Source: Bacteroidota bacterium
Lineage (GTDB): Bacteria; Bacteroidota; Bacteroidia; Bacteroidales; VadinHA17
NCBI GenBank assembly: GCA_029547705.1
Contig: JAKPOU010000042.1
Span: 339,271-403,270, forward strand
Length of the DNA stretch: 64,000 nucleotides
Direction of reading: 5' to 3'
This document shows positions 1-64,000 of this stretch, piece by piece. The translations under genes were made by a program, and so were the position numbers. Numbering within the stretch: the first letter of the stretch is position 1; every line of letters starts with the position of its first letter. The notes beneath the pieces were generated by a model. The model had not been told where the DNA came from and did not search any database. It was given only the letters and a program-made list of their open reading frames with translations.

Positions 1-2
1 AC

Positions 3-824
3 ATTGCTGCAAATGAATATATCAAATCAGGAAAGTTCGGCAGGATAGTTATGGTTGAAATGACATGGAACGTAAATCAGCCCGGAAGATGGAGAAGGCC
101 GAATGTTGTTCCCCTGCTGAAGGCTTCCGATACCGACTGGAAAAGATACCAGATGAACAGGCCCGCTGCTGATTTTGATCCCAGAAAATATCTGGAATTC
201 AGGCTGTTCTGGCCATACTCCTCCGGCATTCCGGGTCAGTGGATGGCTCATCAGATCGATACAGTCCACTGGTTCACAAATATATCCCATCCGCGCACGG
301 TTGCCGCAAACGGCGGAATCTATCTGTGGAAGGACGGGCGCTCCAATTTCGACACCATGACTGCGGTGATGGAGTATGTTGATCCCGTAAATCCTGATAA
401 TGCATTTCAGGTGGTTTATTCCTCAAGGTTCACCAACTCCGCCGGTGGCGTAAAGGAACTTTACTATTCAAATGGCGGAATGCTCAACCTCGACACCAAC
501 AAAATATCTTCCGAGGGAGGAATGACTGAAAGGGAAGCCAGGGCAATGGGAATGAATGCCAATTTGCTGGAACCGTTCGAGCTGCCGGGCCTGAGGATTG
601 AAACAGCTGCTGACACGGGCGGTGATCCTATGACAACGGCTCATATGAAAAACTGGATGCAGTGCGTTCGCGACAGGAAGACTCCGAATGCCGATGTGGT
701 GGCAGGATACAATCATTCGATTGCCTGCATTATGTGTACTGCTGCTCTCAGGACCGGGGAAAAAGCCTCTTTCGATGAGGCAAGCCAGGAGGTTCTTGCA
801 GGCGGAAAGGTTTTTCAGTATTAA
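3..824 (+). CDS. Gfo/Idh/MocA family oxidoreductase, 5' end outside window
   Basis: The reading frame is open from base 3 with no stop upstream, so the gene starts before the window; the methionine at base 51 is internal. What is visible is the C-terminal substrate-binding alpha/beta domain of the Gfo/Idh/MocA family, with the usual ending in which a conserved stretch (NWMQCVRDRKTPNADVVAGY) is followed by a small helical tail. The N-terminal Rossmann domain, and any export signal, cannot be seen. Family members are NAD(P)-dependent dehydrogenases or hydrolases acting on sugars, inositols and glycosides; the substrate here is unknown. It lies 26 bp upstream of a DUF6807 gene and then a NIPSNAP gene in the same direction, so the three probably form the end of one operon. 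The family is secure, the specificity is not. Confidence 0.9.
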   Translation: MAANEYIKSGKFGRIVMVEMTWNVNQPGRWRRPNVVPLLKASDTDWKRYQMNRPAADFDPRKYLEFRLFWPYSSGIPGQWMAHQIDTVHWFTNISHPRTVAANGGIYLWKDGRSNFDTMTAVMEYVDPVNPDNAFQVVYSSRFTNSAGGVKELYYSNGGMLNLDTNKISSEGGMTEREARAMGMNANLLEPFELPGLRIETAADTGGDPMTTAHMKNWMQCVRDRKTPNADVVAGYNHSIACIMCTAALRTGEKASFDEASQEVLAGGKVFQY

Positions 825-850
825 TATTATAAGGAGTTGAATTATAAATC

Positions 851-1906
851 ATGATGAATAACTTAATTGAAAAGGCAGCAGGACTGTTACTTGTACTGGT
901 TTTATTGTTCGGGCACCCGGGCATGCTTGCCGGACAGACAGAAAAGGTGAAGCTTATCAAAGGCGGCCAGAAGGTGGATGTGATGATAGGGGGAAAGCTG
1001 TTTACTTCCTATCAGTATCCGTCCAATATGGAAAAACCGTATCTCTGGCCTGTCAATGCGCCGGACGGTTCGGTGGTTACAAGGGGGTTTCCCCTGGAAC
1101 CCCGGCCCAGGGAAAGGGTTGATCATCCGCATCATATCGGAATATGGTTCAATCACGGGGATGTGAACGGACTGGATTTCTGGAATAACTCCTCGGCAAT
1201 TCCGGCGGAGAAAAAAGATGCTTACGGACATATTGCAGTCAGGGAAATCGTGAAGGTCAAAAACGGGAAAAAAGCCGTTCTTGAGGTGATATCCGACTGG
1301 AAGGATAACAAGGGAAATACTCTGCTTACGGAAAACACACAGTATATTTTCTCGGGTACCAAGGTTTCTTATACCATTGACCATATCTCCACCCTGACGG
1401 CTGCTGAAGGTCCGGTAACCATTACCGACAACAAGGAAGGAATGTTTGCCATAAGGGTTGACAGGGCCTTTGAAATGCCCACGAATCAGCCGGCAGTCTA
1501 TACTGATTCGCAGGGAAATCCGACCACTGTCAGGGCAACTGATAACGAAGGCGTAACGGGAATGTATACATCAAGTTCCGGGAAACGCGGAGATGATGTA
1601 TGGAGTACAAGGAATGACTGGGTAATTCTTTCAGGAACGAAAAATAATGTACTGACATCTTTCGGTTTCTGGGATCATCCCAAAAACATTGGTTATCCGG
1701 GGCACTCACATGCGCGCGGCTATGGTCTCTTTTCAACCAATAACCTGGGTTCCCAGGCCTATAACAAGGATGACGAAAAGATAGTCCTTACCCTCGGAAA
1801 AGGTGAATCTGTAACACTGCGTCACAGGTTTTACATACAGTCGGGCAAGGAAATTACCGCCGGACAGGCCAACAGTATCTTCAGGGAATTCTCGGCATTG
1901 TATTAG
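851..1906 (+). CDS. DUF6807 (PmoA-like) exported protein
   Basis: A 351-residue protein with an N-terminal Sec signal (hydrophobic stretch about residues 10-27, cleavage near LAGQ). It matches the DUF6807 family, often labelled PmoA in annotations although it has no demonstrated link to methane oxidation. Recognisable motifs are the His-rich DHPHHIGIWFNHGDVNG block (about residues 93-109) and HSHARGYGLF near the C terminus. These conserved histidines would suit metal or sugar binding, but no reaction is established. A good Shine-Dalgarno-like AAGGAG sits at 831-836. It lies between the oxidoreductase and the NIPSNAP gene and has a paralogue at 59671-60735 that shares both motifs, also next to oxidoreductase genes. 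This recurring pairing suggests a role in the same sugar pathway (inference). Confidence 0.85.
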   Translation: MMNNLIEKAAGLLLVLVLLFGHPGMLAGQTEKVKLIKGGQKVDVMIGGKLFTSYQYPSNMEKPYLWPVNAPDGSVVTRGFPLEPRPRERVDHPHHIGIWFNHGDVNGLDFWNNSSAIPAEKKDAYGHIAVREIVKVKNGKKAVLEVISDWKDNKGNTLLTENTQYIFSGTKVSYTIDHISTLTAAEGPVTITDNKEGMFAIRVDRAFEMPTNQPAVYTDSQGNPTTVRATDNEGVTGMYTSSSGKRGDDVWSTRNDWVILSGTKNNVLTSFGFWDHPKNIGYPGHSHARGYGLFSTNNLGSQAYNKDDEKIVLTLGKGESVTLRHRFYIQSGKEITAGQANSIFREFSALY

Positions 1907-1939
1907 TACAGATGCAGGATGACTGATTGCAAATTTTAA

Positions 1940-2743
1940 ATGCTTGTGTTTATGACAAAGGCCATCAGAACCTTGTTTTCCATGGTATTTGTGGCAGTCC
2001 TGCTCTTTCCGGCAGGCGGCTGCAGGGAACAAATACCACAGATGCTCTATGAGATAAAAATTTATGATGTCTCCGGACCCGGCCAGGCAGAGAGAACCGA
2101 AAGATATATTTCCGGAGCTCTCAAGCCCGTCCTTCGCAGATCCGGCATAGAAGGAGTCGGGGTGTTCAAGCCACTTGAATCCGACACTGCTGCTTCCGGG
2201 AAATATATTTATGTGTTCATTCCCTATGAAACTGCGGACAAATATTTCAGCATGAAGGTCGTGCTTGAAAAAGATGCTGATTATCAGAAAAGAGGCAGTG
2301 ACTTTTTAAATGCGCCGCATGATAATCCGCCTTTTCAGAGGTATGAAAGCATTTTGCTTAAAGCCTTCGCCGGGATGCCCCGTTTCAGCACCCCTTCATT
2401 CGCCACTGACCGGTCAGAAAGGGTGTATGAGCTGAGAAGCTATGAGAGTGCCACGGAATACAAGGCCGGAAAAAAGATCGACATGTTCAACAATGAGGAA
2501 ATCGCCCTTTTCGAAAAACTGGGATTCAATGCTGTCTTTTACGGCCAGGTCCTGGCAGGGAGCCACATGCCCAACCTGATGTACATGACCACGTTTCAGA
2601 ATATGAAGACCCACGATGAAAAATGGGAGGAATTCAGAAACGATCCCGACTGGATAAGGATGCGCGATAAGGAAGAATACAGGAATACTGTTTCCAGAAA
2701 CACGCAGTACCTCCTGTATCCGCTATCCTGTTCCGATTTTTAA
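1940..2743 (+). CDS. NIPSNAP-family lipoprotein
   Basis: A 267-residue protein beginning with a lipoprotein signal: hydrophobic residues 12-24 then PAGGC with the lipid-accepting cysteine at residue 28. Two NIPSNAP-type ferredoxin-like (dimeric alpha/beta barrel) repeats follow. The first starts at the YEIKIYDVSGPG region, and the second at VYELRSYES and continues through the NLMYMTTF and EEFRNDPDW motifs that typify the family. NIPSNAP proteins have no agreed enzymatic function; in Bacteroidota they are frequent next to sugar-acid and glycan catabolic genes. It is 33 bp behind the DUF6807 gene, so probably cotranscribed, and is followed at once by a strong hairpin. An alternative start is the methionine at base 1952, which keeps the signal. 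Confidence 0.85.
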   Translation: MLVFMTKAIRTLFSMVFVAVLLFPAGGCREQIPQMLYEIKIYDVSGPGQAERTERYISGALKPVLRRSGIEGVGVFKPLESDTAASGKYIYVFIPYETADKYFSMKVVLEKDADYQKRGSDFLNAPHDNPPFQRYESILLKAFAGMPRFSTPSFATDRSERVYELRSYESATEYKAGKKIDMFNNEEIALFEKLGFNAVFYGQVLAGSHMPNLMYMTTFQNMKTHDEKWEEFRNDPDWIRMRDKEEYRNTVSRNTQYLLYPLSCSDF

Positions 2744-2752
2744 ATGATATTT

Positions 2753-2777
2753 AACCCCCGGATTTCCTCCGGGGGTT
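2753..2777. terminator. Bidirectional hairpin between convergent genes
   Basis: A perfect 10-bp stem (2753-2762 with 2768-2777, AACCCCCGGA / TCCGGGGGTT) with a 5-nt loop. It lies 9 bp past the NIPSNAP stop and 11 bp past the trpB stop on the other strand. The plus strand continues with TTT; T-tracts are short on both sides. Confidence 0.8.
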
Positions 2778-2788
2778 TCTTGTAAAAG

Positions 2789-4150
2789 TCAGCCCTCCAG
2801 ACCGGATGCGGCAATAAATTTATCAACTTCTTCCTGTGTCATTTCATGGTCGGGAAGATTATCCTCGAAGAATTTCTGGTAGGATGAGACATCCATGTGG
2901 CCGTGTCCGCTGAGATTGAACAGAATTACCCTGCTTGTCCCTTCGATGTCGGATTGTCTGGCTTCATCGAGTGCGGCTGCAATCGCATAGTTGGATTCCG
3001 GAGCGGGGAGAATGCCTTCATTTCTGGCAAAAAATACTCCTGCTTCGAAGCATTCCCTCTGCATTTTGGCCTTTGCCTCAACAAATCCGTCTTTAAGAAG
3101 CTGGCTTACAAGAACTCCTGCTCCATGATAACGCAGGCCCCCGGCATGTATTTTTTCCGGAATAAAATTATGTCCCAGGGTGTACATTGGAAGAAGCGGG
3201 GTCATTCCGGCAGAATCACCGAAATCGTATAAGAATCTTCCCTTGGTCAGTTTCGGGCATGAAGAAGGTTCCACTGCAACGAATCTGGTCTTTCTGCCAC
3301 TGACAATATTTTCACGGATAAAGGGGAAGGCGATGCCCGAGAAATTAGATCCGCCTCCGAAGCATCCTATTACCACATCGGGGTAGTCACCGGCCTTTTC
3401 CATCTGAATCATTGCTTCCTGGCCAATTATGGTCTGATGCAGTGAAACATGGTTCAGTACACTGCCGAGGGAATATTTTGTATAAGGATCCTGAACGGCT
3501 ATTTCCATGGCTTCAGAGATGGCTATTCCCAGGCTTCCCGGGGAATCCGGATCCTTTTCAAGGATCTGCCTCCCAACGGCGGTCATGGTTGAGGGCGAAG
3601 GAACCACCTTGGCATTATAGGTGTTCATCATGATTTTCCGGCCGGGTTTCTGGTGAAAACTTACACTGACCATGAAGACCAGCAGCTCAAGACCGAAATG
3701 GTTGCATGCAAAGCTCATTGCACTTCCCCACTGGCCCGCTCCGGTTTCGGTAGTGATTCTCCTTATACCTTCCTTCTTGTTGTAATATGCCTGGGCAATT
3801 GCGGTGTTGGCCTTGTGCGAACCGGAATAGTTGCCACCCTCATACTTGTAATAGATCCTGCTTTTTGTCCCGAGGGCTTTCTCAAGATTAAGAGCCCGGT
3901 GAAGAGGGGAAGGGCGGTAGATTTTATAAAGGTTCAGGACCTCGTCGGGTATGTCAATATACCTTTCCGCTGACATTTCCTGCCTGATAAGCTCCATCGG
4001 AAACACTGCTGCCAGAGCTGCGGGATCAATGGGTTCGCGAGTTGCCGGATTTAGCGGGGGCGCCGGCTTGTTTGGCATGTCTGCCACAATGTTATACCAT
4101 TGCCGGGGCATCTCTCTTTCGCTTAAAAGAATCTTTGTGTTTTTTTTCAT
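2789..4150 (-). CDS. trpB: TrpB2-type tryptophan synthase beta chain
   Basis: This 453-residue PLP enzyme belongs to the longer TrpB2 subgroup (about 430-460 residues) rather than TrpB1. The PLP lysine is K113 in GSHKANTA, and the phosphate-binding loop is the GCFGGGSNF motif in the middle of the protein. The family condenses indole with serine to give tryptophan. TrpB2 enzymes generally lack the interface needed to channel indole from a TrpA partner, and no trpA or other trp gene is in this window. It stands alone, separated from the aromatic operon upstream by its own promoter and an attenuator with three consecutive Trp codons (4194-4327). That regulation argues that the enzyme truly serves tryptophan supply, perhaps by indole salvage. 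The start is supported by the purine-rich AATCGAAGAA just before the ATG. Confidence 0.93.
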   Translation of the reverse strand: MKKNTKILLSEREMPRQWYNIVADMPNKPAPPLNPATREPIDPAALAAVFPMELIRQEMSAERYIDIPDEVLNLYKIYRPSPLHRALNLEKALGTKSRIYYKYEGGNYSGSHKANTAIAQAYYNKKEGIRRITTETGAGQWGSAMSFACNHFGLELLVFMVSVSFHQKPGRKIMMNTYNAKVVPSPSTMTAVGRQILEKDPDSPGSLGIAISEAMEIAVQDPYTKYSLGSVLNHVSLHQTIIGQEAMIQMEKAGDYPDVVIGCFGGGSNFSGIAFPFIRENIVSGRKTRFVAVEPSSCPKLTKGRFLYDFGDSAGMTPLLPMYTLGHNFIPEKIHAGGLRYHGAGVLVSQLLKDGFVEAKAKMQRECFEAGVFFARNEGILPAPESNYAIAAALDEARQSDIEGTSRVILFNLSGHGHMDVSSYQKFFEDNLPDHEMTQEEVDKFIAASGLEG

Positions 4151-4193
4151 TTCTTCGATTATTAATTAAGTATTATAAAGGTTTTTTAAAACA

Positions 4194-4221
4194 AAAAGCA
4201 CGCTGTGATCAGCGTGCTTTT
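4194..4221 (-). terminator. trp attenuator terminator
   Basis: Read on the minus strand, a perfect 12-bp stem (AAAAGCACGCTG / CAGCGTGCTTTT, arms 4210-4221 and 4194-4205) with a 4-nt loop, followed by TTTGTTTT. It lies between the trp leader peptide and trpB, about 45 nt before the trpB start, so it can only act by stopping transcription before the gene. Confidence 0.92.
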
Positions 4222-4263
4222 CAATTATATCTTTTGTATTTATATAACAGCGTGATTCACAGC
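4202..4263 (-). promoter_or_regulatory. trp antiterminator pairing
   Basis: Minus-strand segment GCTGTGAATCA (4263 down to 4253) can pair with TGATCACAGC (4211 down to 4202), ten base pairs with one bulged A. The second segment contains the terminator loop and the start of its right arm, so this pairing and the terminator exclude each other. The upstream segment begins 6 nt past the leader stop codon. A ribosome that finishes the leader would mask it, while one stalled at the Trp codons would leave it free. Confidence 0.75.
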
Positions 4264-4269
4264 ATCAGT

Positions 4270-4314
4270 TCAGAAGCTGCACCACCACCAGTTATATAAA
4301 TTTCCTTTTCTCAT
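4270..4314 (-). CDS. trpL: Tryptophan leader peptide
   Basis: A 14-codon open frame, MRKGNLYNWWWCSF then TGA, with three consecutive Trp codons (TGG TGG TGG at residues 9-11). It is followed directly by an antiterminator/terminator pair and then by the tryptophan synthase gene trpB. Three Trp codons in a row in so short a peptide, next to an intrinsic terminator in front of trpB, is the signature of ribosome-mediated attenuation. When charged tRNA-Trp is scarce the ribosome stalls at the WWW codons, the antiterminator forms and trpB is transcribed. The peptide itself probably has no other role. The ATG may be almost at the 5' end of the transcript (see the promoter entry). Confidence 0.93.
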   Translation of the reverse strand: MRKGNLYNWWWCSF

Positions 4315-4319
4315 CCCTG

Positions 4320-4354
4320 CAAATCTATATAAAATTATTAATTCAGCGTACAAA
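4320..4354 (-). promoter_or_regulatory. Candidate promoter of trp leader
   Basis: On the minus strand a perfect TAnnTTTG box (TAGATTTG, 4327 down to 4320) lies 5 nt before the leader ATG, with a TTTG at 4354-4351 as a possible -33 element; the 23-nt spacing is long for the Bacteroidota consensus. If this box is used, the leader mRNA would be nearly leaderless. An alternative -7 box is TAATTTTA at 4337-4330, which gives a start distance like that of the other three leaders but has no matching -33 element. Confidence 0.4.
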
Positions 4355-4396
4355 AAGCATAAAAATTTTATTACTGTATCCGTCTGCCGTCCGGAA

Positions 4397-5647
4397 TCAT
4401 TCCCAGATCATTGTTCCGAGCCTCCGCAGTTGTTCAAAGAACAGGGGCCAGGATTTTGCGACACATCCGGAATTTTTTATCAGGATTTTCCCCGAACTTC
4501 CCAGTGCTGCAACTGCAGCCGCCATTGCAATCCGGTGATCGCCGTGTGAACTGACTTCACCGCCCTTTACGGAGCCTCCGCTAACTATCATATTGTCGTC
4601 ACTGGTTTCAATCCTGATGCCGATTCTGCCGAATTCGGTAATCAGGGCCTCGGCCCGGTTACTTTCCTTGTGAATCAGGCGGGACACGCCCTTTATTGTC
4701 GATTTGCCCCTGCAGAATGCTGCCAGGGTTACAAGGGGAGGGAAGAGGTCGGGTGATTCGGTTGCATCAAAAAAGAAGGCTTTGAGTGGTGATTTTCTTA
4801 CTGTTATTGAATTCTCCAGTATTGTTGTCCTTACTCCGGCACTGTCGAGGACATTCAGTATTGCCTTATCGCTCTGCAGGCTGTCGGCCCTGAGACCCTC
4901 AATCCTTATATCGCCGTTTATTGCCCCGGCCACCAGTAGAAATGCACCTCCGCTCCAGTCACCTTCAACCTCGAATTTTCCTGCCTTGTATTTCTGATTC
5001 CCTGGTATCTCAAAACGGCTGTAGCCCGTTTTCAGTATATTGATCCCGAAGCTTTTCAGAACCTGCAGGGTCATGTCAATATAGGGTTTGCTTTTAAGGT
5101 TGTTTACAATTATTATTGAATCCTTTTCAGTTACCGGGAGAGCCATCAGCAGTCCCGTGAGCAGCTGGGAACTCAGGGATCCGTCTATTTCACAGTGTCC
5201 GCCCCTCAGGGGTCCCTGGATGGTGAGAGGAAGGAAGCCTCCCTCACTTTTACATTTCACCCCGAACTGTCTGAGTGCGTCTTCAATTATTGACATCGGC
5301 CTTTTCACGAGGGAACCTGTGCCTGTCATAATTATTTCCTCCACATTCAGGGCCGCAACCGGGGAAAACATCCTTATGGCAAGTCCCGATTCCCCGCAGT
5401 TCAGCAGTTGTTCCCTGATCTTTCCGGCTCCACTGATCCTGAGTATACCGGGTTCCCGGGTCACATCCGCACCCAGTGCCCTGGCAATATTTATTGCTGC
5501 AAGTGAATCGTCACAATCCGAAGGATTCGTTATAATGCTTTCTCCCTTTGCCAGGAGGGCGGCTGCAATGGCACGCTGGGTCATGCTTTTCGAAGGAGGG
5601 GCGGTTACGGATCCGCTTATTTCCGAGGGAACAACAAAGTAATCCAT
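4397..5647 (-). CDS. aroA: 3-phosphoshikimate 1-carboxyvinyltransferase (EPSP synthase)
   Basis: A 416-residue protein that transfers the enolpyruvyl group of PEP to shikimate-3-phosphate, the sixth step of the shikimate pathway, in the cytoplasm. The N-terminal PPSKSMTQRA motif (residues 17-26) supplies the Lys and Arg that bind PEP and shikimate-3-phosphate. The usual GNAGTA-like loop appears as CGESGLAIRMF, a variant that I believe is common in Bacteroidota and archaeal-type enzymes. The C-terminal GDHRIAMA motif and the lysine in CVAKSWP are present. It starts 4 bp after the DAHP synthase/chorismate mutase gene and is the last gene of the Phe/Tyr operon; the trp leader promoter lies just beyond it. 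No aroB, aroC, aroD, aroE or aroK is in the window, so the rest of the pathway must be elsewhere. Confidence 0.95.
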   Translation of the reverse strand: MDYFVVPSEISGSVTAPPSKSMTQRAIAAALLAKGESIITNPSDCDDSLAAINIARALGADVTREPGILRISGAGKIREQLLNCGESGLAIRMFSPVAALNVEEIIMTGTGSLVKRPMSIIEDALRQFGVKCKSEGGFLPLTIQGPLRGGHCEIDGSLSSQLLTGLLMALPVTEKDSIIIVNNLKSKPYIDMTLQVLKSFGINILKTGYSRFEIPGNQKYKAGKFEVEGDWSGGAFLLVAGAINGDIRIEGLRADSLQSDKAILNVLDSAGVRTTILENSITVRKSPLKAFFFDATESPDLFPPLVTLAAFCRGKSTIKGVSRLIHKESNRAEALITEFGRIGIRIETSDDNMIVSGGSVKGGEVSSHGDHRIAMAAAVAALGSSGKILIKNSGCVAKSWPLFFEQLRRLGTMIWE

Positions 5648-5651
5648 CAGC

Positions 5652-6773
5652 TCAGATATTTTTATCCGCTATGTTTATGTCAATGCCATTATTCATGATT
5701 TTCATCTGTTTATTGATGGATTCCTGATGGATGGCCTTGAATATGGAATCTATCATCTCCCTGCTCAATCCTTTAGACAGGCCCTTCGTCATGGCCCTTT
5801 TCACTATTTCATCCCAGCGTGCGCTCTGAAGGATAGTGATATTATTCTCCTTCTTGTAGTGGCCGATCTTTTCCGCCACCTCCATCCTACGTTCGATAAG
5901 ATCAATGAGATGGTCATCAAAAACATCGATCTGCTGCCGTAATTCCCCGAGGATATCAAGCAGCTTCGGATCGGATGTTGAGGGATTGCGGAGTATCAGC
6001 CTGCTGAGGAGCTCGTGAAGCTCACCGGGAGTAATCTGCTGGGCTGAATCGCTAAGCGCCTTTTCAGGCTGGATGTGTGATTCCAGCATTAAACCGTCGA
6101 AGTTGAGGTCGAGCGCTTTTTGTGAAATCTCATGCAGGTACTGCCGGGCTCCGGCAATATGGCTGGGATCACAGATTATCGGAATGTCCGGCATTTTTCT
6201 TCTCAGTTCAATGGGCAGCTGCCAGTTGGGCTGATTCCTGTAAGATGTTTTTTCGTAGGATGAAAATCCGCGGTGTATGGCACCTATCCGTTTTATTCCT
6301 GCCCTGGCTATCCTTTCGATTGCACCTATCCACAGGTCTATGTCCGGGTTGATGGGGTTCTTGATCATTACCATCACGTCAACTCCGTTCAGGGCATTGG
6401 CTATTTCCTGTACGGTAAAGGGATTGACGGATGTACGGGCTCCTATCCACAGCATGTCTATACCATACTTGAGAGTTTCATACACATGCCTCTCGTTTGC
6501 CACCTCACAGCCGACAAGCAGTCCTGTTTCCTCCTTTACGTTCCTGAGCCATTTCAGTGCCGGGGTACCTATACCCTCAAATGAATCGGGCCTGGTCCGG
6601 GGTTTCCATATACCTGCCCTGAAAAGACTTACCTGTTCGATTTTTGCAAGCTGCCTGGCTGTTTCCATAACCTGTTCCTCGGTCTCCGCGCTGCAGGGAC
6701 CCGATATGAGGAAGGGCCTTTTGCTGTAGCCTTTCCATTCTGTGACGGGAATTGTTTCCAGTTTGATTACCAT
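5652..6773 (-). CDS. Bifunctional DAHP synthase / chorismate mutase (type II)
   Basis: A 373-residue fusion of two enzymes. Residues about 1-260 are a type I-beta DAHP synthase, which joins PEP and erythrose-4-phosphate in the first step of aromatic synthesis; SGPCSAE near residue 24, KPRTRPDSFEG, IGARTS and CDPSHIAG are visible. Residues about 275-360 are an AroQ-type helical chorismate mutase (LRQQIDVFDDHLIDLIERR and IGHYKKENN motifs). In related fusions the mutase domain also acts as the feedback sensor for the synthase domain; whether that holds here is inference. It lies downstream of tyrA across a 211-bp gap with short repeats and 4 bp before aroA. The operon therefore controls entry to the pathway as well as its Phe and Tyr branches. 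Confidence 0.95.
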   Translation of the reverse strand: MVIKLETIPVTEWKGYSKRPFLISGPCSAETEEQVMETARQLAKIEQVSLFRAGIWKPRTRPDSFEGIGTPALKWLRNVKEETGLLVGCEVANERHVYETLKYGIDMLWIGARTSVNPFTVQEIANALNGVDVMVMIKNPINPDIDLWIGAIERIARAGIKRIGAIHRGFSSYEKTSYRNQPNWQLPIELRRKMPDIPIICDPSHIAGARQYLHEISQKALDLNFDGLMLESHIQPEKALSDSAQQITPGELHELLSRLILRNPSTSDPKLLDILGELRQQIDVFDDHLIDLIERRMEVAEKIGHYKKENNITILQSARWDEIVKRAMTKGLSKGLSREMIDSIFKAIHQESINKQMKIMNNGIDINIADKNI

Positions 6774-6820
6774 GGTTTTAAAATATAAGTGACTGAAATT
6801 TATTATTCTTATCTGTTCGT

Positions 6821-6920
6821 CTGTCTGAATTCATTTGTCCTGATCTGTCGCACTGTCTGAATTTCATTTATCCTGATCTTTCCGTTCTGTCTGAATTTCA
6901 TTTATCCTGATCTGTCCGGA
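6821..6920. repeat. Three tandem 32-34-bp repeats between tyrA and DAHP synthase gene
   Basis: Three head-to-tail copies: 6821-6852 (32 bp, the most diverged), 6853-6886 and 6887-6920 (34 bp each, differing from each other at about three positions). Each unit contains CTGTCTGAATTTCATTTATC. The array fills half of the only sizeable gap in the Phe/Tyr operon. No leader peptide, strong hairpin or convincing promoter was found in this gap. Confidence 0.85.
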
Positions 6921-6984
6921 CTGCACTGTTCCCCTCTAATCCTGATGATTCCGCGGATTATCAGGCAGGCTTTCATCCGGCCTG

Positions 6985-7830
6985 CTAATTCAGGATTTTC
7001 TGTATTTTATTTGCTTCCTCCATAAGCTGTTTCAGTCCTTCCTTATCCCTGCGGGAGATGAGGGATCTGAAAAGATTCATTTTTTCAATGTATGTGTCTA
7101 TTACTTCAAGAATATATTCTGCGTTTTCCGTAAAGATCGGAGCCCAGGTTTCACCGTTGCTTTTTGCAAGGCGGACGGTACTTTCAAATCCTCCCCCGGC
7201 GAGTGTCATTATGTTTTCTTCCTCCTGTTCCTTTTCAAGCACGCACAGGGCCAGTGAAAAGGAGGTTATATGGGAAATATGGGATATGTATGCCACATGA
7301 ACGTCATGCATTGCTGAATCCATGTAGGTGATCCGCATATTGAGGCTTGTCAGCATTCTTTCCGTGGTTTCCAGCGCATCGGGATCGCTCAGCCCGGCGT
7401 CGCAGATAATCACTATTTTATAGTCAAACAGCCTTCCGATGGCTGCCAGCGGACCAGAATATTCCGTTCCTGCCATCGGATGGACGGCCACATATCTTCC
7501 CCTTGCCGGATGGTTTTTCGCTGCTTCGGCCATATCTGCCTTGGTTGAACCCATGTCGGTCACTATTTTTGAAGTGCCTTCAATGCGGTCAAGTATCCGT
7601 GGCAGAAGGGCACAATTAACGTCAACCGGTGCGCAAAGGATTATCAGATCGCTTTTGTCCACTGCATTCTCCAGGGTATCGGCTTCATCTATCATACCGC
7701 TGAGCAGGGCAATATTCCTGTGCTGGATGTTGTTTTCAACTCCTATTATCCTGTCGGCAAATTCTCTTTTCCGCAGGCTGAGGATCAGTGATCCTCCGAT
7801 TAGACCCGTACCTATTACTGCAATTGTCAT
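6985..7830 (-). CDS. tyrA: Prephenate dehydrogenase
   Basis: A 281-residue NAD(P)-dependent enzyme that oxidatively decarboxylates prephenate to 4-hydroxyphenylpyruvate, the tyrosine branch. The Rossmann motif GTGLIGGS is at residues 7-14. The family's DMGSTKA (about residue 92) and HPMAGTEYSG (about residue 117) blocks follow, then the helical dimerisation domain with HISHITSFSLA. There is no ACT or chorismate mutase extension, so this is the short monofunctional form; the mutase is fused to the DAHP synthase downstream instead. Its ATG overlaps the TGA of the aminotransferase gene (ATGA, 7827-7830), which indicates translational coupling. Confidence 0.95.
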   Translation of the reverse strand: MTIAVIGTGLIGGSLILSLRKREFADRIIGVENNIQHRNIALLSGMIDEADTLENAVDKSDLIILCAPVDVNCALLPRILDRIEGTSKIVTDMGSTKADMAEAAKNHPARGRYVAVHPMAGTEYSGPLAAIGRLFDYKIVIICDAGLSDPDALETTERMLTSLNMRITYMDSAMHDVHVAYISHISHITSFSLALCVLEKEQEEENIMTLAGGGFESTVRLAKSNGETWAPIFTENAEYILEVIDTYIEKMNLFRSLISRRDKEGLKQLMEEANKIQKILN

Positions 7831-8987
7831 TGTTCAGATGTTAATCTTCTTTTTGCTTCATTCAGTGTTTTTTCATCCGCGCACAGCGATATGCGTATGT
7901 ATCTGTCGCCTCCTGATCCGAAAATGAATCCCGGAGTAATGAATACATGGTGCCTGTGAAGGATGTCATCCACGAATTTTTCACAGCTCTCCGTGTTGTC
8001 AGGAATGCGTCCCCATACAAACATGCCTGTCTGCTCCGGGTCGAATCTGCAATTCAGGATATTCATTAATTCTTCAACGATCAGCCGCCTGGAGCTATAG
8101 ACACTGTTTAGGCCTTCGTACCATGAATCGGGGTTTCCCAGTGCTTCGGCGGCAGCTTCCTGCAGTGCACGGAACATTCCCGAATCCATGTTGCTTTTAA
8201 CCTTAAGGATGGTGTTTATATAATCACGGTGACCCGCCACGAGTCCTATCCTCCATCCGGCCATGTTATGGGATTTGCTGAGCGAATTGAGTTCAAGGGC
8301 AATCTCCTTTGCCCCGTCAGCTCCGAGCAGGCTCAGGTAATCATTGTTCAGGATGAAGCTGTAGGGATTGTCATTGCAGAGAAGAATACCGTGTTTTAAT
8401 CCGAACTCCGTCAGCCTGTCAAAAAGCCTGGCTGAACCTTTCGCACCCGTGGGCATGTGAGGATAATTGATCCACATGAGCTTTACCTTTTCAAGATCAC
8501 TGTCCTCGAGCCTTTCAAAATCGGGATGCCATCCATTCTCTCCGGTAAGGTCATAGTATCTAACCTTGCCCCCGGTAAGATTTGTTACGGATGAATAGGT
8601 GGGATATCCCGGGTTTGGCACCAGGACCTCATCGCCGGGATTCACGAATGCCATGCTTATATGCATTATACCCTCCTTGCTGCCCATCAGCGGAAGGATT
8701 TCCGAATCCGGATCAAGTTCAATTCCGAAATATTTCCTGTACCAGTCGGCAAAAGCTTTCCTGAGGGCAGGTATGCCGTTGTAGCTTTGGTAACCGTGTG
8801 AGGAAGGCTTCATGGCCTCCCCGGCAAGTCGGGCAATTGTGTTTTGCGATGGAGGCTGATCAGGGCTTCCGATACCAAGGTTAATGATATCTGCGCCCTC
8901 TTTCCGCATCTGGTCTATCTGCCTCAGCTTCTGCGAGAAATAATACTCCCTGACGCTCTCTGTACGTATTGCCGGATTAACTCTCAT
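7827..8987 (-). CDS. PLP-dependent class I/II aminotransferase (aromatic/prephenate branch)
   Basis: The protein is about 386 residues when started at the ATG at 8987, where AAGGGAG lies 9 nt upstream on the minus strand and the ATG overlaps the end of pheA by 11 bp. The longer frame back to 9053 would run deep into pheA and has no such site. Fold-type I aminotransferase motifs are present: GIGSPDQPP at the N terminus, the NPGYPTY block, DNPYSF, and the PLP lysine in SLSKSHNMAGWRIG. Its position between pheA and tyrA makes transamination of phenylpyruvate and hydroxyphenylpyruvate, or of prephenate, the likely role. Which of these it prefers cannot be read from the sequence; LL-diaminopimelate aminotransferase relatives look similar. 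Confidence 0.9.
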   Translation of the reverse strand: MRVNPAIRTESVREYYFSQKLRQIDQMRKEGADIINLGIGSPDQPPSQNTIARLAGEAMKPSSHGYQSYNGIPALRKAFADWYRKYFGIELDPDSEILPLMGSKEGIMHISMAFVNPGDEVLVPNPGYPTYSSVTNLTGGKVRYYDLTGENGWHPDFERLEDSDLEKVKLMWINYPHMPTGAKGSARLFDRLTEFGLKHGILLCNDNPYSFILNNDYLSLLGADGAKEIALELNSLSKSHNMAGWRIGLVAGHRDYINTILKVKSNMDSGMFRALQEAAAEALGNPDSWYEGLNSVYSSRRLIVEELMNILNCRFDPEQTGMFVWGRIPDNTESCEKFVDDILHRHHVFITPGFIFGSGGDRYIRISLCADEKTLNEAKRRLTSEQ

Positions 8988-9807
8988 ATAATTTATCTCC
9001 CTTGTTATAGATTCCCAGGATTTCCAGTTCCGTGGCATATTCCTGCAGAACATTTTTTATCTGGTTGATATCATGATCCGGATTCAGTTCAAGATCCGCA
9101 TAGAACATATACTCCCAGTCGCCATTCAGCCGGGGCACCGACTGTATCTTTGACAGGTTGATGTCAAGTTCCGCAAGGCGGACCAGTACGGCTGCCAGTG
9201 ATCCCGGCCTGTGGCCCGTACAGAAGCTTACGGAAATCTTGTTCCCTTCTCTGCCTGCCTTGTCTTTTTCGCCTACCAGCAGGAATCTGGTGTAATTCTT
9301 TTTATAGGTCTCGATTCCGGGAGCGATGATTTCCAGGCCATATATCTGTGCAGATATTGCTGAAGAGATAGCAGCAACCCCCATCAGTCTGTTTTCACTG
9401 ATATACCTGGCGCTTCCCGCAGTGTCGTCAGCTTCAATCAGGGTAACATTTTTCAAATGGTTGAGATATGACATGCACTGGTTAAAGGCAATTGGATGTG
9501 AGCGTATTTCCCTGATTGTTTCGAGAGACTGGCCCGGCAGTGCCATCAGGTTCTGCACTATTCTCAGATTGTGTTCCCCGAGTATTTTCATGCCCGATTC
9601 ACGTATCAGGGTATAGTTTGACAAAATGCTTCCGGACCTCGCATTTTCTATGGCAATCATTGCAAAATCCGCCAGTCCTTCCCTGACTGCAATAAGTGTG
9701 AGGTCAAATGTCGTGCAGGGCACTATTTCAATGCTTTCGTTTCTGAAATACTGTCTGGCTGCCACTTCGTGGAAGGATCCCTTTTCTCCCTGGATTGCTG
9801 TTTTCAT
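8977..9807 (-). CDS. pheA: Prephenate dehydratase with ACT domain
   Basis: A 276-residue enzyme that converts prephenate to phenylpyruvate. The dehydratase domain (about residues 1-180) opens with IQGEKGSFHEVAA and ends with the catalytic TRF motif (NYTRFLLVGEK). A C-terminal ACT domain (about residues 188-270) should bind phenylalanine, but the two motifs usually conserved for this, GALV and ESRP, read GSLA and QSVPR, so feedback inhibition could be altered. It is the first structural gene of the Phe/Tyr operon. Its ATG is about 18 nt behind an intrinsic terminator, and a Phe/Tyr-rich leader peptide precedes that, so expression is set by attenuation. Confidence 0.95.
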   Translation of the reverse strand: MKTAIQGEKGSFHEVAARQYFRNESIEIVPCTTFDLTLIAVREGLADFAMIAIENARSGSILSNYTLIRESGMKILGEHNLRIVQNLMALPGQSLETIREIRSHPIAFNQCMSYLNHLKNVTLIEADDTAGSARYISENRLMGVAAISSAISAQIYGLEIIAPGIETYKKNYTRFLLVGEKDKAGREGNKISVSFCTGHRPGSLAAVLVRLAELDINLSKIQSVPRLNGDWEYMFYADLELNPDHDINQIKNVLQEYATELEILGIYNKGDKLYES

Positions 9808-9829
9808 GTCTTATGCATATTTATAAAAA

Positions 9830-9854
9830 AAAGTCCCCGGTTTCCGGGGACTTT
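9830..9854 (-). terminator. phe/tyr attenuator terminator
   Basis: On the minus strand a perfect 11-bp stem (AAAGTCCCCGG / CCGGGGACTTT) with a 3-nt loop runs into a run of eight T residues (9832 down to 9825). It lies 18-25 nt before the pheA ATG. Read on the plus strand there is no gene that it could terminate. Confidence 0.95.
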
Positions 9855-9894
9855 GCTTCATTGGTATTTATTTCATTTTTACACAAAAATCCCC
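9846..9894 (-). promoter_or_regulatory. phe/tyr antiterminator and 1:2 pairing
   Basis: Minus-strand GGGGATTTT (9894-9886), immediately after the leader stop codon, pairs with AAAGTCCCC (9854-9846), the 5' arm of the terminator: nine pairs with one G-U. The overlapping TTTTGTGT just downstream is an exact complement of ACACAAAA inside the leader coding sequence (codons 4-6). A classical 1:2, 2:3, 3:4 set of alternative helices is therefore present. Confidence 0.8.
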
Positions 9895-9957
9895 TTATTC
9901 TTTCAAAAAGTAAAAGAAGAAAAAATAGGAGGTGTTATAGTTTTGTGTATTATTCAT
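9895..9957 (-). CDS. pheL: Phenylalanine/tyrosine leader peptide
   Basis: A 20-residue frame ending in TAA, with residues 11-17 reading YFFFFYF and another Tyr at position 7: five Phe and three Tyr in total. It is followed by competing antiterminator and terminator hairpins and then by pheA. The Phe/Tyr run is the control element: stalling for lack of charged tRNA-Phe or tRNA-Tyr should favour the antiterminator. Since the operon makes both amino acids (pheA and tyrA) plus the first pathway enzyme, a mixed Phe/Tyr sensor fits. There is no clear Shine-Dalgarno sequence, which is usual for this phylum. Confidence 0.93.
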   Translation of the reverse strand: MNNTQNYNTSYFFFFYFLKE

Positions 9958-9976
9958 CAAGTCGCATTTCTGCTGA

Positions 9977-10005
9977 CAAAATTAAACTATTTTTTACAAT
10001 TACAA
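9977..10005 (-). promoter_or_regulatory. Promoter of Phe/Tyr operon
   Basis: The minus strand carries TTG (10005-10003), an 18-nt spacer and TAATTTTG (9984-9977), an exact match to the Bacteroidota TAnnTTTG -7 element. The predicted transcript start is about 16 nt before the leader ATG. The 142 bp between hisIE and the leader ATG hold nothing else that I can support. Confidence 0.75.
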
Positions 10006-10099
10006 GAAAAAAGCAAGAAAAATTAAAAAAGGTCCGGCACGGGGAAAGGTCCCATATAACGCTGGATCCCGGTAAAGGCCGGATTGCAGGAGGAGTAAT

Positions 10100-10699
10100 T
10101 CAGCGGGAAGCGGAATGCCGTGAAGCGAGGCAGTCTTCCACATCCCGGACCGAAATTCCCTTTGCCCTGAAAAGTATCAGAAGATGGTACAGGAGGTCGG
10201 CGGCTTCATTGATAAACAGTTCATTGTTGTTATCCTTGGCTTCAATGATCAGTTCAACCGCTTCTTCCCCGACCTTCTGTGCAGCCTTGTTGATTCCCTC
10301 CCTGAATATGCGGTTTGTATATGAATCCTTTGCGTCTTCATCGATTCTGTCCCCGACAATTTTTTCCAGCCTGTACAGGAATCCCCTGGAAGAATCATTG
10401 CTGAAGCAGGATGTGTTTCCCGTGTGGCAAACAGGTCCGGCGGGGTCAACCCTTATCAGCAGGGAATCACTGTCGCAGTCGGGATGCATCTCTTTTACAT
10501 ACAGAAAATTGCCTGATGTCTCTCCCTTTGTCCACAAACGCTTTTTGCTCCTGCTGAAGAAAGTAACTTTTCCTTCATTCAGGGTTCTGGCCAGAGCTTC
10601 CTCATTCATGAATCCTACCATCAGTACCTGAAGTGTGGTATTGTCCTGTATCACGACAGGAATCAGGCCCATATGCTTTTCAAAATCCATGTTTTTCAT
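10100..10699 (-). CDS. hisIE: Phosphoribosyl-AMP cyclohydrolase / phosphoribosyl-ATP diphosphatase
   Basis: A 199-residue fusion of the second and third steps of histidine synthesis. The N-terminal HisI half (about residues 1-110) has the zinc-binding cysteines in HPDCDSD and VCHTGNTSCF. The C-terminal HisE half is the all-alpha pyrophosphohydrolase with the EEAVELIIEA motif. It hydrolyses PR-ATP to PR-AMP and then opens the purine ring. It is the last gene of the his operon, after a 209-bp gap from hisF that contains degenerate repeats. No clear intrinsic terminator follows; the next element is the Phe/Tyr promoter. Confidence 0.96.
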   Translation of the reverse strand: MKNMDFEKHMGLIPVVIQDNTTLQVLMVGFMNEEALARTLNEGKVTFFSRSKKRLWTKGETSGNFLYVKEMHPDCDSDSLLIRVDPAGPVCHTGNTSCFSNDSSRGFLYRLEKIVGDRIDEDAKDSYTNRIFREGINKAAQKVGEEAVELIIEAKDNNNELFINEAADLLYHLLILFRAKGISVRDVEDCLASRHSASR

Positions 10700-10735
10700 A
10701 TTTAATCTCCTATAAGTTCTCTTTTGCTCTTCCCT

Positions 10736-10846
10736 GTCTTTTACGGATATCAGAAGGACTTGCCGTCTTTTCCTGATGTCAGAAGGTTTTTCCGGTTGTT
10801 TTCCGGATTTCCTTTTTTCCGGATACCGTAAGGTTTTCCGCCTGCC
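10736..10846. repeat. Degenerate ~28-bp tandem repeats between hisF and hisIE
   Basis: Two clear 29-bp copies (10736-10764 and 10765-10793, both GTCTTTT...GATATCAGAAGG-like) are followed by two more decayed units of 26-27 bp rich in TTTTCCGG and CCGGAT. They occupy the middle of the 209-bp gap between hisF and hisIE. No alternative gene or leader peptide was found here. Confidence 0.6.
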
Positions 10847-10908
10847 GGAAAGTATTCCTGTTGTTTTTCAGGATCCTTCATATCCCCTGAAACGAGCCAG
10901 ATATATTA

Positions 10909-11664
10909 TTACAATCTTACCGGTATATGTTCCCTGTAGAGATATTCCTTGAGTTTCCTGATCTTAATTTCCCCGTAATGGAAAATGCTTGCTGCCAGCG
11001 CAGCGCTGCAATCGGTATTGAGGAAAACGCTTTTGAAATGTTCCTTTTTACCTGCTCCTCCGGAAGCTATTACCGGGATGTCAACATTTCTGCTCACATC
11101 TGCCGTTATATCAATGGAGTATCCCGACCTGGTACCGTCGTTCATCATTGATGTGAGCAGTATCTCGCCGGCTCCCCGTCTGGCTGCCTCCACGGCCCAT
11201 TCCACCGTTTTCAGCCCTGACGACACCCGTCCTCCGCCGGTAAACACTATCCAGTCATCTCCAATCCTGTTTGTGTCTATGGCCACGACAATGCACCGGC
11301 TTCCGAACCTGTCAGCCAGTTCGTTTATCAGTCCGGGATTCCTTACGGCAGAGGAATTCACCGATATCCTGTCAGCCCCGGCTTTCAGAAGAAGCTCAGC
11401 ATCCCCGATGCTGTCAATACCGCCGCCGGCCGTGAAAGGAATGTTTATATTCTCCGCGACTCTTTCAACACACTTTGCAAAGGTTTTGCGGTTTTCACCT
11501 GCCGGACTTATATTCAGAAGCACCAGTTCATCAGCTCCCCCCGAAGCATGCCTGACTGCCAGTTCAAGGGGATCTCCCGCATCCCTGATGTCAACGAACC
11601 GTACACCCTTTACAGTTCTGCCGTCGCGTATATCGAGGCAGGGTATTATTCTTTTCTTCAGCAT
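10909..11664 (-). CDS. hisF: Imidazole glycerol phosphate synthase cyclase subunit
   Basis: A 251-residue (beta/alpha)8 barrel that uses ammonia delivered by HisH to convert PRFAR into imidazole glycerol phosphate and AICAR. The N-terminal RIIPCLDIRDGR motif carries the first catalytic Asp, and the second Asp is in the barrel's other half at VVAIDTNR. Phosphate-binding glycines appear in TAGGGI and ASGGAG. The ATG overlaps the end of hisA by 7 bp. HisH and HisF are not adjacent here (hisA lies between them), the usual his gene order. Confidence 0.97.
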   Translation of the reverse strand: MLKKRIIPCLDIRDGRTVKGVRFVDIRDAGDPLELAVRHASGGADELVLLNISPAGENRKTFAKCVERVAENINIPFTAGGGIDSIGDAELLLKAGADRISVNSSAVRNPGLINELADRFGSRCIVVAIDTNRIGDDWIVFTGGGRVSSGLKTVEWAVEAARRGAGEILLTSMMNDGTRSGYSIDITADVSRNVDIPVIASGGAGKKEHFKSVFLNTDCSAALAASIFHYGEIKIRKLKEYLYREHIPVRL

Positions 11665-12371
11665 AGGTTCCTCAGATCCTTTAAGTTAATTCTTCCTTCA
11701 TAAACAGCCTTTCCTATTATTGCAGCTTCACATCCAATATCCCTCAATTCATCCAGATCCTTCAATTCAGAGACACCCCCGCTGGCAATAAGGCTGATGC
11801 CTGTCTTTTCCAGGATCTCCCTGTATACATCCGTTGCCGGTCCTTCCAGCATCCCGTCCCTTTCCGCATCAGTGCATATCGTATATTTCACCCCTTTTTC
11901 ATAATAGTCGGATATATAGTCTGTTATGTCAATATTCAGGGTCTCTGTCCAGCCGCTTACAGAAATCTTCCTTTCCCTGAAATCAGCTCCCAGTATGATA
12001 CTGTCATTCCCGTAATGGAGCAGCCAGCGGATGAACAAATCCCTGTCCGTGGCCGCAATACTTCCGGCTGTCACCTGCCTTGCCCCGGAATCGAAGGCAG
12101 CCCTGACGTCATCATCCGATCTTATTCCTCCTCCGAAATCAATGATGAGTCCAGTCCTGCCTGCTATCTTCTCCAGTGTCCTGTGGTTAATGATCTTTTT
12201 CTCCCTTGCCCCGTCGAGGTCAACAAGGTGAATATATTTTATCCCGTTGTCTTCAAGCATCCGGGCAATCTCAAGGGGATCTTCATTGTACACCTTTTTT
12301 GTGTCGAAATCCCCCCTGGTCAGTCTTACACATTTACCGTCAATGATGTCTATGGCAATAATTATTCTCAT
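11658..12371 (-). CDS. hisA: ProFAR isomerase
   Basis: The protein is about 237 residues from the ATG at 12371, which overlaps the hisH stop as ATGA (12368-12371). The open frame extends 40 codons further upstream into hisH, but that extension has no family similarity and the barrel begins at RIIIAIDIIDGKCVRL. HisA performs the Amadori rearrangement of ProFAR to PRFAR. The barrel's two catalytic Asp residues are in the first strand (AIDIIDG) and in CTDAERDG. GGGIRS and ASGGVS are the phosphate-binding loops. Confidence 0.95.
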   Translation of the reverse strand: MRIIIAIDIIDGKCVRLTRGDFDTKKVYNEDPLEIARMLEDNGIKYIHLVDLDGAREKKIINHRTLEKIAGRTGLIIDFGGGIRSDDDVRAAFDSGARQVTAGSIAATDRDLFIRWLLHYGNDSIILGADFRERKISVSGWTETLNIDITDYISDYYEKGVKYTICTDAERDGMLEGPATDVYREILEKTGISLIASGGVSELKDLDELRDIGCEAAIIGKAVYEGRINLKDLRNLC

Positions 12372-12946
12372 AATTCCAGAAAATTTCTCAATATCGTTTC
12401 GCCTGTGGCTGCAGATTTTTCGGGGAGAAACTGCACACCGTAGAAATTGTCTTTTTTCATTGCAGCGCTGAAGGGAAGGATATAGTCGCATATTGCCGTT
12501 GTGTTGGAACAGATGCCCGCATAGTGGCTGTGAGCATAATACACATCATCCTTCCGGGAAATTCCCCTGAAAATGTCGCCCCATACAGAAATAAAATCAT
12601 TCCATCCCATATGGGGGAGCCTGTCATATTTCGGAAACATTCTGACGCTGCAATTAAAAATCTCAAGTCCGTTTATTTTTGCTTCTTCCGTATATCTGCA
12701 CATCAGCTGAAACCCGAGGCATATACCCAGTACGGGTTGCCTGAGGGGAGGGATGAGTTTGTCCAGTTCCCTTTCCCTGAGATGTTTCATTGCCGGAGCA
12801 GCTTCACCCCCGGCGGGCAGGATGACTTTGGATGCATTTATGATCTCTTCCCCGTTGTCTGTTATGATGTTGTCATATCCCAGCCTTGTCAGTGCATTAC
12901 TGAGTGAAAGGTTGTTGCCGGTATTATATTTTACTATGGCGATCAT
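12368..12946 (-). CDS. hisH: Imidazole glycerol phosphate synthase glutaminase subunit
   Basis: A 192-residue class I glutamine amidotransferase that releases ammonia from glutamine for HisF. The nucleophile cysteine is in GICLGFQLM (about residue 77), and the His-Glu pair of the triad is in the C-terminal FYGVQFLPEKS segment. The visible text reads VQFLPEKSAATGE where most HisH proteins have QFHPEKS: the canonical triad histidine position is a leucine, which deserves a check for a sequencing error or real divergence. It overlaps hisB (ATGA) and hisA (ATGA), so the three are translationally coupled. Confidence 0.93.
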   Translation of the reverse strand: MIAIVKYNTGNNLSLSNALTRLGYDNIITDNGEEIINASKVILPAGGEAAPAMKHLRERELDKLIPPLRQPVLGICLGFQLMCRYTEEAKINGLEIFNCSVRMFPKYDRLPHMGWNDFISVWGDIFRGISRKDDVYYAHSHYAGICSNTTAICDYILPFSAAMKKDNFYGVQFLPEKSAATGETILRNFLEL

Positions 12947-14043
12947 AATGTACCCTTGGTGGAAGGCAGGTCATGATTTCCGGTTTTCCCTGCGGCTGAT
13001 CCGAGTGTCCTGGCAAATGCCTTGAATACGGCTTCTGCCTTGTGATGATCATTTGTTCCTTCAGCTTTTATATTGAGATTACATTTCGCGCTGTCGCTGA
13101 ATGATTTAAAAAAATGAAAAACCATCTCCGAGGGCATTTCACCTATATGGCTGCCCCGGAATTGCACATCCCACACCAGCCATGGCCTGCCGCCAAGATC
13201 AGCTGCGACCTGTGCCAGACAGTCATCCATGGGCAGAACGAAGCTGTACCTGGCAATTCCCTTCTTGCTGCCCAGGGCATTGTTAAATGTTTCCCCAAGG
13301 CAGATTGCCGTATCCTCAACAAGATGATGAGCGTCCACTTCAAGATCTCCTTTTGCCCGTACGGAAAGGTCAAACCCCGCGTGCCGGGCTATCTGATCAA
13401 GCATGTGATCAAAAAAGCCTATTCCGGTGCTAATGCTGCTTTTACCGGAACCGTCGATATTAAGGTGAAGGCTGATATCGGTTTCCTTCGTTTTTCTGGA
13501 AAAGGAGGCAGTCCGTGGTTTTGATGTGAGATATCTGAAGATCTCATTCCAGTCGCCGGTGGAAAATACTTTGCCTGAAGCCGGGTCAGGACCGGAAGGC
13601 TTACGGATGAGGATTGCCCCGCAGCCGATATTTTCCGCAAGCTGGAGATCGGTCAGCCTGTCGCCTATCACATAGGAATTTTCCGGGTCGATGCCCCGGG
13701 CGAGATACCTGGTCAGCATAGCTGTGCCAGGCTTCCTTGTCGGTGCGTTTTCTTCGGGAAAGGTCCTGTCGATGAAGATTTCCGAAAAGCAGACACCCTC
13801 GTCCCCGAGTATCTGAAGCATCTTGTTGTGTGCAGGCCAGAAAGTATCTTCAGGAAATGAAGAAGTGCCCAGACCATCCTGGTTTGTCACCATAACCAGC
13901 TCGTAATCAGTAGTCTTTGCTATTGCTGAAAGACTGCTTATGGCCCCGGGAAGGAATCTTAATTTTTCCAGGGAATCAATCTGTTCATCCTCCGGTTCCA
14001 CAATGATGGTTCCGTCCCTGTCTATAAAAAGCACCTTTTTCAT
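12943..14043 (-). CDS. hisB: Bifunctional histidinol-phosphatase / IGP dehydratase
   Basis: A 366-residue fusion. Residues about 1-165 are a HAD-family histidinol-phosphatase with the FIDRDGT motif (nucleophile Asp 8) and zinc-loop-like residues. Residues about 175-366 are imidazoleglycerol-phosphate dehydratase, with the paired HHLVEDTAI and ATG-like NDHHKAEA manganese-binding motifs and FDHMLDQIARH. It catalyses steps six and eight of histidine synthesis. It overlaps hisC by 4 bp at its start and hisH by 4 bp at its end. Confidence 0.97.
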   Translation of the reverse strand: MKKVLFIDRDGTIIVEPEDEQIDSLEKLRFLPGAISSLSAIAKTTDYELVMVTNQDGLGTSSFPEDTFWPAHNKMLQILGDEGVCFSEIFIDRTFPEENAPTRKPGTAMLTRYLARGIDPENSYVIGDRLTDLQLAENIGCGAILIRKPSGPDPASGKVFSTGDWNEIFRYLTSKPRTASFSRKTKETDISLHLNIDGSGKSSISTGIGFFDHMLDQIARHAGFDLSVRAKGDLEVDAHHLVEDTAICLGETFNNALGSKKGIARYSFVLPMDDCLAQVAADLGGRPWLVWDVQFRGSHIGEMPSEMVFHFFKSFSDSAKCNLNIKAEGTNDHHKAEAVFKAFARTLGSAAGKTGNHDLPSTKGTL

Positions 14044-15068
14044 TTATAATTTTTTAGAGCTCTTAAAAGTTTGTTGTTCTCTGTCGCGGAACCAACTGTG
14101 ATCCTGAGGCAGTTATTGATCAGACTGCTCCTGTTTCGTACTATAATACCCTTGTTTACAAGATATTCATATATTTTCGCGGCATCCTTCATCCTTGTCA
14201 GAATAAAATTTGCATCTGAGGGATAGACTTCCACAACGCAGGACAATTTAGCAATTTCCCCTGAAAGTCTGGTTCTTTCTTCCCTGATTCTGGTTACCTG
14301 CGATCTGTGGCTTTCCTTTTTTTCCAGCCGTCTGAGGACCGCTCTCTGGTTCAGGGAGCTTATATTGTAGGGAGGTTTGATCTTGTTGAGATAGCCTGCA
14401 ATTTCCGCATTGGTGAAGGCCATTCCTATTCTGACGGATGCAAGGCCGAATGCCTTGCTGAATGTCTGCATCACGATGAGATTGGGATACTGGCTGATTT
14501 TATCCTTCATTGAAGGCTGAGCGGCAAAATCGATGTAGGCCTCGTCAAGCAGCACAATTCCCCTGAATTCCGAAATGATCCTTTCGACCGTCTCATTGTC
14601 CAGGCAGTTTCCGGTGGGATTATTGGGGGAGCACAGTATTATAAGCCTGAGGTTCCTGTCGCTGAAATGTTTTTTCACATCGCTGTAGCTGATTCCGAAT
14701 TCAGGGGTGAGTTCAGACCTGATTATCTCCACATCATTCACCGAGGCTGATACCTCGTACATGCCGTAAGAGGGGTAGAGGGTAAGAACCTTGTCCTGTC
14801 CGGGATTACAGAAGATTCTGAAACACAGATCTATCACCTCATCACTGCCGTTTCCCAGGAAAATATTTTCCACCGGAACGGATTTCAGTCGGCTTATCCG
14901 GTCTTTCAGTTCACGCTGATACGGGTCGGGGTACCTGTTCAGCGTTCCGTAGGGATTTTCGTTGGCATCAAGAAATACGCCCGCCCTGCCGTGAAAATCA
15001 TCCCGTGCACAGGAATAGGGACTGAGCCTTTTTACATTCGGCCTTACAAGGTCATCAAGATTGAACAT
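14040..15068 (-). CDS. hisC: Histidinol-phosphate aminotransferase
   Basis: A 342-residue fold-type I PLP enzyme that transaminates imidazole acetol phosphate to histidinol phosphate. Motifs seen are DANENPYG near residue 34, GNGSDEVID, CSPNNPTGN, LDEAYIDF and the PLP lysine in QTFSKAFGLASVRIG. The usual length for the family is 340-370. It begins 19 bp after the end of hisD and overlaps the hisB start by 4 bp. Confidence 0.96.
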   Translation of the reverse strand: MFNLDDLVRPNVKRLSPYSCARDDFHGRAGVFLDANENPYGTLNRYPDPYQRELKDRISRLKSVPVENIFLGNGSDEVIDLCFRIFCNPGQDKVLTLYPSYGMYEVSASVNDVEIIRSELTPEFGISYSDVKKHFSDRNLRLIILCSPNNPTGNCLDNETVERIISEFRGIVLLDEAYIDFAAQPSMKDKISQYPNLIVMQTFSKAFGLASVRIGMAFTNAEIAGYLNKIKPPYNISSLNQRAVLRRLEKKESHRSQVTRIREERTRLSGEIAKLSCVVEVYPSDANFILTRMKDAAKIYEYLVNKGIIVRNRSSLINNCLRITVGSATENNKLLRALKNYK

Positions 15069-15087
15069 AAAACAGAACTTTCATGGA

Positions 15088-16374
15088 TTATTGTCTTAAG
15101 CTGTTGAGCCTGATGGTTACGGCTTCCGCATGACCGGCAAGGTTTTCTGCCCCGGCCATGACCTCTATCACCGGACCCAGTTTCTCTATTCCTTCCCGGC
15201 TTAACTCCTGGAAGGTGATTTTCTTCAAAAAACTATCGGTTGAAATCCCGCTGTAACTCTTTGCCGCCCGGTTGGTTGGGAGAGTGTGATTGGTTCCCGA
15301 AGCATAGTCTCCCGCGCTTTCACAGCTGTATTTTCCCAGGAAGACCGAGCCGGCGCTGATCACTTTCCCGGCGAGTTCATGAGGATCATCCGTATTGATA
15401 ATAAGATGCTCGGGAGCATATTCATTGCTGAAATCAATGCATTCATACGGGTCTTTCAGGAGTATTGCCATGCTCTTGTCCAGCGACAGGGCGGCGATAT
15501 CCTTTCTGGGGAGTCTTTCAAGCTGTACGGACAGCTCATTGCTGACTTCCGACAGCAGTTTTTCGCAGTCGGTCAGCAGTACAACCTGGCTGTCGGGTCC
15601 GTGTTCCGCCTGTGAGATGAGGTCGGCGGCTATGAATGTCGGATCGGCCTGCGGGCCGGCAATGACAAGAACCTCACTCGGGCCGGCGGGCATGTCAACG
15701 GCTGTTCCTTCCGAGGCTGCTATTTCCTTGGCTTTTGTGACATACTGGTTGCCTGGACCGAATATCTTGTCGACGCGTGGTATCGTTTCCGTTCCGTAGG
15801 CCATTGCTGCTATGGCCTGTGCGCCCCCGATCCTGAATATTTCACTTATACCCGTGATTTTTGCGGCATAGAGTATCAGGGGATTTATTTTTCCCTGCCT
15901 GCCGGGGGGAGTGCATATTATTACCCGTCTGCAGCCGGCGATTTTTGCAGGTATTCCGAGCATCAGCACGCTTGAAAAGAGCGGAGCGCTGCCCCCCGGA
16001 ATATATAATCCAACCTTATCGATTGCCACATTCCTGCGCCAGCATTTCACACCCGGCATTGTTTCAACGGTTTCTTCATCCCTGAGCTGTGACTTGTGAA
16101 ACCTGTATATGTTTCCGGAGGCGATCCTGATTGCATTTTTCAGATCATCGCTTACGAATTTTTCTGCTTCATCCAGTTCCCTTTCAGTGATTTTGAAATC
16201 GATGATGCTGATGTGGTCAAACTCTGCGGAATAATATCTCAGTGCACTGTCGCCCTGTTTTTTCACCTTTCCGAGAATGGCTTTCACCTCCGAATCCAAT
16301 TCTGCCGGGTCAGCAAGAGGTCTTCTGCAAAGGTCTTCCCATGTTTCCCTGGGCGGGTTTTTAAAGATTCTCAT
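15088..16374 (-). CDS. hisD: Histidinol dehydrogenase
   Basis: A 428-residue zinc enzyme that oxidises histidinol to histidine through histidinal, using two NAD. The family signature is visible: GLYIPGGSAPLFSSVLM, the IGGAQAIAAMAYGT and FGPGNQYVTKAK blocks, the DMPAGPSEVLVIA segment, and QAEHGPDSQ with a zinc-binding His. The conserved EHL (YAPEHLII) is also present. Its ATG overlaps the hisG TGA by one base (TGATG). Confidence 0.97.
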   Translation of the reverse strand: MRIFKNPPRETWEDLCRRPLADPAELDSEVKAILGKVKKQGDSALRYYSAEFDHISIIDFKITERELDEAEKFVSDDLKNAIRIASGNIYRFHKSQLRDEETVETMPGVKCWRRNVAIDKVGLYIPGGSAPLFSSVLMLGIPAKIAGCRRVIICTPPGRQGKINPLILYAAKITGISEIFRIGGAQAIAAMAYGTETIPRVDKIFGPGNQYVTKAKEIAASEGTAVDMPAGPSEVLVIAGPQADPTFIAADLISQAEHGPDSQVVLLTDCEKLLSEVSNELSVQLERLPRKDIAALSLDKSMAILLKDPYECIDFSNEYAPEHLIINTDDPHELAGKVISAGSVFLGKYSCESAGDYASGTNHTLPTNRAAKSYSGISTDSFLKKITFQELSREGIEKLGPVIEVMAGAENLAGHAEAVTIRLNSLRQ

Positions 16375-17231
16375 CAGAGTATCATTTTTTCAATTGGTAT
16401 CACGAGTATTCCCTCGGCACCGGCTTTTCTGAGCTGATCAATCCTTTCCCAGAAATCATCCTCCCGTACAACGGAATGGAGTGAGCACCAGCCTTTTTCT
16501 GCAAGGGGAAGAATTGTCGGACTCTTTATTCCCGGGAGGATGCGGCATATCTCCCCGACTGCAGATTCCGGGGCATTCAGGAGAATATACTTGTTTTCAT
16601 TTGATCTTTTCACGGCCCTGATTCTGAAAAGGAGCTTTGCGAGAATGGCTTTTTTTTCGTCATCAAGGTCCTTGTTGCCGATTATCACAGCCTGACTGTC
16701 GAGTATTGTTATCACCTCGCGAAGCCCGTTCGTGTCCAGGGTGCTTCCTGAACTCACAATATCGCATATTGCATCCGCGAGGCCTATTCCCGGGGCTATT
16801 TCAACGCTGCCGCTTATTTCCTCAATACGGGCAGAAATACTGTTCGCTGAAAGATATTCTGACAGGAGCCGCGGATGGCTTGTTGCGATTCTCTTGTTGT
16901 TGAAATATTCCGGACCTGTAAATCTATCCTCTCCGGGAATGGCAAGGCTGAGCCGGCAGTTTGCAAAACCAAGCTTCTCCAGAGTGCTTACGTTCCTGTT
17001 TTTCTCATAGACGACATTTTCGCCCAGGATTCCGATATCAGCCACCTGCTGTTCCACATACTGGGGAATGTCGTCATCCCTGAGAAACAAAATATCCACG
17101 GGAAAATTTCTTGCCGATGTTTTAAGAAGCCCTGTTCCGTTGGGAAATTTTATTCCGCATTCTGCCAGCAGGCTGCGGGATTTTTCATTTAATCGTCCGC
17201 TTTTCTGAATTGCAATCTTTAGTCTGTTCAT
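16374..17231 (-). CDS. hisG: ATP phosphoribosyltransferase, long form
   Basis: A 285-residue enzyme that joins ATP and PRPP, the committed step of histidine synthesis. The length and the C-terminal segment (about residues 210-285, ending in LVIPIEKM) show the long HisG form, with an ACT-like regulatory domain that binds histidine and needs no HisZ partner. The catalytic domain carries IAIQKSGRL at the N terminus and the PRPP loop in CDIVSSGSTLDTNGL. It is the first structural gene of the his operon and lies directly behind the his attenuator. Confidence 0.96.
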   Translation of the reverse strand: MNRLKIAIQKSGRLNEKSRSLLAECGIKFPNGTGLLKTSARNFPVDILFLRDDDIPQYVEQQVADIGILGENVVYEKNRNVSTLEKLGFANCRLSLAIPGEDRFTGPEYFNNKRIATSHPRLLSEYLSANSISARIEEISGSVEIAPGIGLADAICDIVSSGSTLDTNGLREVITILDSQAVIIGNKDLDDEKKAILAKLLFRIRAVKRSNENKYILLNAPESAVGEICRILPGIKSPTILPLAEKGWCSLHSVVREDDFWERIDQLRKAGAEGILVIPIEKMIL

Positions 17232-17247
17232 ATCCGTTAAAAAATAA

Positions 17248-17274
17248 AACCCGCCTGGTATTCTCAGACGGGTT
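17248..17274 (-). terminator. his attenuator terminator
   Basis: The minus strand carries AACCCGTCTG (17274-17265) pairing with CAGGCGGGTT (17257-17248), ten pairs with one G-U and a 7-nt loop, followed by TTTTATTTTTT. It is 17 nt in front of the hisG ATG. Confidence 0.92.
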
Positions 17275-17315
17275 AATTATATCCTGATTACAAAAATCAT
17301 CATTCCTCGCCTGAG
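17263..17315 (-). promoter_or_regulatory. his antiterminator and 1:2 pairing
   Basis: CTCAGGCG (minus strand 17315-17308), one nucleotide past the leader stop, pairs with CGTCTGAG (17270-17263) in the 5' side of the terminator: eight pairs with one G-U. The His codons themselves (ATCATCA) are complementary to TGATGAT a little downstream, giving the 1:2 alternative seen in enteric his leaders. Confidence 0.7.
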
Positions 17316-17316
17316 A

Positions 17317-17358
17317 TCAGGAAAGAAAATGGTGATGATGCAATTTGGAGGTATACAT
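17317..17358 (-). CDS. hisL: Histidine leader peptide
   Basis: A 13-residue frame, MYTSKLHHHHFLS then TGA, with four consecutive His codons (CAT CAT CAC CAT). It is followed by alternative hairpins, the second a terminator with a T-rich tail, and then hisG. This is a textbook his attenuator layout, shorter than the enteric version, which has seven His codons. Stalling at the His run would block the 1:2 helix and let the antiterminator form. Confidence 0.94.
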   Translation of the reverse strand: MYTSKLHHHHFLS

Positions 17359-17375
17359 GGTTGAAAATTGTAGCG

Positions 17376-17405
17376 TAAAAGTAATAATTATTTGATAAAA
17401 TCCAA
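17376..17405 (-). promoter_or_regulatory. Promoter of his operon
   Basis: TTG (minus strand 17405-17403), a 19-nt spacer and TACTTTTA (17383-17376), one base off TAnnTTTG. The predicted start is about 14 nt before the hisL ATG. The remaining 112 bp back to leuB are AT-rich and hold no strong leu-operon terminator. Confidence 0.65.
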
Positions 17406-17517
17406 ATATTTCAAAAAAATCAAATTATTATAAACGCAGAGTGTGCAGTAACAATTAAATTATTGCAGCAATCATGCAGTTTGAAGACCTGGTCTGCCGT
17501 AAACATTTTCAGACGAC

Positions 17518-18579
17518 TCAGATCCTTTCTGCCACAAGGTCTCCGACTTCGCTGGTGGAGTAGCCCATACGGCCGGCGCCCATATCCTTCAGTTTGTTTG
17601 CGGTGACGTCCATAATGGCATTCTCAATGGCATTTGCTGCCTTTCCCTCCCCAAGGTGGTCGAGCATCATAGCCCCGCAGGAGATTGCTGCAATGGGATT
17701 GATCACATTCAGTCCTGTGTATTTTGGTGCTGATCCGCCGATCGGTTCAAACATTGACACTCCTTCCGGGTTTATATTTCCTCCGGCTGCCACTCCCATT
17801 CCTCCCTGGGTGATGGCCCCGAGGTCGGTGATGATATCCCCGAACATGTTGCTTGTTACAACAACATCAAACCATTCCGGATTTTTTATCATCCACATGC
17901 TGATGGCATCAACATGGTAATATTCTCTTTTGATATCGGGGTATTTTGCTTCTCCTATTTCATGAAATGCCCTTTCCCACAGGTCGAAAACATATGTAAG
18001 GACATTGGTTTTTCCGCAAAGCGCAAGAGTCTTCTTTCTGTTTCTTTTCCTTGTATATTCAAAGGCATATTCAAGGCATCTGTCTACCTGCATTCGTGAA
18101 TACACCATGTTCTGAATGGCAATTTCGTGTGCTGTTCCCTTCATTGTCACGCCGCCCGAACCGGTATAGACGTCGCCGCTGTTTTCCCTTATCACCACAT
18201 AGTCGATATGTTCGGGTCCCTTGTCTTTCAGCGGGGTATCCACCCCGGGGTAAAGCTTTACCGGGCGAAGGTTTATGTACTGGTCTAGTTCGAAGCGGAG
18301 GCGGAGGAGAATTCCTTTTTCAAGGATTCCCGGCCTGACACCGGGATGACCGATGGCTCCTAGGAATATTGAATCGTATTTTTTCAGCTCCTCAACAGCG
18401 GAATCCGGCAATATTTCCCCTGTTCTCAGGTATCTGTCCCCGCCGAAGTCATATTCCCCGAAACCGATGCTGAATCCGAATCTGGATGCTGCGGCCAGGA
18501 GCACTTTTTTACCTTCCCTTACTACTTCAGGACCTGTTCCGTCACCGGGAATGACGGCAATATTGTAATTTTTGTTCAT
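17518..18579 (-). CDS. leuB: 3-isopropylmalate dehydrogenase
   Basis: A 353-residue NAD-dependent oxidative decarboxylase. It shows IPGDGTGPEV at the N terminus, the RENSGDVYTG segment, the catalytic lysine in CGKTNVLTY, the Mg-binding Asp residues in TSNMFGDIITDLGA, and the cofactor loop GGSAPKYTG. In leucine synthesis it acts on 3-isopropylmalate. In organisms using the citramalate route the same enzyme also oxidises 3-methylmalate to 2-oxobutyrate, which fits its position right after cimA. It is the last gene of the nine-gene ilv-leu operon. Specificity between isopropylmalate and malate- or tartrate-type substrates is inferred from context. Confidence 0.92.
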   Translation of the reverse strand: MNKNYNIAVIPGDGTGPEVVREGKKVLLAAASRFGFSIGFGEYDFGGDRYLRTGEILPDSAVEELKKYDSIFLGAIGHPGVRPGILEKGILLRLRFELDQYINLRPVKLYPGVDTPLKDKGPEHIDYVVIRENSGDVYTGSGGVTMKGTAHEIAIQNMVYSRMQVDRCLEYAFEYTRKRNRKKTLALCGKTNVLTYVFDLWERAFHEIGEAKYPDIKREYYHVDAISMWMIKNPEWFDVVVTSNMFGDIITDLGAITQGGMGVAAGGNINPEGVSMFEPIGGSAPKYTGLNVINPIAAISCGAMMLDHLGEGKAANAIENAIMDVTANKLKDMGAGRMGYSTSEVGDLVAERI

Positions 18580-18621
18580 GAGGTTGATATAATTTATTGA
18601 TTGAATAATTCTGCTGCGGAT

Positions 18622-20169
18622 TCAGACGGGCATTGTTTTTATTTCCGTTCCGTTGTTAAGGCTTTCTATCAGGTTCAGCATTTTTTCGGTAGCCTTTATT
18701 GCCGAACCTGTCTGATCCACATCCAGTCCTTTGGTACGGAATTCCTTATCGTGATGCTTCCAGCTTATTATGGTTTCAACGAGCGCATCCGTCTTTCCCC
18801 CTGGCGGTATTGAAACCTGGTAGTCCGTCAGATGGGGCAGTTCCTTGCCAACCTTCTCGTAGATCATTCTTACGGCTCTCATGAAAGCGTCATACTGTCC
18901 GTCGCCGGCTGATGTGCCTTCATGGATCTGACCGTCAATTTCCATCTTTACGGAGGCAAAGGGTTTTAGTCCGTAACTGGTGGAAAGGGCATAATTCTTT
19001 ATTAATATTCTGTAGACTATCTGTTCGGTTCCCAGGATATCGGATATAATGAACGGAAGATCCTCAGTTGTCACACTTTCCTTCTTATCGCCCAGTTCAA
19101 TTACTCTCTGGGTTATCTTATCGATTGATTCGGCACTGAGAGCCAGTCCGAATTCCTCCAGGTTCTTTCTTATCGTGGCCTTGCCCGACTGTTTGCCCAG
19201 GGCATATTTTCTCTTTCTTCCGAATCTCTCGGGCAGAAGGTTGTTGAAATAGAGATTGTCCTTGCTGTCACCGTCGGCATGAACACCCGAAGTCTGGGTA
19301 AACACGTTTTCCCCTATGACCGGCTTGTTCGGCGGCACCCGTATTCCGCTGAATGTTTCGACAATACGGCTTGCCATGGTTATTTCCATTTCATTTATCC
19401 CTGTCTCCGCTTCCAGCTGGTCGTGAAGGACTCCGATAACGCTTGACAGGGGCGCATTCCCCGCCCTTTCGCCCATTCCGTTAATGGTGGTGTGAACTCC
19501 CCTGATCCCGGCTTTAACGGCAGAAAAGACATTTGCCACTGCCAGGTCATAATCGTTATGGGGATGAAAGTCGAAATGTATCCCGGGATAGGTGTCAACG
19601 ATTTTTTTACAGAATGAATAAGTCTGATCGGGATTCAGAATTCCCAGCGTATCGGGGAGCATTATTCTTTTTACGGGTTCATCCCTGATTGAATCAATCA
19701 TGAAGAATACATAGTCTTCCGAATGGATCATCCCGTTGGACCAGTCTTCCAGGTAGATATTTATTTCCATTCCCGAATCCACGGTTTTTCTGATGATATC
19801 CCTGATGTCGGCAGCATGTGTTTCAGGGGTTTTTCTGAGCTGCTTTTCCAGATGTCTCAGTGAGCCCTTGCAAAGGAGGTTTATGACCCTGGCTCCCGCA
19901 TCCCGTATCCAGTTAAGGGAAGTTTCGCCATCAATGAATCCGAGAACTTCCACTTTGTTGTGAAAATCATTCCGGGCAGCCCATTCGGTTATCTGCCTGA
20001 TGGCTTCAAATTCCCCTTTTGAAACACGGGCTGAAGCAACCTCGATGCGGTCAATTCTGAGATCCTTCAGAAGGAATTTTGCGAGATGAAGTTTTTCGAA
20101 GGGTGAATAGGAAACACCCTGGGTCTGTTCCCCGTCCCTGAGGGTGGTGTCCATTATTTCTATTCTCAT
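18622..20169 (-). CDS. cimA: (R)-citramalate synthase, Leptospira-type CimA
   Basis: A 515-residue member of the isopropylmalate synthase superfamily with a catalytic TIM barrel ([11 protein letters not shown], residues 8-18; metal-binding HPHNDYD) and a C-terminal LeuA-type allosteric domain (about residues 390-510). It is distinct from the true LeuA at 22311-23804. Motifs such as EVASARVSKGE, INLLCKGSLRHLEKQLRKTP, NIYLEDWSNG and FTQTSGVHADGD closely resemble Leptospira CimA as I know it, including the Leu/Tyr context (NLY) used to recognise pyruvate. It would condense pyruvate and acetyl-CoA to citramalate, and LeuCD and LeuB would carry this on to 2-oxobutyrate for isoleucine. No threonine deaminase gene is in the window. 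The start overlaps the leuD stop by 4 bp. Confidence 0.85.
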   Translation of the reverse strand: MRIEIMDTTLRDGEQTQGVSYSPFEKLHLAKFLLKDLRIDRIEVASARVSKGEFEAIRQITEWAARNDFHNKVEVLGFIDGETSLNWIRDAGARVINLLCKGSLRHLEKQLRKTPETHAADIRDIIRKTVDSGMEINIYLEDWSNGMIHSEDYVFFMIDSIRDEPVKRIMLPDTLGILNPDQTYSFCKKIVDTYPGIHFDFHPHNDYDLAVANVFSAVKAGIRGVHTTINGMGERAGNAPLSSVIGVLHDQLEAETGINEMEITMASRIVETFSGIRVPPNKPVIGENVFTQTSGVHADGDSKDNLYFNNLLPERFGRKRKYALGKQSGKATIRKNLEEFGLALSAESIDKITQRVIELGDKKESVTTEDLPFIISDILGTEQIVYRILIKNYALSTSYGLKPFASVKMEIDGQIHEGTSAGDGQYDAFMRAVRMIYEKVGKELPHLTDYQVSIPPGGKTDALVETIISWKHHDKEFRTKGLDVDQTGSAIKATEKMLNLIESLNNGTEIKTMPV

Positions 20170-20768
20170 TTTCCAAGAGTTTTTCGTAATTCATATGCTT
20201 TGATGGCATCCTGTATGCTTAACAGGTAGTCAATGTCATCGAGGCCATTGAGAAGGCATTCCTTTTTATACGGGTTTATTTCAAAGCTTATGCCTTCGCC
20301 GTCGGGCAGAACGGTGAAAAGCTGTTTGTCAAGGTCTATCCTTGCCATGGTGGAGGGATTGTCCCTGATTGTTTTCAGCAGGTTCTGCAGATAATCCTCC
20401 TTTACCACCACCGGCAGGATTCCGTTGTTCAGGCAGTTGTTCCGGAATATATCCGCAAAGAAGCTTGATACCACTGCCCGGAATCCGTATCCTGCTATTG
20501 CCCATACGGCATGTTCACGGCTTGATCCGCTTCCGAAATTTTTCCCGGTTACCAGTATCCGGCCCGAATAACGTGGATTATTAAAAACACAGTCTTCAAT
20601 TTTATTGCCTGATTTGTCAAATCTCCAGTCGCGGAAAAGATATTCGCCAAAGCCTTCCCTTGAGGTGAGGCTCAGAAACCGTGCAGGAATAATCTGATCG
20701 GTATCAATGTTTTCGATAGGCAGAGGTATGCAAGTTGATTCCAGAATATCAAATTTCTCTTTTGGCAT
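20166..20768 (-). CDS. leuD: 3-isopropylmalate dehydratase small subunit
   Basis: A 200-residue swivel-domain subunit that pairs with LeuC to isomerise 2- to 3-isopropylmalate, and probably citramalate to 3-methylmalate. NIDTDQIIPARFL near the N terminus and GKNFGSGSSREHA (the substrate-binding loop) are diagnostic. It is 57 bp downstream of leuC and overlaps cimA as ATGA. Confidence 0.95.
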   Translation of the reverse strand: MPKEKFDILESTCIPLPIENIDTDQIIPARFLSLTSREGFGEYLFRDWRFDKSGNKIEDCVFNNPRYSGRILVTGKNFGSGSSREHAVWAIAGYGFRAVVSSFFADIFRNNCLNNGILPVVVKEDYLQNLLKTIRDNPSTMARIDLDKQLFTVLPDGEGISFEINPYKKECLLNGLDDIDYLLSIQDAIKAYELRKTLGK

Positions 20769-20825
20769 GGCAATTATTATTATAGGTATCTGATTTGTTT
20801 TATAGGTTCCCGTATCTGTGTATGG

Positions 20826-22232
20826 TTAATCCTGCATCAGTTCCCCGGGATCGGTTATTCTCCCTGTTACAGCAGCGGCTGCGGCAGTAAGCGGACTTGC
20901 AAGCAGTGTTCTCGCCCCCGGTCCCTGTCTGCCTTCAAAATTTCTGTTGGATGTTGACACGGCATATTTTCCCGGCGGTATCTTATCTTCATTCATGGCC
21001 AGGCATGATGAGCAGCCCGGCTGTCTCAACACGAATCCGGCATCCTTCAGGATATCTGCCAGCCCTTCGTCAATTGCCTGCTTTTCAACTTTCTTTGAGC
21101 CCGGAACAATGAGTACGGTAACTCCGGGGGCTTTTTTCCTTCCCCTGACAAAGCCTGCAAAAGCTCTGAGATCCTCAATCCTCCCGTTGGTGCAGCTGCC
21201 CAGGAACACATAGTCGACGGGCTGTCCGGCCAGTTTCATTCCGGGAGTAAATCCCATATAATTAAGCGATTTGATGAATGATGCCTTTGTTTCATCACTG
21301 ATTTCCTCAAGGGCAGGAATTGATTCATCAATGGAAATACCCATTCCCGGATTCGTGCCGTATGTTATCATGGGTTTTATTTTTCCTGCATCGAAGGTCA
21401 GTTCACGGTCAAAAACGGCATCCGGATCGCTTCTCAGGCGCGACCATTTTTTGACAAGCGCATAGAAGTCAGGACGGTTGCTCAGTGCGGGTATCTTCCT
21501 GAGATATTCGAAAGTTGTATCATCAGGGGCAATCAGGCCTCCTCTGGCTCCCATCTCTATACTCATGTTGCACACCGTCATCCTGCCTTCCATGCTGAGG
21601 CTTTCGACGGCAGAACCGGCATATTCCACGAAATATCCGGTGGCACCGCTTGTTGACAGCTGTGATATGATATAGAGTATAAGATCCTTTGCAGTAATGC
21701 CCCTGCCCAGTTCGCCCTCAACGCGTATTCTCATTTTTTTCGGTTTGGGCTGCAGGATACACTGTGTGGCCAGTACCATTTCCACTTCGCTGGTGCCGAT
21801 TCCGAATGCAACCGTTCCAAAAGCCCCGTGTGTGGATGTATGGCTGTCGCCGCACACTATTGTCATGCCGGGAAGGGTATAGCCCAGTTCCGGACCAATG
21901 ACATGCACAATTCCGTTATGCGGATCATTAAGGCCATAGCAGGTTATCCCGAACTCATTGCAGTTCCTTGTGAGGGTCTCTACCTGCCTGCGCGACAGTT
22001 CATCCCTGATGGGCATATTCTGGTTCACTGTCGGAATATTATGATCGGCAGTTGCCAGCGTCATGGAAGGGCGGAACACGTCTATGCCCCTGGCTCTCAG
22101 TCCGTCAAACGCCTGCGGACTGGTAACCTCATGTATGAAATGCTGGTCGATGTACAGGACATCCGGTCCTCCTTCGATGGATCTGACAACATGGCTGTCC
22201 CATATCTTGTCGAAAAGTGTTTCTGGTTTCAT
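20826..22232 (-). CDS. leuC: 3-isopropylmalate dehydratase large subunit
   Basis: A 468-residue aconitase-family subunit that carries the [4Fe-4S] cluster. The three cluster cysteines are in [14 protein letters not shown] and [33 protein letters not shown] and the conserved ATQC segment are also seen. It is separated from leuA by 78 bp and from leuD by 57 bp, all in the same direction. Confidence 0.96.
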
Positions 22233-22310
22233 TTTTATTATCTAAGCAGTCTGTTTTTCCTTAAAACTCAGTGTGCCTGTCATCCGGCGGGCCAAACAGA
22301 TTCCGGATAC

Positions 22311-23804
22311 TTACTTGATTTTTGTTATTGCATCGATAAATGCTTCCACTGAGGCAGTTACAATATCCGTGCTGGTGCCGAAGCCGTAATAGATTTTCTC
22401 GTCGTGTTCAAGCTGTACATGTACTTTTCCGAGATCATCGCTGCCCTGGGTGATTGCCTGTATAAGGAATTCCTCCAGGTGAACTGTTTTGGAAATAAGC
22501 TGTTTCACTGCAGTGAATGCTGCATCCACCGGGCCGTTTCCGACGGATGTGGCAGTGTGGATTTCCCCGTTTATATTCAGACCCACGGTTGCCACCGGGA
22601 TGGCTGATTTGCCACAGATGACCTGGAGATGTTCCAGTTTAACGGATTTATCACCCTGGAAAACCTGCCCTGTCAGTATCCTGATATCCTCGTCGTTGAT
22701 TTCCTTTTTCTTATCTGCAAGAAGAAGGAAGCGGTGGTAGATATCATCGAGTTCCTCCTTGCCATAACTGAAACCGAGCATTTCCAGGCGGTGGTTCAGG
22801 GCGGCCCTTCCGCTGCGTGCGGTAAGAATGATTGAAGATTCCCTCACGCCCACTGACACGGGATCGATGATCTCATAGTTCTCGCGTTTTTTCAGCACTC
22901 CGTCCTGATGTATCCCTGAGGAATGGGCAAAGGCGTTTCTTCCCACTATGGCCTTGTTTGCCTGGACGGGCATGCTCATCAGATTTGATACCAGCCTGCT
23001 GGTTTTGTAGATAAGTGTGGAATTGATGCTGGTTTCCAGGTTCAGGTCGTGGTGGCTCTTTATGATCATTGCCACTTCTTCCAGTGAGGTGTTTCCCGCT
23101 CTTTCCCCTATGCCGTTAATGGTTACCTCAACCTGTCTGGCCCCGTTAAGGACTCCCATCATGGTATTGGCCGTGGCCATTCCGAGATCGTTGTGACAAT
23201 GGGTGGATATGATTGCCTTGTCAATGTTCCTTACATTCTCCTTCAGATATCTTATTTTGCTGCCGTATTCCAGTGGCATGCAATAGCCGGTTGTATCGGG
23301 AATATTCACCACTGTTGCCCCGGCATCAATGACGGCTTCAATGACTCTTGCCAGAAACTCATTTTCACTGCGGCCCGCATCTTCAGCATAGAATTCCACA
23401 TCCTCAACAAATTTCTTCGCGTACTTCACGGCATCGGCAGCCCTTCTGAGTATCTCCTCCGGAGTTGCCTTGATCTTGTAGCGCATATGGTAGTCTGAAA
23501 CACCTATCCCGGTATGGATCCTCTTCTTCTTAGCAAACTGAAGAGATTCTGCTGCCACTTCAATATCCTTTTTTACTGCCCTTGTGAGAGCGCAGATAAC
23601 AGGATTTGATACAGCTTTGGATATCTCAACCACCGAATTGAAATCTCCCGGACTGGAGATCGGAAAACCGGCTTCAAGCACATCAACCCCGAGTTCCTCG
23701 AGGGCTTTGGCTACCTGTATCTTCTCAATGGTGTTCAGCTGGCAACCCGGCACCTGCTCTCCGTCCCTCAGGGTTGTGTCGAAAATGATTACTTTTTCAG
23801 TCAT
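22311..23804 (-). CDS. leuA: 2-isopropylmalate synthase
   Basis: A 497-residue enzyme that condenses 2-oxoisovalerate with acetyl-CoA, the first committed step to leucine. [12 protein letters not shown] near residue 9 and the metal ligands in [14 protein letters not shown] are visible, followed by [15 protein letters not shown] and HSSGIHQDG. The C-terminal domain (about residues 370-497) is the leucine-binding regulatory domain, so feedback inhibition is likely. It begins 24 bp after ilvC with no promoter or terminator between, so leucine genes share the ilv transcript. Confidence 0.95.
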
Positions 23805-23828
23805 ATATTTAATAAAATGTTGGTTTGT

Positions 23829-24878
23829 TTATTTTGTTTCCGGCCGTAATTTCCTCACGGCTGCTCCTGCCTTCCATAATTCCGAATCAGCCATCTCCCT
23901 GAGTTCGCCATCCAGTATTTCCTTGTAATTGGGAACTCCTGTCGATTTCAGTACTCTTTCACATTCCTCGCCGGATTTCACTTTTTCATACAGTTCCCTG
24001 AAAAGCGGAAGGGTGATTTCCCTGAACCGGGGCTTCCAGTCAAGAGCTCCTCTCTGGGCTGTGGCACTGCAGTTTGAATACATCCAGTCCATACCGTTCT
24101 CGTCCACCAGTCGTATAAGGCTCTGGGTCAGTTCTTCCACGGTTTCGTTGAAAGCTTCGGAGGGACTGTGTCCGTTTTCCCTGAATACTTCATACTGGGC
24201 TTCCATTATTCCCGCGAGAGCTCCCATAAGCACGCCGCGTTCACCTGCAAGATCGCTGTATACTTCATTTTCAAAGGTTGTGGGGAAAAGATATCCTGAA
24301 CCTATGGCTATTCCCAGGGCAATTGTACGCTCTTCAGCCTTTCCCGTAAAGTCCTGGAAAACAGAATAGCTTGAGTTGATACCGGTTCCTGCAAGATAAT
24401 TCAGGCGTACGCTTCTGCCTGAGCCTTTTGGCGCAACCATTATCACGTCAACATTTTCCGGAGGAACAACTCCGGTATGGTCCTTGTACGTAACGGAGAA
24501 TCCGTGTGAAAAGTAGAGGGCATCACCTTTTTTCAGGCAGGGCTTGATCTTTGGCCATAATATACGCTGGGCGGCATCCGATACAAGATACTGGATGATG
24601 GTGCCTTTTTCCGCTGCTTCCTCAACCGGAAACAAAGTTTTTCCCGGAACAAATCCATCTTTTACTGCCTTGTCCCAGTCAGCCTTGAATTCAGGTGCCT
24701 GGCCTATGATCACGTTTATACCATTATCTCTCATGTTCAATGCCTGAGCCGGACCCTGAACACCGTATCCGATGACTGCAACAATTTCATCTTTAAGAAT
24801 TTCGCGTGCTTTGGACAAAGGGAATTCTTCTCTTGTAACTACATTCTCAATAACTCCTCCAAAATCAATTTTTGCCAT
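23829..24878 (-). CDS. ilvC: Ketol-acid reductoisomerase
   Basis: A 349-residue enzyme that converts acetolactate or acetohydroxybutyrate to the dihydroxy acids, using NAD(P)H and Mg. The Rossmann loop reads VIGYGVQGPAQALNMRD. The metal-binding domain has NEVYSDLAGERGVL (Asp and Glu ligands) and later the SNCSATAQRGALDW segment. The size and the VIIGQAPEFKADW cofactor loop are of a type I associate with Bacteroidota. It lies 83 bp downstream of ilvN. Confidence 0.94.
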   Translation of the reverse strand: MAKIDFGGVIENVVTREEFPLSKAREILKDEIVAVIGYGVQGPAQALNMRDNGINVIIGQAPEFKADWDKAVKDGFVPGKTLFPVEEAAEKGTIIQYLVSDAAQRILWPKIKPCLKKGDALYFSHGFSVTYKDHTGVVPPENVDVIMVAPKGSGRSVRLNYLAGTGINSSYSVFQDFTGKAEERTIALGIAIGSGYLFPTTFENEVYSDLAGERGVLMGALAGIMEAQYEVFRENGHSPSEAFNETVEELTQSLIRLVDENGMDWMYSNCSATAQRGALDWKPRFREITLPLFRELYEKVKSGEECERVLKSTGVPNYKEILDGELREMADSELWKAGAAVRKLRPETK

Positions 24879-24961
24879 TTTTCAAGATTTTTTAATTAAT
24901 ATTTTAAATTATGCAGTAACCCTTTCCGTTCCCGGGGGGGACAGAAGAGTTATTTTATCAG

Positions 24962-25519
24962 TTAATTAAGGACCGGCTCACCGGGTGTTTTCCGGCTTGC
25001 CTCGTCAAGTTCCTTCAGGTAATGGGTCAGTTCCTTTACCTGCTTTGTTATTGCCACCCTTCCCGACCGTGCAAACTGCAGAACCCCGTATGTCTCCAGT
25101 TTTTCGAGCAGCTCGTTTATCTCGCTCTTGTGGCCTGTCTTTTCAATCACTATATATTCCGGGGAAACAACCAGTATTCTGGCGTTATAGTGTTTAACCA
25201 TCCTTTCCAGAATATCGCCTGTCATAATGCTTTTGGCCGATACCTTGAACAGGGCGATTTCCTGGTAAATTATCTGATCGGACGTGTGTACAAACACTTT
25301 CAGCACCTCAACCAGCTTTTCTATCTGCCGTGAAATCTTGCGGACCATGTCGGGTGTTACCTCAACCACCAGGGTAAGGAGGTGAACGCCTTTTACGGCC
25401 GATTCCGAAGCAGTCAGGCTTTCTATGTTCACCTGTCTCCGTGTCAGGATAATTGTTATCTGGTTGAGAATACCTATATGGTTCTCACTGAAGATTGAAA
25501 TGGTAAATTCCTGTTTCAT
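24962..25519 (-). CDS. ilvN: Acetolactate synthase small (regulatory) subunit
   Basis: A 185-residue protein with an N-terminal ACT domain (ISIFSENHIGILNQITIIL, residues 8-26, then the NIES turn) and a second ferredoxin-like domain. It binds the large subunit IlvB, raises its activity and makes it sensitive to valine. It sits 125 bp downstream of ilvB; that gap holds no leader peptide or hairpin that I could find. Confidence 0.93.
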   Translation of the reverse strand: MKQEFTISIFSENHIGILNQITIILTRRQVNIESLTASESAVKGVHLLTLVVEVTPDMVRKISRQIEKLVEVLKVFVHTSDQIIYQEIALFKVSAKSIMTGDILERMVKHYNARILVVSPEYIVIEKTGHKSEINELLEKLETYGVLQFARSGRVAITKQVKELTHYLKELDEASRKTPGEPVLN

Positions 25520-25644
25520 AAATTTTACTGTTTCATATTTTTTCCGGGGTTTCCCTCGGCTGCCCTGCCCTTACTCAGGTAATCACCCTGATGTCATGGG
25601 CTGCATGCAGTACCGAAGTTTCTCTCCCTTTATTGGTCAGATTT

Positions 25645-27390
25645 TTATCCTTTATAATTAAGTGTTACCTGCGAGACTGAGGCTCCGGGTTCAATCATCG
25701 GCAGAACGTTTCCTTCCTTTTCAATGAAGGTTTCCAGGATGAAGGGGCCTTCTGCCTCGAGCATTTCTTTCAGGGACTCTTCCAGGTCCTCTCTTTCGGT
25801 GATCTTTTTCGCCGGTATGCCGTATGCCGCGGCAATTCCGATAAAATCGGGATTGACCAGTTCGGTGGCAGCGTATCTTTTTTCGAAAAACATATCCTGC
25901 CACTGCCTTACCATTCCGAGGAATTCATTATTGAGAACGACCAGTTTGACAGGCACTTTATACTGAAGTATGGTTCCCAGTTCCTGTATTGTCATCTGGA
26001 AGCCCCCGTCGCCCAGGAATGCAATAACCTCCTTGTCCGGGGCGCCGATTTTCGCACCTATGGCGGCCGGCAGTCCGAAACCCATTGTTCCCATGCCTCC
26101 CGAGGTAACAAAGGAATTGGGATTGCTGAACCTGTAATACCTTGCTGCCGACATCTGGTTCTGGCCCACGTCGGTTACTATTATGGCATCTCCGTTTGTC
26201 ATGTCGGAAACAAGTTTTACTACCTCGCCCATTCTCATGCGGCCGGAAGCCGGTTTTGTTTCCTCTTTAATAACACGGTCATATTCAATATTGTCCAGTA
26301 TCCTGAATTCCCTGATCCATGATTCATAACTGTTTTCCCTTACCATGGCGGTAAGATTCTGCAGGGCTATTTTTGCGTCACTGTGTATTTCGATATCAAC
26401 CTGGATATTCTTGTTTATTTCAGCCTGGTCGATTTCTATATGGATCACCCTGGCTTTCTTTGCATAGTCATTCAGGTTTCCCGTAACACGGTCAGCGAAA
26501 CGCATTCCAATGGCAATAATCAGATCAGCTTCATTTGTCAGCAGGTTGGGGGCATAGTTGCCGTGCATGCCCAGGAATCCCGCGTATTGCCTGTGTCCGG
26601 AGGGAAAAGCCGACAGGCCCAGCAGGGTTACCGCAACCGGTATCCCTGTTTTTTCCGCAAAACGGAGAAGTTCATTTTCCGCCCTCGCGAGAAGCACTCC
26701 ATGACCTGCAAGAATCAGGGGTTTTTGAGCATGGTTTATCATTATCGCTGCCGATTCTATCGCTTTCATGTTAACCGGAACATTGGGATTATAGCTTCTC
26801 AGATAGGTACATTTCTCGTATCTGAACTGAAGCTTGTTAATCTGTGCGTCCTTGGCAATATCGATCAGTACCGGCCCGGGTCTGCCCGTGGTGGCGATAT
26901 AGAATGCTTTCGCCAGGACTCCGGGTATGTCCTGTGCGTTTTTTATCTGGCAGTTCCATTTTGTTATGGGCATGGATACACCCAGTATGTCGGTTTCCTG
27001 AAAAGCATCGGTTCCTATCAGCCCCGACACCACCTGTGCGGTGACAAGGATCATCGGGACGGAATCAAGGAAGGCGTTTGCTATTCCGGTAACAAGATTT
27101 GTGGCTCCGGGTCCCGATGTTGAAAAGCAGACTCCGGGCTTGCCTGTAACCATGGCATATGCCTGTGCAGCATGAGCAGAGCCCTGTTCATGCCTTGTGA
27201 GGATATGCTTAAGCTTGTGGTCGTAATCCATCAGCTTGTCATATACCGGCATGATAGCTCCCCCCGGATATCCGAAAATGGTGTCAACACCCTCTTCGAT
27301 GAGGCATCTCAGCAGAGCCTCTGCTCCGGTAATTTCCTCGGTTCCGTTTATTCTTTCCATTGTCTCCTGGACTTCCTTATCAGTCATCAT
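25645..27390 (-). CDS. ilvB: Acetolactate synthase large (catalytic) subunit
   Basis: A 581-residue thiamine-diphosphate enzyme that makes acetolactate from pyruvate or acetohydroxybutyrate from pyruvate plus 2-oxobutyrate. FGYPGGAIMPVYD and the catalytic Glu of LTRHEQGSAHAA are at the N terminus. The ThDP/Mg motif is GDGGFQMTIQELGT followed after the normal distance by VVLNNEFLGMVRQWQ. FAD-binding and central domains are complete. It lies 77 bp downstream of ilvD. Confidence 0.96.
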   Translation of the reverse strand: MMTDKEVQETMERINGTEEITGAEALLRCLIEEGVDTIFGYPGGAIMPVYDKLMDYDHKLKHILTRHEQGSAHAAQAYAMVTGKPGVCFSTSGPGATNLVTGIANAFLDSVPMILVTAQVVSGLIGTDAFQETDILGVSMPITKWNCQIKNAQDIPGVLAKAFYIATTGRPGPVLIDIAKDAQINKLQFRYEKCTYLRSYNPNVPVNMKAIESAAIMINHAQKPLILAGHGVLLARAENELLRFAEKTGIPVAVTLLGLSAFPSGHRQYAGFLGMHGNYAPNLLTNEADLIIAIGMRFADRVTGNLNDYAKKARVIHIEIDQAEINKNIQVDIEIHSDAKIALQNLTAMVRENSYESWIREFRILDNIEYDRVIKEETKPASGRMRMGEVVKLVSDMTNGDAIIVTDVGQNQMSAARYYRFSNPNSFVTSGGMGTMGFGLPAAIGAKIGAPDKEVIAFLGDGGFQMTIQELGTILQYKVPVKLVVLNNEFLGMVRQWQDMFFEKRYAATELVNPDFIGIAAAYGIPAKKITEREDLEESLKEMLEAEGPFILETFIEKEGNVLPMIEPGASVSQVTLNYKG

Positions 27391-27467
27391 AGTTTTGTCC
27401 TTTTAAAACGAAAAATATTTTACTTTCTAACTTTAGCTTTTTCCAGCTTTCGGGCTCCGGTATGTTT

Positions 27468-29294
27468 TCAGACAATTCTCACTGCTCCCTTATCCGCTGA
27501 GCTCACTATTGAAGCATAAGCCCTCAGTGAGGCGGATATCTTCCTTTCTCTGTTCCGGGGCATGAAGGCTGCATCTTTTCTCGAACACTCTTTTTGCAGT
27601 CTCGATTCTATTTCCTTTACTGTAAGTTCAACATTGATTTTCCTTCCGGGGATGTCTATTGCTATTATATCCCCGTTTTCTATTATGGCAATTGCGCCTC
27701 CGGCTGCCGCCTCGGGAGATGTATGTCCCACCGAAAGGCCCGAGGTGCCTCCCGAAAACCTTCCGTCGGTAATCAGCGCACATTCCCTGCCCAGTCCCCT
27801 TGACTTGAGGAAAGAAGTGGGATACAGCATTTCCTGCATTCCCGGTCCGCCTTTCGGACCTTCATACCTGATCACCACGGCATCTCCTGATTTTACCGTT
27901 CCGTTCAGAATCCCTTCAACGGCATCCTCCTGGGATTCAAAAACAATGGCAGGTCCTCTGAATCTGAGAAGTTCCGTATCGACACCCGCTGTTTTGACAA
28001 TACAGCCGTCCTCAGCTATATTCCCGTATAAAACTGCCAGACCGCCGTCAATACTGTAGGCATTGGCCACACTCCTTATACATCCCTTTTCCCTGTCGGT
28101 GTCAAGTGATTTGTACATACTTTCACCGGATCCCAAAACTATATTTCTTTTCATCGACGGTGCGCTCCTGTACAGATCCTCTGCCCCGGGACCGGCACTG
28201 CCACCGCTTATGTCCCAGTCGTCAAGTGCCTGTCTGAGTGTGGGATAATCAACCCGCTTTACTGAAGTATCAATCAGGTTATTCCTGCTGAGTTCACCCA
28301 TTATTGCCATGATTCCGCCGGCCCTGTTAACATCCTGGACATGGTAGCTTGAGCTGGGGGCAACTTTGCATATGTTGGGGATACGGCGTGAAAGTTCATC
28401 TATATCTTTCATTGTGAAGTCCACTTCTGCTTCCCGGGCTATTGCCAGCAGATGCAGAACGGTGTTCGTGGAGCCTCCCATGGCTATGTCGAGCGCCATG
28501 GCATTCATGAAGGCTTCCCGTGTCGCTATTGAACGCGGAAGCACTGAACCGTCACCTTCAAAATAGTATCTGTCTGCAAGCGAAACGATCAGATTCGCAG
28601 CCTTTTTGATGAGTCTCAGCCGGTTGGCATGAGTAGCCAGAACCGTTCCGTTTCCCGGAAGGGCAAGGCCAAGGGCTTCATTCAGGCAATTCATTGAATT
28701 GGCAGTGAACATTCCCGAGCAGGATCCGCAGGTGGGGCAGGCTGACCTTTCAATTTCCAGGAGTTCTTCATCACTCACATTCTCATCACCGCCGTCAATC
28801 ATTGCATCGATGAGGTCGATCTGCCTGTCTTTGTAAACTCCTGCTTCCATGGGTCCGCCTGAAACGAATACCACCGGGATGTTTAGCCTCATTGCGGCCA
28901 TCATCATGCCGGGAGTTATTTTGTCACAATTGCTTATGCAGATCATTGCGTCCGCACAATGCGCATTGCACATGTACTCAACACTGTCGGCAATCAGTTC
29001 CCTCGACGGAAGGGAGTAGAGCATTCCGGTATGGCCCATTGCTATGCCGTCGTCAATGGCGATGGTGTTGAATTCGGCACCAAAATAGCCATGTTTTTCA
29101 ATTTCCTCTTTCACCATCTGACCGGCTCCGTGCAGGTGAACATGTCCCGGCACAAACTGTGTGAATGAGTTCACTATGGCTATTACCGGTTTGCCGAACT
29201 GGCTTTCCTTCATCCCGTTTGCACGCCAGAGGCTCCGGGCACCGGCCATCGTGCGGCCGGTCATCGTTGTTGAACTTCTGAGTTTATTTCTCAT
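27468..29294 (-). CDS. ilvD: Dihydroxy-acid dehydratase
   Basis: A 608-residue Fe-S dehydratase that makes 2-oxoisovalerate and 2-oxo-3-methylvalerate. Cluster cysteines are visible in [12 protein letters not shown] and [25 protein letters not shown] and the C-terminal [16 protein letters not shown] motif are also present. It is the first structural gene of the nine-gene ilv-leu operon, right behind the branched-chain attenuator, so the whole leucine/isoleucine/valine pathway is placed under that control. Confidence 0.96.
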
Positions 29295-29317
29295 TTCAGA
29301 TAATTTTTGACAAAAAA

Positions 29318-29345
29318 AAGCTTCCCGGACTGATCCGGAAAGCTT
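29318..29345 (-). terminator. ilv-leu attenuator terminator
   Basis: The minus strand carries AAGCTTTCCGGA (29345-29334) and TCCGGGAAGCTT (29329-29318), twelve pairs with one G-U and a 4-nt loop, running into eight T residues. It lies 24 nt in front of the ilvD ATG. Confidence 0.95.
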
Positions 29346-29384
29346 CTGTATATTCTTGTGTTAATACATATTATTCCCGGATCA
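29331..29384 (-). promoter_or_regulatory. ilv-leu antiterminator
   Basis: TGATCCGGGAA (minus strand 29384-29374), which begins with the leader stop codon itself, pairs with TTTCCGGATCA (29341-29331) in the terminator arm and loop: eleven pairs with one G-U. A ribosome at the stop codon must hide it. Confidence 0.8.
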
Positions 29385-29429
29385 TGCGCAGCGCACGAGA
29401 ATAAGAATGAGGGCGATAATATGTATTAA
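29361..29429 (-). promoter_or_regulatory. ilv-leu 1:2 helix inside leader
   Basis: A perfect 14-nt inverted repeat: TTAATACATATTAT in leader codons 5-9 (29429-29416) and ATAATATGTATTAA (29374-29361) after the stop codon. Forming it would compete with the antiterminator segment next to it, and it covers the first Leu/Ile codons. Confidence 0.85.
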
Positions 29430-29441
29430 TCCGGTTCTCAT
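29382..29441 (-). CDS. ilvL: Branched-chain leader peptide
   Basis: A 19-residue frame, MRTGLIHIIALILILVRCA then TGA. Ten of 19 residues are branched-chain: five Ile, four Leu and one Val. It precedes a 1:2 helix, an antiterminator and a terminator in front of ilvD. The mixed Ile/Leu/Val content fits an operon that makes all three amino acids, so shortage of any of these charged tRNAs could stall the ribosome; Ile and Leu should dominate. Confidence 0.93.
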   Translation of the reverse strand: MRTGLIHIIALILILVRCA

Positions 29442-29463
29442 GGTTTCGTTTTTATGAGACTGA

Positions 29464-29493
29464 CAAAAGTACTTATTATTTCAATATATCAAA
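29464..29493 (-). promoter_or_regulatory. Promoter of ilv-leu operon
   Basis: TTTG (minus strand 29493-29490), an 18-nt spacer and TACTTTTG (29471-29464), an exact TAnnTTTG match. The predicted start is about 19 nt before the leader ATG. Confidence 0.8.
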
Positions 29494-29657
29494 GAAAAAA
29501 GTATTTTTTCTTGAAAATTTTATATTCCCTGTCCCGCTTCTCAGCAAAACTTTAAAAAAACGTACAGTAAATCAATAAATTAACTTTTGCGGTAAGCAGC
29601 AGCAACATCTGAAATAAAATAGTTGATTTCTTTCCGTTTATTAACATACGGGTGATG

Positions 29658-29687
29658 TTGCAGTTTATCCAACAATTATTAACTTTA
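29658..29687 (+). promoter_or_regulatory. Promoter of GH2-like gene
   Basis: TTG (29658-29660), a 19-nt spacer and TAACTTTA (29680-29687), one base off the Bacteroidota -7 consensus, 20 bp before the ATG. It is divergent from the ilv promoter. Confidence 0.55.
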
Positions 29688-29707
29688 TCACTCCGAAAGT
29701 CTGCAAT

Positions 29708-32182
29708 ATGAAACGAGGTGTCACGGTTCTGATTGTATCACTGATATTTTCATTTTGTCATGCCCAGCGGAAAATGACTGAGCCCGTCCTTCCGCCGCAT
29801 TATGTAAAGACCATAAACTCACACTGGACTTTCAACTATTTTCCTGATGCAACGGAAGGCAGCGGATATGAATCTCCCCTGTATGACGATTCGAACTGGC
29901 CGGCAATAAGCATTCCCCATACATGGAACAGCTACGAAACAACCTTTGAACTGCATTCTTCCGCGGAGGGGAATACCGGCGGAACTGATAACCCGCGGTG
30001 GCGTGAGGGCCGGGGCTGGTACCGGAAACATTTCATCATCAACCCGGCGGCAGCAGGAAAAAAGATCTTCATTGAGTTTGACGGGGTTCAGAAATACTGT
30101 AAACTGTGGCTGAACGGAAAATACCTTGGTGATCACGACGGATTCCACACATCATTTGTTTTCGATATAACTGAGCATACAGTAACAGGAAAGGATAATG
30201 TCCTGGCAGTAGCTGTCAGCAATTCCGGCAGGAATCAGGCTGCCGGTTCTGCGGCTGAAGAAAACAGATTTCATATGTTTGGCGGTATATACCGTGATGT
30301 CCGGCTGATTATCACGGACCGTCTGTATATAACACTGAAGGAGGCGGCTTCCCCTGAGAAGGGTATAATAACAGGCACACCGGCAATAAGTGAAAGGGAC
30401 GGAGTTGTAAGCATCCGGGCATCGGTCAGGAATGATTATCCGGATACCCGGAAATGCATTGTCAAAACCTGTATAACCGACAGATCCGGAAGGAATGTGC
30501 AGGTGCTGAAGTCAAGGGTGAGTATCGCTCCGGGCCGGCTGTACGGCTTTGAACAGCTGTCCCGGCCCATTGCAGGACCACAACTGTGGTCTCCCGGATC
30601 ACCCGCTCTGTATGGTGTGAGAACGGAAGTGACAAGCGGGGGGAAAGTTACAGATGTTTATAACAGCACCCTGGCATTTAAAAGGTTCGAATGGAATTCC
30701 GATGACAGAAGCCTCTTGCTGAATGATGAAAAAATTGTTCTCAGGGGAGGCCGCCTGAACCCTGTTCATCCCTGGCTGGGCATTGCAATTCCCCGGTGGA
30801 TGAGGGAAGCGGAAATCAGGAACATGGCTGAGAACCTCGGATATAACTATCTGGTGACGGGAATCGTTCCTGCCGACAGGTTTTTATATGAGCTGGCCGA
30901 CAGGTACGGTATCATTATTATTGATGAGGAATTTTCAACGGCCCAGGCAGCTGTTGAAACCATGGCTGGCAGCAGAGATGCCGTGGCTGACAGCAAAGAG
31001 GCAGGAACTGGCAATAAAGACACCGGGGCTGGTAACAAAGACACCGGGGCTGGCAGCAAAGATACCGCAGCTGATAACAAAGAAACCGGTACTGGTACCA
31101 GAGGGGCCGTTAGTGCCGGAGAGCCGGTTAAAATCGTTGTTAAAGGCAGTCACCTCAGAACGGAGGCGGACAAAGGCTCTGTTGTTGTTATTTTCGCGGA
31201 TATTGCCGACAGGGAAGGGAATCCCGTAAAGGGAACAGACAGGGTGTTCACCTGGAATGTGAGCGGACCGGCAACACTGGCAGGCTGTCCTGTTTATGTT
31301 CCGGACGACGGTTCAAATATAATAAGATCAGACGGCAATGCCGGAATCATCACAGTCACTGTTTCTTCACCGGGACTTGCATCCGGTTCGGTGACCATTG
31401 AGGCGCTTGCCGGACAACCGGATAACACCGTGGTTGATGAACCGGTTCTCAGTGATGTGGGCAGAAAAAGGGTATTTGTTCCGGAACAGGCTTCCGTCTT
31501 TTCTTCTGAATCAGGACTGGAACTGGATATTATATATAAGGATATTGACCTGGGCAGGAAAAAGCTGTCTGAATACCGCAGGGAGATAGGCCGGATCATT
31601 TCAGAAAACAATCCCCCGGCCGATTCAGCCTCCATAGAATACCGTACCCTTGTTTCCCTCCTTGCAGCCCATCTTGAGAAAAACGGGGGGATACTCAGCG
31701 CATACGATTACAATTACAATATTGGTCATTATAATAATTGCAGGGTCATCACCGGTTATGTAAATCCCTTGAAGCTACCGCAGCTGTACAAGGACTGGCT
31801 GAAAAGATATTATGCGGAGGAAATGATTACAAAGGGGTACAGGAAAAACGCCATTGACGAAATGAACTGGCTCAACTGGATTCCGTCAGGGGGAACTGTT
31901 GCCGTCCGTCAGAAAGCCGGGCATCACCTGTGGCCCAAAGGAACTGTAATCACTGCAACAGGCGATCTTGCTGAAATGATAGCGGCTGTTCACCCCGTTT
32001 TCAGAAAATACAGCCGCGAGGCAAAAGAACGCGCCCTTGTTTTCATTGCCAAAATGAATCCATATTTAAATAAGGGAGAGGGCGGCAGTCAACAGGATAG
32101 CAGTAAGGCAGGGAATTTCAAATATACTGCCGGAGAATCAGTGCCAGTATTGATTCCTTTTCTTAAATTTATCTCCGAATAA
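29708..32182 (+). CDS. Exported GH2-like protein with truncated barrel and heptad repeats
   Basis: An 824-residue protein with a Sec signal (residues 1-19). Residues about 30-210 are a glycoside hydrolase family 2 sugar-binding domain (PHTWNSYE, GWYRKHF, FDGVQKYCKLWLNGKYLG, DNVLAVAVSN), and residues about 215-335 are the GH2 immunoglobulin-like domain. The catalytic TIM barrel starts normally at NDEKIVLRGG but stops after about 70 residues, at YGIIIIDEEFS. The expected acid/base and nucleophile regions are missing and are replaced by seven 7-residue repeats (residues 421-469). An Ig/invasin-like domain (about 475-570) and a C-terminal region I do not recognise follow. It probably binds glycans rather than cutting them, or is a decayed enzyme. 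The frame is intact, so it is not called a pseudogene. Confidence 0.8.
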   Translation: MKRGVTVLIVSLIFSFCHAQRKMTEPVLPPHYVKTINSHWTFNYFPDATEGSGYESPLYDDSNWPAISIPHTWNSYETTFELHSSAEGNTGGTDNPRWREGRGWYRKHFIINPAAAGKKIFIEFDGVQKYCKLWLNGKYLGDHDGFHTSFVFDITEHTVTGKDNVLAVAVSNSGRNQAAGSAAEENRFHMFGGIYRDVRLIITDRLYITLKEAASPEKGIITGTPAISERDGVVSIRASVRNDYPDTRKCIVKTCITDRSGRNVQVLKSRVSIAPGRLYGFEQLSRPIAGPQLWSPGSPALYGVRTEVTSGGKVTDVYNSTLAFKRFEWNSDDRSLLLNDEKIVLRGGRLNPVHPWLGIAIPRWMREAEIRNMAENLGYNYLVTGIVPADRFLYELADRYGIIIIDEEFSTAQAAVETMAGSRDAVADSKEAGTGNKDTGAGNKDTGAGSKDTAADNKETGTGTRGAVSAGEPVKIVVKGSHLRTEADKGSVVVIFADIADREGNPVKGTDRVFTWNVSGPATLAGCPVYVPDDGSNIIRSDGNAGIITVTVSSPGLASGSVTIEALAGQPDNTVVDEPVLSDVGRKRVFVPEQASVFSSESGLELDIIYKDIDLGRKKLSEYRREIGRIISENNPPADSASIEYRTLVSLLAAHLEKNGGILSAYDYNYNIGHYNNCRVITGYVNPLKLPQLYKDWLKRYYAEEMITKGYRKNAIDEMNWLNWIPSGGTVAVRQKAGHHLWPKGTVITATGDLAEMIAAVHPVFRKYSREAKERALVFIAKMNPYLNKGEGGSQQDSSKAGNFKYTAGESVPVLIPFLKFISE
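30968..31114 (+). repeat. Seven in-frame 21-bp repeats in GH2-like gene
   Basis: Seven head-to-tail 21-bp units encode heptads of the form G-N-K-D-T-G-A: GSRDAVA, DSKEAGT, GNKDTGA twice, GSKDTAA, DNKETGT, GTRGAVS. The central two copies are nearly identical and the outer ones are diverged, as expected of slippage-driven expansion of a linker. Confidence 0.9.
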
Positions 32183-32287
32183 AGATAAAAAACCTGCGGC
32201 CGGGATCATGCCGGTAACAAGCGGACTTAAGGCTGTACGGACTTTTATACCGGAAGAGGATGAAACACAAATAAAAAACTGTAAATC

Positions 32288-33694
32288 ATGAAAATAAAAT
32301 TATCTGTTCTGCTTCTTGCCATGTTTTCATTTAATGTGATTAATGCCCAGATGCCGGAGGACGTTTTCCGCAAACCACTTAAGGAAGTTCTGACTGATGT
32401 TGAAAGAAGATATGATTTAAAACTTCTGTACAGTGAAAATCTTGTAAAGGACCTGGAAGTCAGCTATGCCACCTGGCGTTACAGAATGGATCCGGAGGAG
32501 ACTCTTGCCAATATTCTCCTTCCGCTTGATCTGGTTTATCAGAAAACAGCTGACAAAACTTATCAGATCAGCAGGTTTTCCTACTATCAGAGAAGCCCGG
32601 AAGAAGGCAGGAAACATCTTGACAGGCTTCTGTCAAGCTATCCCGGACTGCAGAACTGGGAGGCCCGCAAGGCTGAACTCAGAAAATGTATTCTTGAACA
32701 GCTCGGTCTTTCTCCCATGCCCGGAAAGAAGCCCCTCAATCCCATATATACAGCGAAACGGAAATTTGACGGCTATACTGTGGAGAATGTAGGTATTGAA
32801 ACCATTCCCGGGTTCTGGCTCTGCGGATCCCTCTACCGTCCTGCAAAAGGAAAGGGACCGTTTCCGGCAGTATTGTCACCACACGGACATTTCAGCAGCA
32901 AGGACCTTAACGAGAACGGCCGCTACCGGCCCGAACAGCAGATAAGATGTGCAATGCTTGCCAGAATGGGAGCAGTGGTATTCAGCTATGAGATGTTTGG
33001 CTACGGGGAATCCCTGTTACAGATTGGTCCCGAAGACCACAGAACATCTTTTTCATCAAGCATGCAGACATATAATTCCATCAGAGTGCTGGATTTCCTC
33101 ACGTCACTTCCATATGTTGATGCCGGAAGGATAGGTGTTACCGGGGAATCCGGGGGAGGCACACAGACATTCCTTCTTACGGCCCTTGACGACAGGGTGA
33201 CTGTAAGCGTTCCTGTGGTAATGGTGTCAAGCTATTTCCAGGGAGGATGTGCATGTGAAAGCGGATTGCCGGTTCATTCATGCACCGATCTGATGACCAA
33301 CAACGTTGAAATAGCGGCAATGGCTTCACCACGTCCCCTTATGCTTATTTCGGACGGACAGGACTGGACGGCTCATAATCCGGAAATAGAGTTTCCCTAT
33401 CTGCAAAAAGTGTACGGGCTTTACGGCAAGGAGGGAAATGTTGAAAACGTTCATCTGCCCGATGAAGGTCATGATTATGGTGTTTCGAAAAGAATGCCGA
33501 TGTATGATTTCATGGCCCGCCATCTCGGACTGGACCTTAAGGCGGTCAGGGACAGGCAGGGCAATATAGATGAATCAAAGGTGACTATCGAAAAATATGA
33601 AGCTCTCCTGGTTTTCGGCAGGGAAGGGAAACAGCCTGCCCATGCACTCAAGGGACTGGACAGGATAAAGGAGGTATTCAGGTCTCTTAAGTAA
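32288..33694 (+). CDS. STN-domain / acetylxylan-esterase-like hydrolase fusion
   Basis: A 468-residue exported protein: Sec signal (1-20), then an STN (secretin/TonB short N-terminal) domain at about residues 28-98 (FRKPLKEVLTDVERRYDLKLLYSE, ANILLPLDLVYQKTADKTYQI), then an alpha/beta hydrolase of the acetylxylan-esterase/dienelactone type. The nucleophile Ser is in VTGESGGGTQT, the acid is probably Asp in SDGQDWT and the His is in DEGHDYG. STN domains normally sit in outer-membrane receptors or FecR partners, so finding one on an esterase is unusual. A structurally similar esterase without STN is at 54604-56820. Deacylation of a plant or algal polysaccharide is a reasonable guess. Confidence 0.85.
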   Translation: MKIKLSVLLLAMFSFNVINAQMPEDVFRKPLKEVLTDVERRYDLKLLYSENLVKDLEVSYATWRYRMDPEETLANILLPLDLVYQKTADKTYQISRFSYYQRSPEEGRKHLDRLLSSYPGLQNWEARKAELRKCILEQLGLSPMPGKKPLNPIYTAKRKFDGYTVENVGIETIPGFWLCGSLYRPAKGKGPFPAVLSPHGHFSSKDLNENGRYRPEQQIRCAMLARMGAVVFSYEMFGYGESLLQIGPEDHRTSFSSSMQTYNSIRVLDFLTSLPYVDAGRIGVTGESGGGTQTFLLTALDDRVTVSVPVVMVSSYFQGGCACESGLPVHSCTDLMTNNVEIAAMASPRPLMLISDGQDWTAHNPEIEFPYLQKVYGLYGKEGNVENVHLPDEGHDYGVSKRMPMYDFMARHLGLDLKAVRDRQGNIDESKVTIEKYEALLVFGREGKQPAHALKGLDRIKEVFRSLK

Positions 33695-33760
33695 AAGCTG
33701 CTGCAAATCCGGCTGCTCTAAGTATATACAAACTACAAGTGCTTACGGGAAAGCTGACTG

Positions 33761-34645
33761 TTATATGGATTCAATCTGTTTCCGTAAAACTTCCAGTGCG
33801 GGACCAGCCTGTTCCTCAAGGTTTTTCCAGTTGCATTCGATTGACATACGGCCTTTATAGTCTATTTCCTTCAGGGCTCTGAGGTAGGGCCGGAAATCTT
33901 CATTATATGTTCCGGGAGCGGCTCTTTCCCTGTTCTCCGCAATATGGGCATGGCGTATGTAATCGCCGTATCTGATTATGCTTTCCGGGCTTTCATTCTC
34001 TCTAAGCATATGATATACATCGGCCAGCAGCATTATGTTCTTGTGGCTGACAGCCTTTACTATTTCACCACCGTGGGCAACGGAATTCAAGAGATTGCAT
34101 TCTCCTTTGTTAAGAGGTTCAAGAACAACCACCACATCATATTTTTCTGCAACAGGACCCATTTTCCTGCAGAGTGCGGTAAACTGGTCCAGAGCCTCAT
34201 CCCTTGAGAAACCTTCCGGAACTTTTCTCGATCCGCTGCTTCCGAAAACAATATGCTTTACTCCGCTTATCCCGGCCCTGCGGAAGGCAGTTTCGACATA
34301 TTCAAGTATTTCATCGTGAGCAGCTTCCGGTCCAACACTCCTCAGTTTTCCGGGAATGAAGGAATTAAGGGCTGGCATGGGCAGGCCGGATGACCTGAGA
34401 ATATCCAGTTTCTCATTGAAGACGGATTCTTCTTCAAGCGGGACAAGAAAACCTGTTACCGAGTCTTCAATATATGAATAACCCGCATTTTTCAGGATCT
34501 GGTAGTTTGAAACGCCTGTACATATACCTATTTCGTTAAGGAAGGAAGATTTTTCATTCCTGCCGCATGACAAATGGGAAACTGCCAGAATCCCCGCACC
34601 TGCTGACAAAGAGTTTTTTATAAAAGTTCTTCTTGACTGCATCAT
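33761..34645 (-). CDS. Exported sugar phosphate isomerase/epimerase-like TIM barrel (copy 1)
   Basis: A 294-residue protein with a twin-arginine-type start (SRRTFIK) and a hydrophobic segment ending in SHLSC, so it may be a Tat-exported lipoprotein. The rest is a xylose-isomerase-like TIM barrel with metal-ligand motifs VVVLEPLNKGE (Glu), ADVYHM (Asp), HAHIAENRER (His) and SIECNW (Glu), as in hydroxypyruvate isomerase and 3-keto-sugar acting relatives. It is the only minus-strand gene between 29.5 and 52.6 kb and is convergent with the STN-esterase gene. The substrate is unknown; export implies a non-phosphorylated sugar. Confidence 0.85.
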   Translation of the reverse strand: MMQSRRTFIKNSLSAGAGILAVSHLSCGRNEKSSFLNEIGICTGVSNYQILKNAGYSYIEDSVTGFLVPLEEESVFNEKLDILRSSGLPMPALNSFIPGKLRSVGPEAAHDEILEYVETAFRRAGISGVKHIVFGSSGSRKVPEGFSRDEALDQFTALCRKMGPVAEKYDVVVVLEPLNKGECNLLNSVAHGGEIVKAVSHKNIMLLADVYHMLRENESPESIIRYGDYIRHAHIAENRERAAPGTYNEDFRPYLRALKEIDYKGRMSIECNWKNLEEQAGPALEVLRKQIESI

Positions 34646-34801
34646 GAATTTATTAATTAATTTTGTTTGATGAACCGAATATATGGTATTAAAACTATAA
34701 ATACAACTGCCTGCTGAACGGCAGAAGTCAAATGATCAGGCTTGCCGGCATGTCAGCTTAAAATTAATTAGTATCTTTCAGCAAACTTAAAATTAACAGA
34801 A

Positions 34802-35677
34802 ATGAAAAAAATTAACCTGATTGCCATTTTAATCATGTTTGCCGTGGCTGGCTCCCTGTCAACCACATTCACTTCCTGCAGTAAGAAGGCTGGTAAGAAT
34901 ATAGGCCTGCAGCTTTACTCCGTCCGCGACTCAATAAGGAATGACGTTCCGGGAGCTGTTGAAAAAGTGGGGAAAATGGGCTACACCTTTGTTGAGGCTG
35001 CCGGTTACGGCGACGGTAAATTCTACGGTCTGGAACCAGCCGAATTCAGGGCTCTTTGTGAAAAGAACGGACTCTACCTGCTCAGTTCACACTCCGGCCG
35101 TCAGCTTCCCGGTGAGGATAACTATGCAGAAACCATGGAATGGTGGGATCAGTGCATAGATGCACATGTTAAGGCCGGTGCAAAATTCATCGTTCAGCCC
35201 TCTATGGGACGGTCAGCCTACGAAAGCATTGCCGGCCTCAGGGAATGGTGTGACTATTTCAATGAGATAGGCGCGAAATGTAACGAAAAGGGAATCCGTT
35301 TCGGATACCACAATCACGACAGGGAGTTTTCAACTACCCATGGGGATACGATAATTTACGACTTCATGCTTCAGAATACCGATCCTGCGAAGGTAATGTT
35401 CCAGATCGACCTGTACTGGTGTGTGGTCGGAGGGAAAAACCCGGTGGATTATTTCAACAAATATCCCGGACGTTTTGAACTGTGGCATATCAAGGACAAG
35501 GAAGAAATCGGCGCAAGCGGAATGATGGATTTCAAATCCATATGGGCCGGAAAGGATATCTCGGGAATGAAATACGGCATCGTGGAGGTAGAACACTATA
35601 ATTTCGATCAGTTTACAAGCTGCAAAAAGAGCCTTGATTTCCTGAATGAGGCCGATTATGTGGTGATGCCGCAGTAA
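34802..35677 (+). CDS. Sugar phosphate isomerase/epimerase-like lipoprotein (copy 2)
   Basis: A 291-residue TIM-barrel protein with a lipoprotein signal (FTSC, Cys about residue 26). The barrel begins IGLQLYSVRDSI, a hallmark of the exported Bacteroidota subgroup. Metal-ligand segments are HNHDREF, QIDLYWCVVGG, WHIKDKEE and VEVEHY. It sits 19 bp upstream of the GH92 gene, so the two are almost surely cotranscribed. The name reflects the fold; the reaction is likely isomerisation or lyase chemistry on an oxidised sugar (inference). Confidence 0.87.
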   Translation: MKKINLIAILIMFAVAGSLSTTFTSCSKKAGKNIGLQLYSVRDSIRNDVPGAVEKVGKMGYTFVEAAGYGDGKFYGLEPAEFRALCEKNGLYLLSSHSGRQLPGEDNYAETMEWWDQCIDAHVKAGAKFIVQPSMGRSAYESIAGLREWCDYFNEIGAKCNEKGIRFGYHNHDREFSTTHGDTIIYDFMLQNTDPAKVMFQIDLYWCVVGGKNPVDYFNKYPGRFELWHIKDKEEIGASGMMDFKSIWAGKDISGMKYGIVEVEHYNFDQFTSCKKSLDFLNEADYVVMPQ

Positions 35678-35696
35678 AAATTTTTCCCTGTCAGTT

Positions 35697-37883
35697 ATGC
35701 TTAGATATTCATCCATACTGATGGCCATGATAGTTATGGCCTCCTGTGGCGGTCCGCCAGCAGAAAAAACCGGGGAGGAAAGACTCACTGATTTTGTGAA
35801 TCCCTTTATAGGAACTGATTATCACGGACATACATACCCGGGGGCTGCCTGGCCCCACGGACAAATACAGCTGAGTCCGGATAACGGCACCGAGGGATGG
35901 GACTGGTGTTCGGGATATCATTATTCCGATTCGGTCATTGCCGGATTCAGCCATCTTCATCTGAGCGGTACGGGGATAGGGGATCTGGCGGATATATCCT
36001 TCCTGCCTGTCGGTACTGAAGTTGTCTTCCGGGAAAATGAAGGGAACAAGGATTTTGTGGCGCGCTATGCCGGGAAGTTCAGGCACGAAAACGAATCTGC
36101 CAGACCAGGATATTATTCCGTTACCATGGAAAGCGGAATCAAGGCCGAGTTCACCGTTACGGAAAGGGCAGGCTTTCACCGCTATACTTTTCCCGCGGAT
36201 GCTGAACCGGGTCTGATCATCAACCTGGGCTTTGCCATTAACTGGGATGAACCCTATGAAACATCCCTGACCGTTGTTGACAGTACCCTGGTTACAGGAA
36301 TGAGACTGTCAAGGGGATGGGCAAGGGACCAGCATGTCTGGTTTGCTGCCAGGTTCTCGGAACCGCTTGTCTTCTCTGAAACAGGTACTCCGGGCGGCAA
36401 AGGGAGAACTGCCGGATATTTCAGGTTCAGAAGCAGGGACTTGCTGGTTAAAGTCGGTATCTCTTCCGTAAGTGTCCGGAATGCGATTGCCAACCTTGAC
36501 TCATCCCTGCCCGGATGGGAATTTGACAGGGTGAAGCAGGAAGCATCAGATGCCTGGGAAAAGGAACTTTCGAAAATACTCATCACTTCACCGGATGATG
36601 ACCTTAAAACAGTCTTTTACACGGCTCTTTATCACACAATGGTAGCTCCGGCGCTCTTTTCCGACACAAACGGTGAATTCAAGGGTACCAGGGGCAACAC
36701 CATGACCGCGGAGGGATACAAAAGATATACTGTTTTTTCATTGTGGGATACCTACAGGGCACTTCACCCGCTCTATACCCTTTTCCAGCAGGATCGTGTA
36801 AACGATATGGTGAAATCGATGCTGGACCACTACCGGCAGGATAAACTCCTTCCGGTCTGGGAGCTTCACGGCAATGAGACCTTCTGCATGGTGGGGAACC
36901 ATGCGATATCCGTGATTGCTGAAGCAATTCTCAAGGATATCGGTGATTTTGACCGCGAGCTTGCCTGTGAGGCATTGAAAGCTTCCTCGCTTTATGACCG
37001 TGACGGCATGGGATATTATGACAGGCTCGGCTATATTCCGGCCGACAGGATAGAACAGAGTGTGGCAAAGGGCATGGAAATCGCGATAGATGACTGGGCA
37101 GTGGCTGCAGTGGCCCGTAAACTCGGGAAAACCGAAGATGCAGACTATTTCTTCAAACGCTCGGAAAACTACAGGAATTATTTTGATCCGGAAACCGGTT
37201 TTATGCGCGGAAAACTGAGCAGCGGTGAATGGACAACACCTTTCGATCCGGTATATTCACAGCATGAGGGAAGCGATTATACAGAAGGCAATGCCTGGCA
37301 GTACCTGTGGCTTGTTCCGCAGAATGTTGAAGGACTGATCGGGCTTCTTGGCGGCAGTGATGCCTTTGCGGACAAGCTTGAGAAGCTTTTCATGGTTGAG
37401 GAGGGTGTAAGCGGAAAGGAAGCTTCTCCCGACATCTCAGGACTGATAGGAGCTTATGCACATGGAAATGAACCGGGGCACCATACCAGTTTCCTCTTCA
37501 ACTATGCCGGAAGACCCTGGAGGACTCAGGAACTGAACCGTCAGATACAGACCACGATGTATACCAATGCACCGGACGGATTATGCGGAAATGAGGATTG
37601 CGGCCAGATGTCGGCATGGTATGTATTCAGCGCCCTGGGATTTTACCCGGTGAATCCTGCCGACCTGAAATACCAGTTCGGATCACCCCTTGTCAATAAT
37701 GCAAAAATAGAAGTGGCTCCGGGAAAATATTTCACGGTGAAGGCCCCGGCTGCCTCAGTGGATAACAAGTATATCCATAAGGTGCTTCTGAATGGCAGGG
37801 AACTGGACCGGACATATATCACCCACCAGGAAATAATGGACGGAAGCACCCTGGAGTTCGTCATGAGTCCGGTCAGGAAATAA
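35697..37883 (+). CDS. GH92 alpha-mannosidase-type lipoprotein
   Basis: A 728-residue protein with a lipoprotein signal (VMASC, Cys 17). The N-terminal beta-sandwich opens with VNPFIGTDYHGHTYPGAAWPHG. The (alpha/alpha)6 domain holds TVFSLWDTYRALHPL, the HGNETFCMVGNH block and the C-terminal GNEDCGQMSAWYVFSALGFYP motif that carries the calcium and catalytic-acid region of GH92. GH92 enzymes are calcium-dependent exo-acting alpha-mannosidases on N-glycans or yeast mannan; linkage preference cannot be told from sequence. It is framed by an isomerase-like gene 19 bp upstream and a dehydrogenase gene 15 bp downstream. Confidence 0.95.
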   Translation: MLRYSSILMAMIVMASCGGPPAEKTGEERLTDFVNPFIGTDYHGHTYPGAAWPHGQIQLSPDNGTEGWDWCSGYHYSDSVIAGFSHLHLSGTGIGDLADISFLPVGTEVVFRENEGNKDFVARYAGKFRHENESARPGYYSVTMESGIKAEFTVTERAGFHRYTFPADAEPGLIINLGFAINWDEPYETSLTVVDSTLVTGMRLSRGWARDQHVWFAARFSEPLVFSETGTPGGKGRTAGYFRFRSRDLLVKVGISSVSVRNAIANLDSSLPGWEFDRVKQEASDAWEKELSKILITSPDDDLKTVFYTALYHTMVAPALFSDTNGEFKGTRGNTMTAEGYKRYTVFSLWDTYRALHPLYTLFQQDRVNDMVKSMLDHYRQDKLLPVWELHGNETFCMVGNHAISVIAEAILKDIGDFDRELACEALKASSLYDRDGMGYYDRLGYIPADRIEQSVAKGMEIAIDDWAVAAVARKLGKTEDADYFFKRSENYRNYFDPETGFMRGKLSSGEWTTPFDPVYSQHEGSDYTEGNAWQYLWLVPQNVEGLIGLLGGSDAFADKLEKLFMVEEGVSGKEASPDISGLIGAYAHGNEPGHHTSFLFNYAGRPWRTQELNRQIQTTMYTNAPDGLCGNEDCGQMSAWYVFSALGFYPVNPADLKYQFGSPLVNNAKIEVAPGKYFTVKAPAASVDNKYIHKVLLNGRELDRTYITHQEIMDGSTLEFVMSPVRK

Positions 37884-37898
37884 AAAATATACCCGAGA

Positions 37899-38930
37899 AT
37901 GAAAGCTCTTGTCCTTGAGGAATATAACAGACTGGTTTACCGTGACTGGCCCGATCCGGAGATCGCAGACAACGAGGTTCTTGTAAGAATCAGGGCTGCC
38001 GCCATCTGTGGCAGTGATGTCCATGGAATGGACGGAAGTACGGGCAGGAGAATTCCTCCGGTCATAATGGGGCATGAAGCTTCCGGAATCATCGAGGAGA
38101 CAGGAAGTGAGGTCAGGAATATGAAGAAGGGTGACAGGGTAACCTTCGATTCAACCATCTATTCCCCCGCTGACTGGTATTCCCTGAAAGGCCTGTACAA
38201 TCTCAGCGACAACAGGATGGTGCTGGGTGTCTCCACGGAAGAATACAGAAGGCATGGTGCATTTGCGGAATACCTGAATGTGCCGGAGCATATCCTGTAC
38301 CGGCTGCCCGATGATGTCTCATATACACAGGCTGCCATGGTTGAACCCCTTGCCGTTGCTGCCCATGCAGCCGGGCTCGCTTCTCCCTCGTGGAATGATT
38401 CCGTTGCCGTGATCGGCAGCGGCATGATAGGATTATCACTTATCCAGGTACTGAGATCAATGGGATGCGGAAAGATTTTTGCCGTTGACACTGATCCGTT
38501 TAAGCTTGGACTGGCTCTGCGGCTTGGCGCGGATCAGGCCTTTGACCCACGGGAGGCACCTGTCAGTGACAGTATTACTGAACTGACTGCAGGCCGGGGA
38601 GCGGATCTGGTTTTTGAGGCAGTGGGGACGGGTGAAACTTTGTCAACCGCAGTCGCTTCCGTACGTAAAGGCGGAACCGTTGTCCTTGTCGGGAATTTAT
38701 CCCCTGAGGCAATTATTCCCCTGCAAAATGTGGTGACCCGACAGATAAGGCTTCAGGGAAGCTGTGCCATCTGCGGGGAGTTTCCCGCAGTTCTTGACAT
38801 GATGGCCCGGGGAGAAATAAATACTGATCCTCTTATCTCCGCAGAAGCCCCGCTTTCCGAGGGTGCAGAGTGGTTCAGGAGACTTTATGCCAGAGAACCG
38901 GGACTGTTGAAAGTGGTTCTTCATCCCTGA
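37899..38930 (+). CDS. Zinc-dependent medium-chain dehydrogenase (sorbitol/galactitol dehydrogenase-like) without structural zinc site
   Basis: A 343-residue cytoplasmic MDR-family enzyme. Catalytic zinc ligands are present: Cys in AAICGSDVHG, His/Glu in MGHEASG and Glu in VEPLAV. The Rossmann loop reads VIGSGMIGLS, with Asp in VDTDPFKL suggesting NAD. The loop that normally holds four cysteines for the structural zinc is present in length but reads SPADWYSLKGLYNLSDN, with Ser or Asp where cysteines are expected, so that zinc is absent. It probably oxidises a polyol or sugar released by the neighbouring GH92 and isomerase products. It follows GH92 by 15 bp. Confidence 0.9.
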   Translation: MKALVLEEYNRLVYRDWPDPEIADNEVLVRIRAAAICGSDVHGMDGSTGRRIPPVIMGHEASGIIEETGSEVRNMKKGDRVTFDSTIYSPADWYSLKGLYNLSDNRMVLGVSTEEYRRHGAFAEYLNVPEHILYRLPDDVSYTQAAMVEPLAVAAHAAGLASPSWNDSVAVIGSGMIGLSLIQVLRSMGCGKIFAVDTDPFKLGLALRLGADQAFDPREAPVSDSITELTAGRGADLVFEAVGTGETLSTAVASVRKGGTVVLVGNLSPEAIIPLQNVVTRQIRLQGSCAICGEFPAVLDMMARGEINTDPLISAEAPLSEGAEWFRRLYAREPGLLKVVLHP

Positions 38931-39076
38931 TCATGAGGAACAGGAACCCGAACCTGAAACCTGTGTGTCCGTAACCCGGAAGTACTGCCGGCGGGTGATT
39001 ATCTTTGTCTGACGGGAGCCTGACGAAACCGTTGGATCCTGAATTTCAATTTAAACTTCAAATGTATGGCTTAAGA

Positions 39077-40201
39077 ATGAAGGAAAAACTGAATACTGCC
39101 GTTGTGGGTATCGGAAAAGTGACAGCTATTCATGCCCGGGCACTCGCAAACCTTCCCGGTTCACGTTTTGCTGCCGTGTGCAGTACAGACAGGAAAAAGG
39201 CAGAGGACTTTGCTTCGGCCCACAGGATAAAGGGTTATACCGATGTGGCGGAAATGGTTCACAGGGAAAAGATTGATGTGGTGGTAATATGTACTCCCCA
39301 TCCGGTCCACAGGGCTCCGGCTGTTGCTGCCATGGAGGCGGGGGCCCATGTTCTGGTTGAAAAGCCATTCGCTTCATCCCTGGAAGATTGTGATGCAATG
39401 CTCTCTGCAGCTGAAAGATATGACAGACAGACCGGAGTCATAAGTCAGCGGCGCTGGTACAGGCCGGTTCAAAGGGTGAAGGAGGCGATTGATTCGGGAA
39501 AGATAGGAAAACCTGTTTTCGGGACTGTCAACATGCTTGGCTGGCGGGATGAAAAGTATTATCAGAGTGATCCCTGGAGGGGCTCATGGAAGGGTGAGGG
39601 AGGCGGCGTCCTCGTGAACCAGGCTCCCCACCAGCTCGACCTTCTGCAATGGTTCATGGGCGGGATAGATGAACTTTACGGTATCTGGTCAAATCTGAAC
39701 CATCCATACATAGAAGTTGAAGATACGGCCCTGGCGATTATCAGGTTCAGAAACGGGGCCATCGGCAATATTGTCGTATCAAATTCAATGAAACCCGGAA
39801 TTTACGGGAAGGTGCATGTCCACGGGCAGAACGGGGCATCTGTCGGAGTGCAGACCGACGGAGGTGCAATGTTCGTCGCGGGAATGTCAGACATCCTCGA
39901 GCCTCCGGTTAATGATCTCTGGACCGTTCCCGGGGAAGAAAACCTGCTTGAAAATTATGTAAGGGAAGATTCGGAATTTTTTCTTTCACTGAAAAATCCG
40001 GTGGAGTATTTCCATGAGAGGCAGATAGAGGATTTTCTGGCAGCCATAAAAGAGGGACGCGAACCGCTTGTTACGGGAAGGGAAGGCAGGGTAACGGTTG
40101 AGATTTTTACTGCCATTTACCGCTCGGCCCGGGACGGCAGACCTGTGAAATGGCCGCTTTATCCGGAAAACCGGAATGATTATGACGGCAGACCGGTTTA
40201 A
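39077..40201 (+). CDS. Gfo/Idh/MocA family oxidoreductase (cytoplasmic)
   Basis: About 374 residues from the ATG at 39077 (an ATG at 39062 is the alternative). A longer frame from a TTG at 39005 adds residues unlike the family and is not preferred. There is no signal peptide, in contrast to the other oxidoreductases here. The NAD-binding loop reads VVGIGKVTAIHARAL, where the family norm is GxGxxG, followed by the conserved EKPFA motif (Lys is catalytic). The C-terminal domain has GGGVLVNQAPHQLDLLQW with the catalytic His. It most resembles the sugar/inositol dehydrogenase branch. It stands 146 bp after the zinc dehydrogenase gene. Confidence 0.9.
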   Translation: MKEKLNTAVVGIGKVTAIHARALANLPGSRFAAVCSTDRKKAEDFASAHRIKGYTDVAEMVHREKIDVVVICTPHPVHRAPAVAAMEAGAHVLVEKPFASSLEDCDAMLSAAERYDRQTGVISQRRWYRPVQRVKEAIDSGKIGKPVFGTVNMLGWRDEKYYQSDPWRGSWKGEGGGVLVNQAPHQLDLLQWFMGGIDELYGIWSNLNHPYIEVEDTALAIIRFRNGAIGNIVVSNSMKPGIYGKVHVHGQNGASVGVQTDGGAMFVAGMSDILEPPVNDLWTVPGEENLLENYVREDSEFFLSLKNPVEYFHERQIEDFLAAIKEGREPLVTGREGRVTVEIFTAIYRSARDGRPVKWPLYPENRNDYDGRPV

Positions 40202-40311
40202 ATCCCGGTTTATGGGGAAAATTTAAAATAATTCTTTTTAAATTAACTGCGATTTTTCAGCCCCTGTGAATGTAATCATCCGGACCGGGGCGGGAAATCA
40301 TATTATAAATT

Positions 40312-41418
40312 ATGGTCATATCAACAAAAACCAGACAGAAAATGAAACTGAAAGCAATTTTGTTCCTGATGCTGGCAGCAGTGATTTACGGTTGTCAGGA
40401 AAGATATTATACTGAGGACGATTTCCGGTCGGTACTCAAAATCGATTCCCATATCCATATTAATAGCGGTGATGGTGTTTTTGAAGAACAGGCTGCGGAT
40501 GACAATTTCATTCTGATAACACTTAATGTTGACAACGGTAACCTGTCTGACATCAGGGATCAGTTCAACTATGCAGTTCTTTCTGCACAAAAGCATCCCG
40601 GCAGAGTCTTTTTCGGACCCACATTTTTCTTCGACACGGCTGGCTGGGGTACTGAAACCTGGAGCAGGAAGGTAGTTGATCAGCTTGATTCTGATATTTC
40701 AGCAGGCGTCATTACCGTCAAGATCTGGAAAAATATCGGCATGACAGTCCGTGACAGATCAGGAAAATTCATTATGGTTGATGATCCCCGACTGGATCCT
40801 GTTATAAATCTCATAAAAAGCAGGAATATTCCGGTAACCGGGCATCTCGGAGAACCTCTCAACTGCTGGCTTCCCCTTGAGGAAATGACTGTCAGAAACG
40901 ACAGAAACTATTTTGCCCAGCACCCCCGGTACCATATGTACCTTCACCCGGAATACCCGTCCTATGAAGATCAGATAAATGCCCGTGATAATTTCCTGGA
41001 GAGACATCCTGACCTTCCCTTTATCGGCTGCCATCTCGGAAGCCTGGAATGGAACGTTGATTCCCTTGCCCTCAGGCTCGACAGGTATCCCAACATGGCT
41101 GTAGACATATCCGCCAGGACATGCCATCTGCAGTATCAGTCTGCCCGCGACAGGGAACGGGTTCGTGATTTCTGCATAAAATACCAGGACAGGCTGCTTT
41201 ACGGAACTGATATAGGTTATATGGGAGGTGGCAATCCGGAGGCCTTCAAGACACGGGTGCATGATACATGGATTGACGACTGGAAGTATTTTGCCACCGG
41301 CTCGGAAATGACCTCCCCCTTGTTTGAAGGCGGATTTACAGGTTTGCAGCTTCCGAAAAAAGTGATAGACAAGCTGTACCGTGAAAATGCCGTAAGATGG
41401 TATAAACTGAAAATATAA
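40312..41418 (+). CDS. Amidohydrolase-family (PF04909-like) lipoprotein
   Basis: A 368-residue protein, perhaps starting at the second methionine (base 40342) so that the lipobox VIYGC is close to the N terminus. It is a metal-dependent TIM-barrel hydrolase with the metal motif DSHIHI at the first strand, histidines in VTGHLGEP and GCHLGSLEW, and the late Asp in LYGTDIGY. This is the amidohydrolase-2 (TIM-barrel metal-dependent hydrolase) group, which includes lactonases and decarboxylases. A lactonase acting on oxidised sugars would fit the neighbouring dehydrogenases, but that is inference. It is 34 bp upstream of a CstA-family gene. Confidence 0.85.
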   Translation: MVISTKTRQKMKLKAILFLMLAAVIYGCQERYYTEDDFRSVLKIDSHIHINSGDGVFEEQAADDNFILITLNVDNGNLSDIRDQFNYAVLSAQKHPGRVFFGPTFFFDTAGWGTETWSRKVVDQLDSDISAGVITVKIWKNIGMTVRDRSGKFIMVDDPRLDPVINLIKSRNIPVTGHLGEPLNCWLPLEEMTVRNDRNYFAQHPRYHMYLHPEYPSYEDQINARDNFLERHPDLPFIGCHLGSLEWNVDSLALRLDRYPNMAVDISARTCHLQYQSARDRERVRDFCIKYQDRLLYGTDIGYMGGGNPEAFKTRVHDTWIDDWKYFATGSEMTSPLFEGGFTGLQLPKKVIDKLYRENAVRWYKLKI

Positions 41419-41452
41419 AATACTGATATCCTGAAATAAATAGTTTCTACAG

Positions 41453-42895
41453 TTGATCACGTTTGTCATTTCAGTTACGGCCCTTTTGCTGGGATATTTC
41501 CTGTATTCGAAATTTCTGGAGAAAATTGAAGGAGCCGATCCGGACCGCGAAACCCCCGCCTTTAAAATGAAAGACGGTGTGGATTATGTGCCGCTTCCGT
41601 GCTGGAAGACTTTTCTGATTCAGCTGCTTAATATTGCCGGACTGGGACCGATCTTCGGTGCTATTGCGGGTGCCATGTGGGGACCCGTAGCCTTTCTCTG
41701 GATAGTGCTGGGAACGATCTTTGCAGGTGGTGTTCATGACTACTTCTCAGGAATGCTGTCGATGCGCTATAACGGATTGAGTATTACTGAAATAACCGGA
41801 ATGTTCCTGGGGAAGGGAGTGAAGCAGTTCATGAGGGCCTTTACCGTTTTGCTGATGGTACTGGTCGGGGCTGTTTTTATTATGGGACCGGCCGGAATAC
41901 TTGCAGGACTGACTCCTGCACATATGACGATGACATTCTGGGTTTGGGTTGTTTTCGGATATTATATCATTGCAACCCTTCTGCCCATCGACAAGATCAT
42001 AGGGAGATTATATCCTGTATTTGGTTTTGCACTTCTGTTCATGGCAGCCGGCCTGATCACCGCACTGTTTGTAAAGGGATATCATATTCCGGAGCTCACT
42101 CTTTCAAATTTCAGGAATTTTCATGTAAACCCGGATAAATTCCCGGTTTTCCCTATGATGTTCATCTCTATTGCCTGCGGTGCCATTTCGGGATTTCATT
42201 CCACCCAGTCGCCTCTAATGGCCAGGTGCATTACAAATGAAATGCTTGGCCGGAGGGTTTTTTACGGGGCAATGGTATCTGAAGGTATTATTGCACTGAT
42301 ATGGGCTGCAATAGGAATGAGTTTTTACGGGGGAGTGGGGGCTCTGAATGAAATGATGACCGCACAGAAAGGAAACGCCGCCTATCTGGTGAATGAAATA
42401 TCCAATTCCCTGTTAGGGAGATTCGGAGGATTACTTGCAATTCTCGGAGTGGTTGCAGCCCCGATCACTTCAGGCGATACCGCATTCCGCAGCGCCCGGC
42501 TCATTGTGGCGGATTTCCTGAAAATCAGGCAGGGTCCTCTTTTAAACCGCCTGTATATCAGCGTGCCGCTTTTCCTTGTGGGGTTTCTTATTACCAGAAT
42601 GGACTTCGCGGTCATATGGCGCTATTTCGCCTGGTCAAACCAGACCCTGGCAATGGTTGTGCTGTGGACAATAACAGTATATCTCCTTCAGACGGGCAGG
42701 CTCTATATGGTAACTCTCATTCCTGCATTTTTCATGACGGCGGTTTGTGTAAGCTATATCCTTTTTGCACCCGAAGGTTTTTCCCTTCCCGGAGCCATAT
42801 CCCATACGGCGGGAATTATTGCCGCTGTCATAGTTCTGACGGTTTTCCTCGTTTATAAACAGAAAATCGAAAAAACTGCTCCGGGTTTCGGATAA
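41453..42895 (+). CDS. CstA-family carbon starvation transporter
   Basis: A 480-residue inner-membrane protein started at TTG (41453); no ATG lies upstream in frame and the family N terminus starts here (FVISVTALLLGYFLYSKFLE). About a dozen hydrophobic helices follow, with the family's GPIFGAIAGAMWGPVAFLW and HDYFSGMLSMRYNG motifs and CGAISGFHSTQSP. It is shorter than enterobacterial CstA (about 700 residues). The family imports pyruvate or peptides. Its location right after an amidohydrolase gene, among glycan genes, suggests uptake of a small acid product. Confidence 0.9.
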   Translation: MITFVISVTALLLGYFLYSKFLEKIEGADPDRETPAFKMKDGVDYVPLPCWKTFLIQLLNIAGLGPIFGAIAGAMWGPVAFLWIVLGTIFAGGVHDYFSGMLSMRYNGLSITEITGMFLGKGVKQFMRAFTVLLMVLVGAVFIMGPAGILAGLTPAHMTMTFWVWVVFGYYIIATLLPIDKIIGRLYPVFGFALLFMAAGLITALFVKGYHIPELTLSNFRNFHVNPDKFPVFPMMFISIACGAISGFHSTQSPLMARCITNEMLGRRVFYGAMVSEGIIALIWAAIGMSFYGGVGALNEMMTAQKGNAAYLVNEISNSLLGRFGGLLAILGVVAAPITSGDTAFRSARLIVADFLKIRQGPLLNRLYISVPLFLVGFLITRMDFAVIWRYFAWSNQTLAMVVLWTITVYLLQTGRLYMVTLIPAFFMTAVCVSYILFAPEGFSLPGAISHTAGIIAAVIVLTVFLVYKQKIEKTAPGFG

Positions 42896-43034
42896 GCAGA
42901 AGCGGATAAAAAGCGGAGGAAGAAAAACAGAATATTGTTTATATTTATAAGCACTTTATAAAAAAAGGCATGTGCCGGGAAAAGCATATGTTAAAAAGCA
43001 TCTGCTACAAAAGACATACAATAAATAAGCATCT

Positions 43035-43790
43035 ATGGAAACTGATAATTCACGACGCGGATTTTTACGGAAAGCTGCATTCGGAAGCCTTGCGGCAATA
43101 AGCATCCCTGAAATAGTTTCCGCGGCTCTGCCGCAGGAAAGAAACGGGATAAAACTTCTCAAAGGACAGACCATCCTTTTTCAGGGTGATTCCATTACCG
43201 ATGCCGGCAGGAGCAGGAAGGAAACGGGCTTCAATAATGCCGGAGCCCTGGGATCCGGATATCCAATGCTGGCCGCTGCCCGGCTTCTTCTCAGCCATGC
43301 CGGCCTCGACCTTAAGATTTACAACAGGGGAATATCGGGGAATAAGGTATTTCAGCTTGCTGAAAGGTGGGATGAGGATTGTATTGACATAAAACCTGAC
43401 GTGGTCAGCATATTAATAGGGGTAAATGACATCTGGCATAAGCTCGGCGGAAATTACAACGGGACTGTGGAAATATACCGGAGGGACTATATTGCCCTGA
43501 TTGAGAGAACGAAAAAAGCCCTGCCTGCTGTTAAGCTTATTATCGGTGAGCCCTTCGGGGTGCGCGGGGTGAAAGCTGTCGACGACAGCTGGTATCCGGA
43601 GTTTTATGAATACCAGAAAGCGGCAAAAGAGATAGCCTCACAGTTTGGAGCACAGTTTATTCCCTATCAGGCTGTTTATGATGAGGCTCAGCTCAGGGCA
43701 CCGGCTGCCTACTGGACCGGCGACGGGGTTCATGCCTCACTTGCAGGGGCGTCCCTGATGGCAGAAGCATGGCTCCGTATGGTGGAATAG
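43035..43790 (+). CDS. Exported SGNH/GDSL hydrolase
   Basis: A 251-residue protein with a Tat-like start (SRRGFLRKAA) and an alanine-rich signal up to about residue 32. SGNH blocks are clear: GDSITDAG (Ser nucleophile), YNRGISGNK (Gly), GVNDIWHK (Asn) and the terminal DGVHAS (Asp and His). Such enzymes remove acetyl or other acyl groups from glycans and exported sugars. It lies 139 bp after cstA and 166 bp before the NagA-like gene. Confidence 0.92.
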   Translation: METDNSRRGFLRKAAFGSLAAISIPEIVSAALPQERNGIKLLKGQTILFQGDSITDAGRSRKETGFNNAGALGSGYPMLAAARLLLSHAGLDLKIYNRGISGNKVFQLAERWDEDCIDIKPDVVSILIGVNDIWHKLGGNYNGTVEIYRRDYIALIERTKKALPAVKLIIGEPFGVRGVKAVDDSWYPEFYEYQKAAKEIASQFGAQFIPYQAVYDEAQLRAPAAYWTGDGVHASLAGASLMAEAWLRMVE

Positions 43791-43956
43791 GGACATTAAG
43801 CCGGGTATCAGGGGTATGACTCCGGATTGCAGGATAGTGGTATAGGACTGAGTGTCAGGAGTATGACTGCATATTATGGGAAATGGCAAGGAATACCTGA
43901 ACGGGATTGTTGCAGAAGACATTTTCAAGGAACTGAAAAAAATAAAAACCTGAATC

Positions 43957-45213
43957 ATGATTAAGACAGAAACAGCTGTAAAAAATGCATCGGGAAATTT
44001 CCCGGGAATACTTTTGATTTTATTTTTCATATTTCTTCCCGGAATCATTTTTGGTCAGGAAACTGTTTACGGACTTTTATATTCCGACAATAAACCTGTC
44101 TCTGTCACTTTCAGGGACGGAGTAATAACTGAAGTCCGGAAAATCAAAAAGCTTCCTTCCGGAAGTGAAGGACTGATAATAGGTCCCGGTCTGATAGACA
44201 ATCAGATAAACGGATTTGCCGGTGTCTCTTTCACTTTTGGCGGAGGAGAACTTACCCGGGATGGTGTAATAAAAGCGACTGAAGCTATCTGGAAGACAGG
44301 TGTTACCACATATCTGCCCACACTTACCACCAACAGTCATGATGTCCTTATGAAGAATTTCGCCGTTCTCGGCAGTATTGCCGGGGATGCGGCCCTGCTG
44401 GGATCAATACCGGGTTTTCATCTTGAAGGACCGTATATATCACCGGTGGACGGCTACAGGGGGGCCCATCCACTTGATCATGTCAGAAAGCCTGACTGGC
44501 AGGAGTTTCTTCAATACAGAAAAGCAGCAGGGAACAAAATTATTCATGTCACCATTGCACCGGAAGTTGAAGGCGCCATGGATTTTATCGACAAATGCAG
44601 GGCAGAGGGCATAGTGGTTGCACTTGGCCACCATAACGGATCTGCAAAAGAAATTACCGAGGCCATTGACCGGGGAGCCATTATAGCAACCCATCTGGGG
44701 AACGGCTGTGCAAACATGATCAACAGGCATCTGAATCCCCTGTGGCCCCAGCTTTCTGACGACCGGCTGATGATCAGTATAATAGGAGACGGATTTCATC
44801 TCAATCCGGAAGAAATAAGGGTTTTTTACAAGGTGAAGGGACCGGATAAAACAATAATCACTTCGGATGTCACCAGCTATGCTTCACTTGAACCGGGAAG
44901 ATATCTGACAGATGAAGGAGAGGCGATTGAACTGACACCGGAAGGCATGCTGAAGTATCCGGCACAGGATGTGCTGTACGGCTCGGCTTCACCTGTGAAA
45001 AAAGGACTTGTAAACGTAATGAAATACACGGGATGTTCCCTCGAAGAGGCATTCCGGATGGCAGCTTTAAACCCTGCAAAGTTATACGGACTGAACGACC
45101 GGGGTGAGATAGCCAGGGGCAAGAGGGCAGATATCATTTTATTCCGTATCGAAAATGATGAAATGATTATTAAAAAGACCTGGGTAAAGGGAAAACTGGT
45201 TTATCAGGAATAA
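43957..45213 (+). CDS. nagA: NagA-like N-acetylglucosamine-6-phosphate deacetylase with signal peptide
   Basis: A 418-residue amidohydrolase of the NagA family. GFHLEGPYISPVDGYRGAHP (with the metal-ligand Glu), VALGHHNGSAKE and ATHLGNGCANMINRH are diagnostic, and the late catalytic Asp is in ITSDVTSYA. Standard NagA works in the cytoplasm on GlcNAc-6-phosphate. This one carries a strong hydrophobic N-terminal segment (about residues 17-34, IFGQ cleavage), so it should be exported, where phosphorylated sugars are rare. A substrate other than GlcNAc-6-phosphate is therefore likely. Confidence 0.82.
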   Translation: MIKTETAVKNASGNFPGILLILFFIFLPGIIFGQETVYGLLYSDNKPVSVTFRDGVITEVRKIKKLPSGSEGLIIGPGLIDNQINGFAGVSFTFGGGELTRDGVIKATEAIWKTGVTTYLPTLTTNSHDVLMKNFAVLGSIAGDAALLGSIPGFHLEGPYISPVDGYRGAHPLDHVRKPDWQEFLQYRKAAGNKIIHVTIAPEVEGAMDFIDKCRAEGIVVALGHHNGSAKEITEAIDRGAIIATHLGNGCANMINRHLNPLWPQLSDDRLMISIIGDGFHLNPEEIRVFYKVKGPDKTIITSDVTSYASLEPGRYLTDEGEAIELTPEGMLKYPAQDVLYGSASPVKKGLVNVMKYTGCSLEEAFRMAALNPAKLYGLNDRGEIARGKRADIILFRIENDEMIIKKTWVKGKLVYQE

Positions 45214-45561
45214 TAATATTAACTCAGGAACAATAATACAACTTCAGGAATTATACGGCATCGCAGGTGACAATACACATCGCAAGGCCGGGACTGTAAT
45301 ATCATCCGGGCTAATGTTACAGAATCAGAAAACAGGATAAGCTGATAAATTACTGTACGGATTTCTTTTTTTTCAGTATTTCTTTTTCTATTTTACAGCC
45401 TTAACTAAAAACCGCCGTGCCTATGAGAAATGAAATGCCTGTCATTTGTTCATCCGTTTGTTTATTCATTTATCTGATCATTCATTCTCTCTGTTCATTC
45501 AGAGAGAAAGAGTACCGGAATATTCACTTTTAACAACCTTAATTTCACTTAACTTAATTTT
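45214..45561. other. 348-bp gap upstream of SusC gene
   Basis: No gene is evident here. A TTCATT/GTTCATC-rich tract spans about 45438-45500. A perfect 8-bp stem (TCTCTCTG 45486-45493 with CAGAGAGA 45500-45507, 6-nt loop) lies 55 bp before the SusC start and may be in its 5' UTR. No clean TAnnTTTG box was found. Confidence 0.5.
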
Positions 45562-48500
45562 ATGAAAAATTCTTATGTCTGTAAGACACATTCACTGTGT
45601 CTCAAAGAATTCATGAAGAAGCTCAGGATTATGGCACTGTTGTTCCTTTTCCTGGCTTCCTGGGGTATTGCCTCAGCCGGCAGTGCTGTGCCGGGAAATG
45701 GTGACATCAATGCAGCAGATATGCAGCAGATCACTGTTACCGGGACAGTCACCGATGCTTCCACCAGGGAACCCATGCCGGGAGTAAACGTACTTGTAAG
45801 CGGAACCACTCTGGGTGCACTGACTGATCTCAGCGGCAGATACAGTCTGAATGTACCCGGCAGGGATGCAGTTCTGGTTTTTTCCTTTATAGGATTCATC
45901 ACGCAGGAACAGGCTGTTGCGGGAAGGACAGTGATCAATGTAGCACTTGAACCCGCCACGGAAGCTCTTGATGAAGTAATTGTGATCGGATACGGAACCC
46001 AGAAGAAAAGCGATCTGACGGGTTCGGTATCCAGGGTTACTTTTGATGACAAGGCAACGCTGGCGAACCTGAACCTGTCACAGGCTATGTCCGGTTCCAC
46101 CGCAGGTGTCAACATCCAGCAGGGTTCCGGACTGGCAGGAGCCGAACCAAGCCTTGACATCAGGGGACAGACCTCTTTGTCAGCAAGCGACAGGCCGCTT
46201 ATTGTTCTGGACGGTATCATTTTCAACGGTTCAATCTCGGATATCAATGTTAACGACGTTGAGGCAGTGGATATCCTGAAAGACGCCAGTGCCGCGGCTG
46301 TTTACGGATCGAGGTCGGCCAACGGTGTGATCCTGATCACTACCAAAAGAGGAAAATCGGAGAAACCCCTCATTGGCTTCAACATGTATTACGGCTACCA
46401 GAATATGTCAAATAATCCCATGAGGGTGATGAATGCCGAGGAGTATGCCATCCGGCTGGTTGACTACTATTACCAGCAGGATCTTTATACCTGGTACAAA
46501 ACCAAGCCGACGAGCTCAGAGGGCAAGCCTGTAAGGCCCGATATCACCAACCGCGAACTGGTGGCCGCCAAGCTGAGAACCGCGGAGGAAAGGGACAACT
46601 ATATTGCAGGCAATGAAATTGACTGGGTGAAGGAGGTTATGCGTACGGCACCCATTCAGAATTATAATCTCAGCCTCTCGGGAAAGAGCGATAAATCCAA
46701 TTACTTCCTGTCTGCCTCCTATTCCGACGAGAAAGGGATTCTGAGAAATGACCAGTTCAACAGAATCACCCTGCACAGCAATGTTGAAAGCAAAATCACC
46801 GACTGGCTTACAGTAGGGCTGATTTCATCATATTCCTACCGCGATTATTCCGGTATCAATGCCAGCCTGGGCGATGCCAGAAGCTGCAGCCCTTTGGCAA
46901 ACAACAAGATAGGCCGTCCGGATTATGACATGTTCCTCACCGGGGAGGCATACATGACCTATCCTCTTGTTTATGAATACATAAAGAACAAGGATGTCAG
47001 GAACAACCTGTTTATGGTCGGAAATGCAAAGATCAGCATTCCATGGGTTAAGGGACTGACCTATGATTTCAACTATTCGAACACTTACTACACCAGGAAT
47101 GAAAATACATTTCATCCGGTTACCACTCCCGACGGAAGAACCAACAAGGGCAGAGCTATAAAAAAGCCCGAGGAAGAAAGAAACTGGATCTTCAACAATA
47201 TTGTCTCCTATGTAAGATCATTCGGTGAACATCAGGTTAACGCCACCCTTCTTTACAGCCGCGAGAACCGCAATGCCCATACAACAACAACAACGGTGGA
47301 GGGTTTTGACAATGATGTTCTCGGTTATGATAATCTCGGGCTCGGAACAATTGTAACAGCGGCATCAACAGCATGGGAGGAGAACAGTATTTCCTACATG
47401 GCACGTGCGAACTACATGTTCAGAAACCGCTACATGATCACCGGTACTGTCCGCAGGGACGGTTTCTCCGGCTTTACCGAGCAGAAGAAATTTGCCACCT
47501 TCCCCTCTGTATCCCTGGCCTGGGTGCTTTCAGAAGAAGCCTTCATGCAGGATCTGAAATGGCTTTACCTGAAACTCAGAACATCCTACGGCAAGAACGG
47601 CAACCAGGGAATCGGCCGTTATTCCAGCTTCTCCACAATGTCCACCGCAGCCTATGTGTACGGAGCCAGTACAGCAATCGGCATATGGCCCAGCACCCTT
47701 GGAAATGCGAACCTCGGATGGGAAGCCACTTCCTCCCTGAACCTCGGGCTGGATTACGGACTGTTCAACAGGAGAATATCGGGATCCATAGAAGTGTATA
47801 CCGCAGAAACAACCGATGTTCTGGTTAAAAGGGCACTTCCGCCAACAACGGGATATCCGAATATCTGGACAAACATAGGTGCCATTGCAAATAAGGGAAT
47901 TGAACTTGAAATAAGTTCGGTAAATCTTCAGGGGCGCGTAGGATGGAGAACGGATTTTGTATTCTCGCTCAACAGAGACAAGATAAGCAAGCTTTACGGA
48001 GACAAGAACGACAAGGATATTGGCAACGCATGGTTTGTAGGAGAACCCATCCAGGCAATCTATGATTATGAAATGGCGGGCGGACTCTGGACGGAAGCAG
48101 ACCTCTACAGCGGAAATATTCTGAATAACTGGTATCCCGGGCAGTATAAATATGTTGATCAGGATAAAAATGGTGTGATTGAACCAACCAACGACAGGAA
48201 GATTGTAGGATACAAATCCCCAAGCTACCGTTTCAGCATAAATAATACCCTGAATTACAAAAATTTCACCCTTTCTTTCTTTATCAATTCAATACAGGGC
48301 GGGAAGAAGTACTATATGCTTGACAATGCTTCTGTTGTCAATGTTGCCTGGCGTTCAGATGATGTCCTCAGAATAAATGCCTCAGCCGTAAGGCCGTACT
48401 GGACACCTGACAACGGGGTCAACAATGCAACAGGTGTTTATAATTCACCTGCTGTTTCAAGCGGTATCTATGAAAGCAGAAGCTTTGTGAGATTACAGGA

Positions 48501-48687
48501 TGTTTCATTGTCCTACAATTTCAGCTCACAGCTTCTTAATACGCTCAAGCTCCAGTCGTGCACATTCTACATTGCCAGCAAGAATCCCTATGTGTGGACG
48601 AAATGGTCGGGCTGGGATCCTGAAACGGGCACCAGCAATAATCCCCTGATGAGAAATATAACTGCAGGTTTCAATGTTACATTTTAA
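45562..48687 (+). CDS. SusC-family TonB-dependent outer-membrane transporter
   Basis: A 1041-residue receptor. After a signal peptide (probably read from the second methionine, base 45613) comes a CarboxypepD_reg-like domain (VTGTVTDASTREPMPGVNVLV, about residues 57-77 onward). The SusC signature GYGTQKKSDLTGSVS and the plug domain follow, ending in the LKDASAAAVYGSRSANGVILITTK segment, and then a full-length 22-strand-type beta barrel to the terminal Phe (FNVTF). It imports oligosaccharides across the outer membrane with its SusD partner 14 bp downstream. There is no FecR/ECF-sigma STN extension and no regulator next to it. Confidence 0.96.
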   Translation: MKNSYVCKTHSLCLKEFMKKLRIMALLFLFLASWGIASAGSAVPGNGDINAADMQQITVTGTVTDASTREPMPGVNVLVSGTTLGALTDLSGRYSLNVPGRDAVLVFSFIGFITQEQAVAGRTVINVALEPATEALDEVIVIGYGTQKKSDLTGSVSRVTFDDKATLANLNLSQAMSGSTAGVNIQQGSGLAGAEPSLDIRGQTSLSASDRPLIVLDGIIFNGSISDINVNDVEAVDILKDASAAAVYGSRSANGVILITTKRGKSEKPLIGFNMYYGYQNMSNNPMRVMNAEEYAIRLVDYYYQQDLYTWYKTKPTSSEGKPVRPDITNRELVAAKLRTAEERDNYIAGNEIDWVKEVMRTAPIQNYNLSLSGKSDKSNYFLSASYSDEKGILRNDQFNRITLHSNVESKITDWLTVGLISSYSYRDYSGINASLGDARSCSPLANNKIGRPDYDMFLTGEAYMTYPLVYEYIKNKDVRNNLFMVGNAKISIPWVKGLTYDFNYSNTYYTRNENTFHPVTTPDGRTNKGRAIKKPEEERNWIFNNIVSYVRSFGEHQVNATLLYSRENRNAHTTTTTVEGFDNDVLGYDNLGLGTIVTAASTAWEENSISYMARANYMFRNRYMITGTVRRDGFSGFTEQKKFATFPSVSLAWVLSEEAFMQDLKWLYLKLRTSYGKNGNQGIGRYSSFSTMSTAAYVYGASTAIGIWPSTLGNANLGWEATSSLNLGLDYGLFNRRISGSIEVYTAETTDVLVKRALPPTTGYPNIWTNIGAIANKGIELEISSVNLQGRVGWRTDFVFSLNRDKISKLYGDKNDKDIGNAWFVGEPIQAIYDYEMAGGLWTEADLYSGNILNNWYPGQYKYVDQDKNGVIEPTNDRKIVGYKSPSYRFSINNTLNYKNFTLSFFINSIQGGKKYYMLDNASVVNVAWRSDDVLRINASAVRPYWTPDNGVNNATGVYNSPAVSSGIYESRSFVRLQDVSLSYNFSSQLLNTLKLQSCTFYIASKNPYVWTKWSGWDPETGTSNNPLMRNITAGFNVTF

Positions 48688-48701
48688 TTCAGCCTTTTAT
48701 T

Positions 48702-50456
48702 ATGAAACCAGAAAATTATAAAATGATGAAAAGATATATCGTTATAATAAGCAGTAAGTGTACATTGCTTGCAGGTATTTTACTGCTGATGCTGTCATCC
48801 TGTAACGACAAGGAAATACTGAAGGAGGTTCCGAAGGATTTCCTCGCACCTGAAAATGCATATTCCACTGTTTCCGGAATACGCCAGGGTATTTCCGGTC
48901 TGCATTACACATTCCGCAATTACTGGTTCTGGGGTGATCAGGACCAGGGCAGCATGTGGAGGGGTGTCGGAACCGATGTTGCATTTCACGGTGAAGATCC
49001 CAACAGCACAAGGTTCCTGTGCAACTATGTCAACTATCTGATTCCCGGATCAGCATATGTATTACAGTACTGGACCAGGAACTATGAACTTATACAGAGA
49101 GCCAACGTGCTTATTGAGAAAGTGGAGGCATCAGACGCTCAGATATGGTCAGGTGAAGCCCAGAGAAATGCCTTCAAGGCCGAGGCCATGTTTTTCAGGG
49201 CCTATGCATACCGTATCCTTGTGTCATATTTTGGAGACGTTCCGCTGGTGACGGAAGCCATTAAGTCGGCCAAGGCAGATTTTACAAGAACACCGGTTGC
49301 CGATGTTTACAAGCAGATTGAAGATGATCTGAAATATGCTGCGGCCAATTTGCCCGGGCGCGGAAAAGAGGAGGCTCCCGGCCGGATCACACAGGCTGCT
49401 GCCTGGCATCTGCTTTCTGAGGTTTACCTCAATCAGGGCAAGTATCAGCTTGCTGTTGATGCTGCCTCAGAAGTGATTGACGGAGGTGAATACGGACTTA
49501 TGACCGAGCGTTTCGGGGCACAGCATGATGTTTTCGGATCCGGTGACGTTTATTATGACCTTTTCAGATATGGCAACCAGAACCTTTCCGAAAACAAGGA
49601 AACTATCTGGGCCATTCAGTTCGAGCCCCTGATTACGGGAGGTGCCTCATGGAGCGGTGAAAGGGGATTCGGTCCCGCATATTTCAGATGGGGCAATGCT
49701 CCTGACGGGAAAGCTGCTTTCAGGGGAGAGTTTGTTAACGGAAAGTACACAGGTTATTCCGACACCCTCGGCAGACCGGTATCATGGGTGAGACCCACTG
49801 ATTATGCAGCCTATACCATATGGCGCAGAAGCGGCTGGAATGAAGATATCCGGAATGCAAAGCACAGTATCAAGAGGAAATTCTATTTTGATAATCCCGA
49901 ATCAGCATTTCATGGCCAGGAATTGAAGTTTGCTCTCTTCAATGCTGAATATGCCGGTAACAAGAGGGATGCAATAAGAGATTCCTGTCAGTATATTTAT
50001 CCGTATTTCATGAAATTCGCTGATCCCTGCAACCATTTTGACAACCCGGGCCAGTCGGGAGGCGGATATACTCACCAGGACGTTTATGCCATGCGTGTTG
50101 CAGAAACGATACTGAACCGTGCGGAAGGCTATCTCGGTCTTGGAAAAAAGGATCTTGCAGCTGCCGATATCAACAGGATAAGGAGCAGGGCACAGGCACC
50201 GCCGGTGGACGAAGCGGATGTGAATATTGAGTATATACTCGATGAACGTGCCAGGGAACTGTACGGGGAGGAATGGAGACATATTGTTTTGCGCCGGGTC
50301 GGGAAGCTTGTTGAACGGGTCAGGCAGTACAACAATAACCCCAAGAATCCGGGCCTTCATATTCAGGATCACCATGTACTGTGGCCGATACCCCTGTCGC
50401 AGATCGACCTGAACATTGACGCGGCAACCGGGCAGAATCCGGGATATCCGAAATAG
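48702..50456 (+). CDS. SusD-family glycan-binding lipoprotein
   Basis: A 584-residue lipoprotein (LMLSSCNDK lipobox) with the SusD alpha-helical TPR framework: PEDVF-like start (FLAPENAYSTVSGIRQGISGLH), the FKAEAMFFRAYAYRILVSYFGDVPLV core and the C-terminal NRAEGYLGLGKKDLAAADIN and DERARELYGEEWRHIVLRR motifs. It caps the SusC transporter and captures the oligosaccharide. The pair is cotranscribed and is followed by a strong hairpin. The substrate cannot be deduced from the sequence. Confidence 0.96.
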   Translation: MKPENYKMMKRYIVIISSKCTLLAGILLLMLSSCNDKEILKEVPKDFLAPENAYSTVSGIRQGISGLHYTFRNYWFWGDQDQGSMWRGVGTDVAFHGEDPNSTRFLCNYVNYLIPGSAYVLQYWTRNYELIQRANVLIEKVEASDAQIWSGEAQRNAFKAEAMFFRAYAYRILVSYFGDVPLVTEAIKSAKADFTRTPVADVYKQIEDDLKYAAANLPGRGKEEAPGRITQAAAWHLLSEVYLNQGKYQLAVDAASEVIDGGEYGLMTERFGAQHDVFGSGDVYYDLFRYGNQNLSENKETIWAIQFEPLITGGASWSGERGFGPAYFRWGNAPDGKAAFRGEFVNGKYTGYSDTLGRPVSWVRPTDYAAYTIWRRSGWNEDIRNAKHSIKRKFYFDNPESAFHGQELKFALFNAEYAGNKRDAIRDSCQYIYPYFMKFADPCNHFDNPGQSGGGYTHQDVYAMRVAETILNRAEGYLGLGKKDLAAADINRIRSRAQAPPVDEADVNIEYILDERARELYGEEWRHIVLRRVGKLVERVRQYNNNPKNPGLHIQDHHVLWPIPLSQIDLNIDAATGQNPGYPK

Positions 50457-50484
50457 TCACACCCTTACCGGTATAAAAATTAAT

Positions 50485-50515
50485 ATCAGTGGGCAAAGCT
50501 GCTTTGCCCACTGAT
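50485..50515 (+). terminator. Strong hairpin after SusD gene
   Basis: A perfect 14-bp stem (50485-50498 with 50502-50515) and a 3-nt loop, 28 bp after the SusD stop. Only a weak T-tract (GATTT) follows, so it could be a terminator or a 3'-end-protecting structure. Confidence 0.65.
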
Positions 50516-50670
50516 GATTTGTACCGCTCTGTATTCCGGGGATGATTTGTACCGCTCAGTATCCCAGAGGTAGTTTGTGCTGTTTGGTACCCCTGGTGAA
50601 GATTTGCCCTGCACAGAACCCGGTGATAATCTGCACCGCACGTTATCCCGGTAAAGATCCCTGCAGGCAG
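50513..50670. repeat. Degenerate 27-28-bp tandem repeats after SusD gene
   Basis: About five and a half head-to-tail units, starting at 50513, 50541, 50569, 50596, 50623 and 50651. The first two (GATGATTTGTACCGCTC...) differ at only about five positions, while later ones are increasingly diverged. There are no spacers, so this is not a CRISPR array. The array overlaps the 3' end of the hairpin. Confidence 0.8.
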
Positions 50671-50724
50671 TAACGATTCCGGAGGCCGTCAAATACTAAT
50701 AATTGTTAAATGAATTAATAGTGT

Positions 50725-50754
50725 TTGAATACACGGTCAGAATTCTTAATTTTA
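50725..50754 (+). promoter_or_regulatory. Promoter of isomerase-like gene at 50811
   Basis: TTG (50725-50727), a 19-nt spacer and TAATTTTA (50747-50754), one base off TAnnTTTG, 56 bp before the ATG. Confidence 0.5.
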
Positions 50755-50810
50755 TCAATTAGCGAATAAGAATGACAATACCTTAATAACCCTAAAAAAG
50801 AATTAACAGT

Positions 50811-51797
50811 ATGAAGAAAAAAACAATCAGCAGGCGACGCTTCCTTGGAACTGCTGCCACGGCTGCAGCTGCTTTCACTGCCATACCTGTGATCAGTTCA
50901 TGTTCATCAGGCCCGGGTCAGAAAAAACCAAATTCAAAGGTAGGAGGGGTGCAGCTTGGCTGTACGACCTACAGCTACCGGAGCATGCCGCATAAGGTGG
51001 ATGATGTTATTGAATACCTTCTCTTTGCCGGGATCAATTCAATTGAACTCAGACTGGTAGCCGAGGAGGATCTTGGTATACCGGCCATGCCCCAGAGGCC
51101 GAGGGTTCAGGAAATGACCGACGAACTGAGGGCTGAGTTTGCGAGACAGATGGAAGAGGTAAGGGAAGCTCAGCGCCAGTGGCGCCTTTCACTCCCAATG
51201 TCGAGATATGAGGATATGCGCAAAAAGTTCAATAATGCCGGAATAGATGTGTACATATCGAAATTTGCTCCATCTTCATGGTCGGATGAAGAGATTGATT
51301 ATGCCTACACGGCAGCCAAAACCCTCGGTTCAATCGGTATTACGGATGAGTACAGCGAAACGGCCATCCACCGCCTGGGCAAATTCGCAGAAAAACATGG
51401 CAGCCTGGCAATGTTTCATACCCATGGCCAGCCGGCAGAACCAGGATTCTCATTTGATCCTATATTTGCTGCATCACCTGCCAACTATCTCAACCTGGAT
51501 GCAGGACACTATTTCGGAGCAACAGGCCTTCATCCGAATGAAGTGATTATAAAGTATCACGACAGGATGCGCAGTATCCATATAAAGGACAAGACCGGTC
51601 CGGACAGCACTCCTGCAGGTGCAAACATGCCCTTCGGCCAGGGTGAGACACCCATAGCCGACATACTCCTGCTCCTTAAGAAAGAGAAATGGCCGATACA
51701 GGTTGATATTGAACTTGAATACCAGATACCCGATGATTCCGATGCTGCCCGGGAAGTTGCGAAATGCATCGAATACATGAGGAACATCCTCGAGTAA
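50811..51797 (+). CDS. Tat-exported sugar phosphate isomerase/epimerase-like TIM barrel (copy 3)
   Basis: A 328-residue protein with a clear Tat signal (SRRRFLGTAATAAAAF, then ISSCSS, so possibly a lipoprotein). The barrel begins VQLGCTTYSYRSMP. Metal-ligand positions appear in FHTHGQPAEPGF, NLDAGHYFG, IHIKDKTGPDS and VDIELEYQIP. An insertion at about residues 80-130 is rich in charged residues (VQEMTDELRAEFARQMEEV). It is the first of four scattered exported enzymes downstream of SusCD and stands 86 bp before the plug-only gene. Confidence 0.87.
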   Translation: MKKKTISRRRFLGTAATAAAAFTAIPVISSCSSGPGQKKPNSKVGGVQLGCTTYSYRSMPHKVDDVIEYLLFAGINSIELRLVAEEDLGIPAMPQRPRVQEMTDELRAEFARQMEEVREAQRQWRLSLPMSRYEDMRKKFNNAGIDVYISKFAPSSWSDEEIDYAYTAAKTLGSIGITDEYSETAIHRLGKFAEKHGSLAMFHTHGQPAEPGFSFDPIFAASPANYLNLDAGHYFGATGLHPNEVIIKYHDRMRSIHIKDKTGPDSTPAGANMPFGQGETPIADILLLLKKEKWPIQVDIELEYQIPDDSDAAREVAKCIEYMRNILE

Positions 51798-51883
51798 GCA
51801 TTTGCTGACATACATGTAACGGCAGCTTTTCCGGGGAAAGGCGGAGGGCTGCCGTTCCTGCCCTGAATTCAAATATCATGTAA

Positions 51884-52582
51884 ATGAGATCATATATATT
51901 TCTTTTCCTGCTTGTTTTCACTCTTGCACCGCTGACTCTTCAAGGGCAGAAAAGCAGCAGGAAGATCACCCTCAGCGGCAGGGTGGCCGATAAGGACAGT
52001 CAGCCTGTTAAGGGTGCAGTGATCTTTATTGACAAGGTCAAGACCGATGTTGTCACAGACGATCAGGGTAAGTACAGGATAAGGGTAAGTCCTGCTGCCT
52101 CCGAAATTCTCGTCTTTTCTCTTTTCAGCGGAGTATCCTCACAGAATATTGACGGAAGAACTGTAATAGACTTTATTCTTACCGGCGAAACCCGTGATGT
52201 GCCCGGGAATGATTCCGGTAATAAAGATGCCATGGCAGCCGGAGACAGGAACAGGGAAAAAGACAAAGAGGAAGGCCGCCTTGTTTTTGATCCCAAAGAT
52301 GCCAGGCATTCGAGCTATCAGAGCATCTATGACATGATCCGGGGGAGGTTTCCGGGCGTGGAAGTGAGCGGAAACAATATAAGAATCATGGGATCCTCTT
52401 CTTTTCACGTGAGTACGGAACCTCTCTTTGTTGTTGATGGAGTCATTGTTAATTCCATCGATAACATATCACCCCAGACCGTCAGATCAATAGAGGTTCT
52501 TAAAGGACCGGATGCCACTGTTTACGGCACACGCGGATCCAACGGAGTGATAGTGATAACGCGTATAAGCGGCAAGGACTGA
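51884..52582 (+). CDS. Barrel-less TonB receptor plug protein
   Basis: A 232-residue exported protein (Sec signal to about residue 21). Residues about 27-100 are a CarboxypepD_reg-like domain (LSGRVADKDSQPVKGAVIFI). A charged linker (about 105-130) leads to a SusC-type plug domain (about 138-230) ending in LKGPDATVYGTRGSNGVIVITR. In SusC a barrel of 700 or more residues would follow, but here the frame stops immediately after the plug. There is no barrel fragment downstream, where the next gene is convergent 6 bp away, so this is a free-standing form rather than an obvious frameshift. Its role, perhaps in TonB signalling or as a decoy plug, is unknown. Confidence 0.85.
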   Translation: MRSYIFLFLLVFTLAPLTLQGQKSSRKITLSGRVADKDSQPVKGAVIFIDKVKTDVVTDDQGKYRIRVSPAASEILVFSLFSGVSSQNIDGRTVIDFILTGETRDVPGNDSGNKDAMAAGDRNREKDKEEGRLVFDPKDARHSSYQSIYDMIRGRFPGVEVSGNNIRIMGSSSFHVSTEPLFVVDGVIVNSIDNISPQTVRSIEVLKGPDATVYGTRGSNGVIVITRISGKD

Positions 52583-52588
52583 CTCCTG

Positions 52589-54484
52589 TTATTCGGCGTA
52601 GTGAAAATAATACCAGTATGTGTCTGAGTAAGCCGGTGCCAGGAGATGCCGGGCATCAGGATTGTTAAGATAGATCCTTGCATAGGAATTCATCCTCTGT
52701 ATCACATCCGGACTTATTCTGTAGGGACTTCCTGCGAGGGGATCCGTGTTGGTAAGACTGATATAGAACAGCATTGCTTCCTGGCAGGACCGTGGCATTT
52801 CCCTGTAACCGAGCTGTTGCATCAGAGGAACCAGTCCGGCGAACTTGTCAAGTTCTCTTCCGAGCAGATACCATGCTGCAAGATATTCAAATGCAATCCG
52901 GTTTCCGGGATTCTCACTCAGCATTCTGATAAGAATGGCTTCAATATCATCAATATGAAAAAAGAAATCCTTCCTGACTGCCATTTTTCTTTTTTCACCC
53001 CAGTCGGGATGATTATTGATCATCTCCTCATTGTAAAGATATTTCCCGGTATTTAAGGCCCATTTTCTGTAAAATAGTGTCTTCTCAAGCAGCTTCAGAT
53101 ATTTACCTGCCACCTCGTACCGGCCGTTTATCAGATTGGTTTCCGCCAGTCTCTTTACGGCCCTCACGCTTTTTTCCATGTGGGGCATCACTTCCATGCT
53201 CTCAAAGGCATAGAGCTGTGATGCATTTACCAGTCCGATGTGATAAAGGATCTCATTTCCCATCATGGGACTGATAAATTCATCCTCAAATCTCAGGAAA
53301 AGACCTTCTCTGCCATGCTGACTGAAACTGAACATTTCCTCAGCCATGATACCCGTTTTGGCAAGTGACAGGTTGAGCATGGCAAGCGACAGATAATTCC
53401 CCGGAGGCTTTTTCCCCGCAAATGCGATTACCTTTTCCCATTTCCGGTTCCTGACGAGCTGATCGTAAGTCATTGTTCGTTCCGCGTCGAAATTCACCAT
53501 TTTAAAAAATCCGGTTAAGGCCATAGCCGGAATTACTATAAGCTGAATAATCAGGAAGGATGTTTTTTCCAGATGTCTTTCCGGAATGAGTGAATAAAAT
53601 AAAACAACGGGGAGGGGCAATATAAGGAGAACCGGTATGAAGGGCGGAATCCTGCCGGCTATGTTATAATAAAATTCTGTGAAAAAGGCCTGTCCGGCAG
53701 GCTGAAACACAAAAAAATATCTGACAAGAAGAGGTACGGCTGCTGACAGGAATATGTAAAGCAAGATCGGGCACAGCTTTGATCTTTTTGCCCATGATCT
53801 TCCCTTTCCTGCTGTTTCTGTTCCTGTTCTTCCTGTTCCTGTTCCTGTTCCAGCCTTATTAATTCTTTCTTTATTCATGCCGTGCGCCAGAGCGGCATTC
53901 TTTAACAGGATAATTTCATATGCTGTCATTATCAGCACCATGGACAAAAATGCTCCTCCCAGAATATAATAAATCAGCGGAATAAGAATAACGCCGGCAG
54001 CAAATCTCCGTTTTTCATTTTTTATCCCTGTATAAACCCATGCTGCGGCAAGGGAGGCGGTGAATCCTGTTACTGCTGAAAGCGGGTATAATTCATTGCA
54101 GAGCATCAGGCCGGCGGCAAGGGCAGGCAGGAATGAGAGAAGATAAGTGTTTTTTCTTCCGTCATTGAATTCCCGGATAAGTGCCCGGGTGAGCAGCTGT
54201 ATTGAGATAAACAGAATGCTGATGATGAATGCCCCGGCTGCGGGAATATTGTAAAACTGTGTAAGGAATGAGCCTGTCCAGCCATTGAGACCCCCGGGGA
54301 GCAGTAGTTTTTCAGTAAAATAATTGCCTGTACAAAGGAAGAGCTGCAGCTGTTCCGCAAAGCGAAGGTGGTTTGCATAGAAAAAAGAAAAAAACATAAA
54401 AACAAGGATTCCGGCAGAGGCTGTTATCAGTAAGTCTTTGTGCCTTAATATCCGGGATTCTTTTTTTGCTTTCTTGTTTTTCAT
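52589..54484 (-). CDS. DUF6057-type polytopic membrane protein
   Basis: A 631-residue protein. Its first half has about eight to ten hydrophobic helices (for example residues 18-35, 85-105, 160-195, 245-265 and 295-315), and the second half is soluble and helical (TPR-like, residues about 345-631). This layout matches the DUF6057 family of Bacteroidota, whose function is unknown to me. A short Gly/Thr/Arg-rich linker between helices (about residues 215-235) is encoded by a CTGTTC-like hexamer repeat. It is convergent with the plug-only gene and divergent from the tandem esterase. No catalytic motif was recognised. Confidence 0.7.
   Translation of the reverse strand: MKNKKAKKESRILRHKDLLITASAGILVFMFFSFFYANHLRFAEQLQLFLCTGNYFTEKLLLPGGLNGWTGSFLTQFYNIPAAGAFIISILFISIQLLTRALIREFNDGRKNTYLLSFLPALAAGLMLCNELYPLSAVTGFTASLAAAWVYTGIKNEKRRFAAGVILIPLIYYILGGAFLSMVLIMTAYEIILLKNAALAHGMNKERINKAGTGTGTGRTGTETAGKGRSWAKRSKLCPILLYIFLSAAVPLLVRYFFVFQPAGQAFFTEFYYNIAGRIPPFIPVLLILPLPVVLFYSLIPERHLEKTSFLIIQLIVIPAMALTGFFKMVNFDAERTMTYDQLVRNRKWEKVIAFAGKKPPGNYLSLAMLNLSLAKTGIMAEEMFSFSQHGREGLFLRFEDEFISPMMGNEILYHIGLVNASQLYAFESMEVMPHMEKSVRAVKRLAETNLINGRYEVAGKYLKLLEKTLFYRKWALNTGKYLYNEEMINNHPDWGEKRKMAVRKDFFFHIDDIEAILIRMLSENPGNRIAFEYLAAWYLLGRELDKFAGLVPLMQQLGYREMPRSCQEAMLFYISLTNTDPLAGSPYRISPDVIQRMNSYARIYLNNPDARHLLAPAYSDTYWYYFHYAE
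53811..53852. repeat. CTGTTC-type hexamer repeat inside DUF6057 gene
   Basis: Seven imperfect hexamers (CTGTTC, CTTCCTGTTC variants) encode a GTGTGRTGTETAG-like linker in the minus-strand frame. Changes of whole hexamers would preserve the frame. Confidence 0.75.
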
Positions 54485-54531
54485 CAGGCCGCGGCTGGCT
54501 GAACTCAGTTCTGTTCAGCATTGATTAAATA

Positions 54532-54562
54532 CAAAACTAATATATTAAAATAATTATTTTTG
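54532..54562. promoter_or_regulatory. Divergent -7 boxes between DUF6057 and esterase genes
   Basis: An exact TAnnTTTG box occurs on each strand: TATTTTTG at 54555-54562 (plus, 41 bp before the esterase ATG) and TAGTTTTG at 54539-54532 (minus, 47 bp before the DUF6057 ATG). Neither has an obvious -33 TTG at normal spacing. Confidence 0.45.
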
Positions 54563-54603
54563 TGTAATATCATTAAACCGTAAAACTGAATAACTCTCTT
54601 ACC

Positions 54604-56820
54604 ATGCAGGAAAAAAATCCTTCCGGCAAAAGTCCGGTTAGTAAGGTCCCGGTCAGCCGGAAACCATTTGATGCATTTCTTCTTCCGATCGCAGTACTGT
54701 TGCTGATAATCTTTATTACAGGAACAGTGAATGCCCAGAACGATCTTGACGTGATCAGAAACTCATGGATGGAACACAGCGACGCATCCAATTCACTGTA
54801 CCACCACCTGGCAGATCAGTGCTATGATCTTATTGATAAAAGGGAAAAGGCCATTTCCGGGCTGAATTCTCTGGCAGACTGGCAGGAAAGACAGAAATTC
54901 ATCAGGGAAACCCTGATGGATATAGTTGGACCTTTCCCTGAAAAAACACCACTCAATGCCAGAACGGTAAAAACCATTGATAAGGGGTCTTTCAGGGTGG
55001 AGCATGTGATCTATGAATCCCTTCCGGGATTTTATGTCACCTCCTCATTATATATCCCTTCAGGATTAAGGCGGCGGGATAAGGCGCCGGCAATTATCTA
55101 CTGCAGCGGACATACTGAAGAGGGTTACCGGAGCGCGACCTATCAGCACGTAATTCTGAACCTGGTAACCAAGGGTTTCATCGTTTTTGCCTTTGATCCT
55201 GTCGGACAGGGAGAGCGCCTGGAATATTACGATCCTGCCACAGGAAAATCATCTGTCGGTGGACCCACCAAGGAACATTCATATCCAGGAGCACAGGCTT
55301 TCATTACCGGAAGCTCACAGGCGCGGTATATGATCTGGGACGGTATCAGGGCGGTTGATTATCTTCTTTCGCGCAGGGAGGTTGATCCTGCAAGGATTGG
55401 TATTACCGGCAGGTCGGGAGGCGGCACGCAATCGGCATATATTGCAGCATTCGATAACCGCATTCTTGCGGCAGCTCCTGAAAACTATCTGACGAACTAC
55501 AGAAGGCTTCTTCAGTCGATAGGTCCCCAGGATGCCGAGCAGAATATGTTCCATTTTCTTTACCGGGGGCTTGATCATCCTGACCTTCTTCTGGTAAGAG
55601 CCCCGAAGCCGGCATTGATGATCACCACAACCCGTGATATATTCAGCATTCAGGGTGCAATGGAAACCGAAAAGGAGGTTGCAGGGTTGTACAGGTTGTA
55701 CGGTGAAACAGAAAATTTTTCAAGGATTGAAGATGATGACGGCCATGCCTCAACAAAAAAGAATCGTGAAGCCATGTATGCTTTTTTCCGTCAGCATCTT
55801 AACAATCCCGGAAGTATTGAAGATGAAAGGATCAGTCCGCTCACGGCAGAGGAACTCAGGGTAACTCAGACAGGACAGGTATCAACATCGCTGGGAGGAG
55901 AAACTGTTTTCAGCCTTAACAGGAAGGAGGCCGGAATACGGCTGAATGAGCTGAATGAAGCACGACGCAATCCTGAAAATTTTTATGCCGGCATTGCAGA
56001 ACCGGCGAAAAGAATGTCGGGATTCCGTGAACCTTCCCTTGATGATCTGCCGGTGTTTACCGGCCGTATTGCCAGGGATTACTACAATATTGAAAAGTAT
56101 TTTATAAAGGGGGAGGGCGATTATGTCATTCCTTACTTATTGTTCCGGCCTGTATTATGGAATAACCGGGGTGTGTTTTATCTCAATCCTGCCGGTAAAT
56201 CAGCCGGGGCCGGGCCGGGAGGCGATATTGAAAGATTCCTGAGGCAGGGATTCGCTGTTATGGCGCCCGATATGGCCGGATGCGGAGAAAACGGCCCGGG
56301 ATCATTCCGCGGCGATGCTTACTTTGACGGTTCATCCCACAATCTGTGGTATGCTTCATTGCTTGCAGGGAGAAGCATTACCGGGATACATACGGGAGAT
56401 GTGGTCAAGCTGATAAGAGTGTTAAGGAAGGAATGCCCCTATGCCGAGATTATCGGCTTTGCCAGAAAAGAAATGGCCCCCGTGCTTCTCCACACCGCAA
56501 TTATCGACAGGAACATTTCATCAGTGATTCTGGCTGAGCCCTATTCCTCATTCAGGTCGGTGGTAATGAATAAATCCTATGATACAAATCTCATTCTCAG
56601 TACGATTCCTGCCGGACTCACTGCCTATGACCTGCCTGACCTTGCCGCGGCACTTGCTCCCCGTAAGCTTTTTATTGCCGGGATGACTGATGGAAACGGT
56701 ACCGTAACAGATGTTCAGGATGATATCAGTATTATCCGGAATGTTTATTCATTGCGGAATGCAGCTGACAGAATCAGGATCGAAGCAGATCTCTCAGCCC
56801 TCGATTCATGGATAGAATAA
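54604..56820 (+). CDS. Tandem alpha/beta hydrolase (acetylxylan-esterase-like), second domain degenerate
   Basis: A 738-residue exported protein (membrane/signal segment about residues 27-45). The first hydrolase domain (about 95-400) has YCSGHTEEGY, FDPVGQGER, the nucleophile in ITGRSGGGTQSAY, an acid near TTTRDIFS and His in DDDGHAS, so it should be active. A second domain (about 480-738) repeats the fold (YLLFRPVLWNN, AVMAPDMAGCGENGPG), but its nucleophile elbow reads IGFARKEMAP instead of GxSxG and no catalytic His is evident, so it is probably a non-catalytic binding module. It resembles the STN-esterase at 32288-33694. Deacetylation of glycans is likely. Confidence 0.88.
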   Translation: MQEKNPSGKSPVSKVPVSRKPFDAFLLPIAVLLLIIFITGTVNAQNDLDVIRNSWMEHSDASNSLYHHLADQCYDLIDKREKAISGLNSLADWQERQKFIRETLMDIVGPFPEKTPLNARTVKTIDKGSFRVEHVIYESLPGFYVTSSLYIPSGLRRRDKAPAIIYCSGHTEEGYRSATYQHVILNLVTKGFIVFAFDPVGQGERLEYYDPATGKSSVGGPTKEHSYPGAQAFITGSSQARYMIWDGIRAVDYLLSRREVDPARIGITGRSGGGTQSAYIAAFDNRILAAAPENYLTNYRRLLQSIGPQDAEQNMFHFLYRGLDHPDLLLVRAPKPALMITTTRDIFSIQGAMETEKEVAGLYRLYGETENFSRIEDDDGHASTKKNREAMYAFFRQHLNNPGSIEDERISPLTAEELRVTQTGQVSTSLGGETVFSLNRKEAGIRLNELNEARRNPENFYAGIAEPAKRMSGFREPSLDDLPVFTGRIARDYYNIEKYFIKGEGDYVIPYLLFRPVLWNNRGVFYLNPAGKSAGAGPGGDIERFLRQGFAVMAPDMAGCGENGPGSFRGDAYFDGSSHNLWYASLLAGRSITGIHTGDVVKLIRVLRKECPYAEIIGFARKEMAPVLLHTAIIDRNISSVILAEPYSSFRSVVMNKSYDTNLILSTIPAGLTAYDLPDLAAALAPRKLFIAGMTDGNGTVTDVQDDISIIRNVYSLRNAADRIRIEADLSALDSWIE

Positions 56821-56942
56821 TTAACTTCTTTTAACAAATAAAATCCTGTATGGAATGAATGTGATGAGCTAAAAGAAATTAATTTTAACAGAACATACGA
56901 CTGATTTTATTTACCCCGATTATAAATTTCAATTCTAAAAAT

Positions 56943-57986
56943 ATGGGAAATCAATTTAACAGACGTGAATTTATCAGGGCAGCCGGCGCGGGTGCCATGG
57001 CACTTGGACTTGCAGGAAGATCTTTTCCTGCAGCAGGTTCCCGTCCACAGGGCTCAAAGCGCATCGGGATAATCGGCCTTGACACATCTCACAGCACTGC
57101 GTTCACCAAGACACTGAATGATCCTTCAGCCGGTCCGCAGTTTCAGGGCTATAAAGTTGTTGCGGCTTATCCGAGAGGCAGCAGGGATATACAGTCAAGT
57201 GTGGAACGGATCCCCGGTTACACGGAGGACGTGAAAAAAATGGGAGTTGAGATTGTGGAATCCATAGACGAACTTCTCCGGAAGGTTGATTTTGTTCTTC
57301 TTGAAACCAATGACGGCAGGCTTCATCTGGAACAGGCCATACCTGTGATGAAGGCAGGTAAGAGAATGTTTATTGACAAGCCTGTTGCTGCGTCCCTGGA
57401 TGATACCATTGCGATCTTCAATGCAGCGGAATATTATAAGACCCCGCTTTTTTCCGCTTCGTCCCTGAGATATATTGCCGGAGCCAAAGAAATTGCGGAG
57501 GGAGCCATCGGGAAGGTGATTGGTGCTGAGGTCTATAGTCCGGCAACTCTCGAAAAGACCCATCCTGATCTTTACTGGTACGGAGTCCATGGGGTTGAAA
57601 CACTCTTTACCATTATGGGAACCGGCTGTAAAACCGTATCCAGGGCATTTACCCCGGGTACCGACCTGGTGACGGGAATATGGGAGGATGGCAGGATTGG
57701 TACCATGAGAGGAATAAGGACAGGCAGATCGGGGTACGGAGGCGTGGTATACGGGGAAAAGGAAATCAGAACCCTGGGAAGCTATGCCGGCTATGATCCC
57801 CTGCTGATAGAGATAGTGAGATTCTTCACCACGGGTGTTTTGCCGGTCAGGCCGGAGGAAACACTTGAGATCTTTGCCTTTATGACAGCAGCTGAGGAGA
57901 GCAGGCAGAAGGGAGGCGCTCCTGTTCAGATGGAAAAAGTAATTGAGAAAGCCAGGAAGAAGGCTGCGAAAATTAATTTTAAATAA
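56943..57986 (+). CDS. Tat-exported Gfo/Idh/MocA oxidoreductase (short form)
   Basis: A 347-residue protein with a Tat-type signal (NRREFIRAAGAGAMALGLA). The Rossmann loop reads IGIIGLDTSHSTAFTKTLND, where GLDTSHS replaces the usual GxGxxG, a variant seen in exported members. The catalytic motif is DKPVAA. The C-terminal domain has LYWYGVHGVETLFTIMG. With 51 bp to the next oxidoreductase gene, the two are likely cotranscribed. NAD-type cofactor is inferred; it would have to be carried through Tat already bound, as in glucose-fructose oxidoreductase. Confidence 0.88.
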   Translation: MGNQFNRREFIRAAGAGAMALGLAGRSFPAAGSRPQGSKRIGIIGLDTSHSTAFTKTLNDPSAGPQFQGYKVVAAYPRGSRDIQSSVERIPGYTEDVKKMGVEIVESIDELLRKVDFVLLETNDGRLHLEQAIPVMKAGKRMFIDKPVAASLDDTIAIFNAAEYYKTPLFSASSLRYIAGAKEIAEGAIGKVIGAEVYSPATLEKTHPDLYWYGVHGVETLFTIMGTGCKTVSRAFTPGTDLVTGIWEDGRIGTMRGIRTGRSGYGGVVYGEKEIRTLGSYAGYDPLLIEIVRFFTTGVLPVRPEETLEIFAFMTAAEESRQKGGAPVQMEKVIEKARKKAAKINFK

Positions 57987-58037
57987 ACCAGTTTACCAAC
58001 AGAATAATCAGATTTTAATTTTAAAGCGAATCAGGAA

Positions 58038-59399
58038 ATGACAAAACGAAGAGATTTCATTAAAAAGAGCGCAATGGGAACTGCTGCCATAGCTATTGGC
58101 AGTGCCGGATTCAGTGCAAAATCCTACGGTTCCATCAGGGGTGCCAATGAGCGTATCACTGTTGCCGTTATAGGCATACGCGGACAGGGAGGCGGACATA
58201 TCAACACATGGTGTCGTATGAAAGACAGCCAGAATGTACGCCTTAAGACGATCTGCGATGCTGATGAGGAAGTTTTTGCAGAAAAGGTCCAGGCAGCTCA
58301 GAAAATTACCGGAGAGGCCCCGCGGACGGAATGGGATATGAGAAAAGTGTTTGATGACAAGGATATTGATGCTGTTTCATTCGCAACCCCGAACCACTGG
58401 CATGCCCTGGGTACTGTATGGGCCTGTCAGGCAGGAAAGCATGTTTATGTTGAAAAACCTGCATCACATAATGTGTGGGAAGGCCGCAAGATGGTTGAAG
58501 CTGCCAGGAAATACAATGTCCGTGTACAGGTAGGGTTCCAGAACCGTTCAATCCCCAACGTCATGGAAGCCATCAGGTTCATGCACAACGGAGGAATTGG
58601 AAAAGTGTACCTTGCAAGAGGACTTTGCTACAAGCCCCGTGATTCGTTCGGAATTGCTCCTGACAGTCAACCGCCGGCTTCGCTTCATTATGACATATGG
58701 CTCGGACCGGCACAGTGGAGACCCTACAATGAAAAACGGGGTCATTACAACTGGCACTGGTTCTGGGATACAGGCAACGGCGACACGGGTAACCAGGGCC
58801 CGCATCAGTTTGACATAGCACGCTGGGGACTCAACAAGAATGAGCATCCGGTGAAGATATATTCCGCCGGCGGTATTTACGGGATTGATCCGAAGGAATG
58901 TGCACAGGAGACTCCCAATACACAGGCTTCGGTATTTAAATATGCCGATGGGACAATTCTGGAATTTGAAACCAGGGGCCGTTTTACAAATGCCGAATCA
59001 GGCCTTGGCATACAGATAGGCAACATGTTTCTGGGAACGGAGGGATACGTCGAGATAAACGGAAGCGAGTGGAAAGCCTACCGTCAGCGTGAAAGGCAAC
59101 CCTTTGCAGGATCGGATATAGGGGAAAGGCCTGTCGATCTGATGAAGGCGCCGGGCGGCGGAAGCCACTATGTAAACTTCCTTGAGGCTATCCGTGCAGG
59201 GAATAATGGCCCGCTTCACTGCGACATCCTTGAAGGCTATATGTCCTCCTGCCTGCCCAGCCTTGCAAATATTTCCTATCGCCTTGGAAGAGAACTTACA
59301 TTCGACGGAACCAAGGAGCAGTTCGTGAAGGATAAGGAAGCTGATAAAATGCTGACAAGGGAATACAGGAAACCCTACGTTGTTCCGGCAGTTGTCTGA
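58038..59399 (+). CDS. Tat-exported Gfo/Idh/MocA oxidoreductase (long form)
   Basis: A 453-residue protein with a Tat-like signal (KRRDFIKKSAMGTAAIAIG). It shows AVIGIRGQGGGHINTW (NAD loop), FATPNHWHALGTVWACQ, the EKPASHN catalytic motif, VGFQNRS and GNGDTGNQGPHQFDIARWGL with the catalytic His. This is the large, very common exported subgroup in Bacteroidota and Planctomycetota. Some relatives (GH109) cleave glycosides by transient oxidation. It may cooperate with the isomerase-like TIM barrels nearby. A hairpin at 59515-59534 probably ends this transcript. Confidence 0.92.
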   Translation: MTKRRDFIKKSAMGTAAIAIGSAGFSAKSYGSIRGANERITVAVIGIRGQGGGHINTWCRMKDSQNVRLKTICDADEEVFAEKVQAAQKITGEAPRTEWDMRKVFDDKDIDAVSFATPNHWHALGTVWACQAGKHVYVEKPASHNVWEGRKMVEAARKYNVRVQVGFQNRSIPNVMEAIRFMHNGGIGKVYLARGLCYKPRDSFGIAPDSQPPASLHYDIWLGPAQWRPYNEKRGHYNWHWFWDTGNGDTGNQGPHQFDIARWGLNKNEHPVKIYSAGGIYGIDPKECAQETPNTQASVFKYADGTILEFETRGRFTNAESGLGIQIGNMFLGTEGYVEINGSEWKAYRQRERQPFAGSDIGERPVDLMKAPGGGSHYVNFLEAIRAGNNGPLHCDILEGYMSSCLPSLANISYRLGRELTFDGTKEQFVKDKEADKMLTREYRKPYVVPAVV

Positions 59400-59514
59400 T
59401 CATCCGGTTTTACCGGATCTGCCGCTGCAGTCAGTACCAGCCGGCAGCTGTTCCAGACAGTAAATACAGGCAGCAGTTCAGGGGCTTTGAGACCGGATTG
59501 ATAAGCCATGTGCT

Positions 59515-59534
59515 TTTCCGAATATTTTCGGAAA
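59515..59534 (+). terminator. Hairpin after oxidoreductase operon
   Basis: TTTCCGAA (59515-59522) pairs with TTCGGAAA (59527-59534), an 8-bp stem with a 4-nt loop, followed by GTTTTATACATTTTATTT. It lies in the 271-bp gap that also has a short CCGG hairpin at 59402-59418. The T-rich tail supports termination. Confidence 0.6.
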
Positions 59535-59670
59535 GTTTTATACATTTTATTTCGGAATCTGTCCTCCTGCTGTACTTTTCCCTGATTTGTACTGTTTACA
59601 GTGATGGATGACAGAACACGAAACCAAATTTGTTAACTAAGTATAAATTAACATAATAAAAACCGGAAAA

Positions 59671-60735
59671 ATGAAAAATACAGCAGTAAGAGCTTCGATG
59701 CCTGTTTTAATTCTTCTCGTTTCCCTGAGCTGCAATACGAAAAGGTCTGCACGGAACGACAGTTCAAAGATATTTTTCGTAAGGAATGAGACAGAACGGA
59801 AAGTGGATGTATTCATTGGCAAGGATCATTTCACCTCCTTCTGCTGGCCAGAAAATGTTTATAAACCCATCCTTTATCCTGTTAAAACGGCTGCAGGAAC
59901 GGAGGTTACCAGGGGTTTTCCGCTTGTTCCCAGGGAAGGGGAGCGGAATGACCACATTCACCAGGTCGGAATATGGCTGAATTACGGGAAGGTTAACGGT
60001 CTTGATTTCTGGGGTAACGGCCACAGGGGGATGAAGGAGCCGGGCGGCGGTGAAATAAAGCATCTTTCCATTGAAAAAATGGAAGAAAAAAACGGGGAGG
60101 CCATTCTTCTTACAAAGGAAAGCTGGGTTGATCCTGACGGTGTTGAGCTTCTTGCGGAGAATACGGAATATCATTTTCTCGCAGAGGAATCTCTCAGAAT
60201 AATTGACAGGCTGACAACTTTGAAAGCCGGTTCATTTGCTGTAAATTTTGACGATACAAAGGAAGGAATGTTCGGGATAAGGGTTGCCCGTCAGCTGGAG
60301 CTGCCATATGACGATATGGTGACTGTTCTCGGACCGGACGGAAAGCCTTTGCCGGAGAAAGTCAGGGCAGGGGATGTCGCTACCGGCAATTACAGGAGCA
60401 GCGAGGGAAAAAGCGGCGACGATGTCTGGGGGACACGTGCGAAATGGATGAATCTGTACGGCAATATCGGTGAAGAAAAGATCTCGCTGGTTGTCTGTGA
60501 TCATCCGGATAATCCCGGCTATCCCACTTACTGGCATGCCCGCGGGTATGGTCTTTTTGCCGCAAATCCTCTGGGATGGGCTGATTTCACAGGCGGAAGG
60601 GAAAGGCTGGATTTTTCCATCCGGCCCGGGGAGGAAATCACTTTCAGATACAGGGTTATAATCAGTTCGGGAATACATCTGACAGATGCGGAAATCAACA
60701 AACTGGCAGATGAATTTGCTGGCAGATATAAATAA
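59671..60735 (+). CDS. DUF6807 (PmoA-like) lipoprotein, second copy
   Basis: A 354-residue paralogue of the protein at 851-1906, with a lipoprotein signal (LVSLSC). The shared blocks are NDHIHQVGIWLNYGKVNGLDFW (the first family His-rich segment, in which DHPHH of the other copy reads NDHIHQ), FDDTKEGMFGIRVA, DDVWGTR and WHARGYGLFAANPLG. The reaction is unknown. It comes after two exported oxidoreductases, as the first copy does, and 129 bp before an isomerase-like gene. This repeated neighbourhood supports one shared pathway. Confidence 0.87.
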   Translation: MKNTAVRASMPVLILLVSLSCNTKRSARNDSSKIFFVRNETERKVDVFIGKDHFTSFCWPENVYKPILYPVKTAAGTEVTRGFPLVPREGERNDHIHQVGIWLNYGKVNGLDFWGNGHRGMKEPGGGEIKHLSIEKMEEKNGEAILLTKESWVDPDGVELLAENTEYHFLAEESLRIIDRLTTLKAGSFAVNFDDTKEGMFGIRVARQLELPYDDMVTVLGPDGKPLPEKVRAGDVATGNYRSSEGKSGDDVWGTRAKWMNLYGNIGEEKISLVVCDHPDNPGYPTYWHARGYGLFAANPLGWADFTGGRERLDFSIRPGEEITFRYRVIISSGIHLTDAEINKLADEFAGRYK

Positions 60736-60864
60736 CTGATGCGGAAAGAAAAACATGGAAAGCCGGCTCAGGGATATCTGCGGCAAGGTCCGGAACGTGG
60801 AGCATGAAACATGACAGAAGAATACATATGCAATTGATAGGTATAATGAAATAAAACACAAACC

Positions 60865-61758
60865 ATGAAAAACGAATTATCACGCCGTCAGTTTATTCAG
60901 AGAACCCTGGGTGCAGGTGTGGCTCTGGCTGCCCTTAATGCTCTTCCCGCTGCGGCAATGGACAGAAAAAGACCTAAAGGTCTTCAGATGGGACTGGTTA
61001 CATATATGTGGGGAGCCAAATGGGACCTCCCGACCCTGATTTCCAACTGTGAGAAGTCAGGTCTTCTCGGAGTCGAGCTCCGTACACAGCATGCACACAA
61101 GGTGGAGATTGATCTCACTCCTGCCCAGCGCAAGGAAGTAAAGAAACGTTTTGCAGACTCTCCCGTGACATGCGTTGGTTACGGGTCAAATTATGAGTTT
61201 CACAGTCCTGATCCTGCCAGGCTCCGTGAAAATATAGAAGGGGCAAAGGAATATGTAAAGCTTTGTAAGGATATTGGTGCCACCGGGCTGAAGGTGAAGC
61301 CAAATACACTTCCAAAAGAAGTGGAGAGGGAAAAGACAATAGCCCAGATTGCCAGGTCCCTGAATGAACTGGGTAAATTTGCCAGGGATTATGGCCAGAT
61401 CATCAGGGTTGAATGCCACGGGCCCGTTACCCAGGAAATACCGAACATGAAAGCGATTTTTGATCAGGTGACCGAGAAGAATGTTAAAATGTGCTGGAAC
61501 AGCAATGATGTTGATCTGAATCCTCCCGGACTGGAAGCCAATTTCAATTCGGTCAGGCAATGGATCGGTGATACAACTCATATAAGAGGAATAAAGATCA
61601 GTGATTATCCCTATGAGGAACTGTTCAGGCTTCTTCACGGAATAAATTACAGGGGGTGGATACTTGTCGAGGCCACTACACCCTATACTGATCCCGTAGC
61701 TGTCATGAGGGAGCAGCTGACACTTTTCAATGAAATTATGGACAGGATAAAGAGCTGA
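60865..61758 (+). CDS. Tat-exported sugar phosphate isomerase/epimerase-like TIM barrel (copy 4)
   Basis: A 297-residue protein with a Tat-like signal (SRRQFIQRTLGAGVALAALN). The barrel begins LQMGLVTYMWGAKWDLPTLI. Ligand positions are in IRVECHGPVTQE (Glu, His), WNSNDVDL (Asp), GIKISDYPYEELF (a variant of the usual H-I-K-D, with the His missing) and ILVEATTPYTD (Glu). It thus lacks one histidine common to the other three copies and may bind its metal differently. It is convergent with the endonuclease/exonuclease/phosphatase-family gene. Confidence 0.85.
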   Translation: MKNELSRRQFIQRTLGAGVALAALNALPAAAMDRKRPKGLQMGLVTYMWGAKWDLPTLISNCEKSGLLGVELRTQHAHKVEIDLTPAQRKEVKKRFADSPVTCVGYGSNYEFHSPDPARLRENIEGAKEYVKLCKDIGATGLKVKPNTLPKEVEREKTIAQIARSLNELGKFARDYGQIIRVECHGPVTQEIPNMKAIFDQVTEKNVKMCWNSNDVDLNPPGLEANFNSVRQWIGDTTHIRGIKISDYPYEELFRLLHGINYRGWILVEATTPYTDPVAVMREQLTLFNEIMDRIKS

Positions 61759-61820
61759 ACACTGCTGAACCGCGGTTTTAATCTCCCGCCCGGAGCAGGA
61801 CAGGGGATTCCTTCGTGAAA

Positions 61821-62690
61821 TCAGTCGATCTGTACCTCAGCTAGCACCGGAAGATGATCGGAAGGGTGATAGAGGTTGAAGGAATCGGTCAGTGTCCCGT
61901 GGCGAAGTACCTTAACTTTATTGTTTATGAAAATAAAGTCAATGGCTCCCGTCAGATTGGCTTTTACAGGGAAGCCTGTAAAGGTTCCGTCCGGTCCGTA
62001 GTGCTGTGTAAGTGATTTGTCCCTGGCATCATCGAGCACTTTCAGGACAGACTGAATGGGTGCCGCTGTTTTTGCAAGATTGAAATCGCCTGTAAAAATC
62101 ACTGCCAGGTTTTCCTTGTTTATCAGGGCCATTCTTTCAAGAATCAGCCGGACGCCCTCCTGCCTTGCCTTGTTTCCCCGATGGTCGAGATGCGTGTTAA
62201 AGACGAGGAATTTTTTCCCGGTAATATTATCCTTCAGTTTTATCCAGGTACATGTACGGTTGCAGGCGGCATCCCAGCCCAGTCCCGGTTTCTCGGGCGT
62301 TTCGCTAAGCCAGAACATACCATCATCAAGTTTGGTGAATCTCTTTTTGCTGTAAAAGACTGACATGTGTTCCCCCTCTCTTTTTCCGTCATCGCGTCCG
62401 ACTCCTACATGACCGAAATCCGGGAAAGCAGCAACAAGATCATCCATCTGTTCCGGCAAAGCTTCCTGTACATTGAAAATATCGGCCCTGTGAAATTTCA
62501 GAAGTCCGGCCACCCTGTCCTTACGGAACGGCCAGGCATTTTCACCATCCGATGAAGTGTTAAGCCTGATGTTGTAGGTAATGATATTGAAAGGTGTTTC
62601 TTTTTTCGATTGTCCGTAAGTGTTGCTTCCCGCTGCAATAATGAATGCGGCTATAACAGCCAGAACAGTTATGGATTTATTTTTCTTCAT
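61821..62690 (-). CDS. Exported endonuclease/exonuclease/phosphatase-family protein
   Basis: A 289-residue protein with a Sec signal (residues 1-27). The EEP fold is clear: IITYNIRLNTSSDGENAW at the start, the metal Glu in FNVQEALPEQ, FNTHLDHRG, FTGDFNLAK and the terminal SDHLPVLAEV. The exported Bacteroidota branch is usually assumed to act on phosphodiesters or phosphorylated sugars outside the cytoplasm; no specific substrate can be assigned. It stands alone, with about 650 bp of non-coding DNA behind it. Confidence 0.9.
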   Translation of the reverse strand: MKKNKSITVLAVIAAFIIAAGSNTYGQSKKETPFNIITYNIRLNTSSDGENAWPFRKDRVAGLLKFHRADIFNVQEALPEQMDDLVAAFPDFGHVGVGRDDGKREGEHMSVFYSKKRFTKLDDGMFWLSETPEKPGLGWDAACNRTCTWIKLKDNITGKKFLVFNTHLDHRGNKARQEGVRLILERMALINKENLAVIFTGDFNLAKTAAPIQSVLKVLDDARDKSLTQHYGPDGTFTGFPVKANLTGAIDFIFINNKVKVLRHGTLTDSFNLYHPSDHLPVLAEVQID

Positions 62691-63340
62691 CAGTATTGAA
62701 TTTTAAAAATTAAGGACTTACAAAGTTTTTCTTCCGGAAATAATATGCAAATACAGTGTGTTTCCAAGGTGTACGGTTTGACCTGATTTTAGCTGCCGGC
62801 CAGTATTTTTTCCTGGATTCCGGCAGGACGGCATTACATGGTCAATATTAGGAAAAACTATCAAACAAGTTTTAAAGAAAAGAAAAAAACTTCAATACTT
62901 TGTCATATTCCTCCATCCGGTATTCCGGATCAGACCTGTGTTCATCAGCCTTGCAGCCGAAGCCCCATAACTGTGTCATTTACGCAAAAAACCAGTTCAT
63001 CCAATATTTTCTTCTCTTGGTCAAATAAAATTACATTTCTCCTTCAAATACTATAAATTAGATGTTGATTTTAAAAAGAGGCTGGGCATTACATACGTTT
63101 CATCGACCTTTCCGGAATCTGAAAGGAAAGATATTTTTATCATTTGAATATCCTGATTTTATGTAAAGCTCTGCAGGCCTCAGGCAGTGTTGGCCATGCT
63201 CTTGTCGGCACATTCCGGTGTGACTGACGGGGCGATAGCATGTCCGGATCCGGAAAATAGGATTAAGAATCCAGGATTATATCCGGTTCTCTTGTTTTTA
63301 CTTCCTTAAATCCTCTATCATTAACCGTAAACATCATACC
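62691..63340. other. 650-bp gap without a supported gene
   Basis: This stretch contains the 5' regions of the two divergent genes on either side. It is AT-rich around 62830-63070. A 72-codon open frame at 62838-63056 has low-complexity composition and no family resemblance. No hairpin, leader peptide or exact TAnnTTTG/TTG pair was found. Confidence 0.5.
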
Positions 63341-64000
63341 ATGAAACAATTCTACCGCAACACAGGCAGTTCTGTCAGAATATTACAGAAATTTTGTTTG
63401 GCAATGTTTCTGGGGAGTATGTTTTTATTTCTCAATGCTGAACTCTACGGACAGGAGTGTGATAATCCATCCGTTCTGGTACTAGGCGCGGCATCCGGCA
63501 GCACCTGCGGGACACATCCGCTGACGGTGGAAAATAATGAATTCGGTGGCGGTGCAATAAGCGTTACTATAAGCACGAATGGTTCTGGTACTTTGGATCA
63601 GGAAATAATTGATGTTTCACCTTTTTCATTTACATACAACCCTGCCGTAGCGGATGCGGGTTCTACTGTAACCATTACCGTGACAGCAAATAATCCTGAT
63701 CAGGAGTGTGAAGTGCTTACATCAGTTTTTTTATTGCATGTCAATACTGTTCCTGATACACCTTCGGCATCGAATAACGGACCTCTCTGTGAAGGGGAAA
63801 CACTGAATCTTTTCACTTCCACAGAAATAGAAGGAATATATAACTGGACCGGCCCCGACGGATTTACATCTACCCAGCAGAATCCCAGCATTGCGAATGT
63901 CACAACTGCAGCATCGGGTACTTATTCTGTTACAGTAACAGTTGCCGGCTGTACCAGTAATGCCGGAACCACTGAAGTCAGGGTAAATGCAATTCCTCAG
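63341..64000 (+). CDS. Secreted Ig/PKD-like repeat protein, 3' end outside window
   Basis: The frame opens at the ATG at 63341 and runs 220 codons to the window edge without a stop. A long signal peptide (about residues 18-40, ending NAELYGQE) is followed by beta-rich adhesin-type sequence with paired cysteines and a domain reading LCEGETLNLFTSTEIEGIYN, then W-G-P-D-G-F and SGTYSVTVTVAGC. These are typical of the PKD/Ig-like repeats in large Bacteroidota surface proteins, many of which are carried by type IX secretion with a C-terminal sorting domain. The missing C terminus means the secretion route is an assumption. Confidence 0.85.
   Translation, partial: MKQFYRNTGSSVRILQKFCLAMFLGSMFLFLNAELYGQECDNPSVLVLGAASGSTCGTHPLTVENNEFGGGAISVTISTNGSGTLDQEIIDVSPFSFTYNPAVADAGSTVTITVTANNPDQECEVLTSVFLLHVNTVPDTPSASNNGPLCEGETLNLFTSTEIEGIYNWTGPDGFTSTQQNPSIANVTTAASGTYSVTVTVAGCTSNAGTTEVRVNAIPQ

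Follow-up and report, generated by a model that had tools for sequence, protein, structure and literature searches.

Four leader peptides precede four blocks of amino acid biosynthesis genes

The window, that is the whole stretch of 64,000 nucleotides analyzed here, carries on its minus strand the ilv-leu, his and phe/tyr genes and trpB2. Each block is preceded by a promoter box, a leader peptide, a segment able to pair with the terminator, and an intrinsic terminator:

29464..29471, minus strand: ilv-leu -7 promoter box, TACTTTTG; predicted +1 at 29459
29382..29441, minus strand: Ile/Leu/Val leader peptide, MRTGLIHIIALILILVRCA, from the window scan
29363..29388, minus strand: ilv antiterminator 5' arm, overlapping the leader stop codon; duplex -20.6 versus -9.9 in shuffles
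29318..29345, minus strand: ilv intrinsic terminator, 36 nt past the leader stop codon
17518..29294, minus strand: ilvD, ilvB, ilvN, ilvC, leuA, leuC, leuD, cimA-like, leuB
17376..17383, minus strand: his -7 box, TACTTTTA, one mismatch; predicted +1 at 17371
17317..17358, minus strand: His leader peptide, MYTSKLHHHHFLS, from the window scan
17304..17317, minus strand: his antiterminator 5' arm, ATCTCAGGCGAGGA, with covariation in 59 sequences
17248..17274, minus strand: his intrinsic terminator, 42 nt past the leader stop codon
10100..17231, minus strand: hisG, hisD, hisC, hisB, hisH, hisA, hisF, hisIE
9977..9984, minus strand: phe/tyr -7 box, TAATTTTG; predicted +1 at 9972
9895..9957, minus strand: Phe/Tyr leader peptide, MNNTQNYNTSYFFFFYFLKE, from the window scan
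9882..9895, minus strand: phe antiterminator 5' arm, AGGGGATTTTTGTG; duplex -14.2 versus -8.3 in shuffles, rank 0.03
9831..9853, minus strand: phe intrinsic terminator, 41 nt past the leader stop codon
4397..9807, minus strand: pheA, aminotransferase, tyrA, DAHP synthase-chorismate mutase, aroA
4320..4327, minus strand: trpB2 -7 box, TAGATTTG; predicted +1 at 4315, 1 nt ahead of the leader ATG
4270..4314, minus strand: Trp leader peptide, MRKGNLYNWWWCSF, from the window scan
4253..4266, minus strand: trp region 2, GATGCTGTGAATCA, pairing with the terminator loop and 3' arm; -15.1 versus -8.6 in shuffles, rank 0.01
4196..4219, minus strand: trp intrinsic terminator, 50 nt past the leader stop codon
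2789..4150, minus strand: trpB2 (TrpB-like PLP enzyme, NF009057)

We scanned both strands of the window for short frames rich in one of 15 amino-acid groups and followed by an intrinsic terminator. The scan returned exactly four candidates, which are the four leaders, all on the minus strand. Its cut-offs were fixed once the four leaders were already known; under the same rule, neither six shuffled windows nor 17 other loci of the same genome (63,990 bases) gave any candidate. A sequence-only reading of this DNA had described four attenuators of one design, and this is confirmed by the scan, which returns precisely these, and by their recurrence in relatives. The order of leader peptide, antiterminator, terminator and structural genes is found in all four units, with the loop and 3' arm of the terminator as pairing partner in trp. 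The same reading saw no protein regulator between the units. This holds for the minus-strand frames of 100 amino acids or more between 2.8 and 29.3 kb: all 23 match enzymes of the four pathways, and none is a regulator.

Cognate leaders recur in related genomes

We compared the regions upstream of the corresponding genes in relatives, within the phylum for his and within the order for phe, trp and ilv. The loci of relatives are the best 30 per search, own locus included, from pools of 58 genomes for hisG, 49 for pheA, 48 for ilvD and 71 for any TrpB. The phylum search for his gave a match in 332 of 395 genomes, and 29 further best loci and 40 loci chosen for family spread were read; genomes with weak matches (E > 1e-60), which probably carry another HisG type, are left out of this sample. 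With leaders called at p < 0.005 (his) or p < 0.02 (phe, trp and ilv), a cognate leader plus terminator precedes his in 58 of 99 regions phylum-wide, and phe in 23, ilv in 22 and trp in 10 of 30 regions order-wide; at these cut-offs the pair is absent from 41, 7, 8 and 20 regions, respectively. Leaders with a terminator beyond 99% of shuffles occur at 23 (his), 22 (phe), 10 (trp) and 20 (ilv) of 30 loci, own included, and each of the other 12 amino-acid groups reaches this level at 0 or 1 of 30 loci.

Among leader-plus-terminator candidates in relatives, the cognate amino acid far outnumbers any other before hisG, pheA, ilvD and trpE, and Trp is the commonest before trpB2; a few of the trpE leaders are based on just two, or scattered, Trp codons. 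Overall, cognate leaders are present in 227 of 299 upstream regions (140/189, 66/80 and 21/30), where the named-relative set represents the best 80 of at least 585 confirmed stretches and possibly overlaps with the other relative set. Four relatives have tandem His attenuators, that is two complete leader-plus-terminator units in series. The comparison thus supports the earlier suggestion of a general strategy of this lineage, as cognate leaders and terminators recur in relatives. Among the genes for which a wider scan had been proposed, trpE has such leaders in relatives; the 17 other loci of the own genome hold none.

In the own genome, no leader plus terminator was found at the probable thrA (an 822-aa frame), two more aspartokinase genes, the proBA locus, three class-I tRNA-synthetase genes or a Cys/Met-enzyme gene, all named from family and length. 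Attenuation therefore does not cover every amino acid. One of the tRNA-synthetase genes has an Ile/Leu-rich frame of 13 codons 335 nt upstream, without a terminator, and a hairpin with TTTT stands ahead of the probable thrA, without a Thr leader.

Promoter boxes lie close to the leader peptides

The -7 box TAnnTTTG ends 22 (ilv), 17 (his), 19 (phe) and 5 nt (trp) ahead of the leader ATG. Setting +1 five nucleotides past the box, whose position is taken from the Flavobacterium psychrophilum study PMC9723704, we predicted 5' UTRs of 18, 13, 15 and 1 nt for the Ilv, His, Phe/Tyr and Trp leaders; the earlier reading had proposed about 2-19 nt. Exact boxes at most 60 nt away from the ATG of the leader are found in 46 of 76 his leaders (3.2 expected), 19 of 25 phe leaders (1.0 expected), 10 of 14 trp leaders (0.5 expected) and 21 of 25 ilv leaders, own included (1.2 expected).

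The distance between box and ATG has two peaks in the 63 exact-box His leaders of named relatives, taken from the best 80 of at least 585 stretches. The near peak comprises 24 of the 63 at 4-10 nt (0.65 expected among 69), and the far peak 38 at 16-31 nt, 36 of them at 16-21; one leader lies at 11. The ATG is predicted to lie at, or at most 6 nt from, the transcript 5' end in the type of His leader found in Algoriphagus, Niastella and Cyclobacterium, and likewise in the trp leader of the window.

Co-location and transcription units

The four units had been read as four transcription units. Each indeed has its own -7 box, but our search found no terminator after leuB, hisIE or trpB2, and the four are at most candidates for independent transcription. 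After hisIE, folding shows only a hairpin with a long loop and a T-run; after aroA it shows no terminator-like structure. In the sister genome G112, two contigs appear to carry the same island between them, leuB and hisG being about 10.7 kb apart, and trpB2 directly follows the DAHP synthase gene, without a leader of its own. It is possible, though rather unlikely, that the four attenuators work one after another along one or two long transcripts, each also gating read-through from the preceding unit. They stand tightly in series on one strand, and both the missing terminators and the leaderless trpB2 of G112 are in favor of such an arrangement. However, most leaders of relatives also have the box although their units are mostly apart, and this, the separate box of each leader in the window and the hairpin after hisIE argue against serial gating.

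The co-located set described earlier is real in the own genome, but units elsewhere are mostly apart, with occasional adjacent pairs such as pheA/ilvD (G038) and pheA/trpB2 (G008). In the tables read, all four units lie within 30 kb on one contig in the own genome only, and we rejected co-location as part of the device. Five named relatives keep the ilvB...leuB-his-phe order, the stretch covered by the comparison; their pheA has a Phe/Tyr leader in 5 of 5 cases and a rule-based terminator in 3 of 5. Co-location of the island is synteny of one clade.

Competing pairings in the leader RNAs

The window antiterminators rank at 0.005 (his), 0.03 (phe) and 0.000 (ilv) against shuffles. Searching for the arm only from the codon before the stop onward gave a good result for ilv (16/22) and weak ones for his (12/58), phe (6/23) and trp (2/10). 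Since the arms of relatives often lie within the 3' end of the leader ORF, the search was then begun 30 nt ahead of the stop codon, which placed 42 of 58 his, 16 of 23 phe, 5 of 10 trp and 16 of 22 ilv antiterminators above 95% of shuffles. The antiterminator had been placed close to the stop codon; in relatives the his arm instead keeps its distance from the sensing codons. Its start lies 11 nt (median) beyond the His run, and at 6-13 nt in 27 of the 42 antiterminator cases, as a stalled ribosome would require.

We modeled the switch on nascent RNA ending two nucleotides into the terminator 3' arm. The terminator 5' arm is sequestered at the stall and free at the stop in 38 of 58 his leaders (8.9 expected from shuffled spacers), 17 of 23 phe (4.6 expected), 7 of 10 trp (2.1) and 17 of 22 ilv leaders (3.6). 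The window his, phe and ilv leaders behave in this way, with the arm sequestered at the stall and free at the stop, where the ribosome would mask the antiterminator. Equilibrium folding mostly failed as a switch test, for which the nascent-RNA test was used instead: despite a stalled ribosome, the full terminator usually prevails, and the leaders with a clear switch number 4 of 58 (his), 4 of 23 (phe), 2 of 10 (trp) and 8 of 22 (ilv). The attenuation model therefore needs co-transcriptional folding. Moreover, the terminator 5' arm is still largely sequestered without a ribosome in the window phe (0.89) and ilv (0.52) leaders, so that the rule 'untranslated means terminated' does not fit these two.

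Across an alignment of 59 His leaders, one segment is contested by terminator and antiterminator. Cells changed on both sides number 27 for the terminator (7.1 in shuffles) and 16 for the antiterminator (5.3 in shuffles). In seven sequences the triple GCG is replaced by ATA. The number of pairs with two-sided change is not above shuffles (4 versus 3.3 for the terminator, 3 versus 2.0 for the antiterminator), so that the signal sits in cells and score, both of which relatedness can inflate. The 59 sequences were chosen from 179 for the shared segment CCG[CT][CT]TGA and the presence of a terminator; terminator pairing is therefore partly selected, whereas the antiterminator arm is not. By eye, each of the four leaders has in its predicted fold a candidate protector hairpin within the leader ORF (1:2); that of his has 84.3% of cells paired, with covariation little above shuffles. 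A covariance model of the His leader, run on 395 genomes, gave 48 matches at E <= 1.3e-4, all 48 directly before hisG when read by hand. Matches at E <= 0.01 occur in 74 of the 395 genomes, and below the best 48 most lie at places off hisG.

The Trp leader heads a single gene

To speak of a trp unit was an overstatement, as the unit consists of one TrpB2-type gene, the assembly (93% complete) carries one TrpB only, and no trpE-type gene or other chorismate-binding enzyme was found in it. The window trp leader shows no switch in the nascent-RNA test of the terminator 5' arm, and its 5'-arm antiterminator ranks at 0.27 and 0.11 in two tests; the pairing of region 2 with the loop and 3' arm, at rank 0.01, was sought after this failure. 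Against Rfam, the leader matches RF00513 Trp_leader at full length (4293-4190, 44.3 bits, cut-off 41) and scores 34.7 bits with RF01692 Bacteroid-trp, below the cut-off of 49. The claim that none of the leaders would appear in a standard annotation does not survive, with the Trp leader above the Rfam gathering cut-off. We consider it unlikely that this leader is decaying or non-functional, either as the remnant of a lost trp operon or as a recent gain. Such decay would suit the lack of a chorismate-binding enzyme beside a single TrpB, the leaderless trpB2 of the sister genome and the failed 5'-arm test, but it sits poorly with the full-length Rfam match, the rank of the region 2 pairing and the presence of a Trp leader plus terminator at 9 of 29 other trpB2 loci.

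A model of attenuation and its relation to known systems

Leaders, promoter boxes, terminators and competing pairings occur together at these loci, and each of the four units is very probably controlled by its own ribosome-mediated transcription attenuator. How the units are regulated in vivo, in which kinetic order the RNA folds and what the 1:2 hairpin does are inferred in the following scheme. Transcription would start 1-18 nt ahead of a leader ORF of 13-20 codons. When the cognate aminoacyl-tRNA is scarce (His; Phe and Tyr; Trp; Ile, Leu and Val), the first ribosome would stall on the sensing codons, and the RNA just past its footprint would pair with the nascent terminator hairpin, namely with the 5' arm in ilv, his and phe and with the loop and 3' arm in trp. 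With the terminator paired away, RNA polymerase would read on. When the amino acid is plentiful, a ribosome at the stop codon would cover the arm and the terminator would form; if the leader is untranslated, the 1:2 hairpin may capture the arm, so that the terminator would again form. Expression would thereby respond to charging of the cognate tRNA through translation of the leader.

Alternative structures by themselves are no proof of sensing by the ribosome, and a ligand-binding RNA, a T-box or a protein could select the fold, with the peptide being incidental. This is very unlikely, given that no riboswitch or T-box reaches Rfam cut-offs in the window or in two 20-locus sets (relatives and own), that the sensing codons track the operon product in every class, and that the his arm keeps its spacing from the His run. 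That the terminators merely insulate neighboring genes and the amino-acid-rich frames are due to chance is extremely improbable: intergenic terminators are common, as are short frames in AT-rich spacers, and the probable thrA has its TTTT hairpin without a Thr leader, but the 227 cognate leaders with their specificity controls, the covarying arms and the empty scans of shuffled windows and 64 kb of the own genome all contradict it.

Enterobacterial trp, his, pheA and ilv attenuators resemble the four units in having a leader peptide with cognate codons, a competing antiterminator, an intrinsic terminator and structural genes. Unlike them, the window has the Bacteroidota -7 box, predicted 5' UTRs of 1-18 nt, a combined Phe/Tyr leader ahead of a joint pheA-tyrA-aro unit, and a His leader without an Rfam His_leader match. 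Specifically, RF00514 His_leader was without a match even at E 5 between window positions 4100 and 29600 and did not reach its cut-off in any of 11 his loci from the own genome and relatives, and the Phe leader scores 48.5 bits with RF01859 Phe_leader (E 1.9e-5), below the cut-off of 55.

Attenuators of this kind are already known and, as the earlier reading stated, had been predicted in some Bacteroidetes. Bacteroid-trp (RF01692; Weinberg et al. 2010, PMC2864571), listed in Rfam as a peptide leader, is likewise a Trp leader RNA of Bacteroidetes; it covers trp only, and its cut-off, missed by the window, is reached in one relative (L287). In F. psychrophilum, a member of the same phylum but of the family Flavobacteriaceae, PMC9723704 describes structured 5' regions without Rfam match before hisG and pheA, genes shared with the window, maps their transcript starts, and reports 'strong clues' of leader-peptide attenuation ahead of amino-acid operons; leader families, competing arms and extent in the phylum are not in its account as described. 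The tandem His attenuators of four relatives resemble the tandem attenuators of Salmonella mgtCBR, described with two short ORFs in its leader region (PMC3641672), but consist of two complete leader-plus-terminator units. A survey with Rfam models from 2013 concluded that amino-acid attenuators may be gamma-proteobacterial in origin, with very few transfers (PMC3766115). A 2010 survey knew leader-peptide systems from Proteobacteria and Actinobacteria alone, to which it added a new case in Firmicutes (PMC2965389). What is new here is the extent, the joint sensing of Phe and Tyr, and leader peptides that, in part of the phylum, are predicted to be near-leaderless.

The chances are evenly balanced that this attenuation is Bacteroidota-own and phylum-wide, ancestral at least for his, and suited to initiation without Shine-Dalgarno sites, with leader peptides that are in part leaderless. 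If so, the ribosome would load on a leaderless leader peptide once the AUG emerges, a new way of securing coupling. The attenuation device stands before hisG in many Bacteroidota families and, across one order, before pheA, trpB2, trpE and ilvD. These data suggest how amino-acid supply may be sensed in Bacteroidota, supply an alignment and a model for a His-leader family undetected by Rfam, and provide a test case of attenuation without Shine-Dalgarno sites.

Organization of the biosynthesis island

The source assembly of the window comprises 3.78 Mb in 70 contigs and is 92.9% complete, with the window forming 64 kb of contig 11. Among the matches listed, the nearest named sequences of its HisG belong to uncultured Bacteroidales or Bacteroidetes assemblies and share at most 81% identity. 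The biosynthetic genes run from 29.3 to 2.8 kb in the following order:

First in the order, minus strand: ilv-leu set (ilvD ilvB ilvN ilvC leuA leuC leuD cimA leuB)
After leuB, minus strand: his set (hisG hisD hisC hisB hisH hisA hisF hisIE)
After the his set, minus strand: phe/tyr set (pheA, aminotransferase, tyrA, DAHP synthase-chorismate mutase, aroA)
2789-4150, minus strand: TrpB2-type gene, after aroA and last of the island

Each set opens with a short leader frame in which the matching amino acid is abundant (14 codons for trp, 20 for phe, 13 for his and 19 for ilv); an intrinsic terminator lies between this frame and the first gene. By eye, imperfect direct repeats around GATCAGGATAAATGAAATTCAGACAG are visible in the 211 nt that separate tyrA from the DAHP synthase gene (window 6774-6984), and repeated CCGGAAAA-like motifs in the 209-nt gap between hisF and hisIE (window 10700-10908).

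We screened the window on both strands for frames 8-34 codons long that show enrichment for one of 15 amino-acid groups and have a terminator within 140 nt downstream, using cut-offs set when the four places were already known. The scan returned exactly four candidates, which are all of the leader-plus-terminator places claimed by the sequence-only reading and nothing else. The identical scan gave no candidate in six shuffled windows, and identical cut-offs gave none in 17 other loci of the same genome (63,990 bases).

Leaders among relatives

Counting the window's own loci together with those of relatives, leaders were detected in 76 of 99 hisG upstream regions from the order and the phylum (58 with a terminator) and, among the best 30 regions per gene search, in 25 for pheA, 14 for trpB2 and 25 for ilvD (23, 10 and 22 with a terminator, respectively). 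The same holds for 66 of the 80 best named-genome hisG regions out of at least 585 (54 with a terminator). Trp leaders also precede trpE in 21 of 30 regions, 16 of them with a terminator (including the loci L277, L278, L283, L287, L288 and L290). Of the 25 sensing runs in phe leaders, 23 contain both Phe and Tyr, fitting a single unit that makes both amino acids, and all 25 ilv leaders contain Ile, Leu and Val. Two complete His leader-terminator units lie in series before hisG in 4 of 179 regions (L012, L015, L017 and L018); 3 of their 8 antiterminators pass the shuffle test at 0.05, and none of the 8 leaders has an exact -7 box within 60 nt.

When the same scan was applied to 30 loci per gene (the best 30 for the first four), the cognate group was recovered in 23 hisG (H), 23 pheA (FY), 9 trpB2 (W), 22 ilvD (ILV) and 20 trpE (W) loci. 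Non-cognate groups appeared at trpB2 (DE 5, G 1, K 1) and trpE (ILV 3, NQ 2, K 1), with 1-2 each in the remaining cases. A second specificity test, based on dinucleotide shuffles of the 400 nt upstream of the gene, retained the cognate group in 23 his, 22 phe, 10 trp and 20 ilv loci of 30 each, and each non-cognate group in 0-1 of 30.

Structured 5' regions have been reported upstream of hisG and pheA in F. psychrophilum, along with 'strong clues' for leader-peptide attenuation upstream of its amino-acid operons (PMC9723704). The Rfam family Bacteroid-trp (RF01692; Weinberg et al. 2010, PMC2864571) reached its cut-off in 1 of 11 scanned trpE loci with a Trp leader and terminator. In the non-subscription full-text literature on attenuators, we found no Bacteroidota-wide survey of such leaders.

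Promoters and near-leaderless leader peptides

Placing the F. psychrophilum promoter box at -12 to -5 (PMC9723704) predicts 5' UTRs of 1 (trp), 15 (phe), 13 (his) and 18 nt (ilv) in the window. These are short, but in Bacteroides the most frequent 5' UTR length is 23 nt (PMC7366714). Of the 76 his leaders, 46 have an exact box no more than 60 nt from their start (3.2 expected); the corresponding counts are 19 of 25 for phe (1.0), 10 of 14 for trp (0.5) and 21 of 25 for ilv (1.2). Among the named His leaders, 63 of 69 carry an exact box. These 63 form two groups by the distance from box end to ATG: it is 4-10 nt in 24 of them (0.65 expected) and 16-31 nt in 38, and a single leader falls between, at 11 nt. 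For leaders with more than one box or in-frame start, the assignment favoured a distance near 12; an internal ATG was used for 2 of the 24 short-distance leaders (L249 and L268). The short-distance group, which also includes L261, L267, L272, L232, L236 and L248, would have predicted UTRs of 0-6 nt and hence near-leaderless leader peptides.

Competing pairings and switching

RNA at or beside the stop codon can pair with the 5' arm of the terminator more strongly than in shuffles in the window's ilv (-20.6 versus -9.9 kcal/mol), his (-17.6 versus -9.2) and phe leaders (-14.2 versus -8.3). For the window trp leader, pairing with the 5' arm is at chance level (rank 0.27), and region 2 pairs with the terminator loop and 3' arm (-15.1 versus -8.6, rank 0.01).

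We simulated the nascent RNA of leaders with a terminator, setting the transcript end two nt into the terminator 3' arm, and counted as a switch a 5' arm that is sequestered with the ribosome on the sensing codons and free with the ribosome at the stop codon. By this count 38 of 58 his leaders switch (8.9 expected from shuffled spacers), as do 17 of 23 for phe (4.6), 7 of 10 for trp (2.1) and 17 of 22 for ilv (3.6). The window his, phe and ilv leaders switch, while the trp leader does not in this 5'-arm test. In full-equilibrium folding only a minority switch (his 4/58, phe 4/23, trp 2/10, ilv 8/22), so the outcome must depend on the order in which the RNA is made and folds, as is the case for known attenuators.

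Among the relatives, the antiterminator arm frequently falls inside the leader frame, at its 3' end. For his, the median distance from the His run to the start of the arm is 11 nt (6-13 nt in 27 of 42), and measured from the stop codon the 42 arms spread over 28 nt. The distance past the sensing codons is longer in phe (8-28 nt) and trp (14-20 nt) and scattered in ilv (4-41 nt), where 13 of 16 arms begin 3-8 nt before the first nucleotide after the stop. The proposed rule of an antiterminator 0-6 nt from the stop codon thus holds roughly for the window and for ilv; in his, the spacing from the sensing codons describes the arm's place better.

Covariation in His leaders

We aligned 59 His leaders, chosen from 179 by a shared segment and the presence of a terminator; Bacteroidales and Flavobacteriales are among the groups represented. 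In the alignment CGTCTGAG has its upstream partner in CTCAGGCG, and CCCGTCTG, which overlaps CGTCTGAG, has its downstream partner in CAGACGGG. Over the 59 sequences, the terminator has 27 cells altered on both sides, against 7.1 in shuffles, and the antiterminator has 16, against 5.3. The number of pairs with two-sided changes does not exceed the shuffled level. Pairing, at 97% (terminator) and 92% (antiterminator), falls to 21-49% when the partner is shifted by 1-3 columns. One triple is G-C-G in 35 sequences and A-T-A in 7. Covariation weakly supports the 1:2 helix.

The corresponding covariance model matched 74 of 395 phylum genomes at E ≤0.01. Its 48 matches at E ≤1.3e-4, 16 of which are in genomes that had contributed sequences to the model, all lie directly upstream of hisG in the same orientation, as checked by hand in tables. 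In the genome that the window comes from, the second match of the model (E 0.0038) coincides with the ilv leader.

The trp unit and Trp supply

What had been read as a trp unit does have a Trp leader and terminator, but its structural part is a single TrpB2-type gene. The trpB2 of the sister genome has no leader and comes directly after the DAHP synthase gene in the phe/tyr unit. A trpB2 match adjoining hisG in another relative (G117:C175:79538-80878) has three in-frame stops and is apparently a pseudogene.

In the window's own assembly no Chorismate_bind protein, of the trpE, pabB or menF type, was found (0 matches; the family was matched in 14 of 14 controls), and no second TrpB beside trpB2. 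A trp operon may lie on a missing contig, since the assembly is only 93% complete. Alternatively, Trp might be made from imported indole, and the attenuator would then govern salvage.
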